In this document: in pieces, positions 1-64,000 of the stretch
Position numbering within the stretch: position 1 is the stretch's first letter
Layout: each line of letters starts with the position of its first letter
Origin: Craspedostauros australis
Taxonomy: Eukaryota; Bacillariophyta; Bacillariophyceae; Mastogloiales; Achnanthaceae
DNA length: 64,000 nucleotides
Reading direction: 5' to 3'
Assembly: GCA_026770025.1 (NCBI GenBank)
Contig: JAMXDE010000018.1
Location: forward strand, 992,001-1,056,000
Position numbers and translations under genes: made by a program
Notes under the pieces: model-generated
Told to the model about the DNA's origin: nothing
The model's input: only the letters and a program-made list of their open reading frames with translations
The model's database searches: none

Positions 1-23
1 ACACTCTATATTATGAACATCTC

Positions 24-3000
24 TCAACACCGTTCAAAGATGCGATAGAGCTTGGAGAGACGAGTCAGCACCGTGAAGGTCCCGTCCTTCAGGAAACGTT
101 CCGGCGGGATCAGGAGGTACGAGATGGCGGGGAAGATTGTGTGCTGGATGAAGGCGGATGCGTTGGTGCGTGGCATGGAGGAGTAGAAGCTGGCGAGTTC
201 GCGGCAGATCCCCTCGAAGCAGGGCCTTTCCTCTTCCCAGTTCACCTGCGTGGCCAACCGGAACAAGAAGATTGCCAATCCGTGTGGCGGTGGCACGTGG
301 CCTTCCATCAGCACAGGTAATCCGGTCAGAATCATCGTGGATTTGCGATTCGGTTCACCTTCTTGTGTTCGTGTTCGTGTTTGTGTGTGTTGCTGTTGCT
401 CTGCGTCATCCATTGTATCCATTGCGCCAGTTACATCTCCGTTCTGCTCTTCAATACGAATGGAGAAGTAATCTTCGAGCATGGTGGCGTTGCTTGCCAA
501 GCAGGTCGTTGCTTGGGATGCGAGTTGCTGGTTGCTTTCGCTCACTTTGAGCAGCGGTGGCACTTTGGTTTGAGCATGGTTGCTGCGCTGCGACGTGGCT
601 GAATCTTGGCTCGATGGCAGGAAGGCTTCGCGCTCCATGTTACGCGTTGTTGTTAACGAGTGCGCGGGCTTGCCATTATCTTCACAATCGCTGCTGCCGT
701 AGTTGAGGGTATTGGTGTGCGAGGTTGAGAACAATCTTGTGGCAGCTGCTGTTGTTGCTGTTGTTGCTGTTTGGCGGTGCTTCTCCTCTGCTGTATTTCC
801 ACTCGCGGCCAAGTAATCCTCCAACTCCAATGCCTGCGCAATGATGGACTGCACATCAATGCAGCCCTGGGCAGTAGCAGTAGCAGTCGCACCTGTGCCC
901 GTACCAACAGTAACACCGGAACCTGCAGCAATGTTGCTACTTGGTTTGCCAAGCTTCGCCATGCTAGCACCGCCACCGAACCGCGCCAAACTCAGTTGGT
1001 AGAACAGCTCCTTTGCCATCTCCACGTGATGGACCAGCACCAGGTGTTCTCCGCACTGCATCAACGATCGCGACGACGCCGACAACACCCCCACAAAGTG
1101 CGCATCCTTGAGCTGCTGCGCCAAGACGTTCGATTTCTGCTTGTTCACGCGTGCGCGAAGGGAGCTGATGGATGTGTAGGTGCACTTGGTGGGTATCACT
1201 CGTTTGGGACGGATCATGGACGCGGCCGTTGTCTTGCGCAATCTCAGCTGCAGAATCTTGTCGTCATCTGGACATGTGCATTTCAGTGCAGCCACGAAAG
1301 CGCCAGGTTGTGTCATATCCACGTTCGCAACGTTCTGCTGGTTGCTCTCGTTCGACCAAGGACAGCCTGGAAGATGCACCTTGGTGGGTAACTCCAGTTG
1401 TCTAGGCATGGGTGATTGCGTTTGTGAATATGCTTGCCCCTGGGGCTGTGCTTGCGCTTGCGACTGCGCTGCTGTTTGTGAAGCCTCGTCATACTGTTGC
1501 GTGAATGTGGATTTGGTGGCGGAGGTTGGTTGATGAACGAGGAATGGTTCAATGGCACCCACCCGTGCGGCATTTGATGTTCGAATCAGTTGGGACGGTG
1601 GAGTCCTCGAATTTTTCCTTTGCATTGAAGGCGACGCATACGGGTTGACGACTGCGCATGTTTGTGTATCATACAGTGCACGAGCAGGCGCATTCAGATG
1701 GACGAGCAGATGGATGAAGGAGTGGAAGAGCAATGTGAGTGTTGATGAGCATCAATAACATGTGATGGACAAGCGATGCATGCCAAATCCAATTGCCTCG
1801 ACAACAACAACAACAGCACCAACCACGGCAATCGCAACAACCTCACATTCACGTACTTGCTGGCCTCTTCGCCAATGGTTCATCGGCATCATTGGTATCG
1901 TCATCGTCCCCAGAACTGTCCGCCTTCCGTTTCCTGTCTGATGATGGCGTGCCTTGTGAAAGGCTGAATCTGCCGTGGTTCGATTGCAACAACGTCGATT
2001 GGGACAAAGCTGTGCTGCTGCTTGCCGTACTGATCGAGCTCTTTGGGAACGTTTGACCCAACGAGGATAAATAGCCTTGTATGTGACGCGAAATCTCCTT
2101 CAACAGCTCATCCTGGTACATGAAGGCAACTTGTCGTTTGGACGGGTGCACGTTGACATCGATCTGTTGCGGCGGTATCTTCAATTGCAGAACGATGATG
2201 GGCCTCGTCGCACTGCGTTCAAAGTTAGAATACACATCATCCACGGCTCGTTTCAGCGGCGAGCAGTCGACGAGCCTATCATTGACGAAGAGAATGAATT
2301 TGGTCACGCGCTGTCTCGTTGCTGTGCAGGATGGTGCCGTGATGTATGCCTTGCATTCGAATTGGAAGATATTGCTGTTGCCAACACTACGCGTAATTGC
2401 AAAGTTGTTGGCGTCGTCGGCATCATTCGCAGCAGCATTCTTTGTTTCAGTGTTGGAAGCGTACTGCTTCGGTATGCGAATCTTGACCTGCTTCCCTCGC
2501 ATCTTTTCTTCCACAGGATCCACGTGCCGAATGTTGGCATTCTTGTGCTGCATGGACGTGTAGTGAATGTGGGGTTCGAGGTTGGAGGCAAAGATGTGCG
2601 CCATCACTTGCTTGGTTGCTGTTTGGATGCTCTTCAACACCTGCGCTGACTCGTCGCTGTCGTCGTTGTCGTCACCACTCGTGCTGTGTTGCGCATTGGT
2701 CTGTGTCGCAGAGTGCAATTGCGACTCCAAAGACGAATTGGAATTGGCCGTCAATTGCGATTCGTATTGCGACAGCAGCAGCATCAAGTTATGGCTCTTT
2801 GTCTGGCTGCCATACTGGAACGCTGCATGTGTCGGCGGCGTCAACGGCGACAAGCGTTGTGATGTGAGAGAGTTGGGCGATAACGAGAAGGAGAATCCTT
2901 GTTGTGTCTGCGTCTTTGTCTGCGCTTGTGATTCCTGCGATTGTTGCTGCTTGACAAGCGTCCGCACCATGGGTAGGTTGCTCGTGTTCAAATCGACCGA

Positions 3001-4020
3001 GACACCGCGTGATGCGAATTTGCTGTTGGACGTTTTTGGGCCACCACCTGCGCCACTGCGCTGACAGATGAATCCGACGTAAGGATACTGGATGGCATAG
3101 GCCTGGAGGATTTGCAGGATCTTGTTGTATTCATCATTCGCCGATTTGGTGTAGATCTGCCGACGATGCGGGACATTGTAAAACAGATCCTGCACGACGA
3201 TGGTGGTCCCCTTCGTCCGACGCGCCGTCCTGCCGGGTTTCTTCTTGCGTGGTTGGCCGTTCATGTACATCTGGCTGTGCGCGATCTTGTCATGCTTCGT
3301 ACGCGATGTGATGGTGAGCCGGCTAACCATGCTGATGGATGCCAGCGCTTCGCCACGAAATCCAAATGTATCCAGCTGTGAGATGGATGGCACCTTGGGC
3401 GAAGGTGGTACCGCCGGTGCTGATGGTGTTTGCGCCGATGACGATGTCGACGAGGCGGATGCTACCGATGCTTGTTGCATGGCGTCATTGGTGGATGACC
3501 GCATGTCTGCTTCCGTGACAAGCTCGCTGATTCGTCGGCTGTGGCCTTCTTTTATCGACTGAATGGCACTGGGCTTGCCGCCACCATCTGCGTTGCCAAT
3601 GTTGTTGTTGTTGCTGCTTGGAGTTGGCACATTCGCACCAGCTGCCACATTCTCATTCTCATTCTGATTTTCATCCACTTGCGACACATCCAACTCTCCG
3701 TACTTGGAAGTCGCATGCCGCGTGGCCGCCAACGGCAAATCGCCGTACGGAATCCCGCAACCATCATCGATGATCGTGAGCTTTTGAATGCCCCCCTTCT
3801 CCACCTGCACTTCGATGCGCGTGCTTCCAGCATCGAGGCAATTCTCAATGAGCTCCTTGACGACGGAAGCAGGACTTTGCACCACTTCACCAGCCGCGAT
3901 CTGATCCACGATGTGCTGGGGCAGCACTGAGATGGAACCGCCACGTTTCTTTCGGTTTGCGGTGGATGTTGTCGAAGTCGAAATCGAGGCGTTCGCGGCC
4001 GTGGATGGAGTGGTGGACAT
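24..4020 (-). CDS. MLH1: DNA mismatch repair protein MLH1, two exons
   Basis: Encodes the MutL-homologue subunit that pairs with PMS-type partners in nuclear mismatch repair. Exon 1 is 4020-1857 and exon 2 is 1651-24. The intron (1856-1652, 205 bp) has donor GTACGT and acceptor GCGCAG and joins the frames in phase 1, giving about 1263 residues against 756 in human MLH1. 4020 is the first ATG of the open frame and has A at -3. The GHKL ATPase motifs are visible (IAAGEVVQSPASVVKELIENCLDAGST, split here as IAAGEVV and ELIENCLDAG; DDGCGI; GFRGEALASI), followed by the VDVNVHP motif of the transducer domain. The C-terminal MLH1 dimerisation domain ends in the conserved FERC. The extra length is Asn/Gln/Ser-rich insertion in the ATP-lid region, after the first third of the ATPase and in the linker. 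Family identity is firm; the exact intron borders are inferred. Confidence 0.93.
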
Positions 4021-4718
4021 GCTGTGCGCAGGAACGTGGAGTGGCGATTGTTCTTTTGCTGTATTGGTGCTCTGTTCGTGGATTTCTTGTTCGTTTCCGT
4101 CAGCCCGCTCTTGCGCCGAATTGAATTGAGTCGAGTTGAGTTGGGTGATGAAAAGCGTGGTCTCGACTCTGCTCGTATGCTGAGGACTGCGTTCTGTGTG
4201 CCGATTTCTCCACGCAACCACTGCCTTTGTCAACAGATCACCATCTCAGCGCGTCTCTGCTTTGCAATGGATGGTGTTGTTGTGATCGTATAGCAGCAGA
4301 ACAATGGTTCCTGCTATTACTCGTATCGCGAACTGTGTGGTTGCATTCGATTGTGGGTGTTTGCAATTGGATGAATGATGTTGAAGAGGAAACGTGATTT
4401 TGTGCGATTTGTGAAGAAAAACGGTTCTGTCCTCTCGCTTGTGAACAAAGCGCACGGTTTCGAATTGTGGCCGCTCGGTCTGTCTGTCTGTACGTCATGG
4501 GAGACTTCGCGCCATTCTTTTTTGCATCCACCTTGGCACGATTGCAAATCATGGCACGACTCGACATCAACCACACCATGTCCACAAACGCTCACATCAA
4601 TCTGGATCCGTGCTCAGGAGATCCATCCCAAGCGCATCCACAATAATACCACCAACTTCCACACTCACATCACAAGCAGACACGAGAGGAGGAAACCGCA
4701 AACGCAGCAGTTCTCAAG
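4021..4718. promoter_or_regulatory. Shared MLH1/TRMO divergent promoter region
   Basis: A 698-bp interval between two divergent start codons, so it must hold both promoters and 5' leaders. No conserved element could be assigned by eye. The MLH1 frame stays open up to about 4233 but without an ATG upstream of 4020. Confidence 0.5.
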
Positions 4719-6116
4719 ATGAGCAGCATGCCAAAAGCAGGCTCGCCATTGTCCGCATCTGCTTGGGCAAACGTGGTGTTGGTGGCAGCCACTGCCGTGA
4801 CAACAAGCGCCGTCTGGTACATTGCCACAGCCGCAGCCGGATCACCCAAGCCGAATGGCTCGCAGGATCTCATTGAGCAGTGGGAGAAGAAGCGCGATCA
4901 GGAACGCACGGGGCGAATCCGCGCGGAAGTCAAGCTGCGCAAGCTCCTGGAACAGCAGGAGGCATCTCGGTTGTTGGGTCAGGGGGCTGGGGCAGTGGAC
5001 GGGGCTGGAGGTGCACTGGTGTCGGCTGCGAACAGCACCTCGGCCGCTACCGCTGCTGCTGGCAGAAGCAACAACAGAAATGATGCCAAGACCTTCTCAC
5101 CCAAATCGGTGTTCGAGATCTCCAAGTCGTCCCCCAGCATGTCGCTGATCTGCATCGGCCGCATCATCTCGCCCTACACCAAACGCATGGGCACGCCGCG
5201 CCAAGGCATGCTGGTCCCATCGTCACGCGGCTTCGTGCAGCTGGATTGCGACGCCGTGGCACCCGAGACCCTCGACGGCATCGATCAGTACAGCCACGCC
5301 TGGATCATCTTTCGCTTCCACAAGAACACGTCGTTGTCCAGCATGCGCAACAAGAAATCCAAGATCCGACCACCGCGCGGCAAGGGCATCAAGGTCGGCA
5401 TGCTCTCGACGCGATCGCCGCATCGACCCAACGACATCGGCCTTTCCTTGGTGCAGGTGCATGCCTGGGAACCGTCCAAGAAGCGGCTGCACATTCGGGG
5501 ATTGGATCTCGTGCACGACACGCCCGTCTACGATATCAAGCCGTACGTGCCGTGGGATATTCCGCCCGGAATTTACTCGCCGCAGCAAGCCGAGGGGATC
5601 CTTCAGGTTCCCGATTGGGTGGAACGGCAAGACGATGTGCTGCCGGACGTCATCTTTCATGACGATGCCTACGAGTCGTTGCGGTACTTTGTCGAACGTC
5701 GCAACGTCCTGTCTCCTCTGTATTCGATTCCCAAAAAGAAGAAGAAGAAGAAGCACGATGCGTCGGCAACAGCAGGAACAGCGGCAACGGCAAGCGGCAG
5801 CAGCGCGTTGTTGGACGCGGCACAAACTCTGCGTGAGATTCTGGCGCAGGATCCCCGGTCATCGCACAAGGGCTTGTCCAAGAACCAACGCGAGACAGTA
5901 TCCAGTTCGCAGACAACAACACCGCCGAAAACTCAGACGCTGTCAGTAACCAACGATGGGAATGTTGCCGACGTGGACGACGGCACCTACCGGCTCCTGT
6001 TCGGCCCGTTGCAGGTGGAGTTCGTGGTGCGATCGGACGGAGCGGAGATCGTCAAGGTAGATCTCGCATCGCAGGAGGCATTGCAAAGCGTTGATGTTCA
6101 AGTTGGAGCAACGTAG
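4719..6116 (+). CDS. TRMO: tRNA (adenine(37)-N6)-methyltransferase, TsaA/TRMO family
   Basis: Probable SAM-dependent enzyme that methylates N6 of t6A37 in tRNA. The 465-residue product has the TsaA-like beta-barrel domain at about residues 145-305: IGRIISPYTKRMGTPRQG, then RGFVQLD, SHAWIIFRFHKN, and the SAM-site signature TRSPHRPNDIGLS followed by DIKPYVPWD. A C-terminal piece (YRLLFGPLQVEF) matches the short extension seen in eukaryotic TRMO. Residues about 13-38 form a hydrophobic segment that could be a signal anchor or organelle leader; human TRMO lacks one. A Lys-rich run and an Ala/Ser-rich stretch separate the two conserved parts. The ATG has A at -3. It is divergent from MLH1 and has no intron. 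Confidence 0.9.
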   Translation: MSSMPKAGSPLSASAWANVVLVAATAVTTSAVWYIATAAAGSPKPNGSQDLIEQWEKKRDQERTGRIRAEVKLRKLLEQQEASRLLGQGAGAVDGAGGALVSAANSTSAATAAAGRSNNRNDAKTFSPKSVFEISKSSPSMSLICIGRIISPYTKRMGTPRQGMLVPSSRGFVQLDCDAVAPETLDGIDQYSHAWIIFRFHKNTSLSSMRNKKSKIRPPRGKGIKVGMLSTRSPHRPNDIGLSLVQVHAWEPSKKRLHIRGLDLVHDTPVYDIKPYVPWDIPPGIYSPQQAEGILQVPDWVERQDDVLPDVIFHDDAYESLRYFVERRNVLSPLYSIPKKKKKKKHDASATAGTAATASGSSALLDAAQTLREILAQDPRSSHKGLSKNQRETVSSSQTTTPPKTQTLSVTNDGNVADVDDGTYRLLFGPLQVEFVVRSDGAEIVKVDLASQEALQSVDVQVGAT

Positions 6117-6670
6117 GCAATGCACACAAGCAGTGGTGATGCACACAGACAGAGCACTGGCTGTGAATAGCTGAAGCGATTGATGAAAAGGCTACGAGCC
6201 TCTCGCGTTGCACGTGCGCCGCGAGACATTGGATCCATGTGTCCTTGTGCGAGTTGAGACTCCAAACAAGTATCATCGCTCCATATCGATAGCCAGGCTA
6301 GAGTACCGACCTATTATAGAATAGAATATCATGCGACGCATCGTATCGTGCAGTAGAGTAGAGCAGAGCAGAGCAAGTGTATCCCGCACACGTGACCATG
6401 CAGGGTATGGATCGCCATCGGTGACAAGAGAAGATTGGGAAGCACTGCCTACTCTGGTGTGGCGTTGTTCGTTGTTGGGTTTGTTGGGTTTGTTTGTACA
6501 AGAAACGTGGCAGAGAGAGAGAGAGATCTTTTCGCGATCTTTCCCTTTGTGACACCAGTTCGCTCAGGAACAGATTTCTTGGCACAGCGGGCAGTTGCTG
6601 GTCACGCACAATAGCACATCAACACATCAACACATCACATCCACGCATCACATCCACGCATCACATCACA
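6117..6670. other. Intergenic, TRMO to ABM gene
   Basis: No gene seen. It contains short AG-rich simple sequence near 6510 and, just before the next start codon, imperfect tandem CACATC/CATCAACA repeats (about 6613-6670) that lie in the likely 5' leader of the ABM gene. Confidence 0.6.
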
Positions 6671-7416
6671 ATGAAGGTCTTCTCCACCACCTTGCTCCGC
6701 CTCTCCACCTGCACTGCCTTCCTCACTGCCAAGCCCACATCGACATCCACCTTCACGCGCAGCTTCTCTCGCACAGCCATGCAGGCCGGCAAGCCTTTCG
6801 GTATCATCGTCGAGGTGGTCCTTGACAAATCCCGCACAGACGAATTCCTCAGCATCATGGAGAACAACGCCATCAGCTCTCGCAAGGAACCGGGCTGCCT
6901 TCGGTTTGGTACGTTATGCTGTCCACTCTGCTGTCTATTGTATAACGCTTTATAATGCTATGCATTGCGATGTTCCTCTGGTCATCGTGCAGTGATCCTG
7001 TCGTCGTCGACGTTGCTGTCTGCGCGTGATGATGCTGGGCACATGGAGTAGTTGGGATATGCCATGCTGCATTATTCTCACTTATCAACTCGCACCATGG
7101 GCTAAACTTCATCACTCTCCTCCTCCCCTTCCTCCTTCTGCTGTTGCTATTTTCCAACACGCACACCACTGTGCACCAACAACACAATCTTCGCATCCCA
7201 ACCAACCAACCAACCAACCAACTATCTAATTTCGCAGATGTTCTACGGGACCAGTCCAACCCAGACAAGTACTTTTTCTACGAGGTATACGAGAGTGCAG
7301 CAGCAGTGGACTTCCACAAGACCCAGCCGCACTACGCTGCATGGGCGGATTTCAAGGAGAGTGGCGGGGCCATCTCCTCCGTCAGCCACAAGGCCGACGG
7401 AGAGTTCATGTCCTAA
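6671..7416 (+). CDS. Antibiotic biosynthesis monooxygenase (ABM) domain protein, two exons
   Basis: Small dimeric alpha-beta-barrel protein of the ABM/YgiN group, probably a quinol or small-molecule oxygenase; the substrate is unknown. Exon 1 is 6671-6908 and exon 2 is 7238-7416. The intron (6909-7237, 329 bp) has donor GTACGT and acceptor TTCGCAG and restores the family core GCLRFDVLRD across the junction (split codon G|AT, Asp). Further family signatures are GIIVEVVLD, FFYEVYES and PHYAAW. About 40 N-terminal residues rich in Ser/Thr/Arg precede the domain and look like an organelle targeting leader; a CTAF segment loosely resembles the diatom plastid cleavage motif, but mitochondria cannot be excluded. 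The product is about 138 residues, the usual size plus a leader. Confidence 0.85.
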
Positions 7417-7831
7417 GTTACTTTGGATATGTACGTAATGTGAAACAAGGCGAAACCAGCAGGCTCATGATATACCATAGCTTAGGGCCTTCACACTCCC
7501 AGGTCTACGCCTGAGCGAGAACAATCTCATTTGCAACACATCACAAAGCGATCGAACACCGCATCATGCTCTGTGAGTGTTGTACTTGTATGGACTCTGC
7601 CACGGACAACCTTGTGGGACTGTTGCCGCACACATTCTGCATCCTCCCACTCAGGTCGGAGTAAATGCCTGTTGCATCCTTTCTCACATTGGAAAGTACA
7701 CTAGAAAGAGCTGGGTGGCATGGAATAGCTTATACTTCCAGCAGCATCGCAGGTAGACATTTATATTCAGTATGGTAGTCGATTTTATTATGCTAATGCA
7801 TTCTAATTGAGGTTGACTTCAGTCACATTCC
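7417..7831. other. Intergenic, downstream of ABM gene
   Basis: No gene or repeat recognised; probably holds the 3' end of the ABM transcript. Confidence 0.5.
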
Positions 7832-8158
7832 CATTTGCCGTAACCACCGCTGGACGACAGCTTGGGATACAACTCGCACGTCTTCAAGGCTTCGTCGAAC
7901 TTATCGCGCAGCGTATCAAAGTCCTCCAATCCCACAGCGATGCGGATGAGGTTGGGCGAGACGTCGTAGCTCATGGCGAAATCCAACTCATTATAATGCG
8001 CCAGCAGCGTGTAGGAACACACCAGCGTGAAATTGGTCCCCAACGACGGACCCTTCGCGACGTCGAGCACGTCGTAGAACGTCCGCTGGCACATGTGCGA
8101 GTCGAGGTGGATGGACATCAGTCCTCCGTACCCGCCGTTGGGCTTGAGGTATTCGGAA
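7832..8158 (-). pseudogene. Duplicated 3' fragment of the cystathionine gamma-synthase gene
   Basis: This segment matches the 3' end of the intact gene at 42642-44912 at about 96% by eye, from the stop-codon region up to the codons for EYLK. It encodes about 105 residues of the C-terminal PLP-enzyme domain (GGYGGLMSIHLDSH, YDVSPNLIRIAVG) and lacks the active-site lysine and the whole N-terminal three quarters. The frame is still open but the stop codon of the parent has been altered. Homology breaks at 8158, where a transposon is inserted, and resumes for about 40 bp at 10764. It is a recent partial duplication rather than a functional gene. Confidence 0.9.
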
Positions 8159-8610
8159 TGAGCAAATTCACTAACCAGGTCGTTTTTGAGGCCAAAGTTC
8201 ACTCACCAGGTCGTTTTGGTGCCTGGCACGATGATTGGATCAATGAAATGGCCGGCGTATCACTGCGACAGACTCGAAAATAATAATTTAGCCACGGAGT
8301 CGACACATCAACCATTTCCCTGTTGGACAGCGTAGAGTACTCTAGTTCATGATGTTGTTGATGAATGCTGTTGAGCAGAGGGTCGGACCTGCTATATTGC
8401 ATACTGACATCAGCCATTGGCATGTCCCTACCTTGAACATTCTACATCCAACTGGAAGGAGATTCAGATCACATGTAGTCAGTTCCTGTGATACCATTCG
8501 GTCGCAGTGTGTATTGTGTTGGTTATATGTGCATGCAAAGGTCAAGCATACTTGATTCTACCAACCGCATCACTCCAAACACACTCCAAAGGGTACGGCC
8601 ACGAAGTTTG
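8159..8610 (+). repeat. Left long terminal inverted repeat of element F
   Basis: Pairs with the reverse complement of 10312-10763. Its outer part contains two tandem copies of a 30-bp unit with the core ACCAGGTCGTTTTG. Another conserved block, around 8391-8425 (TTGCATACTGACATCAGCCA), is shared exactly with the other arm. Confidence 0.85.
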
Positions 8611-10330
8611 AGGTCTCTAATCCGTCTGGAAGGTACTCATATCGATGGATCTGGATATCATGTGATCCTGTGTGTGGCAGTACTGTGAGCAACGCATCAA
8701 ACTGTATAGTAACTCGACCATTTGTGCAGGTAAAATTTCAGTTGCGATCCAATCCAACACTACCACCACTCCAAGCACACTCCAAAGGGTACGGATATGG
8801 AATTTGAAGTCTAGACTCGGGTTGGAAAGGAGCGAAATCTACGGATGCAGATATTGAATGGAAATGACTGGCGTCGTTACATAGGGCTCATCTGCGCGCA
8901 TGCCAATACCCCTTTCTGATGGATCCAAGACCTCAAACTCCATAGCCGTACCCTTGGAGTGTGCTTGGAGTGGTGGTAGTGTTGGATTGGATCGCAATTG
9001 ACATTTTACATGCACAAATGGTCGAGTTACTGTACAGTTTGATGCGTAGCTCACAGTACCACCCCCACAGCATCACATGACATCCTGATCCGTAGATTTC
9101 GATCCTTTCCACATGGATCTATCACTGTCAGGAATCGAGGGTACGACTATGCCGTATTATCCTAGATTGCCGCACCTCCCATAATACCAAAATTAGACTC
9201 ACCGATCTATCAAAGTCGGACACGCTTCCAAGTCTATTGTGAACCTCCTCCTCTGTGTGTCAAGAGTATGACGGACGACGGACAGACTAATCGTGAGACA
9301 TGGTTTGAGTGGATTGACGAACTGGTATGGCGAACGATGGATGTGAAAGGGAGACTGGAACACCGAAGTGTTCCAAGCATGAGGGTTGACCGGTTAACCT
9401 GAAACATCTATGCAAGAACGCAATCACGGATTGAATCGCTCGGAACCCAGAACATGATTACGTAACCGACAGAGAACCAGCGAAGGAGAACAAAGCGCGG
9501 ACTGGAACAACATCGAAGGACTGGACCGATCGTGCCAGAACTCCATGTTCTGAGCAAGTGTGATTGTCGGTGAGCATGTGAGAGGAGTGAGTGAACAACA
9601 CGGAAGAGTGTACTGAATGAGTGATGGATGCCTGATGAGAAGAGAGTGAATCAAGCATCAGCATGCATGCACCTCAGGAGTGTAGACCGATACCTCAACA
9701 GACGAGCATGGTGAAATGCACTTGTCATGAGCAATGAAATGGGCATGATAGAGAGAGATTGCAATGATGATTGTAAGGGGGCAACTACAGGAGGCCACCA
9801 ACAGCATCATGGGCAAACGAGTTGACGATTTGAGAAATGAGTGTGTTGTTCTCACAGTTCTAAAACGGTACAGTTTAATAAGCATTAGACTATATCTATA
9901 ACCCCGGATTTCCAACATATCACTTTGATCTCTATATCCGTAACCTTTGCAGGAGGCTCGGAGTCATCGAAGCGTTGGATTGGAATATGATTGACATTTT
10001 GTCTGCACACATGCTCAGAACGCTGTACAGCGCGATGCGTACCATTCCGTAATGCTTGGTATCAGCATCCGTAGAATTGGATCCCTTCTAAACGGATCTA
10101 GGACTTCAAACTCGATGACCGTACTCTTTGGAGTGAGCTTGGAGTTGTCCAGTTGATTGGATCTCTGAAAATGGCCTGTGCAATACATCGATATGCATAA
10201 TACTGCACAAGGCGATGCATACTGTGCAGTCTTGTCCGACGCAGTACTGCGTGGTATCAGCATCCATAGATTTCGATAACTTCCAGATGGCTCTAACACT
10301 GCAGGCTCCATGGCCGTACTCTTGGGAGTG
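8572..10330. repeat. Internal ~200-bp repeat units in both orientations (excluding solo LTR)
   Basis: Each unit begins near a CACTCCAAGCACACTCCAAA-type block and runs through a GTACGG...TCCGTAGATTTCGAT-like segment. About two units read forward from 8572. About three read in reverse between 8880-9125 and 9924-10330. The orientation switches near 8870, so most of the transposon could fold into one large hairpin. Confidence 0.75.
9126..9917 (+). mobile_element. Solo LTR (E), related to the LTR of element A
   Basis: It starts TGTCAGGAATCGAGGG and ends TTCCAACA, flanked by a 6-bp duplication TATCAC (9120-9125 and 9918-9923). Both ends align with element A's LTR: the CCGCACCTCCC block near its start, and the CTCACAGTTCTAAAACGGTAC and AACCCCGGATTTCCAACA blocks at its end. 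The middle is diverged. It is therefore an older member or subfamily reduced to one LTR by recombination. It is inserted in element F. Confidence 0.88.
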
Positions 10331-10763
10331 TGCTTGGAGTGGTGCAGTTGGTATCATCAAATATGCTTGACCTTTCGTATGCACAGTACACACAGTGACC
10401 GAACGGTATCGCAGGAATGGACTACATGTAATCTGAAACTCCTCGCAGTTGGGTCTGGACCATCCCAAAGTAGGTACATGCCAATGGCTGATGTCAGTAT
10501 GCAATATAATTGGTTTAACCCTCTACTCGCATTCCACAGAACAGGATTCATCAACATCATCATCGACTTGTCTCGTCTACTCTACTCTACTCGACTCTAC
10601 TGGGAAACGGTTGACATGTGTATTTCGCGGCTAAATTAATATTTTCGTCGTTGTCGCAAGGACGCGCCTGTCAACAGTCCGGCCATTGTGATTGGTCAGG
10701 CACCAAAACGACCTGGTTAGTGAACTTTGGCATCCAAAACGACCTGGTTAGTGGATTTGCTCA
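10312..10763 (-). repeat. Right long terminal inverted repeat of element F
   Basis: Mirror of 8159-8610, with the same duplicated ACCAGGTCGTTTTG core on the opposite strand and the same TTGCATACTGACATCAGCCA block near 10485-10505. Confidence 0.85.
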
Positions 10764-10805
10764 ATTCGGAATAGAGGGGCGCACAGAACTTGGGGTGCGA
10801 CACGC
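10764..10805 (-). pseudogene. Distal remnant of the cystathionine gamma-synthase fragment
   Basis: It resumes the homology broken at 8158 (AATAGAGGGGCGCACAGAA, compare 42968-42986) and decays after about 40 bp. It starts with the second copy of the transposon's target duplication. Confidence 0.85.
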
Positions 10806-12194
10806 ATGAGTCTTTGGGACACTCGGCAGAAGTCCGGATTCGTTTCAACCGATACCAATTATACGTACAGTTGTATCATGATATTATGTTTCGATCATGC
10901 ATAATTGTGGATGTGGTCGTCAATTGCTCCCTTTAGAATACCATGAGCCGCAACAGATATACTCCACGACATTCCAGACAATTTCACATGATAGCAATAG
11001 TTTATCAATACAGATGTGATGACCAATGAAATGTCAGACGTCTATTGCATTGTGTATTATTTAATGTGATAGGTCTTTTTGATCGTGCTCAAAATGTTTA
11101 TGCGTGTCCCTTCTCCTCCTTTCGCGTTATGTGCACTCTTGGCGCCCAAACTGTGTATGGAGTGGAATGCCAAGCTCGTGTTCTGTCAGGTCACCCCAAC
11201 GATCCCATGCAGTTTTCCGTGTTTCTCATCGAAAAGAAAACAGTGAGATTTATTGCGGTTGTTCCTACTTTTGTTCTTTGCAGTCACACAACACGTAATT
11301 GAACACACGTTCACCTTGCGGAACCCTCAAGGACCAACGAAGATTGCTACCTCTCAGCAACCAACATGGACGTGAGGCATGTCACCTATCATGGACGTGT
11401 TGTGCAGAGCCATCATCCTCTTCCTGTGCACTGTACCATGCTTCTCCACATGAAAGTACCCATACTCACTTCGAACCATCTTGGATCCCTTTTCACATCT
11501 CATAAAAGCAACTGTCTCACAACAACAACAACAGCGATAACTTTTATAGTAGTAGTCGTACAACACCAAAGTGCAAGCAAAACAAAACCACGGCCATCTC
11601 GAAACACACCACCAACTGATCGAAAACCGAAACAGAACGAAGCAAACGGTACGTTCATTTGTGTGCATCATGGCCGTGGCAATGACAACACCATGGCATA
11701 ACGCAGCAGGTGCCCACGCGCCATTGTGACTGGCGTGAACAGACGCTTCCAGGTCCAGCTTGCCAGTCATCTGCACACTCTCGGAATCGTCCTCTGCTCT
11801 ACCTGCGAACTGTTCTCATGGCGGTCCACCAATGTCACAATGTGGCAAAGGCATGCCATGCCACTCCACTTTACCCCCACTCCCAGCAAGATCAGACTTC
11901 GTTCTCGTTCTCCCTCATTCTCACATCCTCGCTCATCACACGCTCATCACACGCTCACCACATCGCCCACTTGTTCGCCCATCCACAACCACGACGCTTC
12001 TCTCAACAAACAAATCGCTGGATGGATTGCATCTTGACTCCTGCCTGATCCGGCTCCGGCCAATGATGTGATTCGTTTCCACCTATTCTTCGCATGGTAC
12101 AACACGTCTGCGACCCATCTGCATCTGCGTGCGCACTGTTTCGTTCCATGCAGACAACGACGTACACTGACAAACCAACCAACCGATAGCAACC
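10806..12194. other. Intergenic, upstream of secreted Cys-repeat gene
   Basis: About 1.4 kb with no convincing gene; short open frames here lack homology or domain features. A short tandem CTCATCACACG/CTCACCACA repeat lies at about 11932-11962, probably in the promoter or leader of the gene that follows. Confidence 0.5.
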
Positions 12195-13391
12195 ATGTTC
12201 AAGATCAAGGCATCTATTATCGGCACTCTCGTCTTTGCCAACATGGCAATGACACTGGCTTTGGATCCAGCTGAAGATTTGGTGTTCGCTCCGCAAAGAT
12301 TGTTGAATGAGGATGCACCGCCGTTGTCGATGCCATCAGAGGAGCCGACTGAGACCCCTGTTCTACCTTCCATGCTCGTCGGTTGCCTCGAAACGCCAGG
12401 GGATGTCGACAGCACCTTCCACAAAAGAAGGCGTCCGTCCAGAGTTTTTTGCGACGAGGTCGATGGTACATGCGCCAACTTTGTGAGGGCCATCAAGATA
12501 CTCCCAGGCAAAAAGGGCAGGCTTGTCAAGAGCATCTTTGCATGCAATGGACAAAACCGGGCAAACACGCAAGACATCTCCCAGACACGCTTCGACCGTG
12601 TGAAGAATGATGACGACGCCATTGCCCTCATCTTGAGTTTTGTCGAAGGCAGCGGAATCATGACCGGACGGGGCGACGCACTCACCGCAGCATGCAGTGC
12701 CAAAGGATACTCATGCTGTCCACCCGAAGGTTGCTCATCCAACGGTGGATCGTTCACCATCACCCCAAATTCCTGCGCAGGAATTGGCTCTTGCATCAAC
12801 GTCGCTCCCAACGTCATGATCTTCGAGAGCTGCATTGGGGAGAACTCCTGCAGAAACTTTGGACAGTTCCGCCCACGTCGACCGGATGGTAACGCTGTCA
12901 TCGGTAGCAAGATTATTGGACGAGATGCATGCACTGATACTTCCAGCTGCCAGAATCTTGGAAGGAACATCTACGGTTCTATCCGAGTTCAATCCCAGGC
13001 ATGCCTTGGGTTGCGCAGCTGCATGAATCTTGGACGTCGTTCCTACCAGGGAGAGGACGAGTCCCCGCCCGTCATCGCTGACATCATCATCAGAGACTTC
13101 GCATGTAGAGGAGAAAATGCATGCAAGAATGCCCACAGAGGTGATTCCAAGAATCTTGGAAGCCTTTTTATTGGGTATTATGCGTGCGTGGGGGACAATA
13201 TCTGCAATGGTGTCGCGAACAGTGACGATGCCATTCATGACCTTGTCATTGAATCACATACCTGCTATGCGGGCTACAGCTGCCAAAACTGTGTCAACAC
13301 GAATATGTGTTCTGGATCCGCCAACTCTACCTATACCATCCATTATCCAAATTTTGGCTGCCCAACGCCAAAATCAGATGCATGTTCTTGA
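12195..13391 (+). CDS. Secreted cysteine-repeat protein
   Basis: 398 residues with a signal peptide (MFKIKASIIGTLVFANMAMT, cleavage near ALA). From about residue 180 the sequence is a series of six to seven rungs of the form CxGxxSCxNxG spaced by 25-35 residues rich in Ile/Val, which suggests a right-handed parallel beta-helix stapled by paired cysteines. No catalytic motif is seen. The protein probably acts outside the cell or at its surface; the function is unknown. The protein at 46091-46834 has the same kind of C-x-G-x-x-x-C repeats. The ATG has A at -3; no intron. The gene ends about 200 bp before element A. Confidence 0.82.
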   Translation: MFKIKASIIGTLVFANMAMTLALDPAEDLVFAPQRLLNEDAPPLSMPSEEPTETPVLPSMLVGCLETPGDVDSTFHKRRRPSRVFCDEVDGTCANFVRAIKILPGKKGRLVKSIFACNGQNRANTQDISQTRFDRVKNDDDAIALILSFVEGSGIMTGRGDALTAACSAKGYSCCPPEGCSSNGGSFTITPNSCAGIGSCINVAPNVMIFESCIGENSCRNFGQFRPRRPDGNAVIGSKIIGRDACTDTSSCQNLGRNIYGSIRVQSQACLGLRSCMNLGRRSYQGEDESPPVIADIIIRDFACRGENACKNAHRGDSKNLGSLFIGYYACVGDNICNGVANSDDAIHDLVIESHTCYAGYSCQNCVNTNMCSGSANSTYTIHYPNFGCPTPKSDACS

Positions 13392-13597
13392 GGTGTTCAC
13401 AGTTAAGGCGTGTGCAGGAAGAGACGCCCAGCAACGGCTCAAAAAGAGCACCATCTCGAATGCTCAGTTGCTGAGAGGATAGTGCTCTGATGGTTGATCA
13501 CCCTGCTTGAGCTTGATGGTCTCCCTGATCATTCTCATTGCACACTCGCTATTGATGAATAGATTGATAACCGAAACGAGTGGATGGTACGGATGGC

Positions 13598-14345
13598 TGT
13601 TAGGAATTGAGGGTACAACTTTGTCGGAATACCCGTAATTGCCGCACCTCCCAACATTGTTCGTCACAGCTTTGAATATTATTCGTCACATGTTCGGAGA
13701 CTATTTGTCACACCTTTGTATACCATGTCATTATGACTATGACTAAGCATACGGACGCGATTGATACCTGTATAACCGCGAGGAGGGTAGCCTGTCCTCT
13801 GGTAACATAAGGAAGACACCCACGGTGGATCAGGAGGTCCCGATACCACGCCAACCATGGCAACCACCCAGACGACGACGTTGATCAGGACAGCATGTCC
13901 ATGGGCAAGTGACGCACCTTCTTCAGAGGACAGCACGCGCCCCTCCTGCGGACAAGAACATCCGCAGGTTTGGAAACATCAGAAAGGATCGGAACATCCG
14001 CAGGTTTGGAACATCACCAAAGGAGACATCGGCTATGAGACGATGGCGTCATGAAGATCAACGAAGGAAACATGAGACAGGCAAGTGCTCAAGGCTGCAG
14101 ATCCCTACCATGCAAACGTAGACAGCTACAGCAATGCAGAGACAAGGAAGCAAGAACAGAGCATGATGAATGAAGAGGGAAGCACCTAAGAGACAACAGG
14201 ATGCCCCGTGTCGTTACCGCGGCAGATGCCTGTCAAGAAAACGAAATCGGAAGAGAAAGTGAGATTGTGCTCACAGTTCTAAAATGGTACAGTTTCTAAC
14301 AGCAGATTAGAATTTAGTACTAACTATAACCCCAGATTTCCAACA
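13598..14345 (+). repeat. 5' LTR of element A
   Basis: 748 bp. Contains a 37-bp direct repeat carrying GGAACATCCGCAGGTTTGGA (about 13968-14012). It differs from the 3' LTR at six sites, each CG in one copy and TG or CA in the other. Confidence 0.95.
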
Positions 14346-14360
14346 CGTTTCGAAACGTTA
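14346..14360 (+). promoter_or_regulatory. Candidate primer-binding site of element A
   Basis: The 15 bases right after the 5' LTR, CGTTTCGAAACGTTA, match element B at the same position in 13 of 15. The location suggests a primer-binding site, but I could not match it to a tRNA 3' end, so an internal-tRNA primer or another role is possible. Confidence 0.4.
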
Positions 14361-14425
14361 CGATTGAAATCCTACGTTTCTACCACCATCAACACAGCAA
14401 CAAACATCCTCTCATCATCATCACC

Positions 14426-17400
14426 ATGACATCCTTCCTAGGTAAGACTGATCGTTACATGATCATGTTCGACGGCAAGCGGTCCAGCTGGAAAGCTTGG
14501 AGTGCGAAGTTCCTGGCCCGCGCCAACCGCAAGGGCTATGGAGACTTGTATCTCAAGGACATGGGTGATGTGGTTGTGAAGGAAGAACCGTTCGTCCCCT
14601 CTGTTGCTTCCCTCCCTGCGAAAGGCAAGAAGAAGGACGATGACGAAGCCAAGAAGCCAAGTGTCATGACTCCTAAAGAGGAGGCTGAGTACAAGAAGGC
14701 ATTGGCGAAGTACGCGTTTGAAGAACTGACCATGGCTATTAGCCATGAAACCACCAAAGGCAATGTTGCCTTCATGGCTGTGTTGGGATGCAAGAGCAGC
14801 GCTTACGAGGGAGGAGACCCACGTAAGGCATGGAAGGCTCTTGAGCGTATCTACGAGCAGCGCACTGCGCCTATGAAGGCAAAGTTGTTGGCGCAGCTCA
14901 ACGGGATGCGCATGAAGAAGGGAGAACACCCGGACACGTTCCTCACCGAGATGGAAGTGCTCCGTGGACGCCTCTCCCACGCCGGCGTCGACTTGGACAT
15001 GACCCAGTACCACATGCTCGTGCTTAACGCCCTCGCAAGGGACTACGAGATGGATGTGAAGCTCATCGAGCTCAAGTTCACCGGCATTGAAAGCACGATG
15101 TCAATCGAGGACATCCGTGAAGCAGTGAGTGCCACCTACGACGCACGTCACATCAAGCAAGGAAGCAACCGCCGCGAGAGCGACACCAAAGAGGAAATGG
15201 CTCTCGCTGCCACGGGCGGCTTCAAGGGGTACTGCCGCAACTGCGGTGCCTACGGGCACAAGAAGGCGGACTGCCGCTCTCCCCCAAAGAACAAAAACAA
15301 CAAGGCCTTGAAGAAGAACAACAAGAGAGGTGACACCCCCGCCAAGAACAAGTTCAACGGAAACTGCAAGTACTGCGGTAAGAAGGGGCACAAGATCCTC
15401 GACTGCTTCAAGTTGAAATCAGCGATGCGAGAAGCCGAGGCCGCAAACGTGGCGACCGATGGCATGGAGGAAGAAACAGATGTCGCCCTCGTGATGGTCG
15501 AAGAACACATGTGGCGGACTGCAGAGGACGATGTGGCAGGCTACGACTCCTTCGTTGAAGTTGACGAGGCGATGTGGTCGACCTCCAACGAGAAGGCCGA
15601 CGACGTTGGCCTAGCCATGATCGAGGAGCCCATCTGGTTGCCCGAAGACGACAAGTCCATGGATAGCACGGAAATGCTGTGCTTCCTCACTAACGAGTTC
15701 GAACTTGATTCGACTGAGGTCAAAAATGTGACCAACCCAAGACTCGTAACAACCCAAGAAATTGCGAACATCAAGGAAAACATGAGCAACGACCACGCCA
15801 TGATGCCTCCCGAAGAGGAGACCACCGAAGACCTCGCCCTCACGTCCACCGACGAAGAGATGGCCGACCAAGGCAACGAAGAACCAAACCAAGGCTCCGA
15901 GTGGACAGCTGAAGAGCGGGCGGCCCACCACCCAGGGGTGTATGGTCACTACGGACCACCAGCGGTCGCCGCCGAGCGCATCAACCGCGAACTCTTCCCG
16001 TCCGAAGACGAGTCCACCGATGACGACGGGTTCTTCGACGAGGTCATCTACGATGAAGACCTCGTCAGCACCGAAGAGGAGTCTACCAATGAAGTGGCGA
16101 TGGTGATCGGAGCGGAAGACATCTGCAGAGAACCTGTCTTCTCGCTCTCCACCAACAAGTCTCCCATCGAGAAGACGATCGAAGCGGCAGGGCGCGCAAT
16201 GTACCAGGGATGGGCATCATGCCCACTGTGCTTCAAACAAGGGTACATCTACTCGTACTGCGTCGATTGTCCAGCCCAGCCATTCCTCATCGATCTACCG
16301 GAAGGAACGGTCGTGGTGAAACCGACAACCCACGAAGAACGCGATGAACGCCGCGCAATGCTCGCAAAGGAGGAGTCCCTCGCACTCGCAGTGCGATACT
16401 CATTGAGCAACGCCATGCCGGCTGACAGTGTGCGCTCCGAGCTTGCCCTGCTGTGCCTCGACACAGTGGAGGAGTACAAGTCGAGAGACAGACGCACTTG
16501 CGCGGATGCTCGCACCCTCTACTTCCTCCTACGCGAGATCGGGATGATGACCCCGTTCAACGTCATGAAGAACATGCCGTTCATCAACGAAAGGCTGGAG
16601 AAGGAGCAGCTGCCAGCCATCCACCATGGACTCATCGGGAGCCTGGCCTCGCGTGGAGCACTTCAAGTCATGTGGAAGTACCACCCAGGCCACTACGGAG
16701 TCCGCAACCCAGGAGAGTTCCCTGAACTCCCCCTCCACAGCGAGAGAAACCCGCAACCAGACATGGCAATGGTGATCGGCGACATCGACGGCGTCGAAGA
16801 ACGCCGCATCACGCTCGCCCCAGACCGCCATGAGGCAAACACTTGGTTGGGCGACTCAGGTGCCTCGTGTCACCTGACCAACAACAACGAGGGCATGACC
16901 AACGTACGCGTGGCCGACCACTCCATCAAGATCGGCAGCGGTCGCTACATCAAGGCAACAAAGGTGGGCGACAAGCGCATGGTGGTAATGCAGAAGAACG
17001 GTACCACCGCAACCATCCTCCTCAAGCACGTGAAGTTCGTGCCCAATTTGTGGGTGAACCTTCTCAGCATCAACAAAGCGCTTGAGAGCGGCTTCAACAT
17101 CAGCAACCACGGCGTTGTGATGAGCCTGGAGAAGCGCGGACAACGTATTACGTTTGACCGGCTTATGGCTACCCACAGCGGGTTCGTGAGCGGTGTTAAC
17201 ATGATCACCGCCCCTCACCCTCACGATCAAGCCAATGTTGGCGTGTCCACCCAGACCGCGGTGGACATCAATCAAATCCATAAAATGTTAGGCCATGTTG
17301 ACACTTACACGATCTCTCGCACAGCGGGACGATACGGGTGGAATGTCACGGGCAAATTGCATGCATGTGTGGACTGTGCCATTGGCAAACAAAGGCAGAA

Positions 17401-18600
17401 GGCCATGAGGAAGAAACTCCAATCACGAGCGAAGGAGGTTGGTGATCGACTGTTCATTGACACATCGAGCGTCCAGACGTACAGCTACGGACAAGGAAAG
17501 TATTGGCTCCTAGTCCTCGATGATTACAGTGACTACTGCTGGAGCTATTTCCTGAAGGAGAAGAGTGAGGTTGGAACAAAAATGGTTCTGTTGCTTAAAT
17601 GGCTCCATGCCAATCAGCAAACACGAGTGAAAATTATCAGATGTGACAACGCAGGAGAAAATTATTCTGCGGAGAAGCAACTGCTCGTCGCAGGGTTCGG
17701 TCCAACGTTCGAGTACACTGCAGCATCGACGCCGCAACAGAACGGTCGCGTGGAAAGAAAATTCGCCACGTTGTACGGGAAAGTCCGAGCCATGCTCAAT
17801 CACACGCACCTGCCGAAAAATGTCCGAGGAAAATTATGGGCCGAGGCGGCCAGAACCGCTACCCAACTGGAGAATATCATCGGGACGAAAACGAGAGAAC
17901 CAGCATGCGTGCTGTTCAATAACCGGATCCCAACTTACGTGGATGGGTTGCGCGTTTTCGGGGAAATAGGCATGGTGTACATCGGAGGCCGCACGATGAA
18001 GGCGAAGCTGGATGACAGATCCAGACCAGCTATGTTCGTTGGATACGGCCAGTCACACGCGAAGGGAGTATATCGAATGCTGAACCTCGCAACAACTAAG
18101 ATCCTAATCACGAGAGACGCGACATGGATGAATCAGTCATATGGGCAATTCAGAGGTATCGAGAATGCCAACAGATCAATATCGATAGATCTGGAAGATG
18201 ACGACTCTACATCGGGTATGAAGACTCGACACACGAGAGCAGTTTGGGAGCGACGATCGGAGACCATCAAAGGCATGGAGACCGACGACGCAGATCGCAG
18301 CAGCAGAGCCGGAGAGAAAGAAGATACAGAAGACGCTGCGCGAGGGCAAGATGACTTGCTCCCCACCCAAGGGAAAAATGAGTCGAACGATAATGACGGC
18401 GACGAATTCGGAAGGGACGATGAGGGGAGAACAAATGAAGAGGCCAAATATGAGCCGGAGCAGACCCCTATCGCAGAACCTGTGCAACGCGTACCAAGGA
18501 TGGTGAGTGCTCTCGCAGGGTATAACAAAGAACCCATTCCAGAGGAAGAGCGAGACCTCGAATCGAGCGATGAGTCAGAACCAAATACAGACGAAGGGTA
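14426..18600 (+). CDS. Copia gag-pol of element A, first part (gag, protease, integrase)
   Basis: 1391 codons, open up to the insertion of element B. Gag is N-terminal with two CCHC zinc knuckles at about residues 269-282 (CRNCGAYGHKKADC) and 314-327 (CKYCGKKGHKILDC). A long acidic spacer follows. The aspartic protease shows WLGDSGASCH at about 807. The integrase has its HHCC zinc-finger region around 950-985 and the DDE residues in FIDTSS, CDNAGEN and the intact NGRVERK. The frame continues exactly into 34478: codon TA|C (Tyr) forms across the excised insertion. Beyond 18600 the open frame is LTR sequence of element B and is not part of the protein. Confidence 0.95.
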
Positions 18601-18697
18601 TGTTGGAAGGCTCCGCGCACGGAGAATCGGTAGAAGTCAACACTCTTTCTCAAAGTGTTTCTGTTACTGTTACTGTTGTTGCTATTGATTGTTGGTG

Positions 18698-19494
18698 TGT
18701 TGGCAAGTTCCGCTCACGGTAACCTACGATCGTGGAAGATGGTGTTGGTTGATAGTCGTTCGTTTGCTATTTCATTACTTGGCTATTCCGATGCTCTCGG
18801 TGTACGCCGTTCTCTCGCCCGATGCTCTCGGTGCTTCAATCTGTTTCGTAGATTCGGTCTCCGACTATGAGTCGGTACGCGAGATGCTCTCTCGCTCCTC
18901 TTCTGTATTCTCTCTCTCTCTCTCAACATCGTGTGCTCGTCGCGCACGATACTCCGTGTTCGATACGTACTCCGTATTCGACACTCCGTTCATTCAGTAC
19001 TGGCTCCTACTCCATGAGTACTCGCCATTTGAAGTTCACCTTCTGTATCCATGATGCTGATGTCCTTCGGTCATCGGATCTTCGCCTCCTGCTCTGACTT
19101 GGAGACAGATGTCGACGTGGTGACATGATGACATCCTGTCGACGTCAGTAGGCGTCCTTCTGCTCTCCAGATGTCATGTTCCATTGGTGATGCAGTGGTC
19201 TGTCAGATGATATCGTCATCTGAGGTTTAGTTGGGAAGTACCTCGAGATTCTCTTGGTACCATTGATGGATGGACGGACGATCTTCTGATTCTCCCAGAA
19301 ATCGTTATTTGCAAATTTCCTCCAGAAATCTTGCCCCTTTTCGTGTGTTCCATTTCCCCTGTAATTCTGACGAATCACAGTATACTATCGACACGAATGT
19401 AGTTATACCGTCCAAGTGCGTATGAGAGAATAACGGGTGAACGATGCACATATACACGTACATCTTGACATATACTCACATGTACATCTCGACA
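18698..19494. mobile_element. Solo LTR (D) inside the 3' LTR of element B
   Basis: 797 bp starting TGTTGGCAAG and ending CATCTCGACA, flanked by the 6-bp duplication TTGGTG (18692-18697 and 19495-19500). The LTR-like ends, the duplication and its absence from B's other LTR make an insertion more likely than a deletion in that LTR. No internal region remains. Its orientation is not determined. Confidence 0.8.
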
Positions 19495-19769
19495 TTGGTG
19501 AGCGAGCATGAGGAATGAGATGATCAAGATGCTCTCTTGATCCATCTCTTCCTTGCTCTCATTGCTTGGTGCAATCCTCTTGCACCTCCATGCACATTAC
19601 TCTCATGTTGCTCGTTGATGTTGACTTGATCGTCAACGTTGTCGTTTCTCTCTCGTTGTCTCGTCGTTGTTCCGTTCTCAGGTTTTGTTGAACCTGACGA
19701 TTGATCGAATCTGATGGAATATTCACAACATATTTCATTCCTGTAGACCTGGTAGTTAAGGTCTCGATG

Positions 19770-19876
19770 TGACGTCACGTGTGGTGGATACTGTGGTATC
19801 CGCTGGTATCGCGGTATCCTGCTGTCGTAGTATCGCGGTGTCCTCGTGGTATCGTGGTGGTATTCCTGTGACGTCA
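19770..19876. promoter_or_regulatory. Two CRE palindromes in the LTR of element B (3' copy)
   Basis: TGACGTCA occurs at 19770-19777, overlapping CACGTG at 19776-19781, and again at 19869-19876. Between them lie repeated GGTATC hexamers. TGACGT-type elements bind bZIP factors, and in diatoms such motifs have been linked to CO2/cAMP-responsive promoters. A regulatory role in this LTR is inferred. Confidence 0.55.
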
Positions 19877-19969
19877 TAGTTTTGAGTCGTGATTCCGCCA
19901 CCAAATATTCTGGATGATGGCGCGCAAGTGTGACTGATGCATACACATCCGAGTACACACATTCCGACA

Positions 19970-19977
19970 CCCTTCCT
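19970..19977 (-). other. Polypurine tract of element B
   Basis: AGGAAGGG on the minus strand directly precedes the 3' LTR. Confidence 0.65.
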
Positions 19978-19988
19978 GTAGGCGTCAG

Positions 19989-22900
19989 TCATTCACTGCT
20001 GTCGCCAGTGTGTAGGTAGGACTTCTCGTGCTCGCGCTGTAGCTCCGACTTGATGTTCTTCGTGAAGCCGTCGCTTCGATTGTTCTCTGACTTGACGAAG
20101 ATGATTTCGATCAGCTTGTCATTCACCATGTTGCGGACGTAGTGATGGCGTACGTCGATATGGCGGGAGCGTTGCGATGTTGAGGGATTCTTCGCGATGA
20201 AGATCGCTCCAACATTGTCAACTCTCACAGTGATTGGAGTCTTCACTGGCACTCCCACACTCTCCAGGAGTTGCATCACAAAGAAGATCTCCTTTGCCGC
20301 TTCCGATAGCGCGATGTACTCTGCCTCTGATGAACTGAGTGTCACTGCCTTCTGCGCCTTGGATTGCCAGAGGATAGGGACTTGACAGAGGTAGAGGATG
20401 AATCCGCCGACACTGATGCGAGTGTCCTTGTCTCCGGCGTATTCGCTGTCGCAGAACATCTCCATGTTCCATGTGCTGCTGTCTGTCATGACGGGATGGA
20501 TCTTCAGACCGTAGTGCTTCGTGTCGATGACGTATTTGATGATACGCCGCATCTCCTTGGTTGCAGCCTTGGTCGGTCCATCGAGTACCTTCGTCAGCTC
20601 TCTGACAGGGTTGGCGATGTCGGGACGCGAATGCTTGATCAGGAATAGAAGCATTCCCACTCCCTTGCGGTAGTCAGCATGCTCTGCTGCGTCCACCTTC
20701 TGCAATCCGTTCTCTTCGGATGGGCGAACGATGCTCTGGCTTGGCGTCCCTGGCGTCGCGTAGCGCTGCATCTTCTCTACCTCTGCACCAAACTCGGTGA
20801 TCAGGTTTCGGATCAGATGTGGCTGGCGTAGGACAGCTCTCGTCTTGTCTGCGTTGAGCTGGATGTTGCAGCTGAGGTAGTCACCCAAACCCTTCTCGAT
20901 GGTGACCTTGAACTTGCTCTTCTGGATGTCGATCATGAATTGGTCGAGTGCCTTCTGATGTCCGCAGCAGAAGCAGTCGTCAACGTAGATCGCCACGATG
21001 ACTGTTTCGTTCTTCGTCTTGCGATGGAAGAGACACGGATCCGCCGCGCTCTGGTCGAATCGCATTCCCTTCAGCGTTGACACCAGCATCTTGAACCATT
21101 GGCGTGCGCTCTGGACCAGCCCGTAGATTGGCTTGTGTAGCAGCAGCGCCTCATCAGGTGTGCTGTCCATTCCGCTTGGACAATTCATGTACACCTCTTC
21201 TTCGAGGTCGCCGTACAAGAATGCCGTGACCACGTCCACGAGTGCACAATCCATCTTCTGTAGCATCATGATCACCATCATCACACAGTACGTGACGTCG
21301 TGGATGACAGGCGAGTGGTGCTCTTGGTAGTCCACTCCTGCAATCTGTGAGTAGCCACACGCCACCAGACGCGCTTGATAGGTTCCATTGCGCTTTAATT
21401 TAAACACCCATTTGCACTTGCAGCATCTGCGGTCCCTTGGAATCGATGAGCGCTTGATCTTGCTGTAGACGGATCGAGCATCCATCGAACCGAACTCCTT
21501 TGCGATGGCAGCTCTGTAGCCCTTCTGGTGTGTTGCATTCGGATGGTTGAATGCTTGGTCGAAGGTTGATGGCTCGATGTGCGTCGATGTCTCTCCTGTC
21601 TCATCTTCGGTGGTTGCGCAGATCTCTATCTCGAAGTCGTCGGTGCTGATTGCGTTGTTACCGAATAGAGCATCTGTGACTGCGTTGGTGATGTCCGATG
21701 GAGGAGAATCGCTGTCTTCGTCGTCTGTAGCTTCGTTGTTCTCCTCATTCTCGTCGGTGGTGTCGCCATTGTTTTCGTCATCGTCGTTGGTCTCCTCGCT
21801 GTTGTCCTGATCGTGGTCTGTGTTGCTCTTGTCGTCATCGGTGTCGCTTCCCCTATTGAAGACGGATAGGTTGGTAGTGAACCGCTTGTCTTCATGCTTC
21901 TCTTTCTTTCCTGGCTTGTTGTAGTTTGCAAGGTTGCGCAATTCGCTCTTTCCTTTCACGTTGGATGGCAGCGATGCACGCGACTTCGCATTCGTTTTTG
22001 CTTGATGCTTGCTTCGCTCGATGTATCGCTGTTGTCGTTCGCTGCGAGCGGTGTCGCGCTTGCTTGGTCGTCTTGGGGGATCAGCAGTCGTGGTGCGACT
22101 AACTTTCGGGTCATCGTTCGCTTCGTGCGAACGCTTGCGTGACGTTGGCGGAGTGCGGAGGATGCTTGGCGGGACACTCGGTGGGGCGACATCTTCAATG
22201 TCGGTCACTGTGTCGTCGTCGACAGGAATCGCGTCAATCTCTTCTTCGGACGCAGTCCCTTCGTCCACTGGTGTGGTCGCCGTCTCGCTCGCGAGACCTG
22301 GTGAGTTCTTCTTCGCACTCGTGTTGTTGTTGGTGTCGTCATCGTCCTCGTCGTCGTCATCTGAGAGGACGTGGTAAGAATTCGCGTCAGCGAATGACAC
22401 AGAGCGTCGCTTCGGCTTGGCTCGAGCAATGTGGGACGGCGCTGTCCCTTCCCTTCCGACCAGGATGAATCCATCATCATCAGTCTCCGTTGGGTGCTCG
22501 GCGTCGGTTGCGACGATCTGACTCCCTTCCGGCTTCCCATCGTCCGAGCCGTAGGTCCAACCCTTGAAGTGCCCGTACGATCTGTTGAGCCACTTCACGT
22601 CTCTGGTGCAGACGATGGACTTGGTGGATGGGCGGTACATGTTGTAGACGCCAGATCCATGCTGCGGAGCATATCCGACGAACAACATCGCCTCGCCTCT
22701 GTTCTGGAGTTTCGCCATCATGCCTCCATAGGCCGTCTTGACGACTCCGACTTCACCAAAGGTGCGAAGTCCGCTTGCGTACTTCGGATCCTCTCCGAAG
22801 AATAGATGGTGTGGTGACTTGGTCTTTCCCTTCGCCACGGTGATGTTGGCGACCGCGGTCGCGACGTTGGCTGCCGCAGCCCATAGACCATGTCTGTGCT

Positions 22901-25900
22901 CCTCGTTGAGCTGGGCGCCATTCAGCATGGATCGCATCTTCATGTACAAGTATGCGAACTTGCGCTTGACTCTGCCGTTCTGTTGTGGTGTGTTGGATGC
23001 CGTGTATTCGAATGAGATGTCGAATCCGGCTTTGAGCAGGTGGGCCTCCGATGCCTTGTTCTCTCCGCTGTTGTCTCCGCGAAAGATGATTGGTTTGCCG
23101 TCGGTGTGCGGCCGCATCTTCTGGATGAATCGCTTCAGGAAGGCCGGTTGGTCACTCTTGTTGGTGAGGAAGATGCTCCAGCAGTAATCTGTGTGGTCGT
23201 CTACGATCAACACCCAGTACCGCTTGTTTCCGAAGCTCGTGTGCTTTGTGTAGCTGATGTCGATGAAGAATCGCTCACATCGTCGCGATGCTCTCGCGAT
23301 GGTCGCCTTCGGGACGTTCTTCACTCGTGCGTTGGCGATGGCACAGTGCTTGCATGGTGGCATGGTGCCGATGATGTTCCATCCGTGATGCGATGCGGTC
23401 CGTTGCATTGCTTCGAGTGGGGCATGTCCCAACATGCGGTGGAGTGTGGACGCGTTGATGCCCTTCGGTGGATCCGATGTGACGGTCGCAGCCGTGATGT
23501 CTGTGCGTGGCTTGACTGCATGCATCTGCACGCCAGTCACGAAGCCATTTCGCGTGCGGAACACTTGATCGAACACGATCTTGTTCCCGTTGCCGTTCGC
23601 GATGTCCATGATGATACCGTTGTTGCCGATCTGGTATCCATTTTCCAGCGCCTTGTTCGTTGAGAACAGATTCACCCACATCTTGGGTGCGAACTTGACG
23701 TCGTTCAGTCTGATGGTGCGCTGTGTGTTGTCGCGTTGCTTCACTCGGAGATAGATGGACCCCATCTTTGGTGAGTTGAGTTGCGTGTTGTCGCCGACCT
23801 TCACAAAGGACTGGATGTGGCGGATGTTGAACATCCCCTTATCCGAATTTACAATGTGGCATGAGGCTCCACTGTCGGCGAGCCATGTGTGTTCATCGGG
23901 TGTGTCGGTGTGGTGGTCGGATGCGCGGAAGCGCGTGCGATCCACGACCATGATTGCCAACTCGTCGTCGTCGGAGGACTCGTCGTCGTCGGATGAGTCG
24001 CTCGTGCTGCAATCGCCCCAATCGATTGGAGGGCGCATTGGTGCTGCTTGCTGTGGCGGCTCCGGTCTTGCCTGTTGCGGTGGCTCAGGTCGCCTTTCCT
24101 GCAGTCGGTGGTGAAGCAGTGCCGCCATACATCCTCCAAGGATGAAGTGCCGCTCCATGATGCTCAGTGGTGGTTGGCCGTGACGCTCGAGGATTCTGTT
24201 GAGAATCATGCTGTTTGCCAGGATCTCCTCGATTGACAGAAGCTCTGCCATGATGAACATTGCCGACACTCGTCCGACGAATGCCATCTGGATGCGTCGA
24301 TTGTTGGGAAACAGGTTGTGGGCCCCGCAGAAGATGGCGTTGCTGATGATTTCGCGTTGCCTGATCTCGGCCGTGAATGTTGGGTACGGCGTAGTGTCAT
24401 GCCTGCCGTGTGCCCCTCGTTGGTTGAAGAAGTCTGTGGGCCCAAAGCGTAGGCCGGTTGGGAAGATCACGTCTTCGTGGTGGTTCATGACTCGTTGACC
24501 TTCTGGCCTGGGAGGACGGAATCTGTTCCGGACGTATAGCGGACGAGTTGCATCGCTGTCGTCATCTCCATCATCTTGAGCGATCTCTTCTTCGGCGGAG
24601 CCAGCGGCTGACGTCTCTTCGAAGAGATTGTCGTCCAGGAGCATGTCTTGCTCAATCGGGGGCTCCCCGGCTTCCTCCATAGCGAGGATATCGATATCCT
24701 CCTCGGGGTCTTCTTCTCGGTTGCCGTTGCTCGGCAAGTCGTGCGTGTTGAGGCAGTAATCGAAATCGAGATCAAAACGAGGCTCGTTGTTGAGCGTCAC
24801 CTCGTGGATGATCGGTCCGTCGTTGAGCCATGCTGGGATGCTCACGTCGTCGTGGACTTCGTCCGTTCCTGGGAAGTGTTGGAAGGTATCAAAGAATGAA
24901 TCATCGACGGCGTAGGCAGTGTGAGTTTGTGTGGGTGTGTCGAGCATGGTCATCACCATCTCGAATCTGTCGTCGTTGCCGTCTTGCGCCGTGCTTCCTT
25001 GCTCTTCCTGCTTTCTCTTTTCGTTGAACTTTTTCTTTCTGCAGTCGGCTTCTCGGTGTCCTGGGATGCCACAGTAATGGCACTTCCCACTGAAGCCGCT
25101 GCCACGACCTCTTCCTCTGTTGCCGCGGTTGCCTTGATTGCCGCGCTGATCTCCTCTTCTGTTGCCTCTGTTGTTGTAGCCTCCTCGTCGGCCGTTGTTG
25201 GATTGATGGTTGTTGTTGTTGTCGGCCACTTGCTTCCTGTCTGGACAATTCGCAGACCGATGGCCGTACTTTCCGCAGTTGTGGCAGTTGCCTTTGAATC
25301 CGCCTGTCGCAGCCATCGCCGCGTCGTCGCGCTTGCTGCCCGTGTCTGCGAAGTCGTCCACGTACGCCTTTCCACCTTGGAGTTTGGCGTATCTGTAGTT
25401 CAGGACGTTTCGGATGGCTTCGATCGTCACCTTCTCTGGACCCATCTGCAGTTGGTACTCGAAGTTGCTCACTTCGTCGTCGTAGTCCTTGCTGAGGCTG
25501 CTGAGTACTTGCATGATCAGCTCTCTCTCGCTGATCTCGTATTTCACATCTTGGAGGCGAGTGCGGAGCAGCTCAAGCCGTGTGACGTAGATGTCGGGAT
25601 CCGTATCCCTCGCCATGCGTTCCGTGTTGAATTGGCGCTTCAGCCGCAGCACCGTGGATGCGTCGGTCGGCTGGTATTTCTCCTTCAGCATCTTCCATGC
25701 TGCCGCTGGGTTCCCCTCGGGGTTCTGCTCGTCGCAGCATTGGTTGATCAGCTGGATCGCCTGCTTTCCAGTTCCTTGCTCTGCATCCATCATCAGGATC
25801 AGATCGCTGAAGCAGTCCAGCGCCAGTTCGCGTGTCTCTTCGAGGGCCTCCCTCTTCTCTTCATCACTCTCTCTCTCGATGTCTTCTTTCGTCGGGATGG

Positions 25901-26036
25901 GCTTCTCTCCCATCATGATGGCCTTGAATCGCTGCGTACGCGCGTACGCCTTTGCCTGCGATTCCCACGCGTTGTAGTCTTCCTTCTTTCCGCTGAAGAG
26001 TGGGGCCTTGCGCCTCTTGAACGTGTCCTTCGTCAT
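19989..26036 (-). CDS. Copia gag-pol polyprotein of element B
   Basis: One uninterrupted 2015-residue frame. Gag carries two CCHC knuckles (CHNCGKYGHRSANC near 255, CHYCGIPGHREADC near 320) separated by an Arg/Gly/Asn-rich stretch. Protease WLADSGASCH follows near 740. The integrase shows HRMLGH...CKHC and the D residues in FIDISY and GDNSGEN, but the third catalytic position reads NGRVKRK, with Lys1024 where copia integrases have Glu. RT has the ARLVACGYSQ block, VTAFLYGD and YVDDC; RNase H has CDSEYAGD and SSSEAEYIALSEA. It is related to element A through RT/RNase H. The start is fixed by the ATGA overlap with the upstream ORF. Confidence 0.95.
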   Translation of the reverse strand: MTKDTFKRRKAPLFSGKKEDYNAWESQAKAYARTQRFKAIMMGEKPIPTKEDIERESDEEKREALEETRELALDCFSDLILMMDAEQGTGKQAIQLINQCCDEQNPEGNPAAAWKMLKEKYQPTDASTVLRLKRQFNTERMARDTDPDIYVTRLELLRTRLQDVKYEISERELIMQVLSSLSKDYDDEVSNFEYQLQMGPEKVTIEAIRNVLNYRYAKLQGGKAYVDDFADTGSKRDDAAMAATGGFKGNCHNCGKYGHRSANCPDRKQVADNNNNHQSNNGRRGGYNNRGNRRGDQRGNQGNRGNRGRGRGSGFSGKCHYCGIPGHREADCRKKKFNEKRKQEEQGSTAQDGNDDRFEMVMTMLDTPTQTHTAYAVDDSFFDTFQHFPGTDEVHDDVSIPAWLNDGPIIHEVTLNNEPRFDLDFDYCLNTHDLPSNGNREEDPEEDIDILAMEEAGEPPIEQDMLLDDNLFEETSAAGSAEEEIAQDDGDDDSDATRPLYVRNRFRPPRPEGQRVMNHHEDVIFPTGLRFGPTDFFNQRGAHGRHDTTPYPTFTAEIRQREIISNAIFCGAHNLFPNNRRIQMAFVGRVSAMFIMAELLSIEEILANSMILNRILERHGQPPLSIMERHFILGGCMAALLHHRLQERRPEPPQQARPEPPQQAAPMRPPIDWGDCSTSDSSDDDESSDDDELAIMVVDRTRFRASDHHTDTPDEHTWLADSGASCHIVNSDKGMFNIRHIQSFVKVGDNTQLNSPKMGSIYLRVKQRDNTQRTIRLNDVKFAPKMWVNLFSTNKALENGYQIGNNGIIMDIANGNGNKIVFDQVFRTRNGFVTGVQMHAVKPRTDITAATVTSDPPKGINASTLHRMLGHAPLEAMQRTASHHGWNIIGTMPPCKHCAIANARVKNVPKATIARASRRCERFFIDISYTKHTSFGNKRYWVLIVDDHTDYCWSIFLTNKSDQPAFLKRFIQKMRPHTDGKPIIFRGDNSGENKASEAHLLKAGFDISFEYTASNTPQQNGRVKRKFAYLYMKMRSMLNGAQLNEEHRHGLWAAAANVATAVANITVAKGKTKSPHHLFFGEDPKYASGLRTFGEVGVVKTAYGGMMAKLQNRGEAMLFVGYAPQHGSGVYNMYRPSTKSIVCTRDVKWLNRSYGHFKGWTYGSDDGKPEGSQIVATDAEHPTETDDDGFILVGREGTAPSHIARAKPKRRSVSFADANSYHVLSDDDDEDDDDTNNNTSAKKNSPGLASETATTPVDEGTASEEEIDAIPVDDDTVTDIEDVAPPSVPPSILRTPPTSRKRSHEANDDPKVSRTTTADPPRRPSKRDTARSERQQRYIERSKHQAKTNAKSRASLPSNVKGKSELRNLANYNKPGKKEKHEDKRFTTNLSVFNRGSDTDDDKSNTDHDQDNSEETNDDDENNGDTTDENEENNEATDDEDSDSPPSDITNAVTDALFGNNAISTDDFEIEICATTEDETGETSTHIEPSTFDQAFNHPNATHQKGYRAAIAKEFGSMDARSVYSKIKRSSIPRDRRCCKCKWVFKLKRNGTYQARLVACGYSQIAGVDYQEHHSPVIHDVTYCVMMVIMMLQKMDCALVDVVTAFLYGDLEEEVYMNCPSGMDSTPDEALLLHKPIYGLVQSARQWFKMLVSTLKGMRFDQSAADPCLFHRKTKNETVIVAIYVDDCFCCGHQKALDQFMIDIQKSKFKVTIEKGLGDYLSCNIQLNADKTRAVLRQPHLIRNLITEFGAEVEKMQRYATPGTPSQSIVRPSEENGLQKVDAAEHADYRKGVGMLLFLIKHSRPDIANPVRELTKVLDGPTKAATKEMRRIIKYVIDTKHYGLKIHPVMTDSSTWNMEMFCDSEYAGDKDTRISVGGFILYLCQVPILWQSKAQKAVTLSSSEAEYIALSEAAKEIFFVMQLLESVGVPVKTPITVRVDNVGAIFIAKNPSTSQRSRHIDVRHHYVRNMVNDKLIEIIFVKSENNRSDGFTKNIKSELQREHEKSYLHTGDSSE

Positions 26037-26503
26037 CTTCTTTCTCGTTGTTGTCTGTTTGCTCGTGTCTCGTGTGCTGCCTGTCGATTGGCTCTCTTCT
26101 CTCTCTTCTTCTCTCTCTCTGACTCCTCGTTGTCGTTGGATGCGAGGGGATCGATGTCGCTGTCTCTCTCTGACGCGCTACCCCTGCCTTCTGTTTCCGT
26201 CCTCTGTACTTCTGTCTCGTACGCTTCCACTTTGAACACTCGCTGTGATGGAGTCGATGTGGGTTGTCCTGTTGATGCCGATGTCGGTCTCGGCTGGTCT
26301 CTCTGCCGCGTCTCTGCGCCGGCTCTTCGTGCAGCTTGCTCTGCTTCCGTTTCGATGATGGCTCCTTGCTGAGCTCTTGGTTGTTGGATGGGCGCACCCA
26401 CTCCTTCTCGCGTGAGGTTCGGAGTCTCGTCCTCGTCTCCCTCGGTCTCGTCCTCGATCACTGGTGTGAGAGGGAATGCAGTCTCTTCGGTCTCTTCGCT
26501 CAT
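26033..26503 (-). CDS. Additional upstream ORF in the leader of element B
   Basis: 156 codons from a true ATG. The acidic N-terminal half (MSEETEET, EDETEGDEDETP) is followed by a Gln/Pro-rich part and a strongly basic, Arg-rich C-terminus. No known domain is recognised. Its stop (26035-26033) overlaps the gag-pol ATG (26036-26034) as ATGA, an arrangement used elsewhere for termination-reinitiation. The leader carries three imperfect copies of a CTCGTCCTCGATCAC-type repeat, one of them inside this ORF. Element A has no comparable ORF. It may simply be a chance open frame in repetitive sequence. Confidence 0.45.
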   Translation of the reverse strand: MSEETEETAFPLTPVIEDETEGDEDETPNLTREGVGAPIQQPRAQQGAIIETEAEQAARRAGAETRQRDQPRPTSASTGQPTSTPSQRVFKVEAYETEVQRTETEGRGSASERDSDIDPLASNDNEESEREKKREKRANRQAAHETRANRQQRERR

Positions 26504-26682
26504 TCAGCGCTCGTCTCGCTTCTCGTCTCGTCCTCGATCACTCGTGTGAGAGGGTACTCTGTCTCTTCGTCTCGTCCTCGATCACGCGCGTGAGAGGGTA
26601 AGCTAGCTCGTCGTCTCTCGCTCGTCGCTCATGCAGCGTCTCTCGCTCTTCGATCTCTCCTTGCACAGGGCTTCCCTGGTGC

Positions 26683-26697
26683 TAACGTTTATAAACG
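26683..26697 (-). promoter_or_regulatory. Candidate primer-binding site of element B
   Basis: Minus-strand CGTTTATAAACGTTA immediately after the 5' LTR, 13 of 15 bases equal to the same position in element A. Confidence 0.4.
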
Positions 26698-26854
26698 TGT
26701 TGGAAGGCTCCGCGCACGGAGAATCGGTAGAAGTCAACACTCTTTCTCAAAGTGTTTCTGTTACTGTTACTGTTGTTGCTATTGATTGTTGGTGAGCGAG
26801 CATGAGGAATGAGATGATCAAGATGCTCTCTTGATCCATCTCTTCCTTGCTCTC

Positions 26855-27486
26855 TGTTAGAACGTAATCGTAGATGGGTGTGAAGGATACCGCACCGAGA
26901 ACGTAGAGTGATCAAGTCGTTGTTGTTGGTGAGGAGAGTGTTTGTTTACTGTATTATTCGTATGGTAGTAGGAATGCTGTCGAGCTCACAAGATGGTTTC
27001 TTGAGAACTGTGAGCATGAGAGAGGCATGACATGATCTCATGCAATTGCAAGTAAAATTAACACGGAGACAACACGACAAATGTGCGTGTTACTGCGTGA
27101 AGATGAGGTGCAAAGAGTCAATGAACAAAACACCGCGATAGCCCGTGTTGTGAATTGCGTCTTCTCACGATGTTGCTAGTAGTACGATCACACGATTGAT
27201 CGTATTCACTTGAGAAGGTCATGGCAAGATTCGCACGTGTCACACCCAAGATCCAAGTCTGTCCTGATTGGGCAGATTGGTCCATCTTGGCAAGAAATCA
27301 ATTTCCGCGACATTTTGGAACTGTGTTTGAAGGGAAAACGATTCTTGCGACGCGAAATGCGACACAAATTTGACACAACGGATTTTCGACCAAAATTTCC
27401 GTTCGGAACGGAAAAGGTAAGAAAAGTGGATATTTCTGATTGGTCGACGGGTGTCGCTATTGTTAGAGATTTAGCGTGCGCTAATA
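26855..27486 (-). repeat. 3' LTR of element C
   Basis: 632 bp, identical by eye to 33426-34057. Confidence 0.95.
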
Positions 27487-27496
27487 CTCCCCAAAG
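27487..27496 (-). other. Polypurine tract of element C
   Basis: Minus-strand CTTTGGGGAG abuts the 3' LTR. Confidence 0.6.
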
Positions 27497-27510
27497 CGTG
27501 TCCCGGACAT

Positions 27511-30500
27511 TCAGGTCTTGTAGGTCGGGGAAAAGGACTCAGTGTGCCCTTTCCAGAAGAGGATGGGCTTCACGAGGGGCCAGAAGACAGCCCACGGGAG
27601 GAACTTCGTCATCACGTCGGCGACGTTCTGCGTGCCAGGGATCTTGATGAAGTAGAGGATGCCAGCGGCGACAGCGGACCGGACGCGATGGTAGGCCAGT
27701 GCGTTGTGGCGCTTGGAGAGCATGCTCTTGGGGACCGTGGAGGAGGTGATGACGGACTGGTTGTCACCCAGCATCCAGCTGGGGCCGTCGATTGGAATGC
27801 CCATCTCGCGGAGAGCGAGACGAAGGGAGATGATCTGCTCCGTAGCTTGACGGGCAGCGACGAACTCGGACCCGTAGGTGGCGGTCTCAACCGTGCCTTG
27901 ACGCTTGGAGAACCATTCGATGGGGGTCTGGTTTACCAGATGGAGAACACCGGTAGCGGATCTGCCAGTGACTTGGCAGTGGAGAAGGTTGGCGTCGACG
28001 AACGTGGTGGTTCGGACGGGCTTGCCTTTCGGCTCGGGGATGTCATCCGGAATCTCCTCGGAGGTCTTCCCGTAGACGGAGTAGATCCAGTCATGGTTAG
28101 GAACCTCATAGTGAAGATCGAAGCGGGGAACGCAGGTGCGGAAGCGGATGGCAGCATCAGGGTGCTTGCGAAGGTATCCGTACACGCGCTTGGCGCGGTC
28201 CAGATGACCTTGGCAGGGCGCTGAGCGGAAGCGTGCTAGCGTCATGACGGCGACAGAGATGTCAAACCGTCCGAGGGAGATACACCACTGGAGTGCACCG
28301 ATGAGCGACATGAACTTGCGCTTGTCGGTTTCGCTGAGTTCGGAAGAGGTGTCAAGCTCGGGACTGTCGGCCTTGTCGAGGGGGCAGCTGATCTTGCGGG
28401 GAAGCTCGCCGAACATGCGCTCGTAGTTCTCCATCATCCGCTTGATGTAGGATTGCGGGGAGAGCTTGAGAGTGCCGTCGGGATCACGGCCGAAGTCAGC
28501 ACCGAGATGGTACTTGATAGGACCAACTCCCTTGAGCTGGTACCCGTACTTCGAAGAGAGGATGTCGAAGAAGGCCTTGGGGTCGGCCATCGTCGCGGTG
28601 AGGTCATCAACGTAGACGCAGACGTACTCCCAATGGGAGTTGGCGTCACGCATCCAGACGTCGGGATCGGAGCGGCATTGGAGGAAACCCATGTCGCGAA
28701 GGGTGTCGGCGAGAGCCTCATGGAATCGGGCGCCCGATGTGCGCAGGCCGTAGAGTGCCTTGACTATCTGCATGGTATGACCAGCGAAGTCACCGAATTC
28801 GTCACCAGCGATGAAGCAGATGCGTTCTTGAGTGAAGGCCTCAAGATACGCATTGCCAATGTCTCCAACCCATGTTGGAATGCCGTTGAGTTCGCCGGCG
28901 AGGAGGGAGAGGCGGAGAGAGCGAAGACTGACCACACCTGCGTAGGATGCATCCTTGCAGGGGTCGGTGAGATGACCACCAGCGACGCAGCGCGCCTTGT
29001 GGCGGAGGTCATGCTTCACAGCATAGACCCATTGGAGGCGGATCTTCTGGAAGCCGGAGGGAACAGGGGCGCCTTTGCCGAGAGACTTGAAGGTGTGGTA
29101 CCCGAAGAGTTGGTCCATCTCCTTCTTCTCGGCATCGGCCCAGAGAGTGTTGCCGTTCTTGTCGTCGAGTCGCAGCGCTTCCTTGTGGTTGCGAGGGACT
29201 TGGACACCGAACTGGAAGGTGGGAGCGTGGTTGAAGGTCTTGGACTTGTTGACCTGGCGCTCGAGACGATTGGTGCGGATGGCGAGGCGCTTGAGGCGCT
29301 TCCAGCCAGGCTCGTCGAGCAGCTCGTGGCGGCGGCCGTAGGCAGCGCAGGAGACAGGATCATCCTGAATCATGATGGAGAGGGGTTCGGTGGAGGTGGA
29401 GCCGTCTCCCCATTTCACGATGACGTTGAAGCTCGATCCCTTGTAGGAGGGAGAGGAAGATGAGAGGGGACCCTCGTGTCCGATGATGGAGTCGAACTCC
29501 CACTTGGCGTCGGGGTCGTCGTTGTGCTCCTGTTGCCGTTCGATGATGTCGGCGAGCTCAACGTAGGAGATGAGGTCATGCGTCTCCCCATCAGCCAGTG
29601 CGAGTAGCATCTTGATGCGTTGGTGGTTGGCTGCATCAAGGTCATTGACCTTTTGCACCACCTCCGCTCTGACTTGCTGGCCATCCTTCTCGTGGATGAA
29701 GGTCATCCCAACGAGATCCTCAGGAGAGAACTTCGGGATGTGGACCTTGGCATTCCCCACTGTTTCAGGGTCTGTGCCGCGGCGGTCAGCCAGGATGGAA
29801 TCGGCGAGGGAGTGTACGATGGGATCGGAGTCAGGAGGGACGGAGATGTCGTCGTCTGGCTCCCCATTCGCCACATTCATGGCATCAGAGCCATCGTCCT
29901 CCCCAACAATGGGGAAGGGGAAGTCCGCACGAAGATTGCGGGTGGCAGAGTCGTCGGCAGGCCGGATGGCAGACCGAGGAAGAAGTCGTTGGGTCTCGTC
30001 GTCGAGGACCCAGAAGGTAAGATCATCGCCTTTGTGAAGGCAGGGACCGGCCCAGCGTCCACTGCGCTCCTTGGACTGGCTGGGGAAGGTGGGGTTGTCA
30101 ACCCGGTAGTAGACAGGTTGCCACCAGCGGTAGGACAGGAACTTGGAGATGTCCGGTCGCTGTCCGAAGGCGGCTTGAAGAGGGGTGATGGAGCCAGCGG
30201 TGGCCTGCGCGATGTGATTGAAGAGATCGATCACATAGAGCGTGCAGATCAGCCAGAAGCGATCGGGGGTACCCGTGCGATCCATCACACCGTTGGTTGT
30301 GCGTTTGATATCCTGGATCCGGCGTTCCGCGCCGTTCTGATGCTGGTGTTCCGGCTCACTCTGGTGGTCCTTGATGTGGTATTGTCGTAGGATCTCCATG
30401 ACCTTGTTACCGATCTGCGCCTTGGCGTTATCAGACATCAGTAGATCAGGAGCCCCATGGCGACGGATGAAATCACGGAGAGTGTCGGAGATGCGGCTCT

Positions 30501-33105
30501 CGGATGGCATGGGAAAGCCGGCCGTGAACCGAGAGTCGAGGGCGACGTACACCTGAAGCATGGTGCAGCCGCCATGGCCGGGAACCCCGTCGTCGTGAGC
30601 AGGGGTATCGGAGAAGAGCGTATCCATCGCAACCGTCTCATGGAGACGGTCGACGTTGGCCGCTGGGAACCGAGACTTGAAATGCTTGCGCATGGAGAAG
30701 CGCTCGGCGGTACGGTACCATTGAGAGGTACACCGAAGAGTGTCGCGAATGCGACGAGCTGGAATCCAGCCGAAGTGGGGCCGGAGAGCCTCGTAGTCGG
30801 CAGGCTTGCGAGTGGCAATGATGCTGCCCGGGTTGTCAGCGATGTCGGCTTGGCGAGCACCAGTGTAGGCCGTGAGAACGGTAGAGTTATTCTCGCGGCG
30901 CTGGAGTGCTGCGGCGTCATCATCGTCGACGTCGTCGAGGTTCATCTCCTGGTCGAGGGAAGAAGGGTCCCATTCGTCGTCCGCTGTGAAGTCGACATGT
31001 GGATACTTGTCGAGTTCGGAGCGGGTAGGCTTGGCCATGTCCATGTAGGACAGGCCTTGCCGGACAGCCAGTGGGATGATGTGGCCTCCTGGTGTGATGA
31101 TGGTCTGGCGACCTCCAGGGAGATTCCGTGGGCGTTCGTTGACATCCATTCCGAAGGCACCAAGCTGGTTGGATGAATGGATGGTCTTGCCCTTGCCGTA
31201 GAGCGCGTATTGGTGGAATTTACCAATGATGGGCCCTTCGGTGGTCTGGATGAGACCAGCAACCGTACCGATGTCGAGGTTGGCGATGGCAGAGTCACCA
31301 ATGCCACTGACGTCGGCGGTGTGTCCTGTCTTGCAGAGAACGAGGACGTCATCGCCAGCCAGGCCCCCATTGGCACCGCTGTCGACGAGAGAGCCAGAGT
31401 GGTCCTTGACAAGCTTGTTGAAGCTGTACCGGACCACCGTGGAGTTGGCAAGGCGCCAGGTCTGGCCCTTGTAGACCAGTTGAGGAGTATCGTCAGACGA
31501 AGAGGTGGACTTGGTCTGCGCGAGAAGGCGATCGATGGCAGTGGACTGGTCACCAGCCTTGGAAGAGTCCGTGTTACCAGCGGATGGAGTTGCGGAAGGA
31601 GTGTCGGTGGTGCCCGAAGATGTGGCAGCGTTGTTGGCAGCTCGGTGGGAGTCAGCCTTGCCCTTGCCCTTGTTCTTGCGCCACTTTCCCTTTGCTTCGA
31701 GGAATGCCTTGCGTTGGTCCTTGGACATCTCACGCCATTCATCATTGGGGATGGAACGGCGGTCGTCCTTGGCGTAGTCCTTGCCATTGCCTTTGCCAGC
31801 AGAGCCGCTGGTCTTGGCGTTGTTGACCTTGCGCCGAGATGTGGTACGAGGCTGGTTGGCGTCGAGGGATTGTGCCTCATCTCGAACGAACTCGAGGAGG
31901 TCTTCGAAGGAGACACCAACCTTGATGAAGCCGCGAGATTGCTTGTGACGTTGACGGGAGTTGGACTTCACGTTGGTGTAGGCCCGAGTCAAGTCGACAT
32001 CGGGACCGATGGCGGTACGCAACCATTGCTGCTTGACCGCCTCATCGACACATGCATCATCGAGCTCTTCGATGTCATCGAGCTTGGTTTCCCAGGCATC
32101 GAGGAATTGCTCGCGGGTCTTGGTCCAAGATTGGTCCAATCGGAAAGCGACGATGGTATCTCTGTACTTGATGGACAGAGTCTCGCCGACGACGCCACTG
32201 GTGTAGCTATCGACGAGATCGGCATAGGCCGCACGGCCATCGCAAGACTTCTTGTAGGCACGGATGATGCGCCGACTCTTGGAAGTCTTGACATGCTCAG
32301 TGAGCACGGCGAAGAGGTAGCGATTCTGGCTCGCAAAGAAGGCCTCGTCCTTGGGTGCTGGCATGAAGTCCATATCAAGATGGTGGTTGAGTCCATGGGA
32401 GAAGGAAAGAGTCTCGAAGGTCCGCATGAAGGTGAGGAAGTGCTTGTCGTCCTTCAATGTTGGAAGTGACAGGCTCTCCCGCTTGGTCGCCTTGCTGAAC
32501 TCCTTGACGTAGTCCGCTGGAAGCTCCATGGCTTGGACACCTTGGAAGTTGGAAGCGGGTGCCATGGATGGAGTCACAGGCGGTTGCGTGAAGGCAGGAT
32601 CAGGCACCGAAGCCGAAGGATCGAATCCGAAGTTCACATGCGGAGGTTCTTCGGCCACAGGACGGAATGCGGATGCTGGAGTGGTGTGGTTGCCCATGCC
32701 CATGCCCATGCCAATTGGAGATGGCACAGGTGTGCTTGCAGTCGAATGCGAGCGCGAAGAAGGAAGAGAAGGGTTGCTCTGCTCAGCCGTGAACGCCATG
32801 AAGGTAGCGCGATCAAGCTCGTTCCAGGTATCGTCATCCAGAATGGACTGGGTGAGGTACCACTTGCCGAGGTTCAGGATCTTGCGGATGTGGTTGATGC
32901 CGAGGGATGCGGTGAAAGGCTCGCCATCATCGGTGTTGCCACTGAGATGGAAGCTGCGAAGGTCATCCTCAGTGAGAGAGACGAGGTCGAGAGGGCTGAT
33001 GATGTCCTCATGAGCGATGATATCGCGAGGAGTTGAGTCAGAAGGGATGCCAATGACACCGAGGATGTGATCCAAGGTGGCGAGGTCCGTCTCAGCAGTC
33101 GTCAT
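27511..33105 (-). CDS. Copia gag-pol polyprotein of element C
   Basis: 1864 residues, no stop or frameshift, ending 24 bp before the 3' LTR. The gag region has no CCHC zinc knuckle; a basic Lys/Gly-rich stretch (KGKWRKNKGKGKAD, near 480) sits where one would be expected. Protease VDSGANGG lies near 573. The integrase has Asp in AMDTLF and MSDNAK and an intact Glu in HQNGAERR. RT shows IGNAYLEA and YVDDL near 1497. RNase H shows FVDANLLHC and TYGSEFVAARQA. It is clearly a different copia lineage from A and B. The ATG is 320 bp inside the 5' LTR. Confidence 0.95.
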   Translation of the reverse strand: MTTAETDLATLDHILGVIGIPSDSTPRDIIAHEDIISPLDLVSLTEDDLRSFHLSGNTDDGEPFTASLGINHIRKILNLGKWYLTQSILDDDTWNELDRATFMAFTAEQSNPSLPSSRSHSTASTPVPSPIGMGMGMGNHTTPASAFRPVAEEPPHVNFGFDPSASVPDPAFTQPPVTPSMAPASNFQGVQAMELPADYVKEFSKATKRESLSLPTLKDDKHFLTFMRTFETLSFSHGLNHHLDMDFMPAPKDEAFFASQNRYLFAVLTEHVKTSKSRRIIRAYKKSCDGRAAYADLVDSYTSGVVGETLSIKYRDTIVAFRLDQSWTKTREQFLDAWETKLDDIEELDDACVDEAVKQQWLRTAIGPDVDLTRAYTNVKSNSRQRHKQSRGFIKVGVSFEDLLEFVRDEAQSLDANQPRTTSRRKVNNAKTSGSAGKGNGKDYAKDDRRSIPNDEWREMSKDQRKAFLEAKGKWRKNKGKGKADSHRAANNAATSSGTTDTPSATPSAGNTDSSKAGDQSTAIDRLLAQTKSTSSSDDTPQLVYKGQTWRLANSTVVRYSFNKLVKDHSGSLVDSGANGGLAGDDVLVLCKTGHTADVSGIGDSAIANLDIGTVAGLIQTTEGPIIGKFHQYALYGKGKTIHSSNQLGAFGMDVNERPRNLPGGRQTIITPGGHIIPLAVRQGLSYMDMAKPTRSELDKYPHVDFTADDEWDPSSLDQEMNLDDVDDDDAAALQRRENNSTVLTAYTGARQADIADNPGSIIATRKPADYEALRPHFGWIPARRIRDTLRCTSQWYRTAERFSMRKHFKSRFPAANVDRLHETVAMDTLFSDTPAHDDGVPGHGGCTMLQVYVALDSRFTAGFPMPSESRISDTLRDFIRRHGAPDLLMSDNAKAQIGNKVMEILRQYHIKDHQSEPEHQHQNGAERRIQDIKRTTNGVMDRTGTPDRFWLICTLYVIDLFNHIAQATAGSITPLQAAFGQRPDISKFLSYRWWQPVYYRVDNPTFPSQSKERSGRWAGPCLHKGDDLTFWVLDDETQRLLPRSAIRPADDSATRNLRADFPFPIVGEDDGSDAMNVANGEPDDDISVPPDSDPIVHSLADSILADRRGTDPETVGNAKVHIPKFSPEDLVGMTFIHEKDGQQVRAEVVQKVNDLDAANHQRIKMLLALADGETHDLISYVELADIIERQQEHNDDPDAKWEFDSIIGHEGPLSSSSPSYKGSSFNVIVKWGDGSTSTEPLSIMIQDDPVSCAAYGRRHELLDEPGWKRLKRLAIRTNRLERQVNKSKTFNHAPTFQFGVQVPRNHKEALRLDDKNGNTLWADAEKKEMDQLFGYHTFKSLGKGAPVPSGFQKIRLQWVYAVKHDLRHKARCVAGGHLTDPCKDASYAGVVSLRSLRLSLLAGELNGIPTWVGDIGNAYLEAFTQERICFIAGDEFGDFAGHTMQIVKALYGLRTSGARFHEALADTLRDMGFLQCRSDPDVWMRDANSHWEYVCVYVDDLTATMADPKAFFDILSSKYGYQLKGVGPIKYHLGADFGRDPDGTLKLSPQSYIKRMMENYERMFGELPRKISCPLDKADSPELDTSSELSETDKRKFMSLIGALQWCISLGRFDISVAVMTLARFRSAPCQGHLDRAKRVYGYLRKHPDAAIRFRTCVPRFDLHYEVPNHDWIYSVYGKTSEEIPDDIPEPKGKPVRTTTFVDANLLHCQVTGRSATGVLHLVNQTPIEWFSKRQGTVETATYGSEFVAARQATEQIISLRLALREMGIPIDGPSWMLGDNQSVITSSTVPKSMLSKRHNALAYHRVRSAVAAGILYFIKIPGTQNVADVMTKFLPWAVFWPLVKPILFWKGHTESFSPTYKT

Positions 33106-33425
33106 GATGAGCGATGGATGGATGGAGAGAGCGGATGCGGATGCTGGAGGCTGAAGGATAGCTGAGGCTGGGGTGCACTGACTGAATCGTCTTCTGGTGC
33201 GGGAGGGTGCTGCAGGAAGTCTTGGATGGCTGAGTGGGAAGGCCCGAACTCAGCAGAGGAACCGAAAGGAGGGCGTTCTGCGAATGCGAGAAGGCCGAAG
33301 GAAAGCCGAAATCACGTCGTCACGTGATGGAAGGTGAAGGGATCGCTCGTGGATGAACGAGGGATGAAGGATGGATGGATTGTCACGCAATCAATTCAGT
33401 AGGTGAAAGCTTGCGACTGTTAATC
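33106..33425 (-). other. 5' leader of element C
   Basis: 320 bp between the 5' LTR and the gag ATG. No ORF of note. The bases next to the LTR (minus-strand GATTAACAGTCGC) do not resemble the A/B motif or a standard TGG-type primer-binding site. Confidence 0.6.
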
Positions 33426-34057
33426 TGTTAGAACGTAATCGTAGATGGGTGTGAAGGATACCGCACCGAGAACGTAGAGTGATCAAGTCGTTGTTGTTGG
33501 TGAGGAGAGTGTTTGTTTACTGTATTATTCGTATGGTAGTAGGAATGCTGTCGAGCTCACAAGATGGTTTCTTGAGAACTGTGAGCATGAGAGAGGCATG
33601 ACATGATCTCATGCAATTGCAAGTAAAATTAACACGGAGACAACACGACAAATGTGCGTGTTACTGCGTGAAGATGAGGTGCAAAGAGTCAATGAACAAA
33701 ACACCGCGATAGCCCGTGTTGTGAATTGCGTCTTCTCACGATGTTGCTAGTAGTACGATCACACGATTGATCGTATTCACTTGAGAAGGTCATGGCAAGA
33801 TTCGCACGTGTCACACCCAAGATCCAAGTCTGTCCTGATTGGGCAGATTGGTCCATCTTGGCAAGAAATCAATTTCCGCGACATTTTGGAACTGTGTTTG
33901 AAGGGAAAACGATTCTTGCGACGCGAAATGCGACACAAATTTGACACAACGGATTTTCGACCAAAATTTCCGTTCGGAACGGAAAAGGTAAGAAAAGTGG
34001 ATATTTCTGATTGGTCGACGGGTGTCGCTATTGTTAGAGATTTAGCGTGCGCTAATA
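33426..34057 (-). repeat. 5' LTR of element C
   Basis: 632 bp; upstream end of the element on the minus strand. Confidence 0.95.
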
Positions 34058-34271
34058 CTCTCATTGCTTGGTGCAATCCTCTTGCACCTCCATGCACATT
34101 ACTCTCATGTTGCTCGTTGATGTTGACTTGATCGTCAACGTTGTCGTTTCTCTCTCGTTGTCTCGTCGTTGTTCCGTTCTCAGGTTTTGTTGAACCTGAC
34201 GATTGATCGAATCTGATGGAATATTCACAACATATTTCATTCCTGTAGACCTGGTAGTTAAGGTCTCGATG

Positions 34272-34378
34272 TGACGTCACGTGTGGTGGATACTGTGGTA
34301 TCCGCTGGTATCGCGGTATCCTGCTGTCGTAGTATCGCGGTGTCCTCGTGGTATCGTGGTGGTATTCCTGTGACGTCA
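34272..34378. promoter_or_regulatory. Two CRE palindromes in the LTR of element B (5' copy)
   Basis: TGACGTCA at 34272-34279 and 34371-34378, with the same GGTATC array between them as in the 3' copy. Confidence 0.55.
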
Positions 34379-34477
34379 TAGTTTTGAGTCGTGATTCCGC
34401 CACCAAATATTCTGGATGATGGCGCGCAAGTGTGACTGATGCATACACATCCGAGTACACACATTCCGACAAGGGTA

Positions 34478-36269
34478 CGAGACACCCCAAGAGACTATCG
34501 CATCCCCATCGGACACAGGAGGACCCGACTTCCACGCGGACGGGTCAACATTCAACAGAGATATCGCAGGCATGATGATAGATACACCTCACGGAATGAT
34601 GAGACTCGACGACATCATCACTGCGGACCAAGCATTGAACAATGAACAGAACGAGGATGGGATGGAACTAGCGAGCATCGCTATGCTGCTGGACCCAACC
34701 ACATTCGAGGACTGCTGGGACCACGCAGACCCCAGTAAGAGAAAGAAATGGCGAGAAGCCATCAACAAGGAATTCTACGATATGGCCAGAAGGAAAGTAT
34801 GGGAAAAGATCAAGAAGGACCGGATGCCGAGGAATCGGCGGTGCGTAAAGACCAAATGGGTCTTCAAGGAAAAGAGAAATGGGGTATTCCGCGCCAGACT
34901 CGTGGCATGCGGATACTCGCAGATCGCAGGAGTCGACTTCTCAGCGCACCACGCACCGGTGATACATGATGCAACCTACCGTATCATGCTCACCATGAAG
35001 ATGATACTGAAGCTAGACAGCATCATCATTGACTTTGAGACAGCATTCTTGCATGGAGACCTCGACGAAGAGATCTACATGCAATGCCCGAAAGGCATGA
35101 AACACGAAACCGATGAATGCTTGCTGCTCAAGAAAACCATCTACGGACTCGTGCAGAGTGCCAGACAATGGAACAAGAAGCTCGTCGACATCCTATTCAA
35201 ATTGGGGTTCAGACAGAGTGAGGTAGACCCATGCCTACTGATTTGGAATCAGGAAGGGCAACTGCTTTTAATCGGCACCTATGTGGACGATTGTCTCTGC
35301 ATCGGAGAAAAGCAGGAACTGCAGAAGCTCGTGAAGGATATCCGAGCGGAACGGTTCGGGGTCAAAGTGGAGGAAGATCTTGAAGACTACCTAAGCTGCA
35401 AGATCATCTTCAACCACAACAAGACGAACTGTTGGGTCAACCAGCCACACATCCTCAAGAACATCATCGATACGTTTGGGAGCGATGTGCTGAAGCTACA
35501 ACGATACGGAACACCAGGGACACCAGGGCAGGGCATCCAAAGGAACAGCGATGCACCCAAAGTGGACGAACAGCAACACAGCCGATACCGAAGCGGAGTA
35601 GGCATGCTGCTATACCTGGTGAAACACTCTCGACCCGACATCGCCAATGCAGTGCGAGAACTGACCAAAGTATTGGACGGACCAACAGCCTCAGCATATA
35701 AGGAGATGCTACGAGTCATGAAGTTCGTGTGGGACACGAGAGAGTATGGACTGAAGATGAAACCGAGTCCACTGACTAACGATGCATGGAAGATTGCAAT
35801 ATTCACCGACAGCGAATTCGCGGGCGACAAGGACAATCGCATCAGCGTAGGAGGGCACATCGTCCTACTACAAGGAGTGCCGATCATATGGAGATCAAAG
35901 GCACAACGCAGCGTAACGCTCAGCTCGACAGAAGCAGAGTACGTCGCACTGTCAGAAGCAGGGAAAGAAATCCGCTTCGTGACGCAACTGATGAGCGACA
36001 TCGGATTAAAGATGCACAAGCCCGCGGACGTCATGGTCGACAACGTCGGAGCGATCTTCATCGCCTCAAACCCATCGACATCCGCAAGAACAAGGCACAT
36101 CGACATCCGACATCACTTCATACGTGAACTCGTCAAAAATGGAGAAGCCGTAACCAAATTCGTGCGATCGGAAGATAACATCGCAGACGGCTTCACAAAG
36201 AACACCAAAAAGGAGATCTATGACAACCACAAGAATCACTTCATCCAACTGCGGTCTGCAATGGATTAA
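34478..36269 (+). CDS. Copia gag-pol of element A, second part (reverse transcriptase, RNase H)
   Basis: Continuation of the frame ending at 18600, 31 codons before the first ATG at 34572. The reverse transcriptase has WVFKEKRNG, the ARLVACGYSQ block, FETAFLHGD and the catalytic YVDDC. RNase H follows with TDSEFAGD, SSTEAEYVALSEA and DNVGAIF, ending near DGFTKN. The whole reconstructed length is about 1988 residues with no internal stop or frameshift, so B interrupted an element that could still code. Confidence 0.95.
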
Positions 36270-36333
36270 TGGGAGTAAGGCGAAAGGTGAGAGAGAAGGA
36301 CGATGATGATGGATGTTATGTTGTCGATGCGAC

Positions 36334-36343
36334 AATGGAAGGG
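36334..36343 (+). other. Polypurine tract of element A
   Basis: The purine-rich AATGGAAGGG directly abuts the 3' LTR, the expected position for plus-strand priming. Confidence 0.65.
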
Positions 36344-37091
36344 TGTTAGGAATTGAGGGTACGACTTTGTCGGAATACCCGTAATTGCCGCACCTCCCAA
36401 CATTGTTCGTCACAGCTTTGAATATTATTCGTCACATGTTCGGAGACTATTTGTCACACCTTTGTATACCATGTCATTATGACTATGACTAAGCATACGG
36501 ACGTGATTGATACCTGTATAACCGCGAGGAGGGTAGCCTGTCCTCTGGTAACATAAGGAAGACACCCACGGTGGATCAGGAGGTCCCGATACCACGCCAA
36601 CCATGGCAACCACCCAGACGACGACGTCGATCAGGACAGCATGTCCATGGGCAAGTGACGCACCTTCTTCAGAGGACAGCACGCGCCCCTCCTGTGGACA
36701 AGAACATCCGCAGGTTTGGAAACATCAGAAAGGATCGGAACATCCGCAGGTTTGGAACATCACCAAAGGAGACATCGGCTATGAGACGATGGCGTCATGA
36801 AGATCAACGAAGGAAACATGAGACAGGCAAGTGCTCAAGGCTGCAGATCCCTACCATGCAAACGTAGACAGCTACAGCAATGCAGAGACAAGGAAGCAAG
36901 AACAGAGCATGATGAATGAAGAGGGAAGCACCTAAGAGACAACAGGATGCCCCGTGTCGTTACCGCGGCAGATGCCTGTCAAGAAAACGAAATCGGAAGA
37001 GAAAGTGAGATTGTGCTCACAGTTCTAAAACGGTACAGTTTCTAACAGCAGATTAGAATTTAGTACTAACTATAACCCCGGATTTCCAACA
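36344..37091 (+). repeat. 3' LTR of element A
   Basis: Second 748-bp copy; see the 5' LTR for structure and differences. It is followed by GATGGC, the second copy of the target duplication. Confidence 0.95.
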
Positions 37092-37300
37092 GATGGCACA
37101 TGGAGGTTCTACTTGCGTGTCTATCACCATCACCACCACCTGCCTCGGAAGGTCTCTATTCTTCGACCAGAGCATAGCAAGCACCTCGCAAACGTACCAC
37201 ACGTACATAAATACCATAACAACACTAATTACTTGGCTACACCAGAGTATGCGACACTAGTTTTACATGCATCCTTTCGTTGTTGACCTTCAACTATTTG

Positions 37301-37370
37301 TGCGATACAGTGTGTGCGATAGAGTGTGTGCGATACAGTGTGTGCGATACAGTGTGTGCGATAGAGTGTG
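37301..37370 (+). repeat. 14-bp tandem repeat, five units
   Basis: Five head-to-tail copies of TGCGATACAGTGTG or TGCGATAGAGTGTG. Confidence 0.92.
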
Positions 37371-39091
37371 TTTGTGTGTGTCTATTGGAATGCGAAGTAG
37401 AGGACAAAGTATGAAGACTCATGAATACGCACGAGCTGCTCTTGAAGTGGATCCTTCCGTCCCAACTTATTCCGAAAATGAGAGAATCATGCCAAGAGAG
37501 AAGGAAGGCAAGGCAGCAATGAATGTGAGTGAGCGAGGGTCAGAGGACGAGAACCACCAGGCGGAGTGTGCGGGGTTTGCCTGAGGTACCGAGCCCAATC
37601 TCGATTGGTTGACGTTTTGACGTGGCTGGCTAATTTCCGGTTTTGTGGCACTTCTTGGTAATTATTGGTAACCATTGGCGTATCGCCAACGGCACAAACT
37701 GCCATTCGATGAGTTGATGACCGTTGTCTGACATCTTCACATCATTAGAAAGAGCAGAGCGAGAGCTCTCTGTTGATGTGTTCATTGTTGGCAAACAGCC
37801 TCCGCTTCCTGTTCATCTCAATGCCTGTTTTAACCCTTTATCGGCCTTTTTCATACGGACGACGTACGGACAAGAATCCGGATTTTTTCTTTGGTAACCA
37901 TTGGTAGCCGCATAGAGTCTACGGCATTCTGGTACAGAAATTTGTTGCTTCTTGGTCCAATCTCGACCAACAACCTTCCAAAGACCCGCATCCAATTCTG
38001 TTGTGTCTATTGTTCAAGTGGATGGCACGGTTGCGTTCGTCACTTCATTCTGCTTCAGGTGGTGTGCTGGTCAGTACTCCAGAATGTTTGTGTGTGTTGC
38101 CTTGTGTGTTTGAAGTCAGTCACGAATGCTCGTGACAGCCATGATCATCAATCCGTCAACAAACAAAACTTGGCGCCAAAAATTATCGTGTGGTTTTGCG
38201 TGTTGTAGATTCTGACTGTACTCTTCACCTGAGTCTGGCTACTTTATGCGAGGTTGTGCATCGGCCTGACGTTGGATCATCGTGCTGTTGCTTTCAATCG
38301 ACACAGTATCCTCTCCTGCACCTGACCACGTAGTCCTAGTCTTCGAATCTCACTTCCTCCAAAGATATACCAACTGCAAGCTCTTTTCGTCGCTTTACCA
38401 TGTGCTATGCTTGCGAGGAAGCACTGCTTCCTGATCATGCGCCACAAGTGTATTCGTTGACGCCGGTTGCTACACCCTTTCAAAGACTAGCCACTTATCT
38501 CACGCTCACACTCATGCGATGGGTGGGGTCGATGACACAGTCACTGTTCGTGCTCCATCAAACCACGTTCGAACCGTTCTGTGGAGGAAGCCTGATGTTC
38601 TCTCCTGATCTTCAGTGCCGCTAAGGCCAATAATAGAACACTTGCCTCTACATTTCGCATGCGATACATTCTAAAATGCGCGCACATTGCATGGAAATTA
38701 TGCGCAGCGCAGTTGCACATGCTCAGCAACGTGAACGATCCAATGAAAAGTGGTCAGAGCATGGCGAGATTGAACTCCTCGGTGTGAAACAGTCCACTCT
38801 GCTCTATTCTGGACTGCTCTTGTGTGCCAATGCTCCCCAAGGGATCATTGCTCCTCCAAACAGGATGGACGCAATGATATACATGAATCCATGTTGCTGT
38901 TGCCAAGATGATTGCTGCTATGCGGTATTCTGGAGTAGAACTGAAACGCTATTGCAGAACTTATAAATCATATCATCAACAATAATGCTATACGATGAAC
39001 GAAGCCACAATGAAATATATCAGGATATAAAGAACTGATCATGGCATGTGAAGAACACATCGGTTGGCACCACAATGTTTTGTGATCATTT

Positions 39092-39115
39092 CCACCGCGT
39101 GTTAACACGCGGTGG
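39092..39115. repeat. Perfect 24-bp palindrome
   Basis: Each half is CCACCGCGTGTT read toward the centre, with no mismatch and no spacer. It lies about 475 bp beyond the ODC stop codon and could extrude a hairpin or bind a dimeric protein. Confidence 0.9.
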
Positions 39116-39588
39116 GGCACACAGAAATTCGCCACGATACAGCGCGGTGATTGGCATTCGTGAATGACAATATCGAGTGGTGGCCCCAGAGAAACGAGCA
39201 GATCTCGACAACCACCCAACCAATCACCACCAAAGTTAGAGAGGGTGATGAAAAGCCACACTTGAGAGTGATCACGAAAGGAGAGCTCAAACGGACGGAG
39301 CGGAATGGACTTGCCGAGGAGGTTCGTGGCAGAAAAGATGGTTTTGGGCCGCTACACGCGGGACTGACGTACAAAATGGAACAGCGTCTACAGAGAAAAT
39401 GACTCATACAACTAAATATAATACCAAATGTTACCAATGGTCACCAAAAATGGCCTCCCTTCAAGCCATGAGACACTAGAGTTAATGTTTCCACGCCTCT
39501 TGATGCCATCGACATCCCCACTGATTGCCGCGCCGCAGCAATCGCAAACATGCTCTGCTCTTGCATCCGCCCTTGCGCTGATTGGAAT

Positions 39589-41256
39589 CTACTCCTCCAA
39601 CATCTCAGGCAAAACGCTGCAGGTGTAGTACTTCTTGGCCAGACTGAATCCATTGAAGGTGCACGCCGAGCTGCTAGTGTAGGCTCCCAGGTTCTCGTAG
39701 TAGAGGCAGTCGCCGATCTCCAGCTGCGGCAGGAGGACCGACCGGTTGACAACGTCGCCAGCGTCGCAGGTGGGGCCGAAGATGGTGGAGGGGTAGAGGA
39801 TGTCTTCGTTGTGATTAGTAGACTTGATGGGGTTGCTGCGCAACAACCGTGGTCTCACGTGGAGGGTGTCGTCCCAAATTAGATTGTTGAATGGACCATA
39901 CACGCCTTCGTTGAGGTAGTAGGCGAAGTCGTCGCGGGCGGCGACAGCCGTCTCCTCTGAGCCCTCGGCGTTGTCTTTGTTGGCAAGGTTGCTGCGGACG
40001 CTGGTGACAGAAACAACGACAGCAGAGCAGGCAGACACCAGGTATCGTCCTGGCTCGCCCATGACTCGGACGCTGTCCTCAGGGAAGATCTCGTCGATGA
40101 GGGGCGAGATCTGATCGGCCATGCCGGGGAACGACATGAGGGACATCGCCCTCTCAAGCGCCTCTTCATCTTCCTCCAATTCCTTGGGATGATCCTCATT
40201 GGGGACCTTGGAGAGGTTGGCCGGATTCCAAGGGGAGATCGTGTCGCCAGGGAAGCCACCGCCGATGTCCAAGAGGTTCATATCGAAGCCGAACTCGTTC
40301 TTGCCCATATCGAAGATTTCGCGGGAATCGTTCAGCGCCGTCTTGTAAGTGGATGCAGTGCGGCAGTTGGAACCAACGTGGAAGGCAACACCAATGACGG
40401 GCAAGCCGCATTCCTTGGCGGTGCTCAGCAGATCCCTCCAGTGCGCGCGCGTCGCACCAAACTTGGTGGAGAGTGGGTATTCCGAGCCGGAGTCATCCGT
40501 GACGATGCGCAGCACAAGCTCGATGTCCTTGGATATCTCCGCGCACTTCCGGATCTCGTCAGCATTGTCGAATGTGACCCTGCATACATTCTTTTTGACG
40601 GCGGCCTGGATGTGCGAGCGCTGCTTGCAGGGGTTGGCGAAGATGATGTCGGGGCGCTGCGGCAGATCCGCGGAGCATTCTTCCACGAGAGTAATCTCGC
40701 CCAGCGACGCGCAGTCGAAACCAGCCCCAAGTCTTGCCAGCATCTTGACGATGACGGGATCTGGGTTGGACTTCACAGCAAAGTACGGCGCAACGCGGGG
40801 TAAGCGATGCTTCCATTGCATGTACTGCTGCACAATGCTGCCCAGATCGCACACGTAGAATGCCTCGTCGGTGATGTCGGACCCGTTCGTCTTGGCAATG
40901 GCCTGCTCCCTGCGGAGGAAATGGCGAGTGGCGTGGCGCAGGCCCTTGCCGATGGCCGAGCCTTCCATGAACACCTCGTTGTCCTGGAGAATGTCAGCAA
41001 TCACACTGTGTTCGGGTGAGGCCAGCGAAGGGCGGGCGCTGTCTGTCTGCGTTTGCATTGTTTCTTTGTTGTCTCTCACTGAGTCATAATCGGTACTTGT
41101 CGGCATGATGCTCATCGACATGCCCAGTTGTTGGCGAGGCGTCATTGACGGTCGATGGATCGACACTTGCATTCGTCCTGTCCTGATACGTGTGGGCGGT
41201 GTCAGTCCACAACGGAGTGATCTGCGTGTGACGACACGTACTGTGGCAGAAATCAT
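39589..41256 (-). CDS. ODC: Ornithine decarboxylase-like PLP enzyme
   Basis: Fold-III PLP enzyme; converts ornithine to putrescine, the entry step of polyamine synthesis, if specificity follows the family. 555 residues from the first in-frame ATG; about 95 more than human ODC, mainly an N-terminal extension (MISATVRVVTRRS) that looks like a mitochondrial or plastid leader. PLP lysine lies in PYFAVKSNPDP (about K162). GGGFPGD and EPGRY bind the phosphate. GPTCDAGD near 496 supplies the catalytic Cys and the substrate-binding Asp. Intronless. Arginine or diaminopimelate specificity is less likely but cannot be excluded without alignment. Confidence 0.9.
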   Translation of the reverse strand: MISATVRVVTRRSLRCGLTPPTRIRTGRMQVSIHRPSMTPRQQLGMSMSIMPTSTDYDSVRDNKETMQTQTDSARPSLASPEHSVIADILQDNEVFMEGSAIGKGLRHATRHFLRREQAIAKTNGSDITDEAFYVCDLGSIVQQYMQWKHRLPRVAPYFAVKSNPDPVIVKMLARLGAGFDCASLGEITLVEECSADLPQRPDIIFANPCKQRSHIQAAVKKNVCRVTFDNADEIRKCAEISKDIELVLRIVTDDSGSEYPLSTKFGATRAHWRDLLSTAKECGLPVIGVAFHVGSNCRTASTYKTALNDSREIFDMGKNEFGFDMNLLDIGGGFPGDTISPWNPANLSKVPNEDHPKELEEDEEALERAMSLMSFPGMADQISPLIDEIFPEDSVRVMGEPGRYLVSACSAVVVSVTSVRSNLANKDNAEGSEETAVAARDDFAYYLNEGVYGPFNNLIWDDTLHVRPRLLRSNPIKSTNHNEDILYPSTIFGPTCDAGDVVNRSVLLPQLEIGDCLYYENLGAYTSSSACTFNGFSLAKKYYTCSVLPEMLEE

Positions 41257-42641
41257 CTTGATGTGTCTGATGTGGTGTTGTATCGGACGGTATGTCTGTG
41301 GTGGATTGTTGTAATCGTGCTGCACGTATTTGTGTGCAGTCGAGGCTCGATCGCTGTTTGGTTTCTGCTTGTGGCAGTATTCTGGGTTTGCTGGCCGAGC
41401 GCCAACAACAATCCGACACACACACACACACGAAACATCAACAAAAGACGGCGAGCGAGGACGAACCAGAGGGTGAGAGAGAAGAGACGAGGAGTGCCTG
41501 CCGGCTCATCAGGGCTGAGCGAAAAAGCGGAACCGATGATGCTTGTCACGATCGGAAGGCGAAGCTCCCTTGATGCACGGTCGTTTGTACCCTTGGCGGA
41601 ATTGGACACGCAGCAATGATGGAGGATTAGAACGTATGGTAGACGCCAACTGGCTACAAGATTATACCCAATTGTGTTGTTTGACAGATTGCGACCGTTT
41701 CGTTTCGCCTGCCTCTTTGTCTGCGTTGTGCCTTCTGTGGCTGTTTCTGTGGTTGTCGTTGCCCATTGCTGTTCGTGACTCATCAAATACTCGTGACTGG
41801 ATTCGCTCGTTGGATTGGAGGGGTTGAGTTTCTCTTCCCTGATTCGCTTCTCCTTTGAAGTCCGCCTCACGTTTGTCGATGACGTGTGTCGCGGAATCAT
41901 GAACCACGCACAAACTCTGACAGCTTGTTTTCTTCGCCTTCTCCATTCCGTTTCGAGACCAACACCACCTCGTGGCACGACTGGATTGCGTCGATCTGGG
42001 GACAGTTTTGGGTGTGTCCTTGTTGGAAGGTCGTTTCAAGAACAACGTTTGGCCTATCAAGTACTATTGAATAGTGTATTAAGCCTATCAAATATGGCCT
42101 TCTTCAACATGTGAAAGGTGCGGTATATTTAGCATTGTCTGTTAAAGTCGAATTCGAATTTATAGACACCGTGTGAGACTATATCACAAATGTCGAATGC
42201 GGACTTCATCATGCTGCTCACCTGCGCCAAGGACGGCATGATCATTGGCCAATTCCTGGACATAGGAATAGTAGCTAAATTGGGTTAGAGATTCACATGG
42301 TATAGTACGAGTGTGGATGATCTAAGCCAGAGCGCAACCAACAGGCATGTGTTCCCATCATCATGATCAAGCCAAGATAGTGACGCTCACAGATGCCAGC
42401 GAGCACCATTTGTATCGCGACGGCAAGGAGAATGAAACAATGATGCTACTCTCCACCATGCGAACACCCTCTGGAAACCGAATGGAATAGTAGTAGTTGT
42501 AGCTGTAGCTTGATGCGAGCACAGCCACATTCATGTATTGCGTAATATGAAACCACATCATAATACAATGCAGTTGTGCGGAGAAACACAAGCGTGCAAG
42601 TGCATGCGATTGCTTCCCTTTCACTAACGTCCCAGTCCAGT
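41257..42641. other. Intergenic, ODC promoter side
   Basis: About 1.4 kb between the ODC start and the 3' end of the next minus-strand gene. A short CA microsatellite lies at about 41418-41431 and a TGACTCAT box near 41777. No gene supported; the 241-codon minus frame at 41253-41978 has no ATG-anchored homology. Confidence 0.5.
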
Positions 42642-44912
42642 TCATTTGGCGTAACCACCGCTGGACGACAGCTTGGGATACAACTCGCACGTCTTCAAGG
42701 CTTCGTCGAACTTATCGCGCAGCGTATCAAAGTCCTCCAATCCCACAGCGATGCGGATGAGGTTGGGTGAGACATCGTAGCTCATGGCAAAATCCAACTC
42801 ATGATAATGCGCCAGCAGCGTGTAGGGACACACCAGCGTGAAATTGGTCCCCAACGACGGACCCTTCGCGACGTCGAGCACATCGTAGAACGTCCTCTGA
42901 CACATGTGCGAGTCGAGGTGGATGGACATCAGTCCTCCGTACCCGCCGTTGGTCTTGAGGTATTCGGCATAGAGGGGCGCACAGAATTTGGGGTACCACA
43001 CCTTCTCGACATCGGGGTGGTCATTGAGAAAGTCGGCCAGCTGTTCTGCCGTCTCGTTGATCTTGTCGTTGCGCTGCGGGAAGTCGGCGCTGTTGTGGAC
43101 CATGGCACGGGCGTCGGATTCGTGCAAGCCGCCGCCGACGTCTGTGTCCTTCATCATGTCCTGCTGCATCCATCGTCCCTTTTCGGTGTTGGGGTTGAGG
43201 ATGATGCTGCCTGCCATGGCGTCACCGCGGCCAGACACGAGCTTGGTGAGGGATGTGCAGACGGCGTCTGCCAATCCGGAATCGATGAGGTCGATGTTGA
43301 GGAAGTTGCCGATCGTGTCGTCGACGACCAAACAGAAGTCGTGCTTATCCGCCAGCTCCCGCAGCTTTTCTAGATCGGGACACTGTAGCAACGGGTTGGA
43401 TGGGGCCTCCGTCATCAATGCGCTCCATTTGGCGTCCTTGCGTTGCTGCATTAGGCGTTCCAGCAATCGCAGATCCAGATCGTCGCCCTTCCCAAAGAAT
43501 TCGACACCGTCGGGGGAGAATTCGGTTCGCGAGCACATCTTGAGAGTGTCCAGGTAGGGGAAACCGAAGACGATGGAGGTGCCGCCGCGGCTCATCGGGT
43601 CCTTCTCCATTTGGTACCTGCGGCTGGATCGCAGGGCCTTGTAGATGGAGGACATTCCACTTTGCGTGAGGAAGATGTTCTCTTCCGGCACATGCGTCCA
43701 TTCCATGATGCGATGCTTCAACGCTGTGGATGGTTTGCTCGATGACACGTCCTCTGCTGCAGTCTCGAGTGTTGCGGAGGCTGACTCCTCCTCCTGCTGT
43801 TGCTGCTGCTGCTGATGCGGCTGCTGTTGTATAACTCCATCATGCACATCGCAGTTATGTTTGACTACAGGATCGCCGGACTTGGGACAGCACGCCACAC
43901 GCTTCGAGATGGGCATGCCCAATTCCCGCAATGCGAATTCGGCACATCGACTGCTGACCAACTCACCGGTGTGCTGCCAGTAGGCCTTGGCCTCCATTCC
44001 AGCCGACGTTTCGGCAGGGAAAAGGACGGCGTGAATGTCAATGCCGTCATCCTCCAACGATGCCGTTCGGATGCGCGAGACGAAGTTGGTTTGTGGATTG
44101 CTTTCGCTTGGCTGAGTGGGCGGCGCGCTACTGGTGACCCGCTGCTGCATGTCCTGTCCTGCTGAATCTTTCCGACCGATCAGCGCCGTATCGGAAGCAT
44201 CGCGTCGTTCCAAGGCCTGCTGCAAAAATGCCTGGCAGCGCAATGCCGCCTCCTTCGTGGGCAGGACGAGGCAATCTTCGTCGTCGTTGCCAGAATGCTT
44301 GTCCAAGAAGACGCCCATCAACTGAATGACGTAGGGGTGGTAGACGAAACGCGGGTACCCGCACTGCAACGCGGTTGTCACGGATTCATCGCCCTCCTCG
44401 TATCCCACCACCGAACTCCAGGTGGGCAGGGAGACCGAACAGGCATGCTCATCGAATGGAATTGGCATGCCCAGTGGTTTGTTGCTGTTGGGGATATATT
44501 CTGTCGCAGCGGTTTCCGTCGTTGACGATTGCGAAGCAGGAAGACTCTTGTCCTGAGTTGAAGCTGCCGCGGAGAACTGAGCAGTTGACGTGAATGACGG
44601 AGACGACGACGGCGACAGTGCCGATGATGCCAGAGATCTTGATGGATACTCCAGTCGCTTCGAATGCACGCCATGCGCACGTGGTGGTGCCGCTGCTAAT
44701 GTTGATGTCGATGTGTACGTGCGTGCTCGTATGGAGTTGGGCGTTGCTGATTTGGAATCATCGTTGCGGACAGCATTCGCCAATGATGACGCGACGCATG
44801 TGCAGCTGCCCGAGGATCTGGACCCGTAAGTCCAGATGCTGCGCAGACTTTGGTGATCGCTTCGCAAAGTTCGGCGCAGCGCCATCATCTTCTGTGCTTT
44901 GCAGCTCAACAT
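42642..44912 (-). CDS. Cystathionine gamma-synthase, fungal Str2/Met-7 type
   Basis: PLP enzyme of the Cys/Met metabolism family; likely joins an activated homoserine ester with cysteine to give cystathionine. 756 residues. The N-terminal 150 or so are Ser/Arg-rich and targeting-like; alternative starts are the MM at residues 9-10. A lower-conservation region with a poly-Gln run follows. The catalytic fold shows GFPYLDTLK, EAPSNPLLQCPDLEKLRELAD, DDTIGNFLN and the PLP-lysine motif TSLTKLVSGRGDAMAG near residue 556, as in fungal Str2-type enzymes rather than plant CGS. The last 100 residues include YDVSPNLIRIAVGLED. A 3' piece is duplicated at 7832-8158. No intron. Confidence 0.9.
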   Translation of the reverse strand: MLSCKAQKMMALRRTLRSDHQSLRSIWTYGSRSSGSCTCVASSLANAVRNDDSKSATPNSIRARTYTSTSTLAAAPPRAHGVHSKRLEYPSRSLASSALSPSSSPSFTSTAQFSAAASTQDKSLPASQSSTTETAATEYIPNSNKPLGMPIPFDEHACSVSLPTWSSVVGYEEGDESVTTALQCGYPRFVYHPYVIQLMGVFLDKHSGNDDEDCLVLPTKEAALRCQAFLQQALERRDASDTALIGRKDSAGQDMQQRVTSSAPPTQPSESNPQTNFVSRIRTASLEDDGIDIHAVLFPAETSAGMEAKAYWQHTGELVSSRCAEFALRELGMPISKRVACCPKSGDPVVKHNCDVHDGVIQQQPHQQQQQQQEEESASATLETAAEDVSSSKPSTALKHRIMEWTHVPEENIFLTQSGMSSIYKALRSSRRYQMEKDPMSRGGTSIVFGFPYLDTLKMCSRTEFSPDGVEFFGKGDDLDLRLLERLMQQRKDAKWSALMTEAPSNPLLQCPDLEKLRELADKHDFCLVVDDTIGNFLNIDLIDSGLADAVCTSLTKLVSGRGDAMAGSIILNPNTEKGRWMQQDMMKDTDVGGGLHESDARAMVHNSADFPQRNDKINETAEQLADFLNDHPDVEKVWYPKFCAPLYAEYLKTNGGYGGLMSIHLDSHMCQRTFYDVLDVAKGPSLGTNFTLVCPYTLLAHYHELDFAMSYDVSPNLIRIAVGLEDFDTLRDKFDEALKTCELYPKLSSSGGYAK

Positions 44913-46090
44913 GGTGCCGCAGTTTCCGAGAGTTGTACAATACTAATATAATATGTTGAGGGCGTTGACGGTGTTGACGGTGTCGATGATGTCAAGTGCG
45001 TTTGCAATGATCACCCAAAGATTAAGATCCAACACAGTTCTGCAAGTATGGTGAGCACCCCAGGTTGCAGGTTGCACTTCGACTGTCTTGTTTCATCGAC
45101 TTTGCCGTTCTCATTCCCCAATGTCGCAAAAGGAGGCGATCGAATAACGGCCTCCTGAGAAGGGACAGCTGCTGTGGTTTGGAATCCGAACCACTCGCAC
45201 GAGTGTCGAGTGTTGAGTTGCGAATGGTGGAGCGTGGTGTGGAAAGTGTGAGATGTGAGGACTGCAAAGATGGTGACGATAGCGATGACGGCGACAACGA
45301 CAGGCGCTTCACAGGTGCGGATAATGTGCGATTGTGAGGTGCGCGTTTCGGACAGGCGTTTGTGGTTGTTCTTTGTTGATGCGGGCTCCATCAGGTTCTC
45401 TGTTTTGTCGTCCGTCCTTCCATCCCCCGTCAGGCTGTTTGTCTGATGAAGAGAAAGTGATCTGATTGGTCAAAGTGACAAACAACACTGGATTCACTCG
45501 ACTAAACTGATCACGATCCACTCACTCTGGAACTCCAGCATGCTCGTCTGGGGCAATAATGACGTGACATCAATAATATCAATAGTCATCATTTCGTGCC
45601 CAAAGTGGAGCAATATATATGTGTATTGCGTTCGTGTTGAGAAAGGATGAGACACAAGGATGACACGGGTCGTGACAGTGTCGATGGCCGTTCTATAAAT
45701 CACAAAATGCACAGGCACAAGCGGCGATGACATCGGCAAGAAAGAGCCAGCGCGATTTTACCTCAAAGCGCTTTACTTGCGTTCGCGAATGACCTCCCTT
45801 CGGTTGATCTCTCGCCGCGAGTTTTCATCCCGTCTTCTCTCCTCGTTGGTTCGTGTCCTTACAATCGTGGCTTGCTTGCTCGCCCTGTTTCGCCGCGCAA
45901 CCAACGCCAATACCGTCACTCAAACCGCCACCAACTCTTGTGTGCGCGTTGAGAGCAACAACAGAGCGCCACACTCACACTCGCACAAGCGCGCATAAAA
46001 CCGAAAGGATCACGAACAGAAAGCAAGAGCAAGAAGCAAGAGCAAGACACCAACCGCGTCAACTCCACAACAGCAACAGACAGGACCAAG
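44913..46090. promoter_or_regulatory. Divergent intergenic region, synthase and secreted protein
   Basis: About 1.2 kb between two divergent start codons, so it should hold both promoters. No gene or known element recognised. Confidence 0.45.
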
Positions 46091-46834
46091 ATGATGATTA
46101 CCGGACGAATCTCGATCACCATGATGCTGCTGATCGCAGCGGCCAGCCAATGCGCGGCAACATCGCGCCAGCTGGAAGGCGTGACTGTGGAAGGCGCCAA
46201 CGGGGACCTCACCAACGACGGTCTGCGCGGCGACTGCCAGGTCCTGAAGGAGGACGGCACGGACGTCACAGACAAAATGGTCTCCAAGGGTGACTACGAA
46301 GGCCACGAGCGCACCGTCGTCACGTGCATGGACACCAAGAGCTGCATGCGCAACATCGTGTCGAACTGCGACGTCATCAGATGCGAAGGATTGGAGGCAT
46401 GCCAAAACATGAAGGTCATCGATCCCTCGCTGGCCCTGCTGTGCGATGGTCGCCACTCCTGCCATCGCACGGAGCTCGTCGTCTCGCAGTCCGAATCCAT
46501 CGTGGAAGGCAGCGGCAACTTCAAGGTGCAGTGCAAGGGAAGCGGCGCGTGCAACGTGGCGCAACTCGTGTCCCAAAGCCTGCCCATGGACGTCGTCTGC
46601 GATGGTCCCAAGGCATGCCGCAAGGCCACGATCAAGGCCAATGACGGCACCGTCGAGTGCAAGAACGGAGGAACGCGGTACGAGGCCTGCCGCGGTTCCG
46701 TCGCCATCCGTGCCAAGTGCCTCAAGTGCAACGGAGACATGTCGTGCGGGGAGCACATCAACGTCTGCAAGTTCTCACAGACCGGGGACAACTGGCAGAT
46801 CTGCCAGTCCGACTCCAACTTTGGGGACTGCTAG
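46091..46834 (+). CDS. Secreted cysteine-repeat protein
   Basis: 247 residues with a signal peptide (hydrophobic ISITMMLLIAAASQCAA). The mature part is a run of short modules of the type CxGxxSCxxxxL (CEGLEACQNM, CDGRHSCHRT, CKGSGACNVA, CDGPKACRKA) with regular 20-25 residue spacing, then a Cys-rich tail. Spacing suggests disulphide-stapled beta-helix rungs like those of the larger protein at 12195-13391; the two appear to belong to the same loose family. Function unknown; likely extracellular or cell-wall associated. Confidence 0.82.
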   Translation: MMITGRISITMMLLIAAASQCAATSRQLEGVTVEGANGDLTNDGLRGDCQVLKEDGTDVTDKMVSKGDYEGHERTVVTCMDTKSCMRNIVSNCDVIRCEGLEACQNMKVIDPSLALLCDGRHSCHRTELVVSQSESIVEGSGNFKVQCKGSGACNVAQLVSQSLPMDVVCDGPKACRKATIKANDGTVECKNGGTRYEACRGSVAIRAKCLKCNGDMSCGEHINVCKFSQTGDNWQICQSDSNFGDC

Positions 46835-47141
46835 AGACAGACAGAGAGAGTCACAAGCATAGACAGACAGAAGTCATACTGGGAACCAAGCGCAGCAAAC
46901 GCAACAAAGGGAATACGAACTGCAGTGCAACAAGCCACATGTAAAATACAAAGAGAATAAACATAGCCACAGCAAACGTAAACGTAGACGCAATAAACAT
47001 ACAAGTAAGTACAGCGCGGTCCTGGGATTCGCGGAATGCGTTCGCATTGTTCTCAGTCCTCTTCTTGGTGTGCTCGTGCTTGGAAGCAAGTGGAGCATGG
47101 CATTATACTCTGTTGTGGTGCAAGGGGTTGCCAGCTAGACT
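46835..47141. other. Convergent intergenic region
   Basis: 3' flanks of two convergent genes. A-rich sequence with CAGACAGA-type repeats near 46840-46870; no gene. Confidence 0.5.
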
Positions 47142-48479
47142 TTACAACCGACTTCTTGGCGCCTCGTCCCTTCGAACATTCCGCAACCGCTGCCTCCAAC
47201 CTTCATCGAACCCGATCGCATCCAAATAGCCGATCACCGATCCGTACTTGTCCTCGCAATGACGGAACGTGGCCCGTATGGCCTCCGCATTGGTGCCAGC
47301 GAACTTGGCCTTGTCCAGCTTGCCCACCTTCCGCATCCCGATGGCGGCACTGGGTTTGGCTTCCTTGGCGAAGGCCGCGTTGGAGGCGACGTAATCCTCA
47401 ACTATGACATCCCGCGGGACCTCCAAGATGGTTTGCAGCAGCATGACGAGCATGCCCGTTCTGGAGTACAATAGTAGATAATATAGTATAATAATTGGGA
47501 ATTGTCGGGAGAGTGTTCATTGTGGGAGAGATGGGTGGGAGGGGGTGAGAATGTGATCTGGAGCACATTATGACGTATGGTACGAGTACGCAGTGGAGCA
47601 CGAAAGTCCACGCAATGCCGAGATCATTTGATGAACAGCATACGAGTACGAGCAGTCCTCGCATCATAGTACTCACCGATCCTTGCCCTTGACACAATGA
47701 ATGACGACGGGCGCACATCGCGTCTCCAAATACACCGTGATCCATCGCAAGGCCAAATTGAGTTCGGATCGCCCCGTCTCCAAGATGGCCTCATTCAATC
47801 CTCGCAACCCGCGCTCATTCAACGCCTCGATGCGCATGGCATGCAAGGCCGCGCCGTCCATCAATTTGTACCACTTCAGCCGCAGTCGTTGCGCTGTCGT
47901 CGGGAACCAGTTCTGCGTGACGTAGGCCATGAATCGCTGCGGCGACAAGACGTCGATCTGCAAGATGGTGCGGTCGTCGCATTGTCCATCTGGGATTGTC
48001 GTCGTGGCGGCGTCCACCGCAACGATGTTCATGCTGGACTGCACCCACGTGCGCGTCTTGGCATTGTCTCGTTCGGAATCCGATCTCAAATCCAAGATCA
48101 GACCGGCGTCGTTGTAGACCAAGGCGTCTGTCGATTGCATCGGCGGTGGTGATGATGATGTGGAAGCGCTTGGATCGACGTAACTTGCGAGGTTGTCCGT
48201 GGCTCCGCAACGAAAGATGTTGTAATCTTTCAAACCTGCCGCAGCACGAAAGTTAAGGATCTTGCAATCGTCGCTTGTGGATGCCATTGTGGTATCTGCA
48301 GTTGTGATTGTTTTCGCGCTGTCGCTGTCGCTGTTGCTGTCACTCTTCGCGCTGAGGAGGACCGACGATAGTACGACTATGTGAGATGAATGATGCTCGT
48401 GCGATCGGAAGCTTGCCTCAGGTGATGAGAAGCCACAAGCAGATGATGCGGACACCAACAGAAACGTGAGGATCTTCAT
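47142..48479 (-). CDS. Tyrosine/serine protein phosphatase, two exons
   Basis: Cysteine-based phosphatase of the bacterial-type tyrosine/serine family (Y_phosphatase3-like). Exon 1 is 48479-47677 and exon 2 is 47460-47142; the intron (47676-47461, 216 bp) has donor GTGAGT and acceptor CTCCAG and falls inside the P-loop. Joined, the catalytic signature reads HCVKGKDRTG. N-terminal family marks NFRAAAGL, FRCGATDNL and LILDLRSDSERD are present. About 373 residues. The leader MKILTFLLVSASSACGF followed by SSP resembles a diatom signal peptide with an ASAFAP-like cleavage site, so plastid or ER targeting is likely. Substrate unknown. 48479 is the first ATG. Confidence 0.88.
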
Positions 48480-49003
48480 CAATTCTTTCTGCTATTATAT
48501 TCAATGCTCGGTTCAATTGTGCTCTGTGTTCCTTGTATGCTTTGGTCTGTTTATCTTGGTGTCCCTAATATTATAGAATAGAATAGAATATAATGTAATG
48601 TCATCGATCGAGGACTGTGTTTCGAGAGGGAAGAAGTGGGAGGTACAGTTCGAACAGGAAGGAGGATCCGCCTCATGCGTTTTTGTTCGTTGGGTGAGCT
48701 GTTTCGTGAGATTGTGCTCGTTCCGAAATCGGCCGTCTGCTCTTCGTCATGGTCGCCAATACTTTCGCCAACGGCCAGATTCGTCAGAACAAAACAAGAA
48801 TTCATTTCGGCGCCCCTCGTCATGGAACAGCACAGAGCATTACATTGCGCGCCAACATCACGACAACAACCTCGACCAACTACATCAACCAACCATTGAC
48901 AACGGACAATTCTCCACAACGCACAATAGGTCCCAGACAGCCGTAATACCACCAGTGACGGCATCAGTACGAGCTAAGAGTAGCGGCAGTGCCAGGATCA
49001 GTT
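48480..49003. promoter_or_regulatory. Divergent intergenic region, phosphatase and basic protein
   Basis: 524 bp between divergent start codons. It includes an AATAGAATAGAATA repeat near 48576-48600. No gene. Confidence 0.45.
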
Positions 49004-50254
49004 ATGAAGATCTCGACCGCCATCAACCGCAAGAGCCCCGATCTCGAGGATGGAGGCGCACCCACAGAGGAGCCCGCCAATGCCGGCGGCAAGTCTGACG
49101 CTGTTCTCCAACAACAAACAGTGACTGCGAAAGAAGGTGCCATTGACGATTCTCGCGCCAAACCCAGCTCTCTCACAGAAGCGGACTCCAGGTCTCACGC
49201 TGCTCTGCATGTGCAGACTCAGACATCGCATCCACCTGCAGAAACACTGCCACAACAACACGGGTCGAATTCGGTGACGGTCCCCTCCCATGCACTTCCA
49301 CATCGGGCACAATCACAAGCGCAGGCGTTCCTCTCCACAACCGAAGACGATCGCAGCAGCCACGGCGAAGACAATCAAGGCAACACTCACGAAAACGATC
49401 ACGAGAGCAAGCACCAGAACGAGAACGACGACAACGACGACAGCCCAGAAGCAACCGCAACCATGCCCGGCCGTGCCAAACGCAAAGCGCCCCCCGCCAC
49501 AAGCCTGAATACAAGTACGAGCACGAGTGCTGCGCCAACTGAGAATGCAGCAGCTGAAAGCACGAGCCCAGTCGCAACAGCAGTCCCAACAGCAGAGGCA
49601 ACCACGGAGATCGACAGCGCCAAACCCAAACCGATCAAACGAAGTCGCAGGCACAGATCCAAGCAACCGCTGGGACCGGACATTGCCACGGCGCAAGGCA
49701 TCCAGGATCACACCTACATCCAGGTCCAGTGGGACCTCGTCAAGCCGGCCAACAAACGCACGAAGGGAGCTTCCGGCAAATCGAAGAAGGTGTGGTGGGA
49801 CGCCAAACTGATGCCGTGGGACGGCACCTGCACCGACGATCACATCCACATCCGCCAGGTCGAGTACACACCCAAACAGGACTACAACTTCCCCGACGTC
49901 ACCTACGACTCCGTCCTCTTCCTCGACGCCGGCTCCCTCCTCAGCGTCACGAACCCGCGCCATCAGATCAAGTTCAAGTACCGCGCCAAACCCAAGCTGT
50001 CGCCCGACGTCAAGCCCGCGGAGGTTTGGATTCCCGAGCAGGACCTCGATGCGTGGTTGAGCCGCGCCGTGCTGTCATCCATGCGTGAGCATTTTCCGAG
50101 ATTCGTCTTTTTGGACGATGACGAGCAGATGCGCATCGCGGGTTGGATGGACACGGCCAAGACGCGCATCAAGGCGGCGTTGGCCGATTCGAAGCGGCCC
50201 GTCACGGATGCGGAGCTGCCCATCCTCGTCATGAATGCATTGAGGGATGGTTGA
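49004..50254 (+). CDS. Conserved-looking protein of unknown function, nuclear-type
   Basis: 416 residues from the first ATG; the open frame extends 15 bases upstream from a GTG. The first 200 residues are low-complexity, rich in Ser/Thr/Ala/Glu/Asn. A basic cluster (KPIKRSRRHRSKQP) could be a nuclear localisation signal. The remaining 200 look folded: YIQVQWDLVKP, KKVWWDAKLMPWDG, DDHIHIRQVEYTP, YDSVLFLDAGSLLSV and an acidic-aromatic C-terminal part. The Trp/Val pattern of KVWWDAKLMP resembles a small Tudor-like barrel, but that is a guess. No intron. Confidence 0.7.
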   Translation: MKISTAINRKSPDLEDGGAPTEEPANAGGKSDAVLQQQTVTAKEGAIDDSRAKPSSLTEADSRSHAALHVQTQTSHPPAETLPQQHGSNSVTVPSHALPHRAQSQAQAFLSTTEDDRSSHGEDNQGNTHENDHESKHQNENDDNDDSPEATATMPGRAKRKAPPATSLNTSTSTSAAPTENAAAESTSPVATAVPTAEATTEIDSAKPKPIKRSRRHRSKQPLGPDIATAQGIQDHTYIQVQWDLVKPANKRTKGASGKSKKVWWDAKLMPWDGTCTDDHIHIRQVEYTPKQDYNFPDVTYDSVLFLDAGSLLSVTNPRHQIKFKYRAKPKLSPDVKPAEVWIPEQDLDAWLSRAVLSSMREHFPRFVFLDDDEQMRIAGWMDTAKTRIKAALADSKRPVTDAELPILVMNALRDG

Positions 50255-50534
50255 AGCGTGCATGCGTGTGTTGGAGGTATGGGGGAAGGGGGGTTGGGAG
50301 GATGGTCAAAACTAGAAACACAGAGATAGCGAGCATCCAGATGCAATGCAATGAAGATGAATGGTGGAGGATTATGACACACAAAGTGTCGCAATAAGTA
50401 TCTGAATTCTTGCTTGCCGCAACATTCGTCTTCTTCCTTGTTTCTAACAACTGATGTGCTATACCGTGTGCGTAGTGACTATTATGTGCAGAACACGCTA
50501 TTCTCCAGAGTTGTCCACTCGACTTGAGGGAACT

Positions 50535-53500
50535 TCAATCATCGAACAAGCTGTACAGCAACATGTACGCTGTCTTCTGCTTCGACGCATCCCTCAGAAT
50601 ATGCTCCGGCGACGACTTGTGCACGCGCCCATCGTCAAAGCTCACCCACTGCATGTCGCCGTCCTCATCCTCGCGCACGGCATCGGCAGTGTAATGTCCC
50701 GAGTTGGCCGTCGATCCTTCGTGATGCACGATGGATCTGATGTAGTATCCTTTGTTGTCTTCGGTCGCATCGCGGAACGGATCCAACGACAACTGCGAGG
50801 TCAGGCGGATGGCCGATTTGTTCTTTTGTACAACGTACTGCATGGACGAAGGGCCGTGGAGGGAAGGAATGTGACGTTCCACAATTCCGAAGCGTTTCAG
50901 ATGGAGGAGCAGCGCCTTGGGTCTGTTGTGGATTCGGTCAAGTGGAGTTCGATGTGTGGATCATGCGAGGGGAGGGAACGGAGGAAGATCGTGAGGTATT
51001 TGCGTGTGCACCACAGTACGGCAAAGAGCAATGATACACCAAATCAAATCAAGCCACGATCGCAGCAACAAACAAAGACCAACATCCGCCATGCTTTTGT
51101 TGGACTCTGTGTTCGATTGGACGGAACGTACCTGGATAACACCTTCATGGTTTGCAACGCCGTCTTGCCTTCTTCGCATTTCTCGCAGTTGATTTCACGT
51201 TCCTCGGGCTGGAAGAAGCGTGCCAAGCATTCCTTCACGGAACGTTGCAACCTTGCGTTTGGCTCCATCGTCGTCGCATCGCTCTCACTGTCATCGTCAT
51301 CAGCAATGTCGATTGAGAGGTATCGGTAGGTTTCCTCCTTCGTGCGGTGGAAGCCGCAGCATGTGCAGGTCAGGCACACTTCGATATCAAGGCGGAAGTG
51401 GTCATCGACGGTCTTGCTTGCGATGATCGCATCGTTCGTTTGGGATGGAGCCTGCTCTTGAGCGGACTTGGCACCATCATTCTTTTCTTCATTTGATCCA
51501 CCATTGCCGTTATCACTGCCATCATTGCCGACCTCATCCTCTTGCTTCTTCTTTGGCGACAGCTCTTCATGGATCTGATCCAGCAACTCATCCACGAACT
51601 CGTGCGCGTCACGTTGCAGGTAGCCACGGAACTTGTCCGTCTTCTTGTCCAACGCGGCCTTGAGCTGCCGGCACGTGGCCGTGGTACGTGAGAATGGAAC
51701 CTCCAGGCGTTTCATCACCATCGACACCTGACTAGCAACTGGGAATTGCTTGTGAACCTTGGTGCTGCACACCTCCAGGGATTTGGCAAATGGCGACAAG
51801 CTGCACAACATCTGCATGGATGCGTTCATGTAACAAGCATTGCCAAAGTTAGCCAATCCCCGCCACCGACTGATGATGGTTTCGAGTTGGGGGCGAGAGG
51901 CAAAGACGGTGTGTAACGAGTCGCGCACTGGCGACCGCGACGTGGGTGAAAGGTATCTGGAAACAGAGTTGTTCCGAGGCTGACGCGCAAGCTTTCGTGT
52001 TTTGGACTTGGTTGGTTCTTGCGTGTGTCTGAATTGCTCAGGTTGCGTTTGGTGTTCGTTGTCAACTTCATCGTTCCGGTCATCGCCAAGAACGCGCCTG
52101 CAAGTGTCCGCAGGATTGAAGTTGATGGCCCGTGATGCCTTGGGCGTTGCGATTGGCTTGCCCCTCGCAATACGCGGTCGTTTGAAGCGGTTCTTGATGG
52201 TTCCGAGAGCGCTGCTGGGTTGCGAAGGTCGTGAGAACATGGTGCTGGTTCGTTTCCTGTTGGCAACAGGGTCCTCAGGTCCCACAGTGTCATCATTTTC
52301 CTCATGGTCGTGATGGTCGCTGCTGTTGTTACCGTTACCGTTGCTGTTGCCGCCGTCGTGGTTGTCAAGACCATGATCATGATCATCATCACCATCGTCG
52401 TTAGCAGCAGTAGATTCGCCATGGATGCTGGGCATGTCATATCGAGATGGAGATGAATGATGGACGGATCGTTGGGGAGATGCATTCGCGGAGGTTGTGC
52501 GAGATGATCCTGCGTCGCTGAAAGGCGGTGCGGAGGACAACGAGGATTGCCTCAGCTGACCGGACAACATGCTGATCAGGGAATGGGTACCACTTGCAAC
52601 CGTCGATCTACCGCTGCTGCCGCCGACGCTATCGCCATCGATGGCTTCATCGAAGTTGGGTGTTTCTGTGGCATCCTCGTCATGATCGCCATTGTCGTCA
52701 TCGTTGATCTGATCATCAGCATCGCTCGCACTGATGCCGCCAAGGTGGTTGCCGGTATCTTCGCCTCCAGTTCCATGATTTGGATCCAGATTGATCTCTT
52801 CAAAGTCACTGATTTCGTCGCTGCTTTCTCCATCCGAGGCTTGCAGTGTCAATTCGTTGACAACCCCCTGCTCGTGGTCCGCCTCCTGCGAAGTATCGGA
52901 CAAATCACTCTTGTCATCAACATCGTTCGTACTGATCTGCGGCTTGCCCACAGTAGATCGTGGAGCAAAGAAAGGATGGTGGGAGCGTGTTTTCTGTTGG
53001 AGTTCCTGCTCTTGTTGACCGGCATGATCTTGAGGCTCACCATGTTCTTGCGTCGTGTCCGATGTATCATCGGTGGCTTCTGTCTCATCAGTTGGTTCGG
53101 TTGACGACACGAGAAGATGGTCGCAAGTGTGCGTCCCATCTTGTCTGTTCCCGTTCGTGCAAACTGTTGGCAGCAAGTTCATGGGTTTCGGTTGCAGTTT
53201 CGGTCGGGCAATCGTCTTGGGCGTGCCGAAGTAGTTCATGATGCTCTTCTGGCCCTTGCTTTGTCCTTCCTTTGCGCCAAGGCTGGCAAGTGCTGTGCCT
53301 GTATCCCTCGCTGATGATTTGTTTGTCTTCTTGACATTGATCTCCGCGTCTTTTGTGGATTTTGACTTGGACTTGCGATTGAGTTTGGATGTTGCTTTGG
53401 CACTCCTTTTCGCTTCGGGCTTTGACGCAGCTGTTGGCTCGTTTTTGCTGATGGTTTCATTGCTGGTGCGTTGTCCCTCGATGTTGTGGTCTTCATTGTG

Positions 53501-54844
53501 GGTGTGTGTCGCGGTGGCGTCATCACGGACACCGTGGACACCGTGGACGACCACACCTTCGTGGTTGTCCTCATCTTCGTTGTCGTTGTCGTCATCTTCG
53601 TCGTCGTCGTCGTTTTGGAAGAGACGAGTGCCGGTGAATGGAGACACGATGCGCTGTCCACGCTGCGGCGTGGTCATCGGTGGCGAATCGAACAAATGTG
53701 CATCCTCGTCGTCATCCTCGTCCGTGTCGTCGGAGATTCGACCACGATTTCGCACCAATCTGCGTCTGCGTTTCGGCTTGTCTCCGTCCGGTTCCCCATC
53801 AGCACTACTTCCTCGTTTCTTCTTGTTCTTCTTCTTCAGTTGCTTTCGGTCCGGTGTCGACGGAGCATCGGAAGTCTCGGCGGTTTGGGCTCCCCTCGTG
53901 CTGCTTCCATCGTGCTCGTTTGCCTTGAGCAAATCTGATGGAGAGGCATCAAGTTCGTCATCTCCCATGAACTCATGCTCATCGTCGTCGTCGTCGTCGT
54001 CGTTGCCACCATCGTCGCCACCATCGTTGACATGCTTGGTGCTTACGATGAGGGAATCGTCGGCTGCCTTTTTGTTGCTCTCGTTGTCGCCGCTGCTATT
54101 GGTCTGCGTGACATCGATATCTGCGACTGCGTGCGATGCATCAGAGCCTTCCTCCGCCGCCTTCTCGTCCACTTCTGCGTGAGCATCGTCCGGAACTATG
54201 GCAACATCGTCCTCTGCATCTTCCCAATTCTCAACGTGCTGTCGGTTGATCTCCATGTTCTGCCGATTGGCGTTGAGGAAGTGGTTCATCTTACGGCTCT
54301 GCTTGGATTGGTAGAGCCCACGCGACGACATCATGCGATCCTGGCGCCGCTGGCGTTCATCTCTCTGCTCCTGCCGTTCGCGACGTTCCTCTTCCTCGAT
54401 GCGTTTCTGCTGCTTGCGCAGAATCTTCTGCCAACGCGCGTGGACGAAACGCATCAGCTGCAGCGTGCGACGATCCATCACGCCCTCTGCTGTGAGGATG
54501 TACTTTTTGGCGTCCAGCCTGAATCCCATGGCGTTGGTGACATCGATGCCAGACTGGTCCCTATGATTGCCATTGTCGTCACTGTCGTTGACGTCACCGC
54601 GTTCCACAGAATCTTCCATGCCGAGGAAATCACCATGTTCGCTGTCGGGCATAATGAAATGGACGTCGGTGACGGATTTCCATGAGATCTTCCAATTGCC
54701 ATCGCCGACGTAGATGTCCTTGTCTGTGACTTCGAGCCGTGCCTGGTCCCCTCCCAGCTCCTTCGACTTGGCAAGGGCGGATTTGACATCCTTGAGGACG
54801 ATGCCTCGGAACAAGGCGACCTTCGTCTTGTCCTTTGTCTTCAT
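50535..54844 (-). CDS. Ubiquitin-specific protease, USP37-like, with PIP box
   Basis: Cysteine protease removing ubiquitin. Exon 1 is 54844-51132 and exon 2 is 50922-50535; the intron (51131-50923, 209 bp) has donor GTACGT and acceptor CAACAG and rebuilds KVLSRPKALLLHLKRF. About 1366 residues from the first ATG. The N-terminal 150 include WKISWKSVTDVHFIM and could be the PH-like domain of USP26/29/37, then a charged coiled coil. A long acidic disordered region follows, holding QKSIMNYF (53251-53228), a match to the PCNA-interacting PIP-box consensus. The catalytic domain has Cys1004 in NFGNACYMNA, YLQRDAHEFVDELLDQ, a Cys-x-x-Cys finger and the His box NSGHYTADAV. The usual NTC triplet is NAC. 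Confidence 0.9.
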
Positions 54845-56474
54845 GCTGTTGGATGTTTCGGTGACAACGGACAAGTATGGTGCCGGTACACCAACAGAGA
54901 AGCGAGATGGTGCACACTACACAGGCCGAGTCAACGCCACGACGATGTTGCAAGACAAAGGTGGAGCCGTGCAACTTGCCGCTTGCCACTTGCCGCTTGT
55001 TGATGCTAGTTGCGCACAATGTCAGGCCAGATCGTTGCTCTGATGCCTTGATGCTCTTGAAGCCTCCACTTGTGATCCCGTTGTTGCGTCGTGTTGTACC
55101 GTGTTTGTGGGCAGTGTGTTGGATGGAGTTTTTTGCTTTTTCTTGTGTGTGAATTCACGCGCAATCGCCAACAGCGCAAACAAAATCGCCTGGTTGTTGC
55201 TTACCTCGTTGTTTGTCGTGCTTTTTGACTGTCTGCGTGGTCCGCCCTTTCCAAGTGTTGTTGCGCCGGCGAAGTTGTCCAAAGAAAATGGCGCGAACTC
55301 GCCAAGACAAGAAGGACTACTTCGTGTACTCGTATGAGTCTAAATCAATCGATTTATGACTCATGTGACTAAAACTGGAATGCTTGGAAATCAATAGATT
55401 TGAATGGAGCGAACGTAACGGTTGAATTTGGTGAACCGTTGCAAGGTCGGTTCAAATGAAGGCACGAGTCACTGGAAATGCGAGTCGGCACGTTGGTTGG
55501 AACAAGAATCGGCGATGGGAGGAGCTCACATTTCTCTTCCACACACATGAGTGTGAGCCAAGCAGAGCTTTTCGAACAAAGACGACGGAATTAATACTTA
55601 TGGCGGCAGTAAACAACATCTAACTGTCTTGTTGCCCGCGTGTCCAAAGACACGATAGGCACGCCTGCCGAGCACTTTGGAAAGTCAGACGATGCGCCAA
55701 GTTGCGGCCGCACTTGCGTCGTTTTGCGCTGATTTCGCGACACATGTTCGTGTCACCACACCCCTCCCGAAAAGAAAGGAAATGACGGGAAAGAAAGCGA
55801 ATGCAATGGTGCTCTCCCATCATCCCACTTGAACAACAACTCAGCAACGTGCACCTCCAACACAGCCCACGCACATTGATTCATCATTCCATCGTGCAAC
55901 ACGACCACAACTCGGCAATAACAGAAGGAGGTTGGGCATTGAGAGTTGCCACAGCACATGATAGGACTGCAATCCGAGTGTGTTGGCAGCAATCGTGTGT
56001 AAATTTGCCACGACATCGAGCAGTAGGAGAGGCAGCAACACACCACCAATATTTGGTTGATTCAAAGAGACCAAGTCTCACTTGACGACGACGAACATAG
56101 CAGGAGGGGACGATCGGAGCACTTGTGCCATACAGCACCAATCCAAACACTCATATCCGCAGTATCGAGATCATCCTATCAACATCATCGAATCAGCATC
56201 GTTGCGTCGACCGGGCACGATTGTGAAGCACCTGTGACCCTGGCAGAGACATCAGCTATTCAGCGTCAGTGTCAGCGTCAGTGATAGCACATCGAAATCG
56301 AACATCCACAACCTTCTCGTCACTTATTTCACAGAGTGACAGAACGATTCGAAGAACAGAAGACGACCACGGAGAGTCATCAACATCGACATCGCGCTCT
56401 TTCCTTTTCTCATTGCGCTGCGCAACTGAAGGAATCAAGAAGAGGTCGAACAACCAAGCAACGACGACTACAGA
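54845..56474. other. Divergent intergenic region, USP and carbonic-anhydrase-like gene
   Basis: About 1.6 kb without a supported gene. It should hold two promoters. An inverted repeat at 55334-55364 is listed separately. Confidence 0.45.
55334..55364. repeat. Inverted repeat carrying two TGAGTC/GACTCA half-boxes
   Basis: Arms ATGAGTC-TAAATC and GATTTA-T-GACTCAT pair over 13 bases with one bulge and a 4-base loop. It lies about 490 bp upstream of the USP start. TGACTCA is a bZIP (AP-1/Gcn4-type) site. Confidence 0.6.
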
Positions 56475-59400
56475 ATGAGAATCTTGATTGGAAGCGCATT
56501 CGCTGCGCTCCTGTGGGCACCGCATAGCGCCGTGTACGCAGCAGAAGACCAATTCAATTACTTGGCAACGACAGGGAATGATTTCGGACCCGAAGACTGG
56601 GACGAAGTCAGCTGTAACAGCGGCGTTGGAACCTGCGTACGTGACACGAACATGCTGAAGAATACCACGGTGTGATCTTGGCTGTGAATACAAATGGCGT
56701 GGTCTCTCGGCCTCTCTCTCTCTCTTTCTCTCTCAAGAGTGCCACATTCTCGAACAGGCAATCAACAACGTCATATGGGACGCGTGTGTGACCATCACGA
56801 ACTCCGCCACCATCTCCTGATTCCATCACCCTTCTCCAAACTCACACGTCTTCGAATCTACTCCACTCTATTTTGATCTCCTTTATTTTGCCGCATCTCG
56901 TCTTTTCGACCGCTTCGCAATGCACGGACACGACCGATGCCTCAAACACTCCTCATCCCAACAAACGTGCAGCCCGGCTGGCCGAATTATTTCGAGCACG
57001 CAAAGGGCTGGAGCTTCCCCGGAAATCGATGCCGATGGTGTCCCGAAGATAGGAGTGAAGACTGCAAACAACATCGTCAATCTCCCATCGACTTGAATCG
57101 CAACCGCGCCATCGCAGGTCATCCCGATGAGAAGGAGTGCCGCGACTGGCATTGGTGCGTTCCCCATTGTCTGCTCTCCGTCCAAGCAGTATGACACCCG
57201 TTCGTGATGATGATGATGATGATGATGATGTCGCACAATGCAACTCATGCCATGCCATGTCATGCGTTTGGAATTGTTCCTACGCAACAGTGATGATCCA
57301 TGAGGGAAACAACCACTAACGTGTGGTTTCTCACACTTGCAATCGCTCAACCTCACAACTTCTTGGCTCTGTTTTCGGACGCTCTCGCTTACTATCACCG
57401 CCACTCCTGTCTTTCAACGTATGGCACTATCCAAATGCACTCTACTTGCAATACCATGCTGAATCACAACAGGATTTCATATCTGGATGGATCCTGCGAC
57501 TGGGAGGACATGAAAGATTCATTCGAGATATCGAGGCACGCACTACAAATTCACACACCAACCTTATCCAATGGCGACATCAACTGCGCCAACCCGAGCG
57601 GAGAGAGAAAGTATCCCAAGATGGATTATAGCAAGGGATTTCCCAAGTTCTTCCTCCTGTCACGGACCGATATCAGAGTTCCCAGCGAACACACCCAAGA
57701 AGGCAAGAGGTACGCCGCGGAAGTCACGCTGGCGCATTTTTATTCCGTCAGAAACAGCAACAACAAGATGGGGCACATCTCCATCTTCATGCAGGATTAC
57801 GAGAACCAGCCACCATGGCCATACCTTGACAAGCTCATTTGCAAGTTCCGGGCAGAGGAGGAGAAGCAGAGAGCAGAATGCGGATTGCCGCCGGCCCCTG
57901 TGTACAAGTTTTGCGAGCTGTACCGCGGTCAAGAACGCACAGTGGATGACCTGTACGAAGATGAAAACGGTGACTCTTCCGAATTCGACGTCCCCACGCT
58001 GGCCCCGTTGGATCCCCCCGATCCCGTCCCGATCGAAGACTTCGGCGGTGATCCCGACGACGACAAACTCCCTCTGTCGTTGTGTCAGGGGGACTGCGAT
58101 TTCAACAGCGACTGCGAAAACGGCCTCATGTGCCACCGCCGCGACGCCTACGAGGGAATTCCTGGATGCATCGGCGGTGAGACGTACGACAAAAAGAGCG
58201 ACTTCTGCATCTTCGACCCCTACGCTGACGAGCCTTGGATCCAGCCGACCGATCCGCCAACAGGAAGCCCCACAGTGACATCTCAGCCGACCTTTGGACC
58301 ACTCAGACCGAAACAGCTCGTGGACTACGGTGGGACACCGCCATCGGATGTCATTCCCTTGCACTTCTGCGAAGGCGATTGCGACAACGATGTCCAGTGC
58401 GCTGAGGGCCTCACCTGCTTCCAACGTGATGAATTCGAAGCCGTGCCCGGATGCATCGGTGGGGAGGTGGATGATACCAAAAGCGACTACTGCATTCTGG
58501 ATCCGAAAGGGAGTGGGTACACGATCGGACCAACCAATCCACCATCGATGAAGCCGTCCGTCGTCCCATCGGCAACGCCGACGAGCAATGACAGCGACAG
58601 CCCATCCATCAATCCGAGTGCAACGCCAACCGTTTGGCCAACGATCGGCAACTCCACACAACCATCTAGTTCCCCGAGTGCATTCCCATCGACCATTCCA
58701 TCATCGATCTCGACGGCATTTCCGTCCGTTTTGCCGACCGCCACAGTGCTGCCGTCTGCAGAACCCTCGGTATTCCCACGCTCCGATAGCATGAAGAGTG
58801 TCGCCAATCTTGGGTGGTCACCGCAGACGCCGCTCGATGAATGCCAGGGAGATTGCGATACCGACGCGGATTGCAAAGGCGAAATGATCTGCTTTCAACG
58901 GCTGTACCTGAGGACCCCCGTCCCAGGTTGCCTGAATGGCGAGAATGAGAACAACGTGGTCGATTTCTGTACGTTCCCAGCCCTTCCCACCGACCCGCCT
59001 ACGTCGCAACCGACTGCCTCTCCAACATCATCACCACGAGGCGAACCAACTTCGCAGCCCACAAGCGATCCCACGAATGGGCCAACTGGCGAGCCAACAG
59101 GCGAACCAACTTCGCAGCCCACAAGCGATCCCACGAATGGGCCAACTGGCGAGCCAACAGGCGAACCAACTTCGCAACCCACAAGCGATCCCACAAATGA
59201 TCCCACGAATGGGCCAACTGGCGAACCGACCGCGGACACTTCGGAAGCACCAACAAGCAACGACCGAAACGACGACCTCTATGAGCCCAAGCCCCTCGAA
59301 GTGCTCGGGTGGAATCCCGCCGAAATATTGAATCCTTGCCAAGGTGATTGCGATAATGATGGAGATTGCGACGATGACTTGATTTGCTTTCAGCGCAATC

Positions 59401-61235
59401 AACCATATACAGATGTTCCTGGATGCATTGGTGGCGACAGCGACCCGTCGCTCATCGACTACTGCGTGCGTGATCCGGACCTCGTCATCATCGACCCCAT
59501 CCCTCCGACCGGGGCGCCAACCAAAACGGCAACCGAACAGCCCACCACAAGCCCATCGAGTCCACCAACAACGGTACCAACTGCGTTGCCCACCGCATCA
59601 CCCACAGATGCACCAACGAAATCGCCAACCGCTGGTCCGACGAGCCCACCAACAACGGTACCAACTGCGTTCCCCACAGATGCACCAACAAAATCACCAA
59701 CCGCTGGTCCGACGAGTTCACCCACCAGCCAACCAACCGCAACGCCGACGTTTTCGCCTACGGATGGACCATCATCAAGTTCAAGTGGTGTTCCATCCAC
59801 CTCTCCAAGCACGTCGCCAACGGACGTGCCGACAGACACACCGACAGAAGATCCGACGGAACCACCAACTCGAACCAGCGCTGCCCCAACCAGTGCACCG
59901 ACATCAAACCCAACCCAGTCCGAAACGCTGGGGGTGGAGTGGATCGGGTGGAGCCCCAAAGTCACTCTCACCGAATGTCAGGGAGACTGTGATCTGGACA
60001 GCGACTGCGAGGAGGGCTTGGTTTGCTTCCAGCGCAACACGGGGTTCGTCCCGGTGCCAGGTTGCGCTGGTGGAGAAGAAGACAAGCTGCTCGCCGACTA
60101 TTGCATCGTGGATACGGATCGCACGATCGTTTCCCAGCCACCACAAAGCAACTCCCTCACCTCCATTCCAGTTCCCGTGCCAACCGCTGGACCTGCCGAA
60201 CCCACCGCGCAACCAACCAGCGCACCAACCAGCACACCAACGACCTCACCAACGACCAACCCCACCTCAGTCCCCGTGGCGTTGCCGGCAGTCATCTCAT
60301 TGGGATGGAACCCACCACCAACCTCCCGGCCACTCTTGCTGTGCGTCGGAGATTGCGACACGGATACCGACTGCGCGCCTGGCCTGAAGTGCCATCAGCG
60401 CAGGGTGCCCTTCGAGCCAGTTCCTGGCTGCAGCGGTGGTGAAGAAGACAACACCATGATGGACTACTGCGTTCTCGATAAAGATTCGAACACCGGTAGT
60501 GGCAGGAACCGCCGGCTCTACGAGGAGCACGAACGCCAACGGAGCACCATCAACGAGGCGTACATGATGGCACAGCTACCTGAGCATGGACCCAGGCAGC
60601 TTTCGAAGGATGAAGCTCGGGAGTACTACAGACAGGAGGATCGGCCTTTGGGTCCCGACGATGTCGTCGTTGAGACGTCACACGGCGACTACATTGTGCG
60701 TTCCGAGAACGACATACCGAAGGACTTCGATGACGAGGCGTACTTCGAGGAGATCTTCCACAAGTTTCAGCGTAATCTTGCCTTCAATGGTGAAGGCATC
60801 GACGAGAACTACAGCCTCGTCCAGTGGTGGCCGTACGAGTGGATGATCAAGGTCGGCACCGAGTACTACTTCCGGTACGAAGGCACCCAGACTGTGCCAC
60901 CGTGCTACGAGAAGGTCCATTGGCGCGTGATGAAGGATCCCATCCGAGTCGCCCCACATCAGATGAGGGAGCTGGAGCGGTTGATGGCCTGGCGCATCAA
61001 CGAGCATTGTCAATCAGACACAGCCGGTGCTCCTCGTGAGGATCGCCCCGAAGCTGTGTGGCTGGCGCGTCCTCTCCAATACTACCAGGAGCTGCACCGC
61101 AAGGAATTCTGCGAATGCCAGGACTGGCCGTCCAAGTTCCCAGCAGAACGCACATGGTGCTACAAGTACAGGACGAGAGACGAGAATATTCGTCTGTACG
61201 AAAATCCATACAATTTCCTGTCAGAAGGTTTCTAG
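56475..61235 (+). CDS. Secreted alpha-carbonic-anhydrase-like protein with six Cys-rich modules, three exons
   Basis: Exons 56475-56636, 56973-57154 and 57473-61235; introns of 336 and 318 bp (donors GTACGT, GTGCGT; acceptors GTGCAG, CAACAG) give about 1368 residues. Signal peptide MRILIGSAFAALLWAPHSA. The first 250 residues carry alpha-CA marks: FGPEDW, HRQSPIDLNRN, VPSEHTQEGKRYAAEV. Residues about 302-1119 hold six modules of the form CxGDCDxDxDCxxGLxCFQR...VPGCxGGxxD...DYC, separated by Pro/Thr linkers. The end (about 1195-1290) again resembles alpha-CA: YYFRYEGTQTVPPC, MKDPIRV. The expected HxH zinc pair is replaced by FFLLSR and the third ligand position reads Thr, so hydration activity is doubtful. 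Probably a cell-surface or wall protein. Confidence 0.85.
59041..59231 (+). repeat. 60-bp coding minisatellite
   Basis: 59041-59100 and 59101-59160 are identical; a third copy from 59161 has two point changes and a 12-bp internal duplication. Each unit encodes 20 residues of the type GEPTSQPTSDPTNGPTGEPT within a Pro/Thr linker. Confidence 0.95.
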
Positions 61236-61628
61236 AGAGAGAGAAAGGAGGAGGAGGAGGAGAAGCAGTTGATGAGACAAGAGAAGAACCCGAGCACTCC
61301 GCAAGAATAGGCGTGAGGTGAGGAAGGAGAGTGGGAGAACAAATCTGTCAATTCTGGGAGGAAGGAGTGCATTTGCGTGCTCCACCATCATGTTCACCAC
61401 TCATACGTATAATAGTACAAACACTTACATACCATACACAGAGCACGACTACATCTATCCATCTTCCTTGGGTATGATTAATCCTAAGAACACTCGAACA
61501 CGACGAGGTGCCGGCGAAGAATCAGATGTGAAAGATGTCCATCAACTCAATTTCGCCAGGCGTTCACTTCTCGAAGACTTCTGTTATGGTATGATTTGGT
61601 TTGGCATGGTATGAAATGGTGTGGCACT
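61236..61628. other. Convergent intergenic region
   Basis: 3' flanks of two convergent genes, with a GAGAGA/GGAGGA purine run right after the stop at 61235. No gene. Confidence 0.5.
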
Positions 61629-63122
61629 TCACTCCTCTTCTCCAGCAGCGCCGTCCGTCTCAATCATTTTGGATGATTTGGTAGTCATAGAGCGGACGAA
61701 GTCCACCAATGTTGCCCGATCCATGTATGAATCCACTTGTGTTGCACCCTCATCCTCATCTATAACCTTGTGCAGCTCCACCATGAACATGCCACCATAC
61801 TCATCATCAATACCATCACTCTCCGTTCTCCCACCACGGAGGACATCAATGTCTTTCATCAGTTGGGGATGTAGAATCAGTTTGCTTAAATCTGGATGAG
61901 TGAACGTATCCTTCTCACTTTCAGCTGCCATTCTCATTGCTGCATCCTTCAACACCAAGCAGTTGTGTTGATCGGGGAATATCAACACATCTATCATGGT
62001 GTCCTCTGTGAGATGCTTGCGGACCAACTCTGCTTCAAGAACAAGCTTGAGTCGCCAGAAGCCGAACTCGTCGGCCACAAGGATCAGCTGTTGCCGATCG
62101 TCCTGTCCATTGAGGGTGGGAGTTGGCTGGTGAGAGGCATCTGTATCGTGGTGAGCGCTGGTGTGAGCGCCGATGTGAGCGCTGACGTGAGCAGCAGCGT
62201 TGTCACGAACGCTGTCATTGAAGGATATCTTGGCTGTGTAGATGCATTGGAGGACGTATCGGATGTGTTTTGGTTGAAGATTGGGAAGAGGGATGGTTGT
62301 TTGGATGGGTTCAGTTCCATCGTGAGCGTCATCATTCGCGCGGTGAAGTTGAGTTCCTTTGTCGATCAGTGTCTCAATGGATGGGAGTGTGATGATGAGG
62401 GCTTGGGCGTTTGCCTTGGTTAGTTGTTGTTAGTTGCCCTGTCCACACAAGAAGATGGTGTCTGCCCTGTTGTCGGTTTAGAAGGATTTGAGTCGGTCTT
62501 CTCCAATGCTGATGTTGGTCCTCTTGTGGGTACTGTGTTTGTGTTCAGTTTCTTGCTCGTTTTGTTGTAAGCGTTGCTGCAGTTGGTGCAGTTGTGGGTG
62601 AGCTGAAGGCGAAAGTCCTCTAATGAGGGACTCCATACATTCCGGGTGGCTGTTGCGGCATGCCCAATGAAGGGGAGTTTCACCTTGGTTGTTTTGGCAG
62701 TTGATGTCCGCCTCACATGATTCAATGAGGTACTTGACACACTCCGGCTGGTCGTTGCAGCATGCGTAATGAAGGGGAGTCCAACCATTTCTGTCTTGGC
62801 AGTTGATGTTCGCCTCACCTGATTTGATGAGGTACTTCACACACTCCAGGTGGCCGTTGTAGCATGCCCAATGAAGGGGAGTGTCACCATTGTTGTGTTT
62901 GCAGTCGGCATTGGCCCCACATGATTCGATGAGGTACTTCACACACTCCAGGTGGCCTTTGCGGCATGCCAAATGAAGGGGAATCTGACCAAGCCAGTCT
63001 TTAACCTGGTTGACATTAACTCTTTCATTCCGTGTCTCGTTCTGCTTCTTCCATTCCTTAAACACTGACAAGTCACCTGCACGGGCAGCATCAATGAGTG
63101 CTTCGCTCGTAACATTCTCCAT
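61629..63122 (-). CDS. Ankyrin-repeat and BTB/BACK-like protein
   Basis: Exon 1 starts at ATG 63122 (A at -3, G at +4), and its frame stays open to 62478. It has four ankyrin repeats: GQIPLHLACRKGHLECVKYL, GDTPLHWACYNGHLECVKYL, GWTPLHYACCNDQPECVKYL, GETPLHWACRNSHPECMESL. A second open stretch from about 62428 to 61629 reads IRYVLQCIYTAKISFNDSV, then LILVADEFGFWRLKLVLEAEL and IFPDQHNCLVLKDAAMRM, typical of BTB plus following helices. A best-fit intron is 62533-62402 (donor GTACCC, acceptor CCCAAG, branch-like CTAAC), phase 1. BTB proteins often recruit cullin-3 ligases; substrate unknown. The junction is uncertain and two adjacent genes remain possible. Confidence 0.68.
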
Positions 63123-63728
63123 TTTGAGAGGATGGTCGATGGTTGCTGGACGATTGTCTTTTGGCGTTGAACGATTGGCGTTGGATTGGCTGTCAAGGAA
63201 GTGTGCAGTCTGAGCTATCTGTGGCAGAGATATCGATGGTATGTCTTCAATAGCTTGTATTGGTATAATATGAGTACCATGCACTGTGTGATGAATGTGA
63301 GTGGCAATTCGATGTCTGTATTGAAACGGTGGCGGTAGTTGGGTATGAGTTCGTATCCAATGTGTTGTTTGATGGATTGTGTCTTCTGTGTTTTGGTTTC
63401 TCTTTTTTTGCGTTGAGTCTTCTGTGGTTGTTGTTGTTTACTGCTGATCGTGACTCATTCGAGTCCTCGTGACTGGTTTCGCTCCAATACAAAGCAACAA
63501 CAATTTGGAGTGAAACGGTCGAAAGTGACGAAAATGGATCGAAACACGACAAAATCTTGTGCACACACTCATGATGCACAACACAACACTGTTCGCCAGA
63601 ATACAACCGACAATGGGACTATCCCAAGGAGGGCGGAGGGCAATGACGATGACAGAAGCAATAGGCACTCGTATGGTACGAGCTGAAGCCACCGAGCACC
63701 TCCTGCCGCATCCCATCGCTCCACAGCA
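63123..63728. promoter_or_regulatory. Divergent promoter region, ankyrin-BTB and GHMP kinase
   Basis: 606 bp between divergent start codons; contains TGACTCAT near 63450. The ankyrin frame remains open into it but without an ATG. Confidence 0.45.
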
Positions 63729-64000
63729 ATGACTTTGAACACACCGTTCACTGCCGTCGCACCTGGCAGGGTGTGCTTGTTTGGCGAGCACCAGGACTAC
63801 CTCGATCTGCCGGTCATCGCCTGCGCCATTCCGCTGACATGCCGGATCGAGGTGACGCCCACCCCAGATTCTGCATGCATCGATCTGATCGTGCCGCAGC
63901 TGGATCAGCACTTCACTTACGATCTGCACCCGATCTCATCACAGGTGTCACCATGCAGGAACAATGGCAAAGACGGTGAAAGCAACGACGGTGAGGACGA
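63729..64000 (+). CDS. GHMP-family sugar kinase, 5' end only
   Basis: Open from an ATG at 63729 to the window edge (about 90 codons), so the gene is truncated by the window. The N-terminus carries the galactokinase-type signature APGRVCLFGEHQDYLDLP, followed by VIACAIPLTCRIEV. This places it in the GHMP superfamily, closest in pattern to galactokinase or related sugar kinases; the substrate cannot be told from this part, and the ATP-binding loop lies outside. Confidence 0.78.
   Translation, partial: MTLNTPFTAVAPGRVCLFGEHQDYLDLPVIACAIPLTCRIEVTPTPDSACIDLIVPQLDQHFTYDLHPISSQVSPCRNNGKDGESNDGED

Follow-up and report, generated by a model that had tools for sequence, protein, structure and literature searches.

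Differences confined to CpG sites between the long terminal repeats of a nested Ty1/copia retrotransposon in the diatom Craspedostauros australis

The two long terminal repeats (LTRs) of a retrotransposon are natural clocks that are identical at the start, and whatever differences they acquire reflect the spectrum of mutations at a single place in the chromosome. The window analyzed here (the whole 64-kb stretch of Craspedostauros australis DNA) contains a retrotransposon, element A, whose LTRs appear to differ at CpG sites only, which raises the question of what process altered them. A sequence-only reading had proposed the deamination of methylated cytosines.

The LTRs of element A start with TGTTAG and end with CCAACA, and these TG...CA ends together with a short target-site duplication (TSD) characterize it as an LTR retrotransposon (Table 1). 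Domain matches to Retrotran_gag_2, Pol_BBD, and SH3_retrovirus, the last of which we take to mark the integrase end, were found in 14330-18595, and a match to RVT_2 was found downstream in 34440-36266. Because the copia-type gag, Pol_BBD, and SH3_retrovirus precede the RVT_2 piece, element A is a Ty1/copia retrotransposon, and it holds three nested LTR insertions (B, C, and D). The LTR pair of B is identical over 566 bp when its two nested inserts are skipped, and that of C is identical over 632 bp, which agrees with an insertion order of A, then B, then C and D. An outer repeat pair (7832-8162 and 42643-42974) was also considered as the LTR pair of A and was rejected; its right copy begins at the edge of a Cys/Met-metabolism frame. 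Within this outer pair, CpG transitions made up 4 of 11 substitutions. An Rfam search of the window returned no match.

Table 1. Positions of element A, its nested insertions, and the six differences between its LTRs (window coordinates)
Feature	Positions	Strand	Remarks
Element A, 5' LTR	13598-14345	+	748 bp; derived TG/CA at 13617, 13882, 14285, 14334
Element A, 3' LTR	36344-37091	+	748 bp; derived TG at 36504 and 36695
TSD GATGGC, left copy	13592-13597	+	6 bp
TSD GATGGC, right copy	37092-37097	+	6 bp
Element A interior, left piece	14346-18600	+	Single open frame (14330-18688) with copia gag (Retrotran_gag_2), Pol_BBD, and SH3_retrovirus
Element A interior, right piece	34472-36343	+	RVT_2 in open frame 34440-36269
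Element B, copia type, nested within A	18601-34471	-	TSD AGGGTA at 18595-18600 and 34472-34477
D, read as solo LTR	18698-19494	not assigned (.)	797 bp; in left LTR of B; TSD TTGGTG
Element C, with RVT_2 frame	26855-34057	-	In right LTR of B; LTRs 26855-27486 and 33426-34057; TSD CTCTC
Mismatch 1	13617/36363		A/G; derived state in 5' LTR
Mismatch 2	13758/36504		C/T; derived TG in 3' LTR
Mismatch 3	13882/36628		T/C; derived state in 5' LTR
Mismatch 4	13949/36695		C/T; derived TG in 3' LTR
Mismatch 5	14285/37031		T/C; derived state in 5' LTR
Mismatch 6	14334/37080		A/G; derived state in 5' LTR

A base-by-base comparison of the two LTRs of element A revealed six mismatches and no indels, and at every mismatch a CG in one LTR faces TG or CA in its partner. 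The exact alignment thus agrees with the sequence-only reading, with no non-CpG difference; five of the six positions given there were right, and the one placed at 13757 lies at 13758. The polarity of each site was read from an alignment of 57 A-type LTRs (55 besides the two of A). The dinucleotide CG occurs at sites 1-6 in 54, 53, 52, 53, 53, and 54 of the 55 other LTRs, with TG or CA in the remainder, so TG/CA in element A is the derived state. When single bases are counted, the unmutated base is present in 54, 55, 53, 55, 55, and 55 of the 55. The 5' LTR carries four of the derived states and the 3' LTR the other two, as expected from the earlier claim that both copies had changed. On the + strand, these are four C to T and two G to A changes, so both strands were hit. 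The same alignment bears on gene conversion or template switching, by which variant LTR sequence would have been carried into one LTR of A. The variant base of A is present elsewhere at two of the six sites (in one and two of 55 copies), but in none of the 55 copies at the other four, and conversion would also import non-CpG differences, of which these LTRs have none. This explanation is nearly excluded.

Under a random-substitution model (9.4% of LTR bases in CpG, transition to transversion ratio from 1:1 to 3:1), the probability that six of six changes fall on CpG is 1e-8 to 1.2e-7. A wider comparison covered three families with 42 LTR pairs in all (20 A-type, 9 B-type, and 13 C-type), which were chosen by eye among the best 40 scored matches per query and therefore represent young copies near the queries. 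The 33 pairs with a matching TSD (15 A-type, 8 B-type, and 10 C-type) were used, including element A; the B and C pairs of the window itself, which show no differences, are outside these 33. Nine pairs for which no matching TSD was found were dropped (L088/L089, L007/L004, L011/L010, L035/L021, L041/L003, L103/L102, L058/L059, L065/L064, and L095/L094). They contained 28 CpG transitions, 67 other transitions, and 28 transversions and are thus less CpG-rich (28/123); several of them probably join LTRs from different insertions.

The 33 TSD-matched pairs contained 25 CpG transitions, 15 other transitions, and 11 transversions (25 of 51 substitutions at CpG) over 22,038 aligned sites, of which 2,480 belong to a CpG in one or both copies. 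The CpG transition rate was 1.01% per CpG site vs. 0.077% for other transitions per other site, a 13.1-fold ratio, which was 10.0-fold without element A. CpG purity is not a rule of these families and was rejected as such, as CpG transitions accounted for 19 of 45 substitutions in the other 32 pairs. Judged by this share, the six of six in element A have a probability of 0.0057, and Fisher's test of A against the other 32 pairs gives 0.0098, both for an element that was chosen for its purity. The purity of A is therefore far from chance under ordinary mutation, but only moderately extreme among the LTRs of this genome. Element A has the most CpG changes among the 33 pairs, and it would seem to combine a genuine wider CpG bias with either luck or local extra methylation.

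The six differences might also be long-read consensus errors at methylated CpG sites, which would imply methylation but not decay. The assembly consists of few contigs (74.8 Mb in 90), as in long-read assemblies, in which systematic miscalls occur at modified CpG, and sporadic errors would give changes in one LTR only. However, errors should not track age, whereas pairs with more non-CpG differences also have more CpG differences (without A: 13 in the 12 pairs with some non-CpG difference vs. 6 in the 20 with none, p 0.008; Spearman coefficient per pair 0.45, p 0.0098). In addition, only 2 CpG differences were observed in the ten C-family pairs vs. 18 in the 15 A-family pairs, and consensus error is an improbable source of the pattern.

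The direction and timing of the changes were then compared between classes. All 14 private CpG changes that could be polarized in LTRs run from CG to TG/CA, which is the direction of deamination, and the 11 private non-CpG transitions are divided into five G:C>A:T and six A:T>G:C. A change in one LTR only was scored as post-insertion, and a change private to one element but present in both of its LTRs as older, with the same filter for both classes (all other copies agree). Among C:G-to-T:A changes, 13 at CpG and 5 at other sites were post-insertion, and 11 and 26, respectively, were older, which corresponds to site-adjusted CpG to other-C/G rate ratios of 11.4 and 1.9 (Fisher 0.004). Without element A, the contrast is 9:5 vs. 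11:26 (p 0.051). Under a slightly different filter, CpG transitions made up 10 of 77 changes in the older class. The CpG bias is thus strong among the changes that followed insertion and weak among those that preceded it, in small numbers that lean on element A.

Genes of the silicon transporter (SIT) family served as a control, with 88 matches in the genome, 32 of which cover at least 480 of 513 profile positions. The third codon positions of 20 SIT genes showed a 3.15-fold CpG excess over other C/G bases, and the per-site CpG ratio in SIT pairs was 2.8. Part of the CpG bias would so not be special to transposable elements (TEs), or the genes may be methylated as well. These values favor the possibility that CpG sites of this genome mutate readily from causes unrelated to methylation, with the purity of A a matter of luck, as does the raw ratio of CpG to other transitions, in which LTR pairs without A (19:15) and SIT pairs (56:75) show no significant difference (odds 1.7, p 0.18, unadjusted for site numbers). 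On the other hand, the difference between post-insertion and older changes was observed within the same sequences, and private post-insertion LTR changes (14:5) differ from those of SIT (21:34; Fisher 0.015), yet at p 0.077 without A and against an imperfect yardstick whose third positions are under codon selection. Such methylation-independent mutability is considered unlikely as the explanation.

CpG depletion across related copies was also expected from the sequence-only reading, and none was found. The CpG observed/expected ratio (o/e) was 1.00 in the window as a whole, 0.80 and 0.84 in the two LTRs of A, and 1.01 and 0.99 in its interior pieces. Among young copies near the queries, the LTR families had values of 0.87 (A), 1.08 (B), and 1.31 (C), none of which is well below that of the genome. 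As the two LTRs of a pair are unlike at only some 1% of their CpG sites, no depletion is expected so far, and its absence does not refute methylation.

At the interior ends of element A, three of eight private changes are at CpG when the divergent copies L035, L017, and L028 are excluded, and two of six were at CpG in a comparison that contained these copies as outliers; both counts include changes older than the insertion. Private CpG changes numbered 32 of 1,281 in LTRs vs. 37 of 4,361 in the interior. Because LTRs also exceed the interior 2.1-fold in other C/G changes, coding constraint accounts for much of this gap, and LTR-specific methylation is not claimed.

The interior also bears on a premeiotic mutation process aimed at repeats, as repeat-induced point mutation (RIP) in some fungi, which could have altered these CpGs. 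Each of the six changes replaces C:G with T:A at a CpG, and the DNMT4 enzymes of diatoms are related to fungal RID (PMC9998398). However, only 6 of 78 CpG alignment sites in the LTRs of A are changed, on both strands, and the interior ends are little touched (three CpG changes in 338 unanimous CpG bases), so that element A shows sparse change and not the dense directional C-to-T change over a whole repeat by which RIP is recognized. The base preceding C in the 25 CpG changes was T in 10, A in 7, C in 5, and G in 3 (T excess p 0.19), and many near-identical copies remain in the genome. A RIP-like process is very unlikely. In the rust Austropuccinia psidii, the deamination of methylated CpG in TEs was likewise proposed where classic signs of RIP are absent (PMC8063080). 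The old TEs of A. psidii are CpG-depleted and AT-rich (PMC8063080), unlike the elements compared here, which are young and have a CpG o/e near 1.

A DNA_methylase profile search of the genome returned seven matches in five loci. Locus L053 contains Tudor and DNA_methylase frames, the latter with a Pfam score of 22.4, barely above the cut-off of 22. Both of these frames match the PDB sequence 7r76 (E-values 3.5e-27 and 2.2e-13), which was the sole PDB match at the 0.001 threshold; it is named "DNA repair protein Rad8" in PDB and is presumably Dnmt5 of Cryptococcus. The adjoining 6.5 kb (L116) contain SNF2 and Helicase_C frames, of which SNF2-rel_dom is above the cut-off (2e-15) and Helicase_C below it (1.6e-4, 22.3 bits, cut-off 23.5). 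Judging from adjacency and strand, L053 and L116 probably represent one gene. The genome is thus predicted to encode a Tudor-DNMT5-like-SNF2 locus with both the methyltransferase domain and the SNF2 part that define DNMT5. No RING finger was found in the two scanned frames of L116, which is not decisive, as DNMT5 is described as "complemented or not" with this domain (PMC9998398). The other loci include a DNMT3/DRM-like frame (L050), whose profile match crosses five stops, and the gene is therefore either spliced or broken. L047 resembles the bacterial M.HhaI, and L048 and L049 match DNA_methylase and, by their motifs, look DNMT2-like to us.

The closest system for comparison is that of the LTR-copia (CoDi) elements of Phaeodactylum tricornutum, in which the host is again a diatom, the LTR elements are of copia type, and genes of the DNMT5-SNF2 and DNMT3-like kinds are present (PMC9998398). 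Young elements are targeted in P. tricornutum, the methylation targets comprise 75 of 85 long LTR-copia elements, and the loss of DNMT5a strips CG methylation from TEs (PMC9998398). The Tudor domain of L053 fits the description of DNMT5b, whereas P. tricornutum has DNMT5a without DNMT5b (PMC9998398). Methylation of CoDi elements was measured, unlike that of element A, which is inferred, and the word "deamination" is absent from the main text of that paper (PMC9998398). In the first estimate of a diatom mutation rate, cytosine methylation was suggested as a possible extra source of C-to-T mutations and as a possible cause of base-composition bias (PMC6604790); the terms "CpG" and "transposable" are absent from its text (PMC6604790).

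Taken with the timing of the changes and the DNMT5-like gene, deamination of 5-methylcytosine at CpG is the best explanation for the six differences of element A, and a probable one. The LTRs would have been identical upon insertion, and the element would since have resided in chromosomal DNA with methylated CpG sites, whose methylation was probably maintained by a DNMT5-type enzyme and perhaps a DNMT3-like partner. Deamination converts 5-methylcytosine into thymine. CpG would thereby have changed to TG, or to CA if the opposite strand was hit, about 10 times faster than other bases changed, and six such hits over both LTRs and both strands, by chance with no other change, would give the observed pattern. 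The sequence-only reading is thus partly supported: CpG-biased decay in the direction of deamination follows insertion in A and related pairs, whereas the purity extends neither to the families nor to the interior of A, and CpG depletion is absent. The mechanism is already known in fungi and is expected in diatoms, and element A represents a new instance; no report of CpG decay in LTR pairs of a diatom was found among the matches listed by searches of open-licence literature.

LTR pairs might, more tentatively, be read as a fossil methylome. As CpG decay is strong once an element has inserted and weak along the lineages that produce new copies, active diatom copia elements could have source copies that stay free of the methylation affecting most insertions, and individual copies like A, with its nested stack, could be methylated more heavily than their sisters; this extension is possible but doubtful. 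For species that lack a methylome, the same counts could serve to estimate past methylation from sequence alone.

For the dating of such elements, CpG sites should be omitted, as they comprise 11% of the sequence and carry about half of the differences in the 33 pairs. Total divergence in these pairs was 0.231% (51/22,038) vs. 0.133% at non-CpG sites (26/19,558), so a clock that includes CpG sites gives ages that are, on average, about 1.7-fold too high, which bears out the earlier claim that the ordinary divergence clock runs too old. In element A, total LTR divergence is 0.80%, whereas non-CpG divergence is 0 of 670 sites, with an upper 95% bound near 0.45% (rule of three).

In the window, positions 13598-37091 are occupied by a nested stack in which the Ty1/copia retrotransposon (element A) contains the LTR element B; B in turn carries the putative solo LTR D in its left LTR and element C in its right one. 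Target-site duplications (TSDs) were intact for every member of this stack. The D family was very abundant in the genome assembly, with 1,228 first-look candidates, and nearly all of the best 40 of these candidates that were scored shared 96-100% identity with D.

Two LTR pairs elsewhere in the assembly had no matching TSD. The LTRs of the A-type pair L010/L011 were identical over 748 bp, yet their flanks do not match, which suggests that sequence was rearranged here or exchanged between copies. In contig C19, L003 and L041 lie in element-like order but differ by 57 substitutions and six indels, and no TSD was found around them; given this high divergence and the lack of a TSD, the pair is probably a recombinant of two copies.

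Features in the window and LTR pairs in the assembly
Feature	Location	Remark
332-bp repeat	7832-8162 and 42643-42974	96% identity; one copy on each side of the TE stack
Inverted repeat	8150-8660 / 10252-10773	75%
Inverted repeat	8680-8788 / 8951-9059	94%
Putative solo LTR D	18698-19494	
Frame with PT repeats	57297-61232	carbonic anhydrase match
Ankyrin-repeat frame	62481-63437	102-bp tandem array
L010 / L011	C3:1785580-1793200	A-type element LTR pair
L003 / L041	C19	two LTRs in element-like order

The silicon transporter genes, used as a non-TE control for CpG bias, gave seven close pairs with 14-41 differing bases per ~1,600. This family had 88 profile matches in the assembly (including L054, L055, and L117-L136), 32 of which covered at least 480 of the 513 profile positions; 28 of these long matches contained no in-frame stop. 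The gene number predicted from these matches is unusually high; most species are reported to have 3-5 copies (PMC10700740).

CpG transitions accounted for 4 of the 11 substitutions between the copies of the 332-bp repeat, the right one of which starts at the edge of a frame for a Cys/Met-metabolism enzyme. Positions 9840-9917, adjoining the inverted repeats of 8150-10773, resemble the end of the A LTR.
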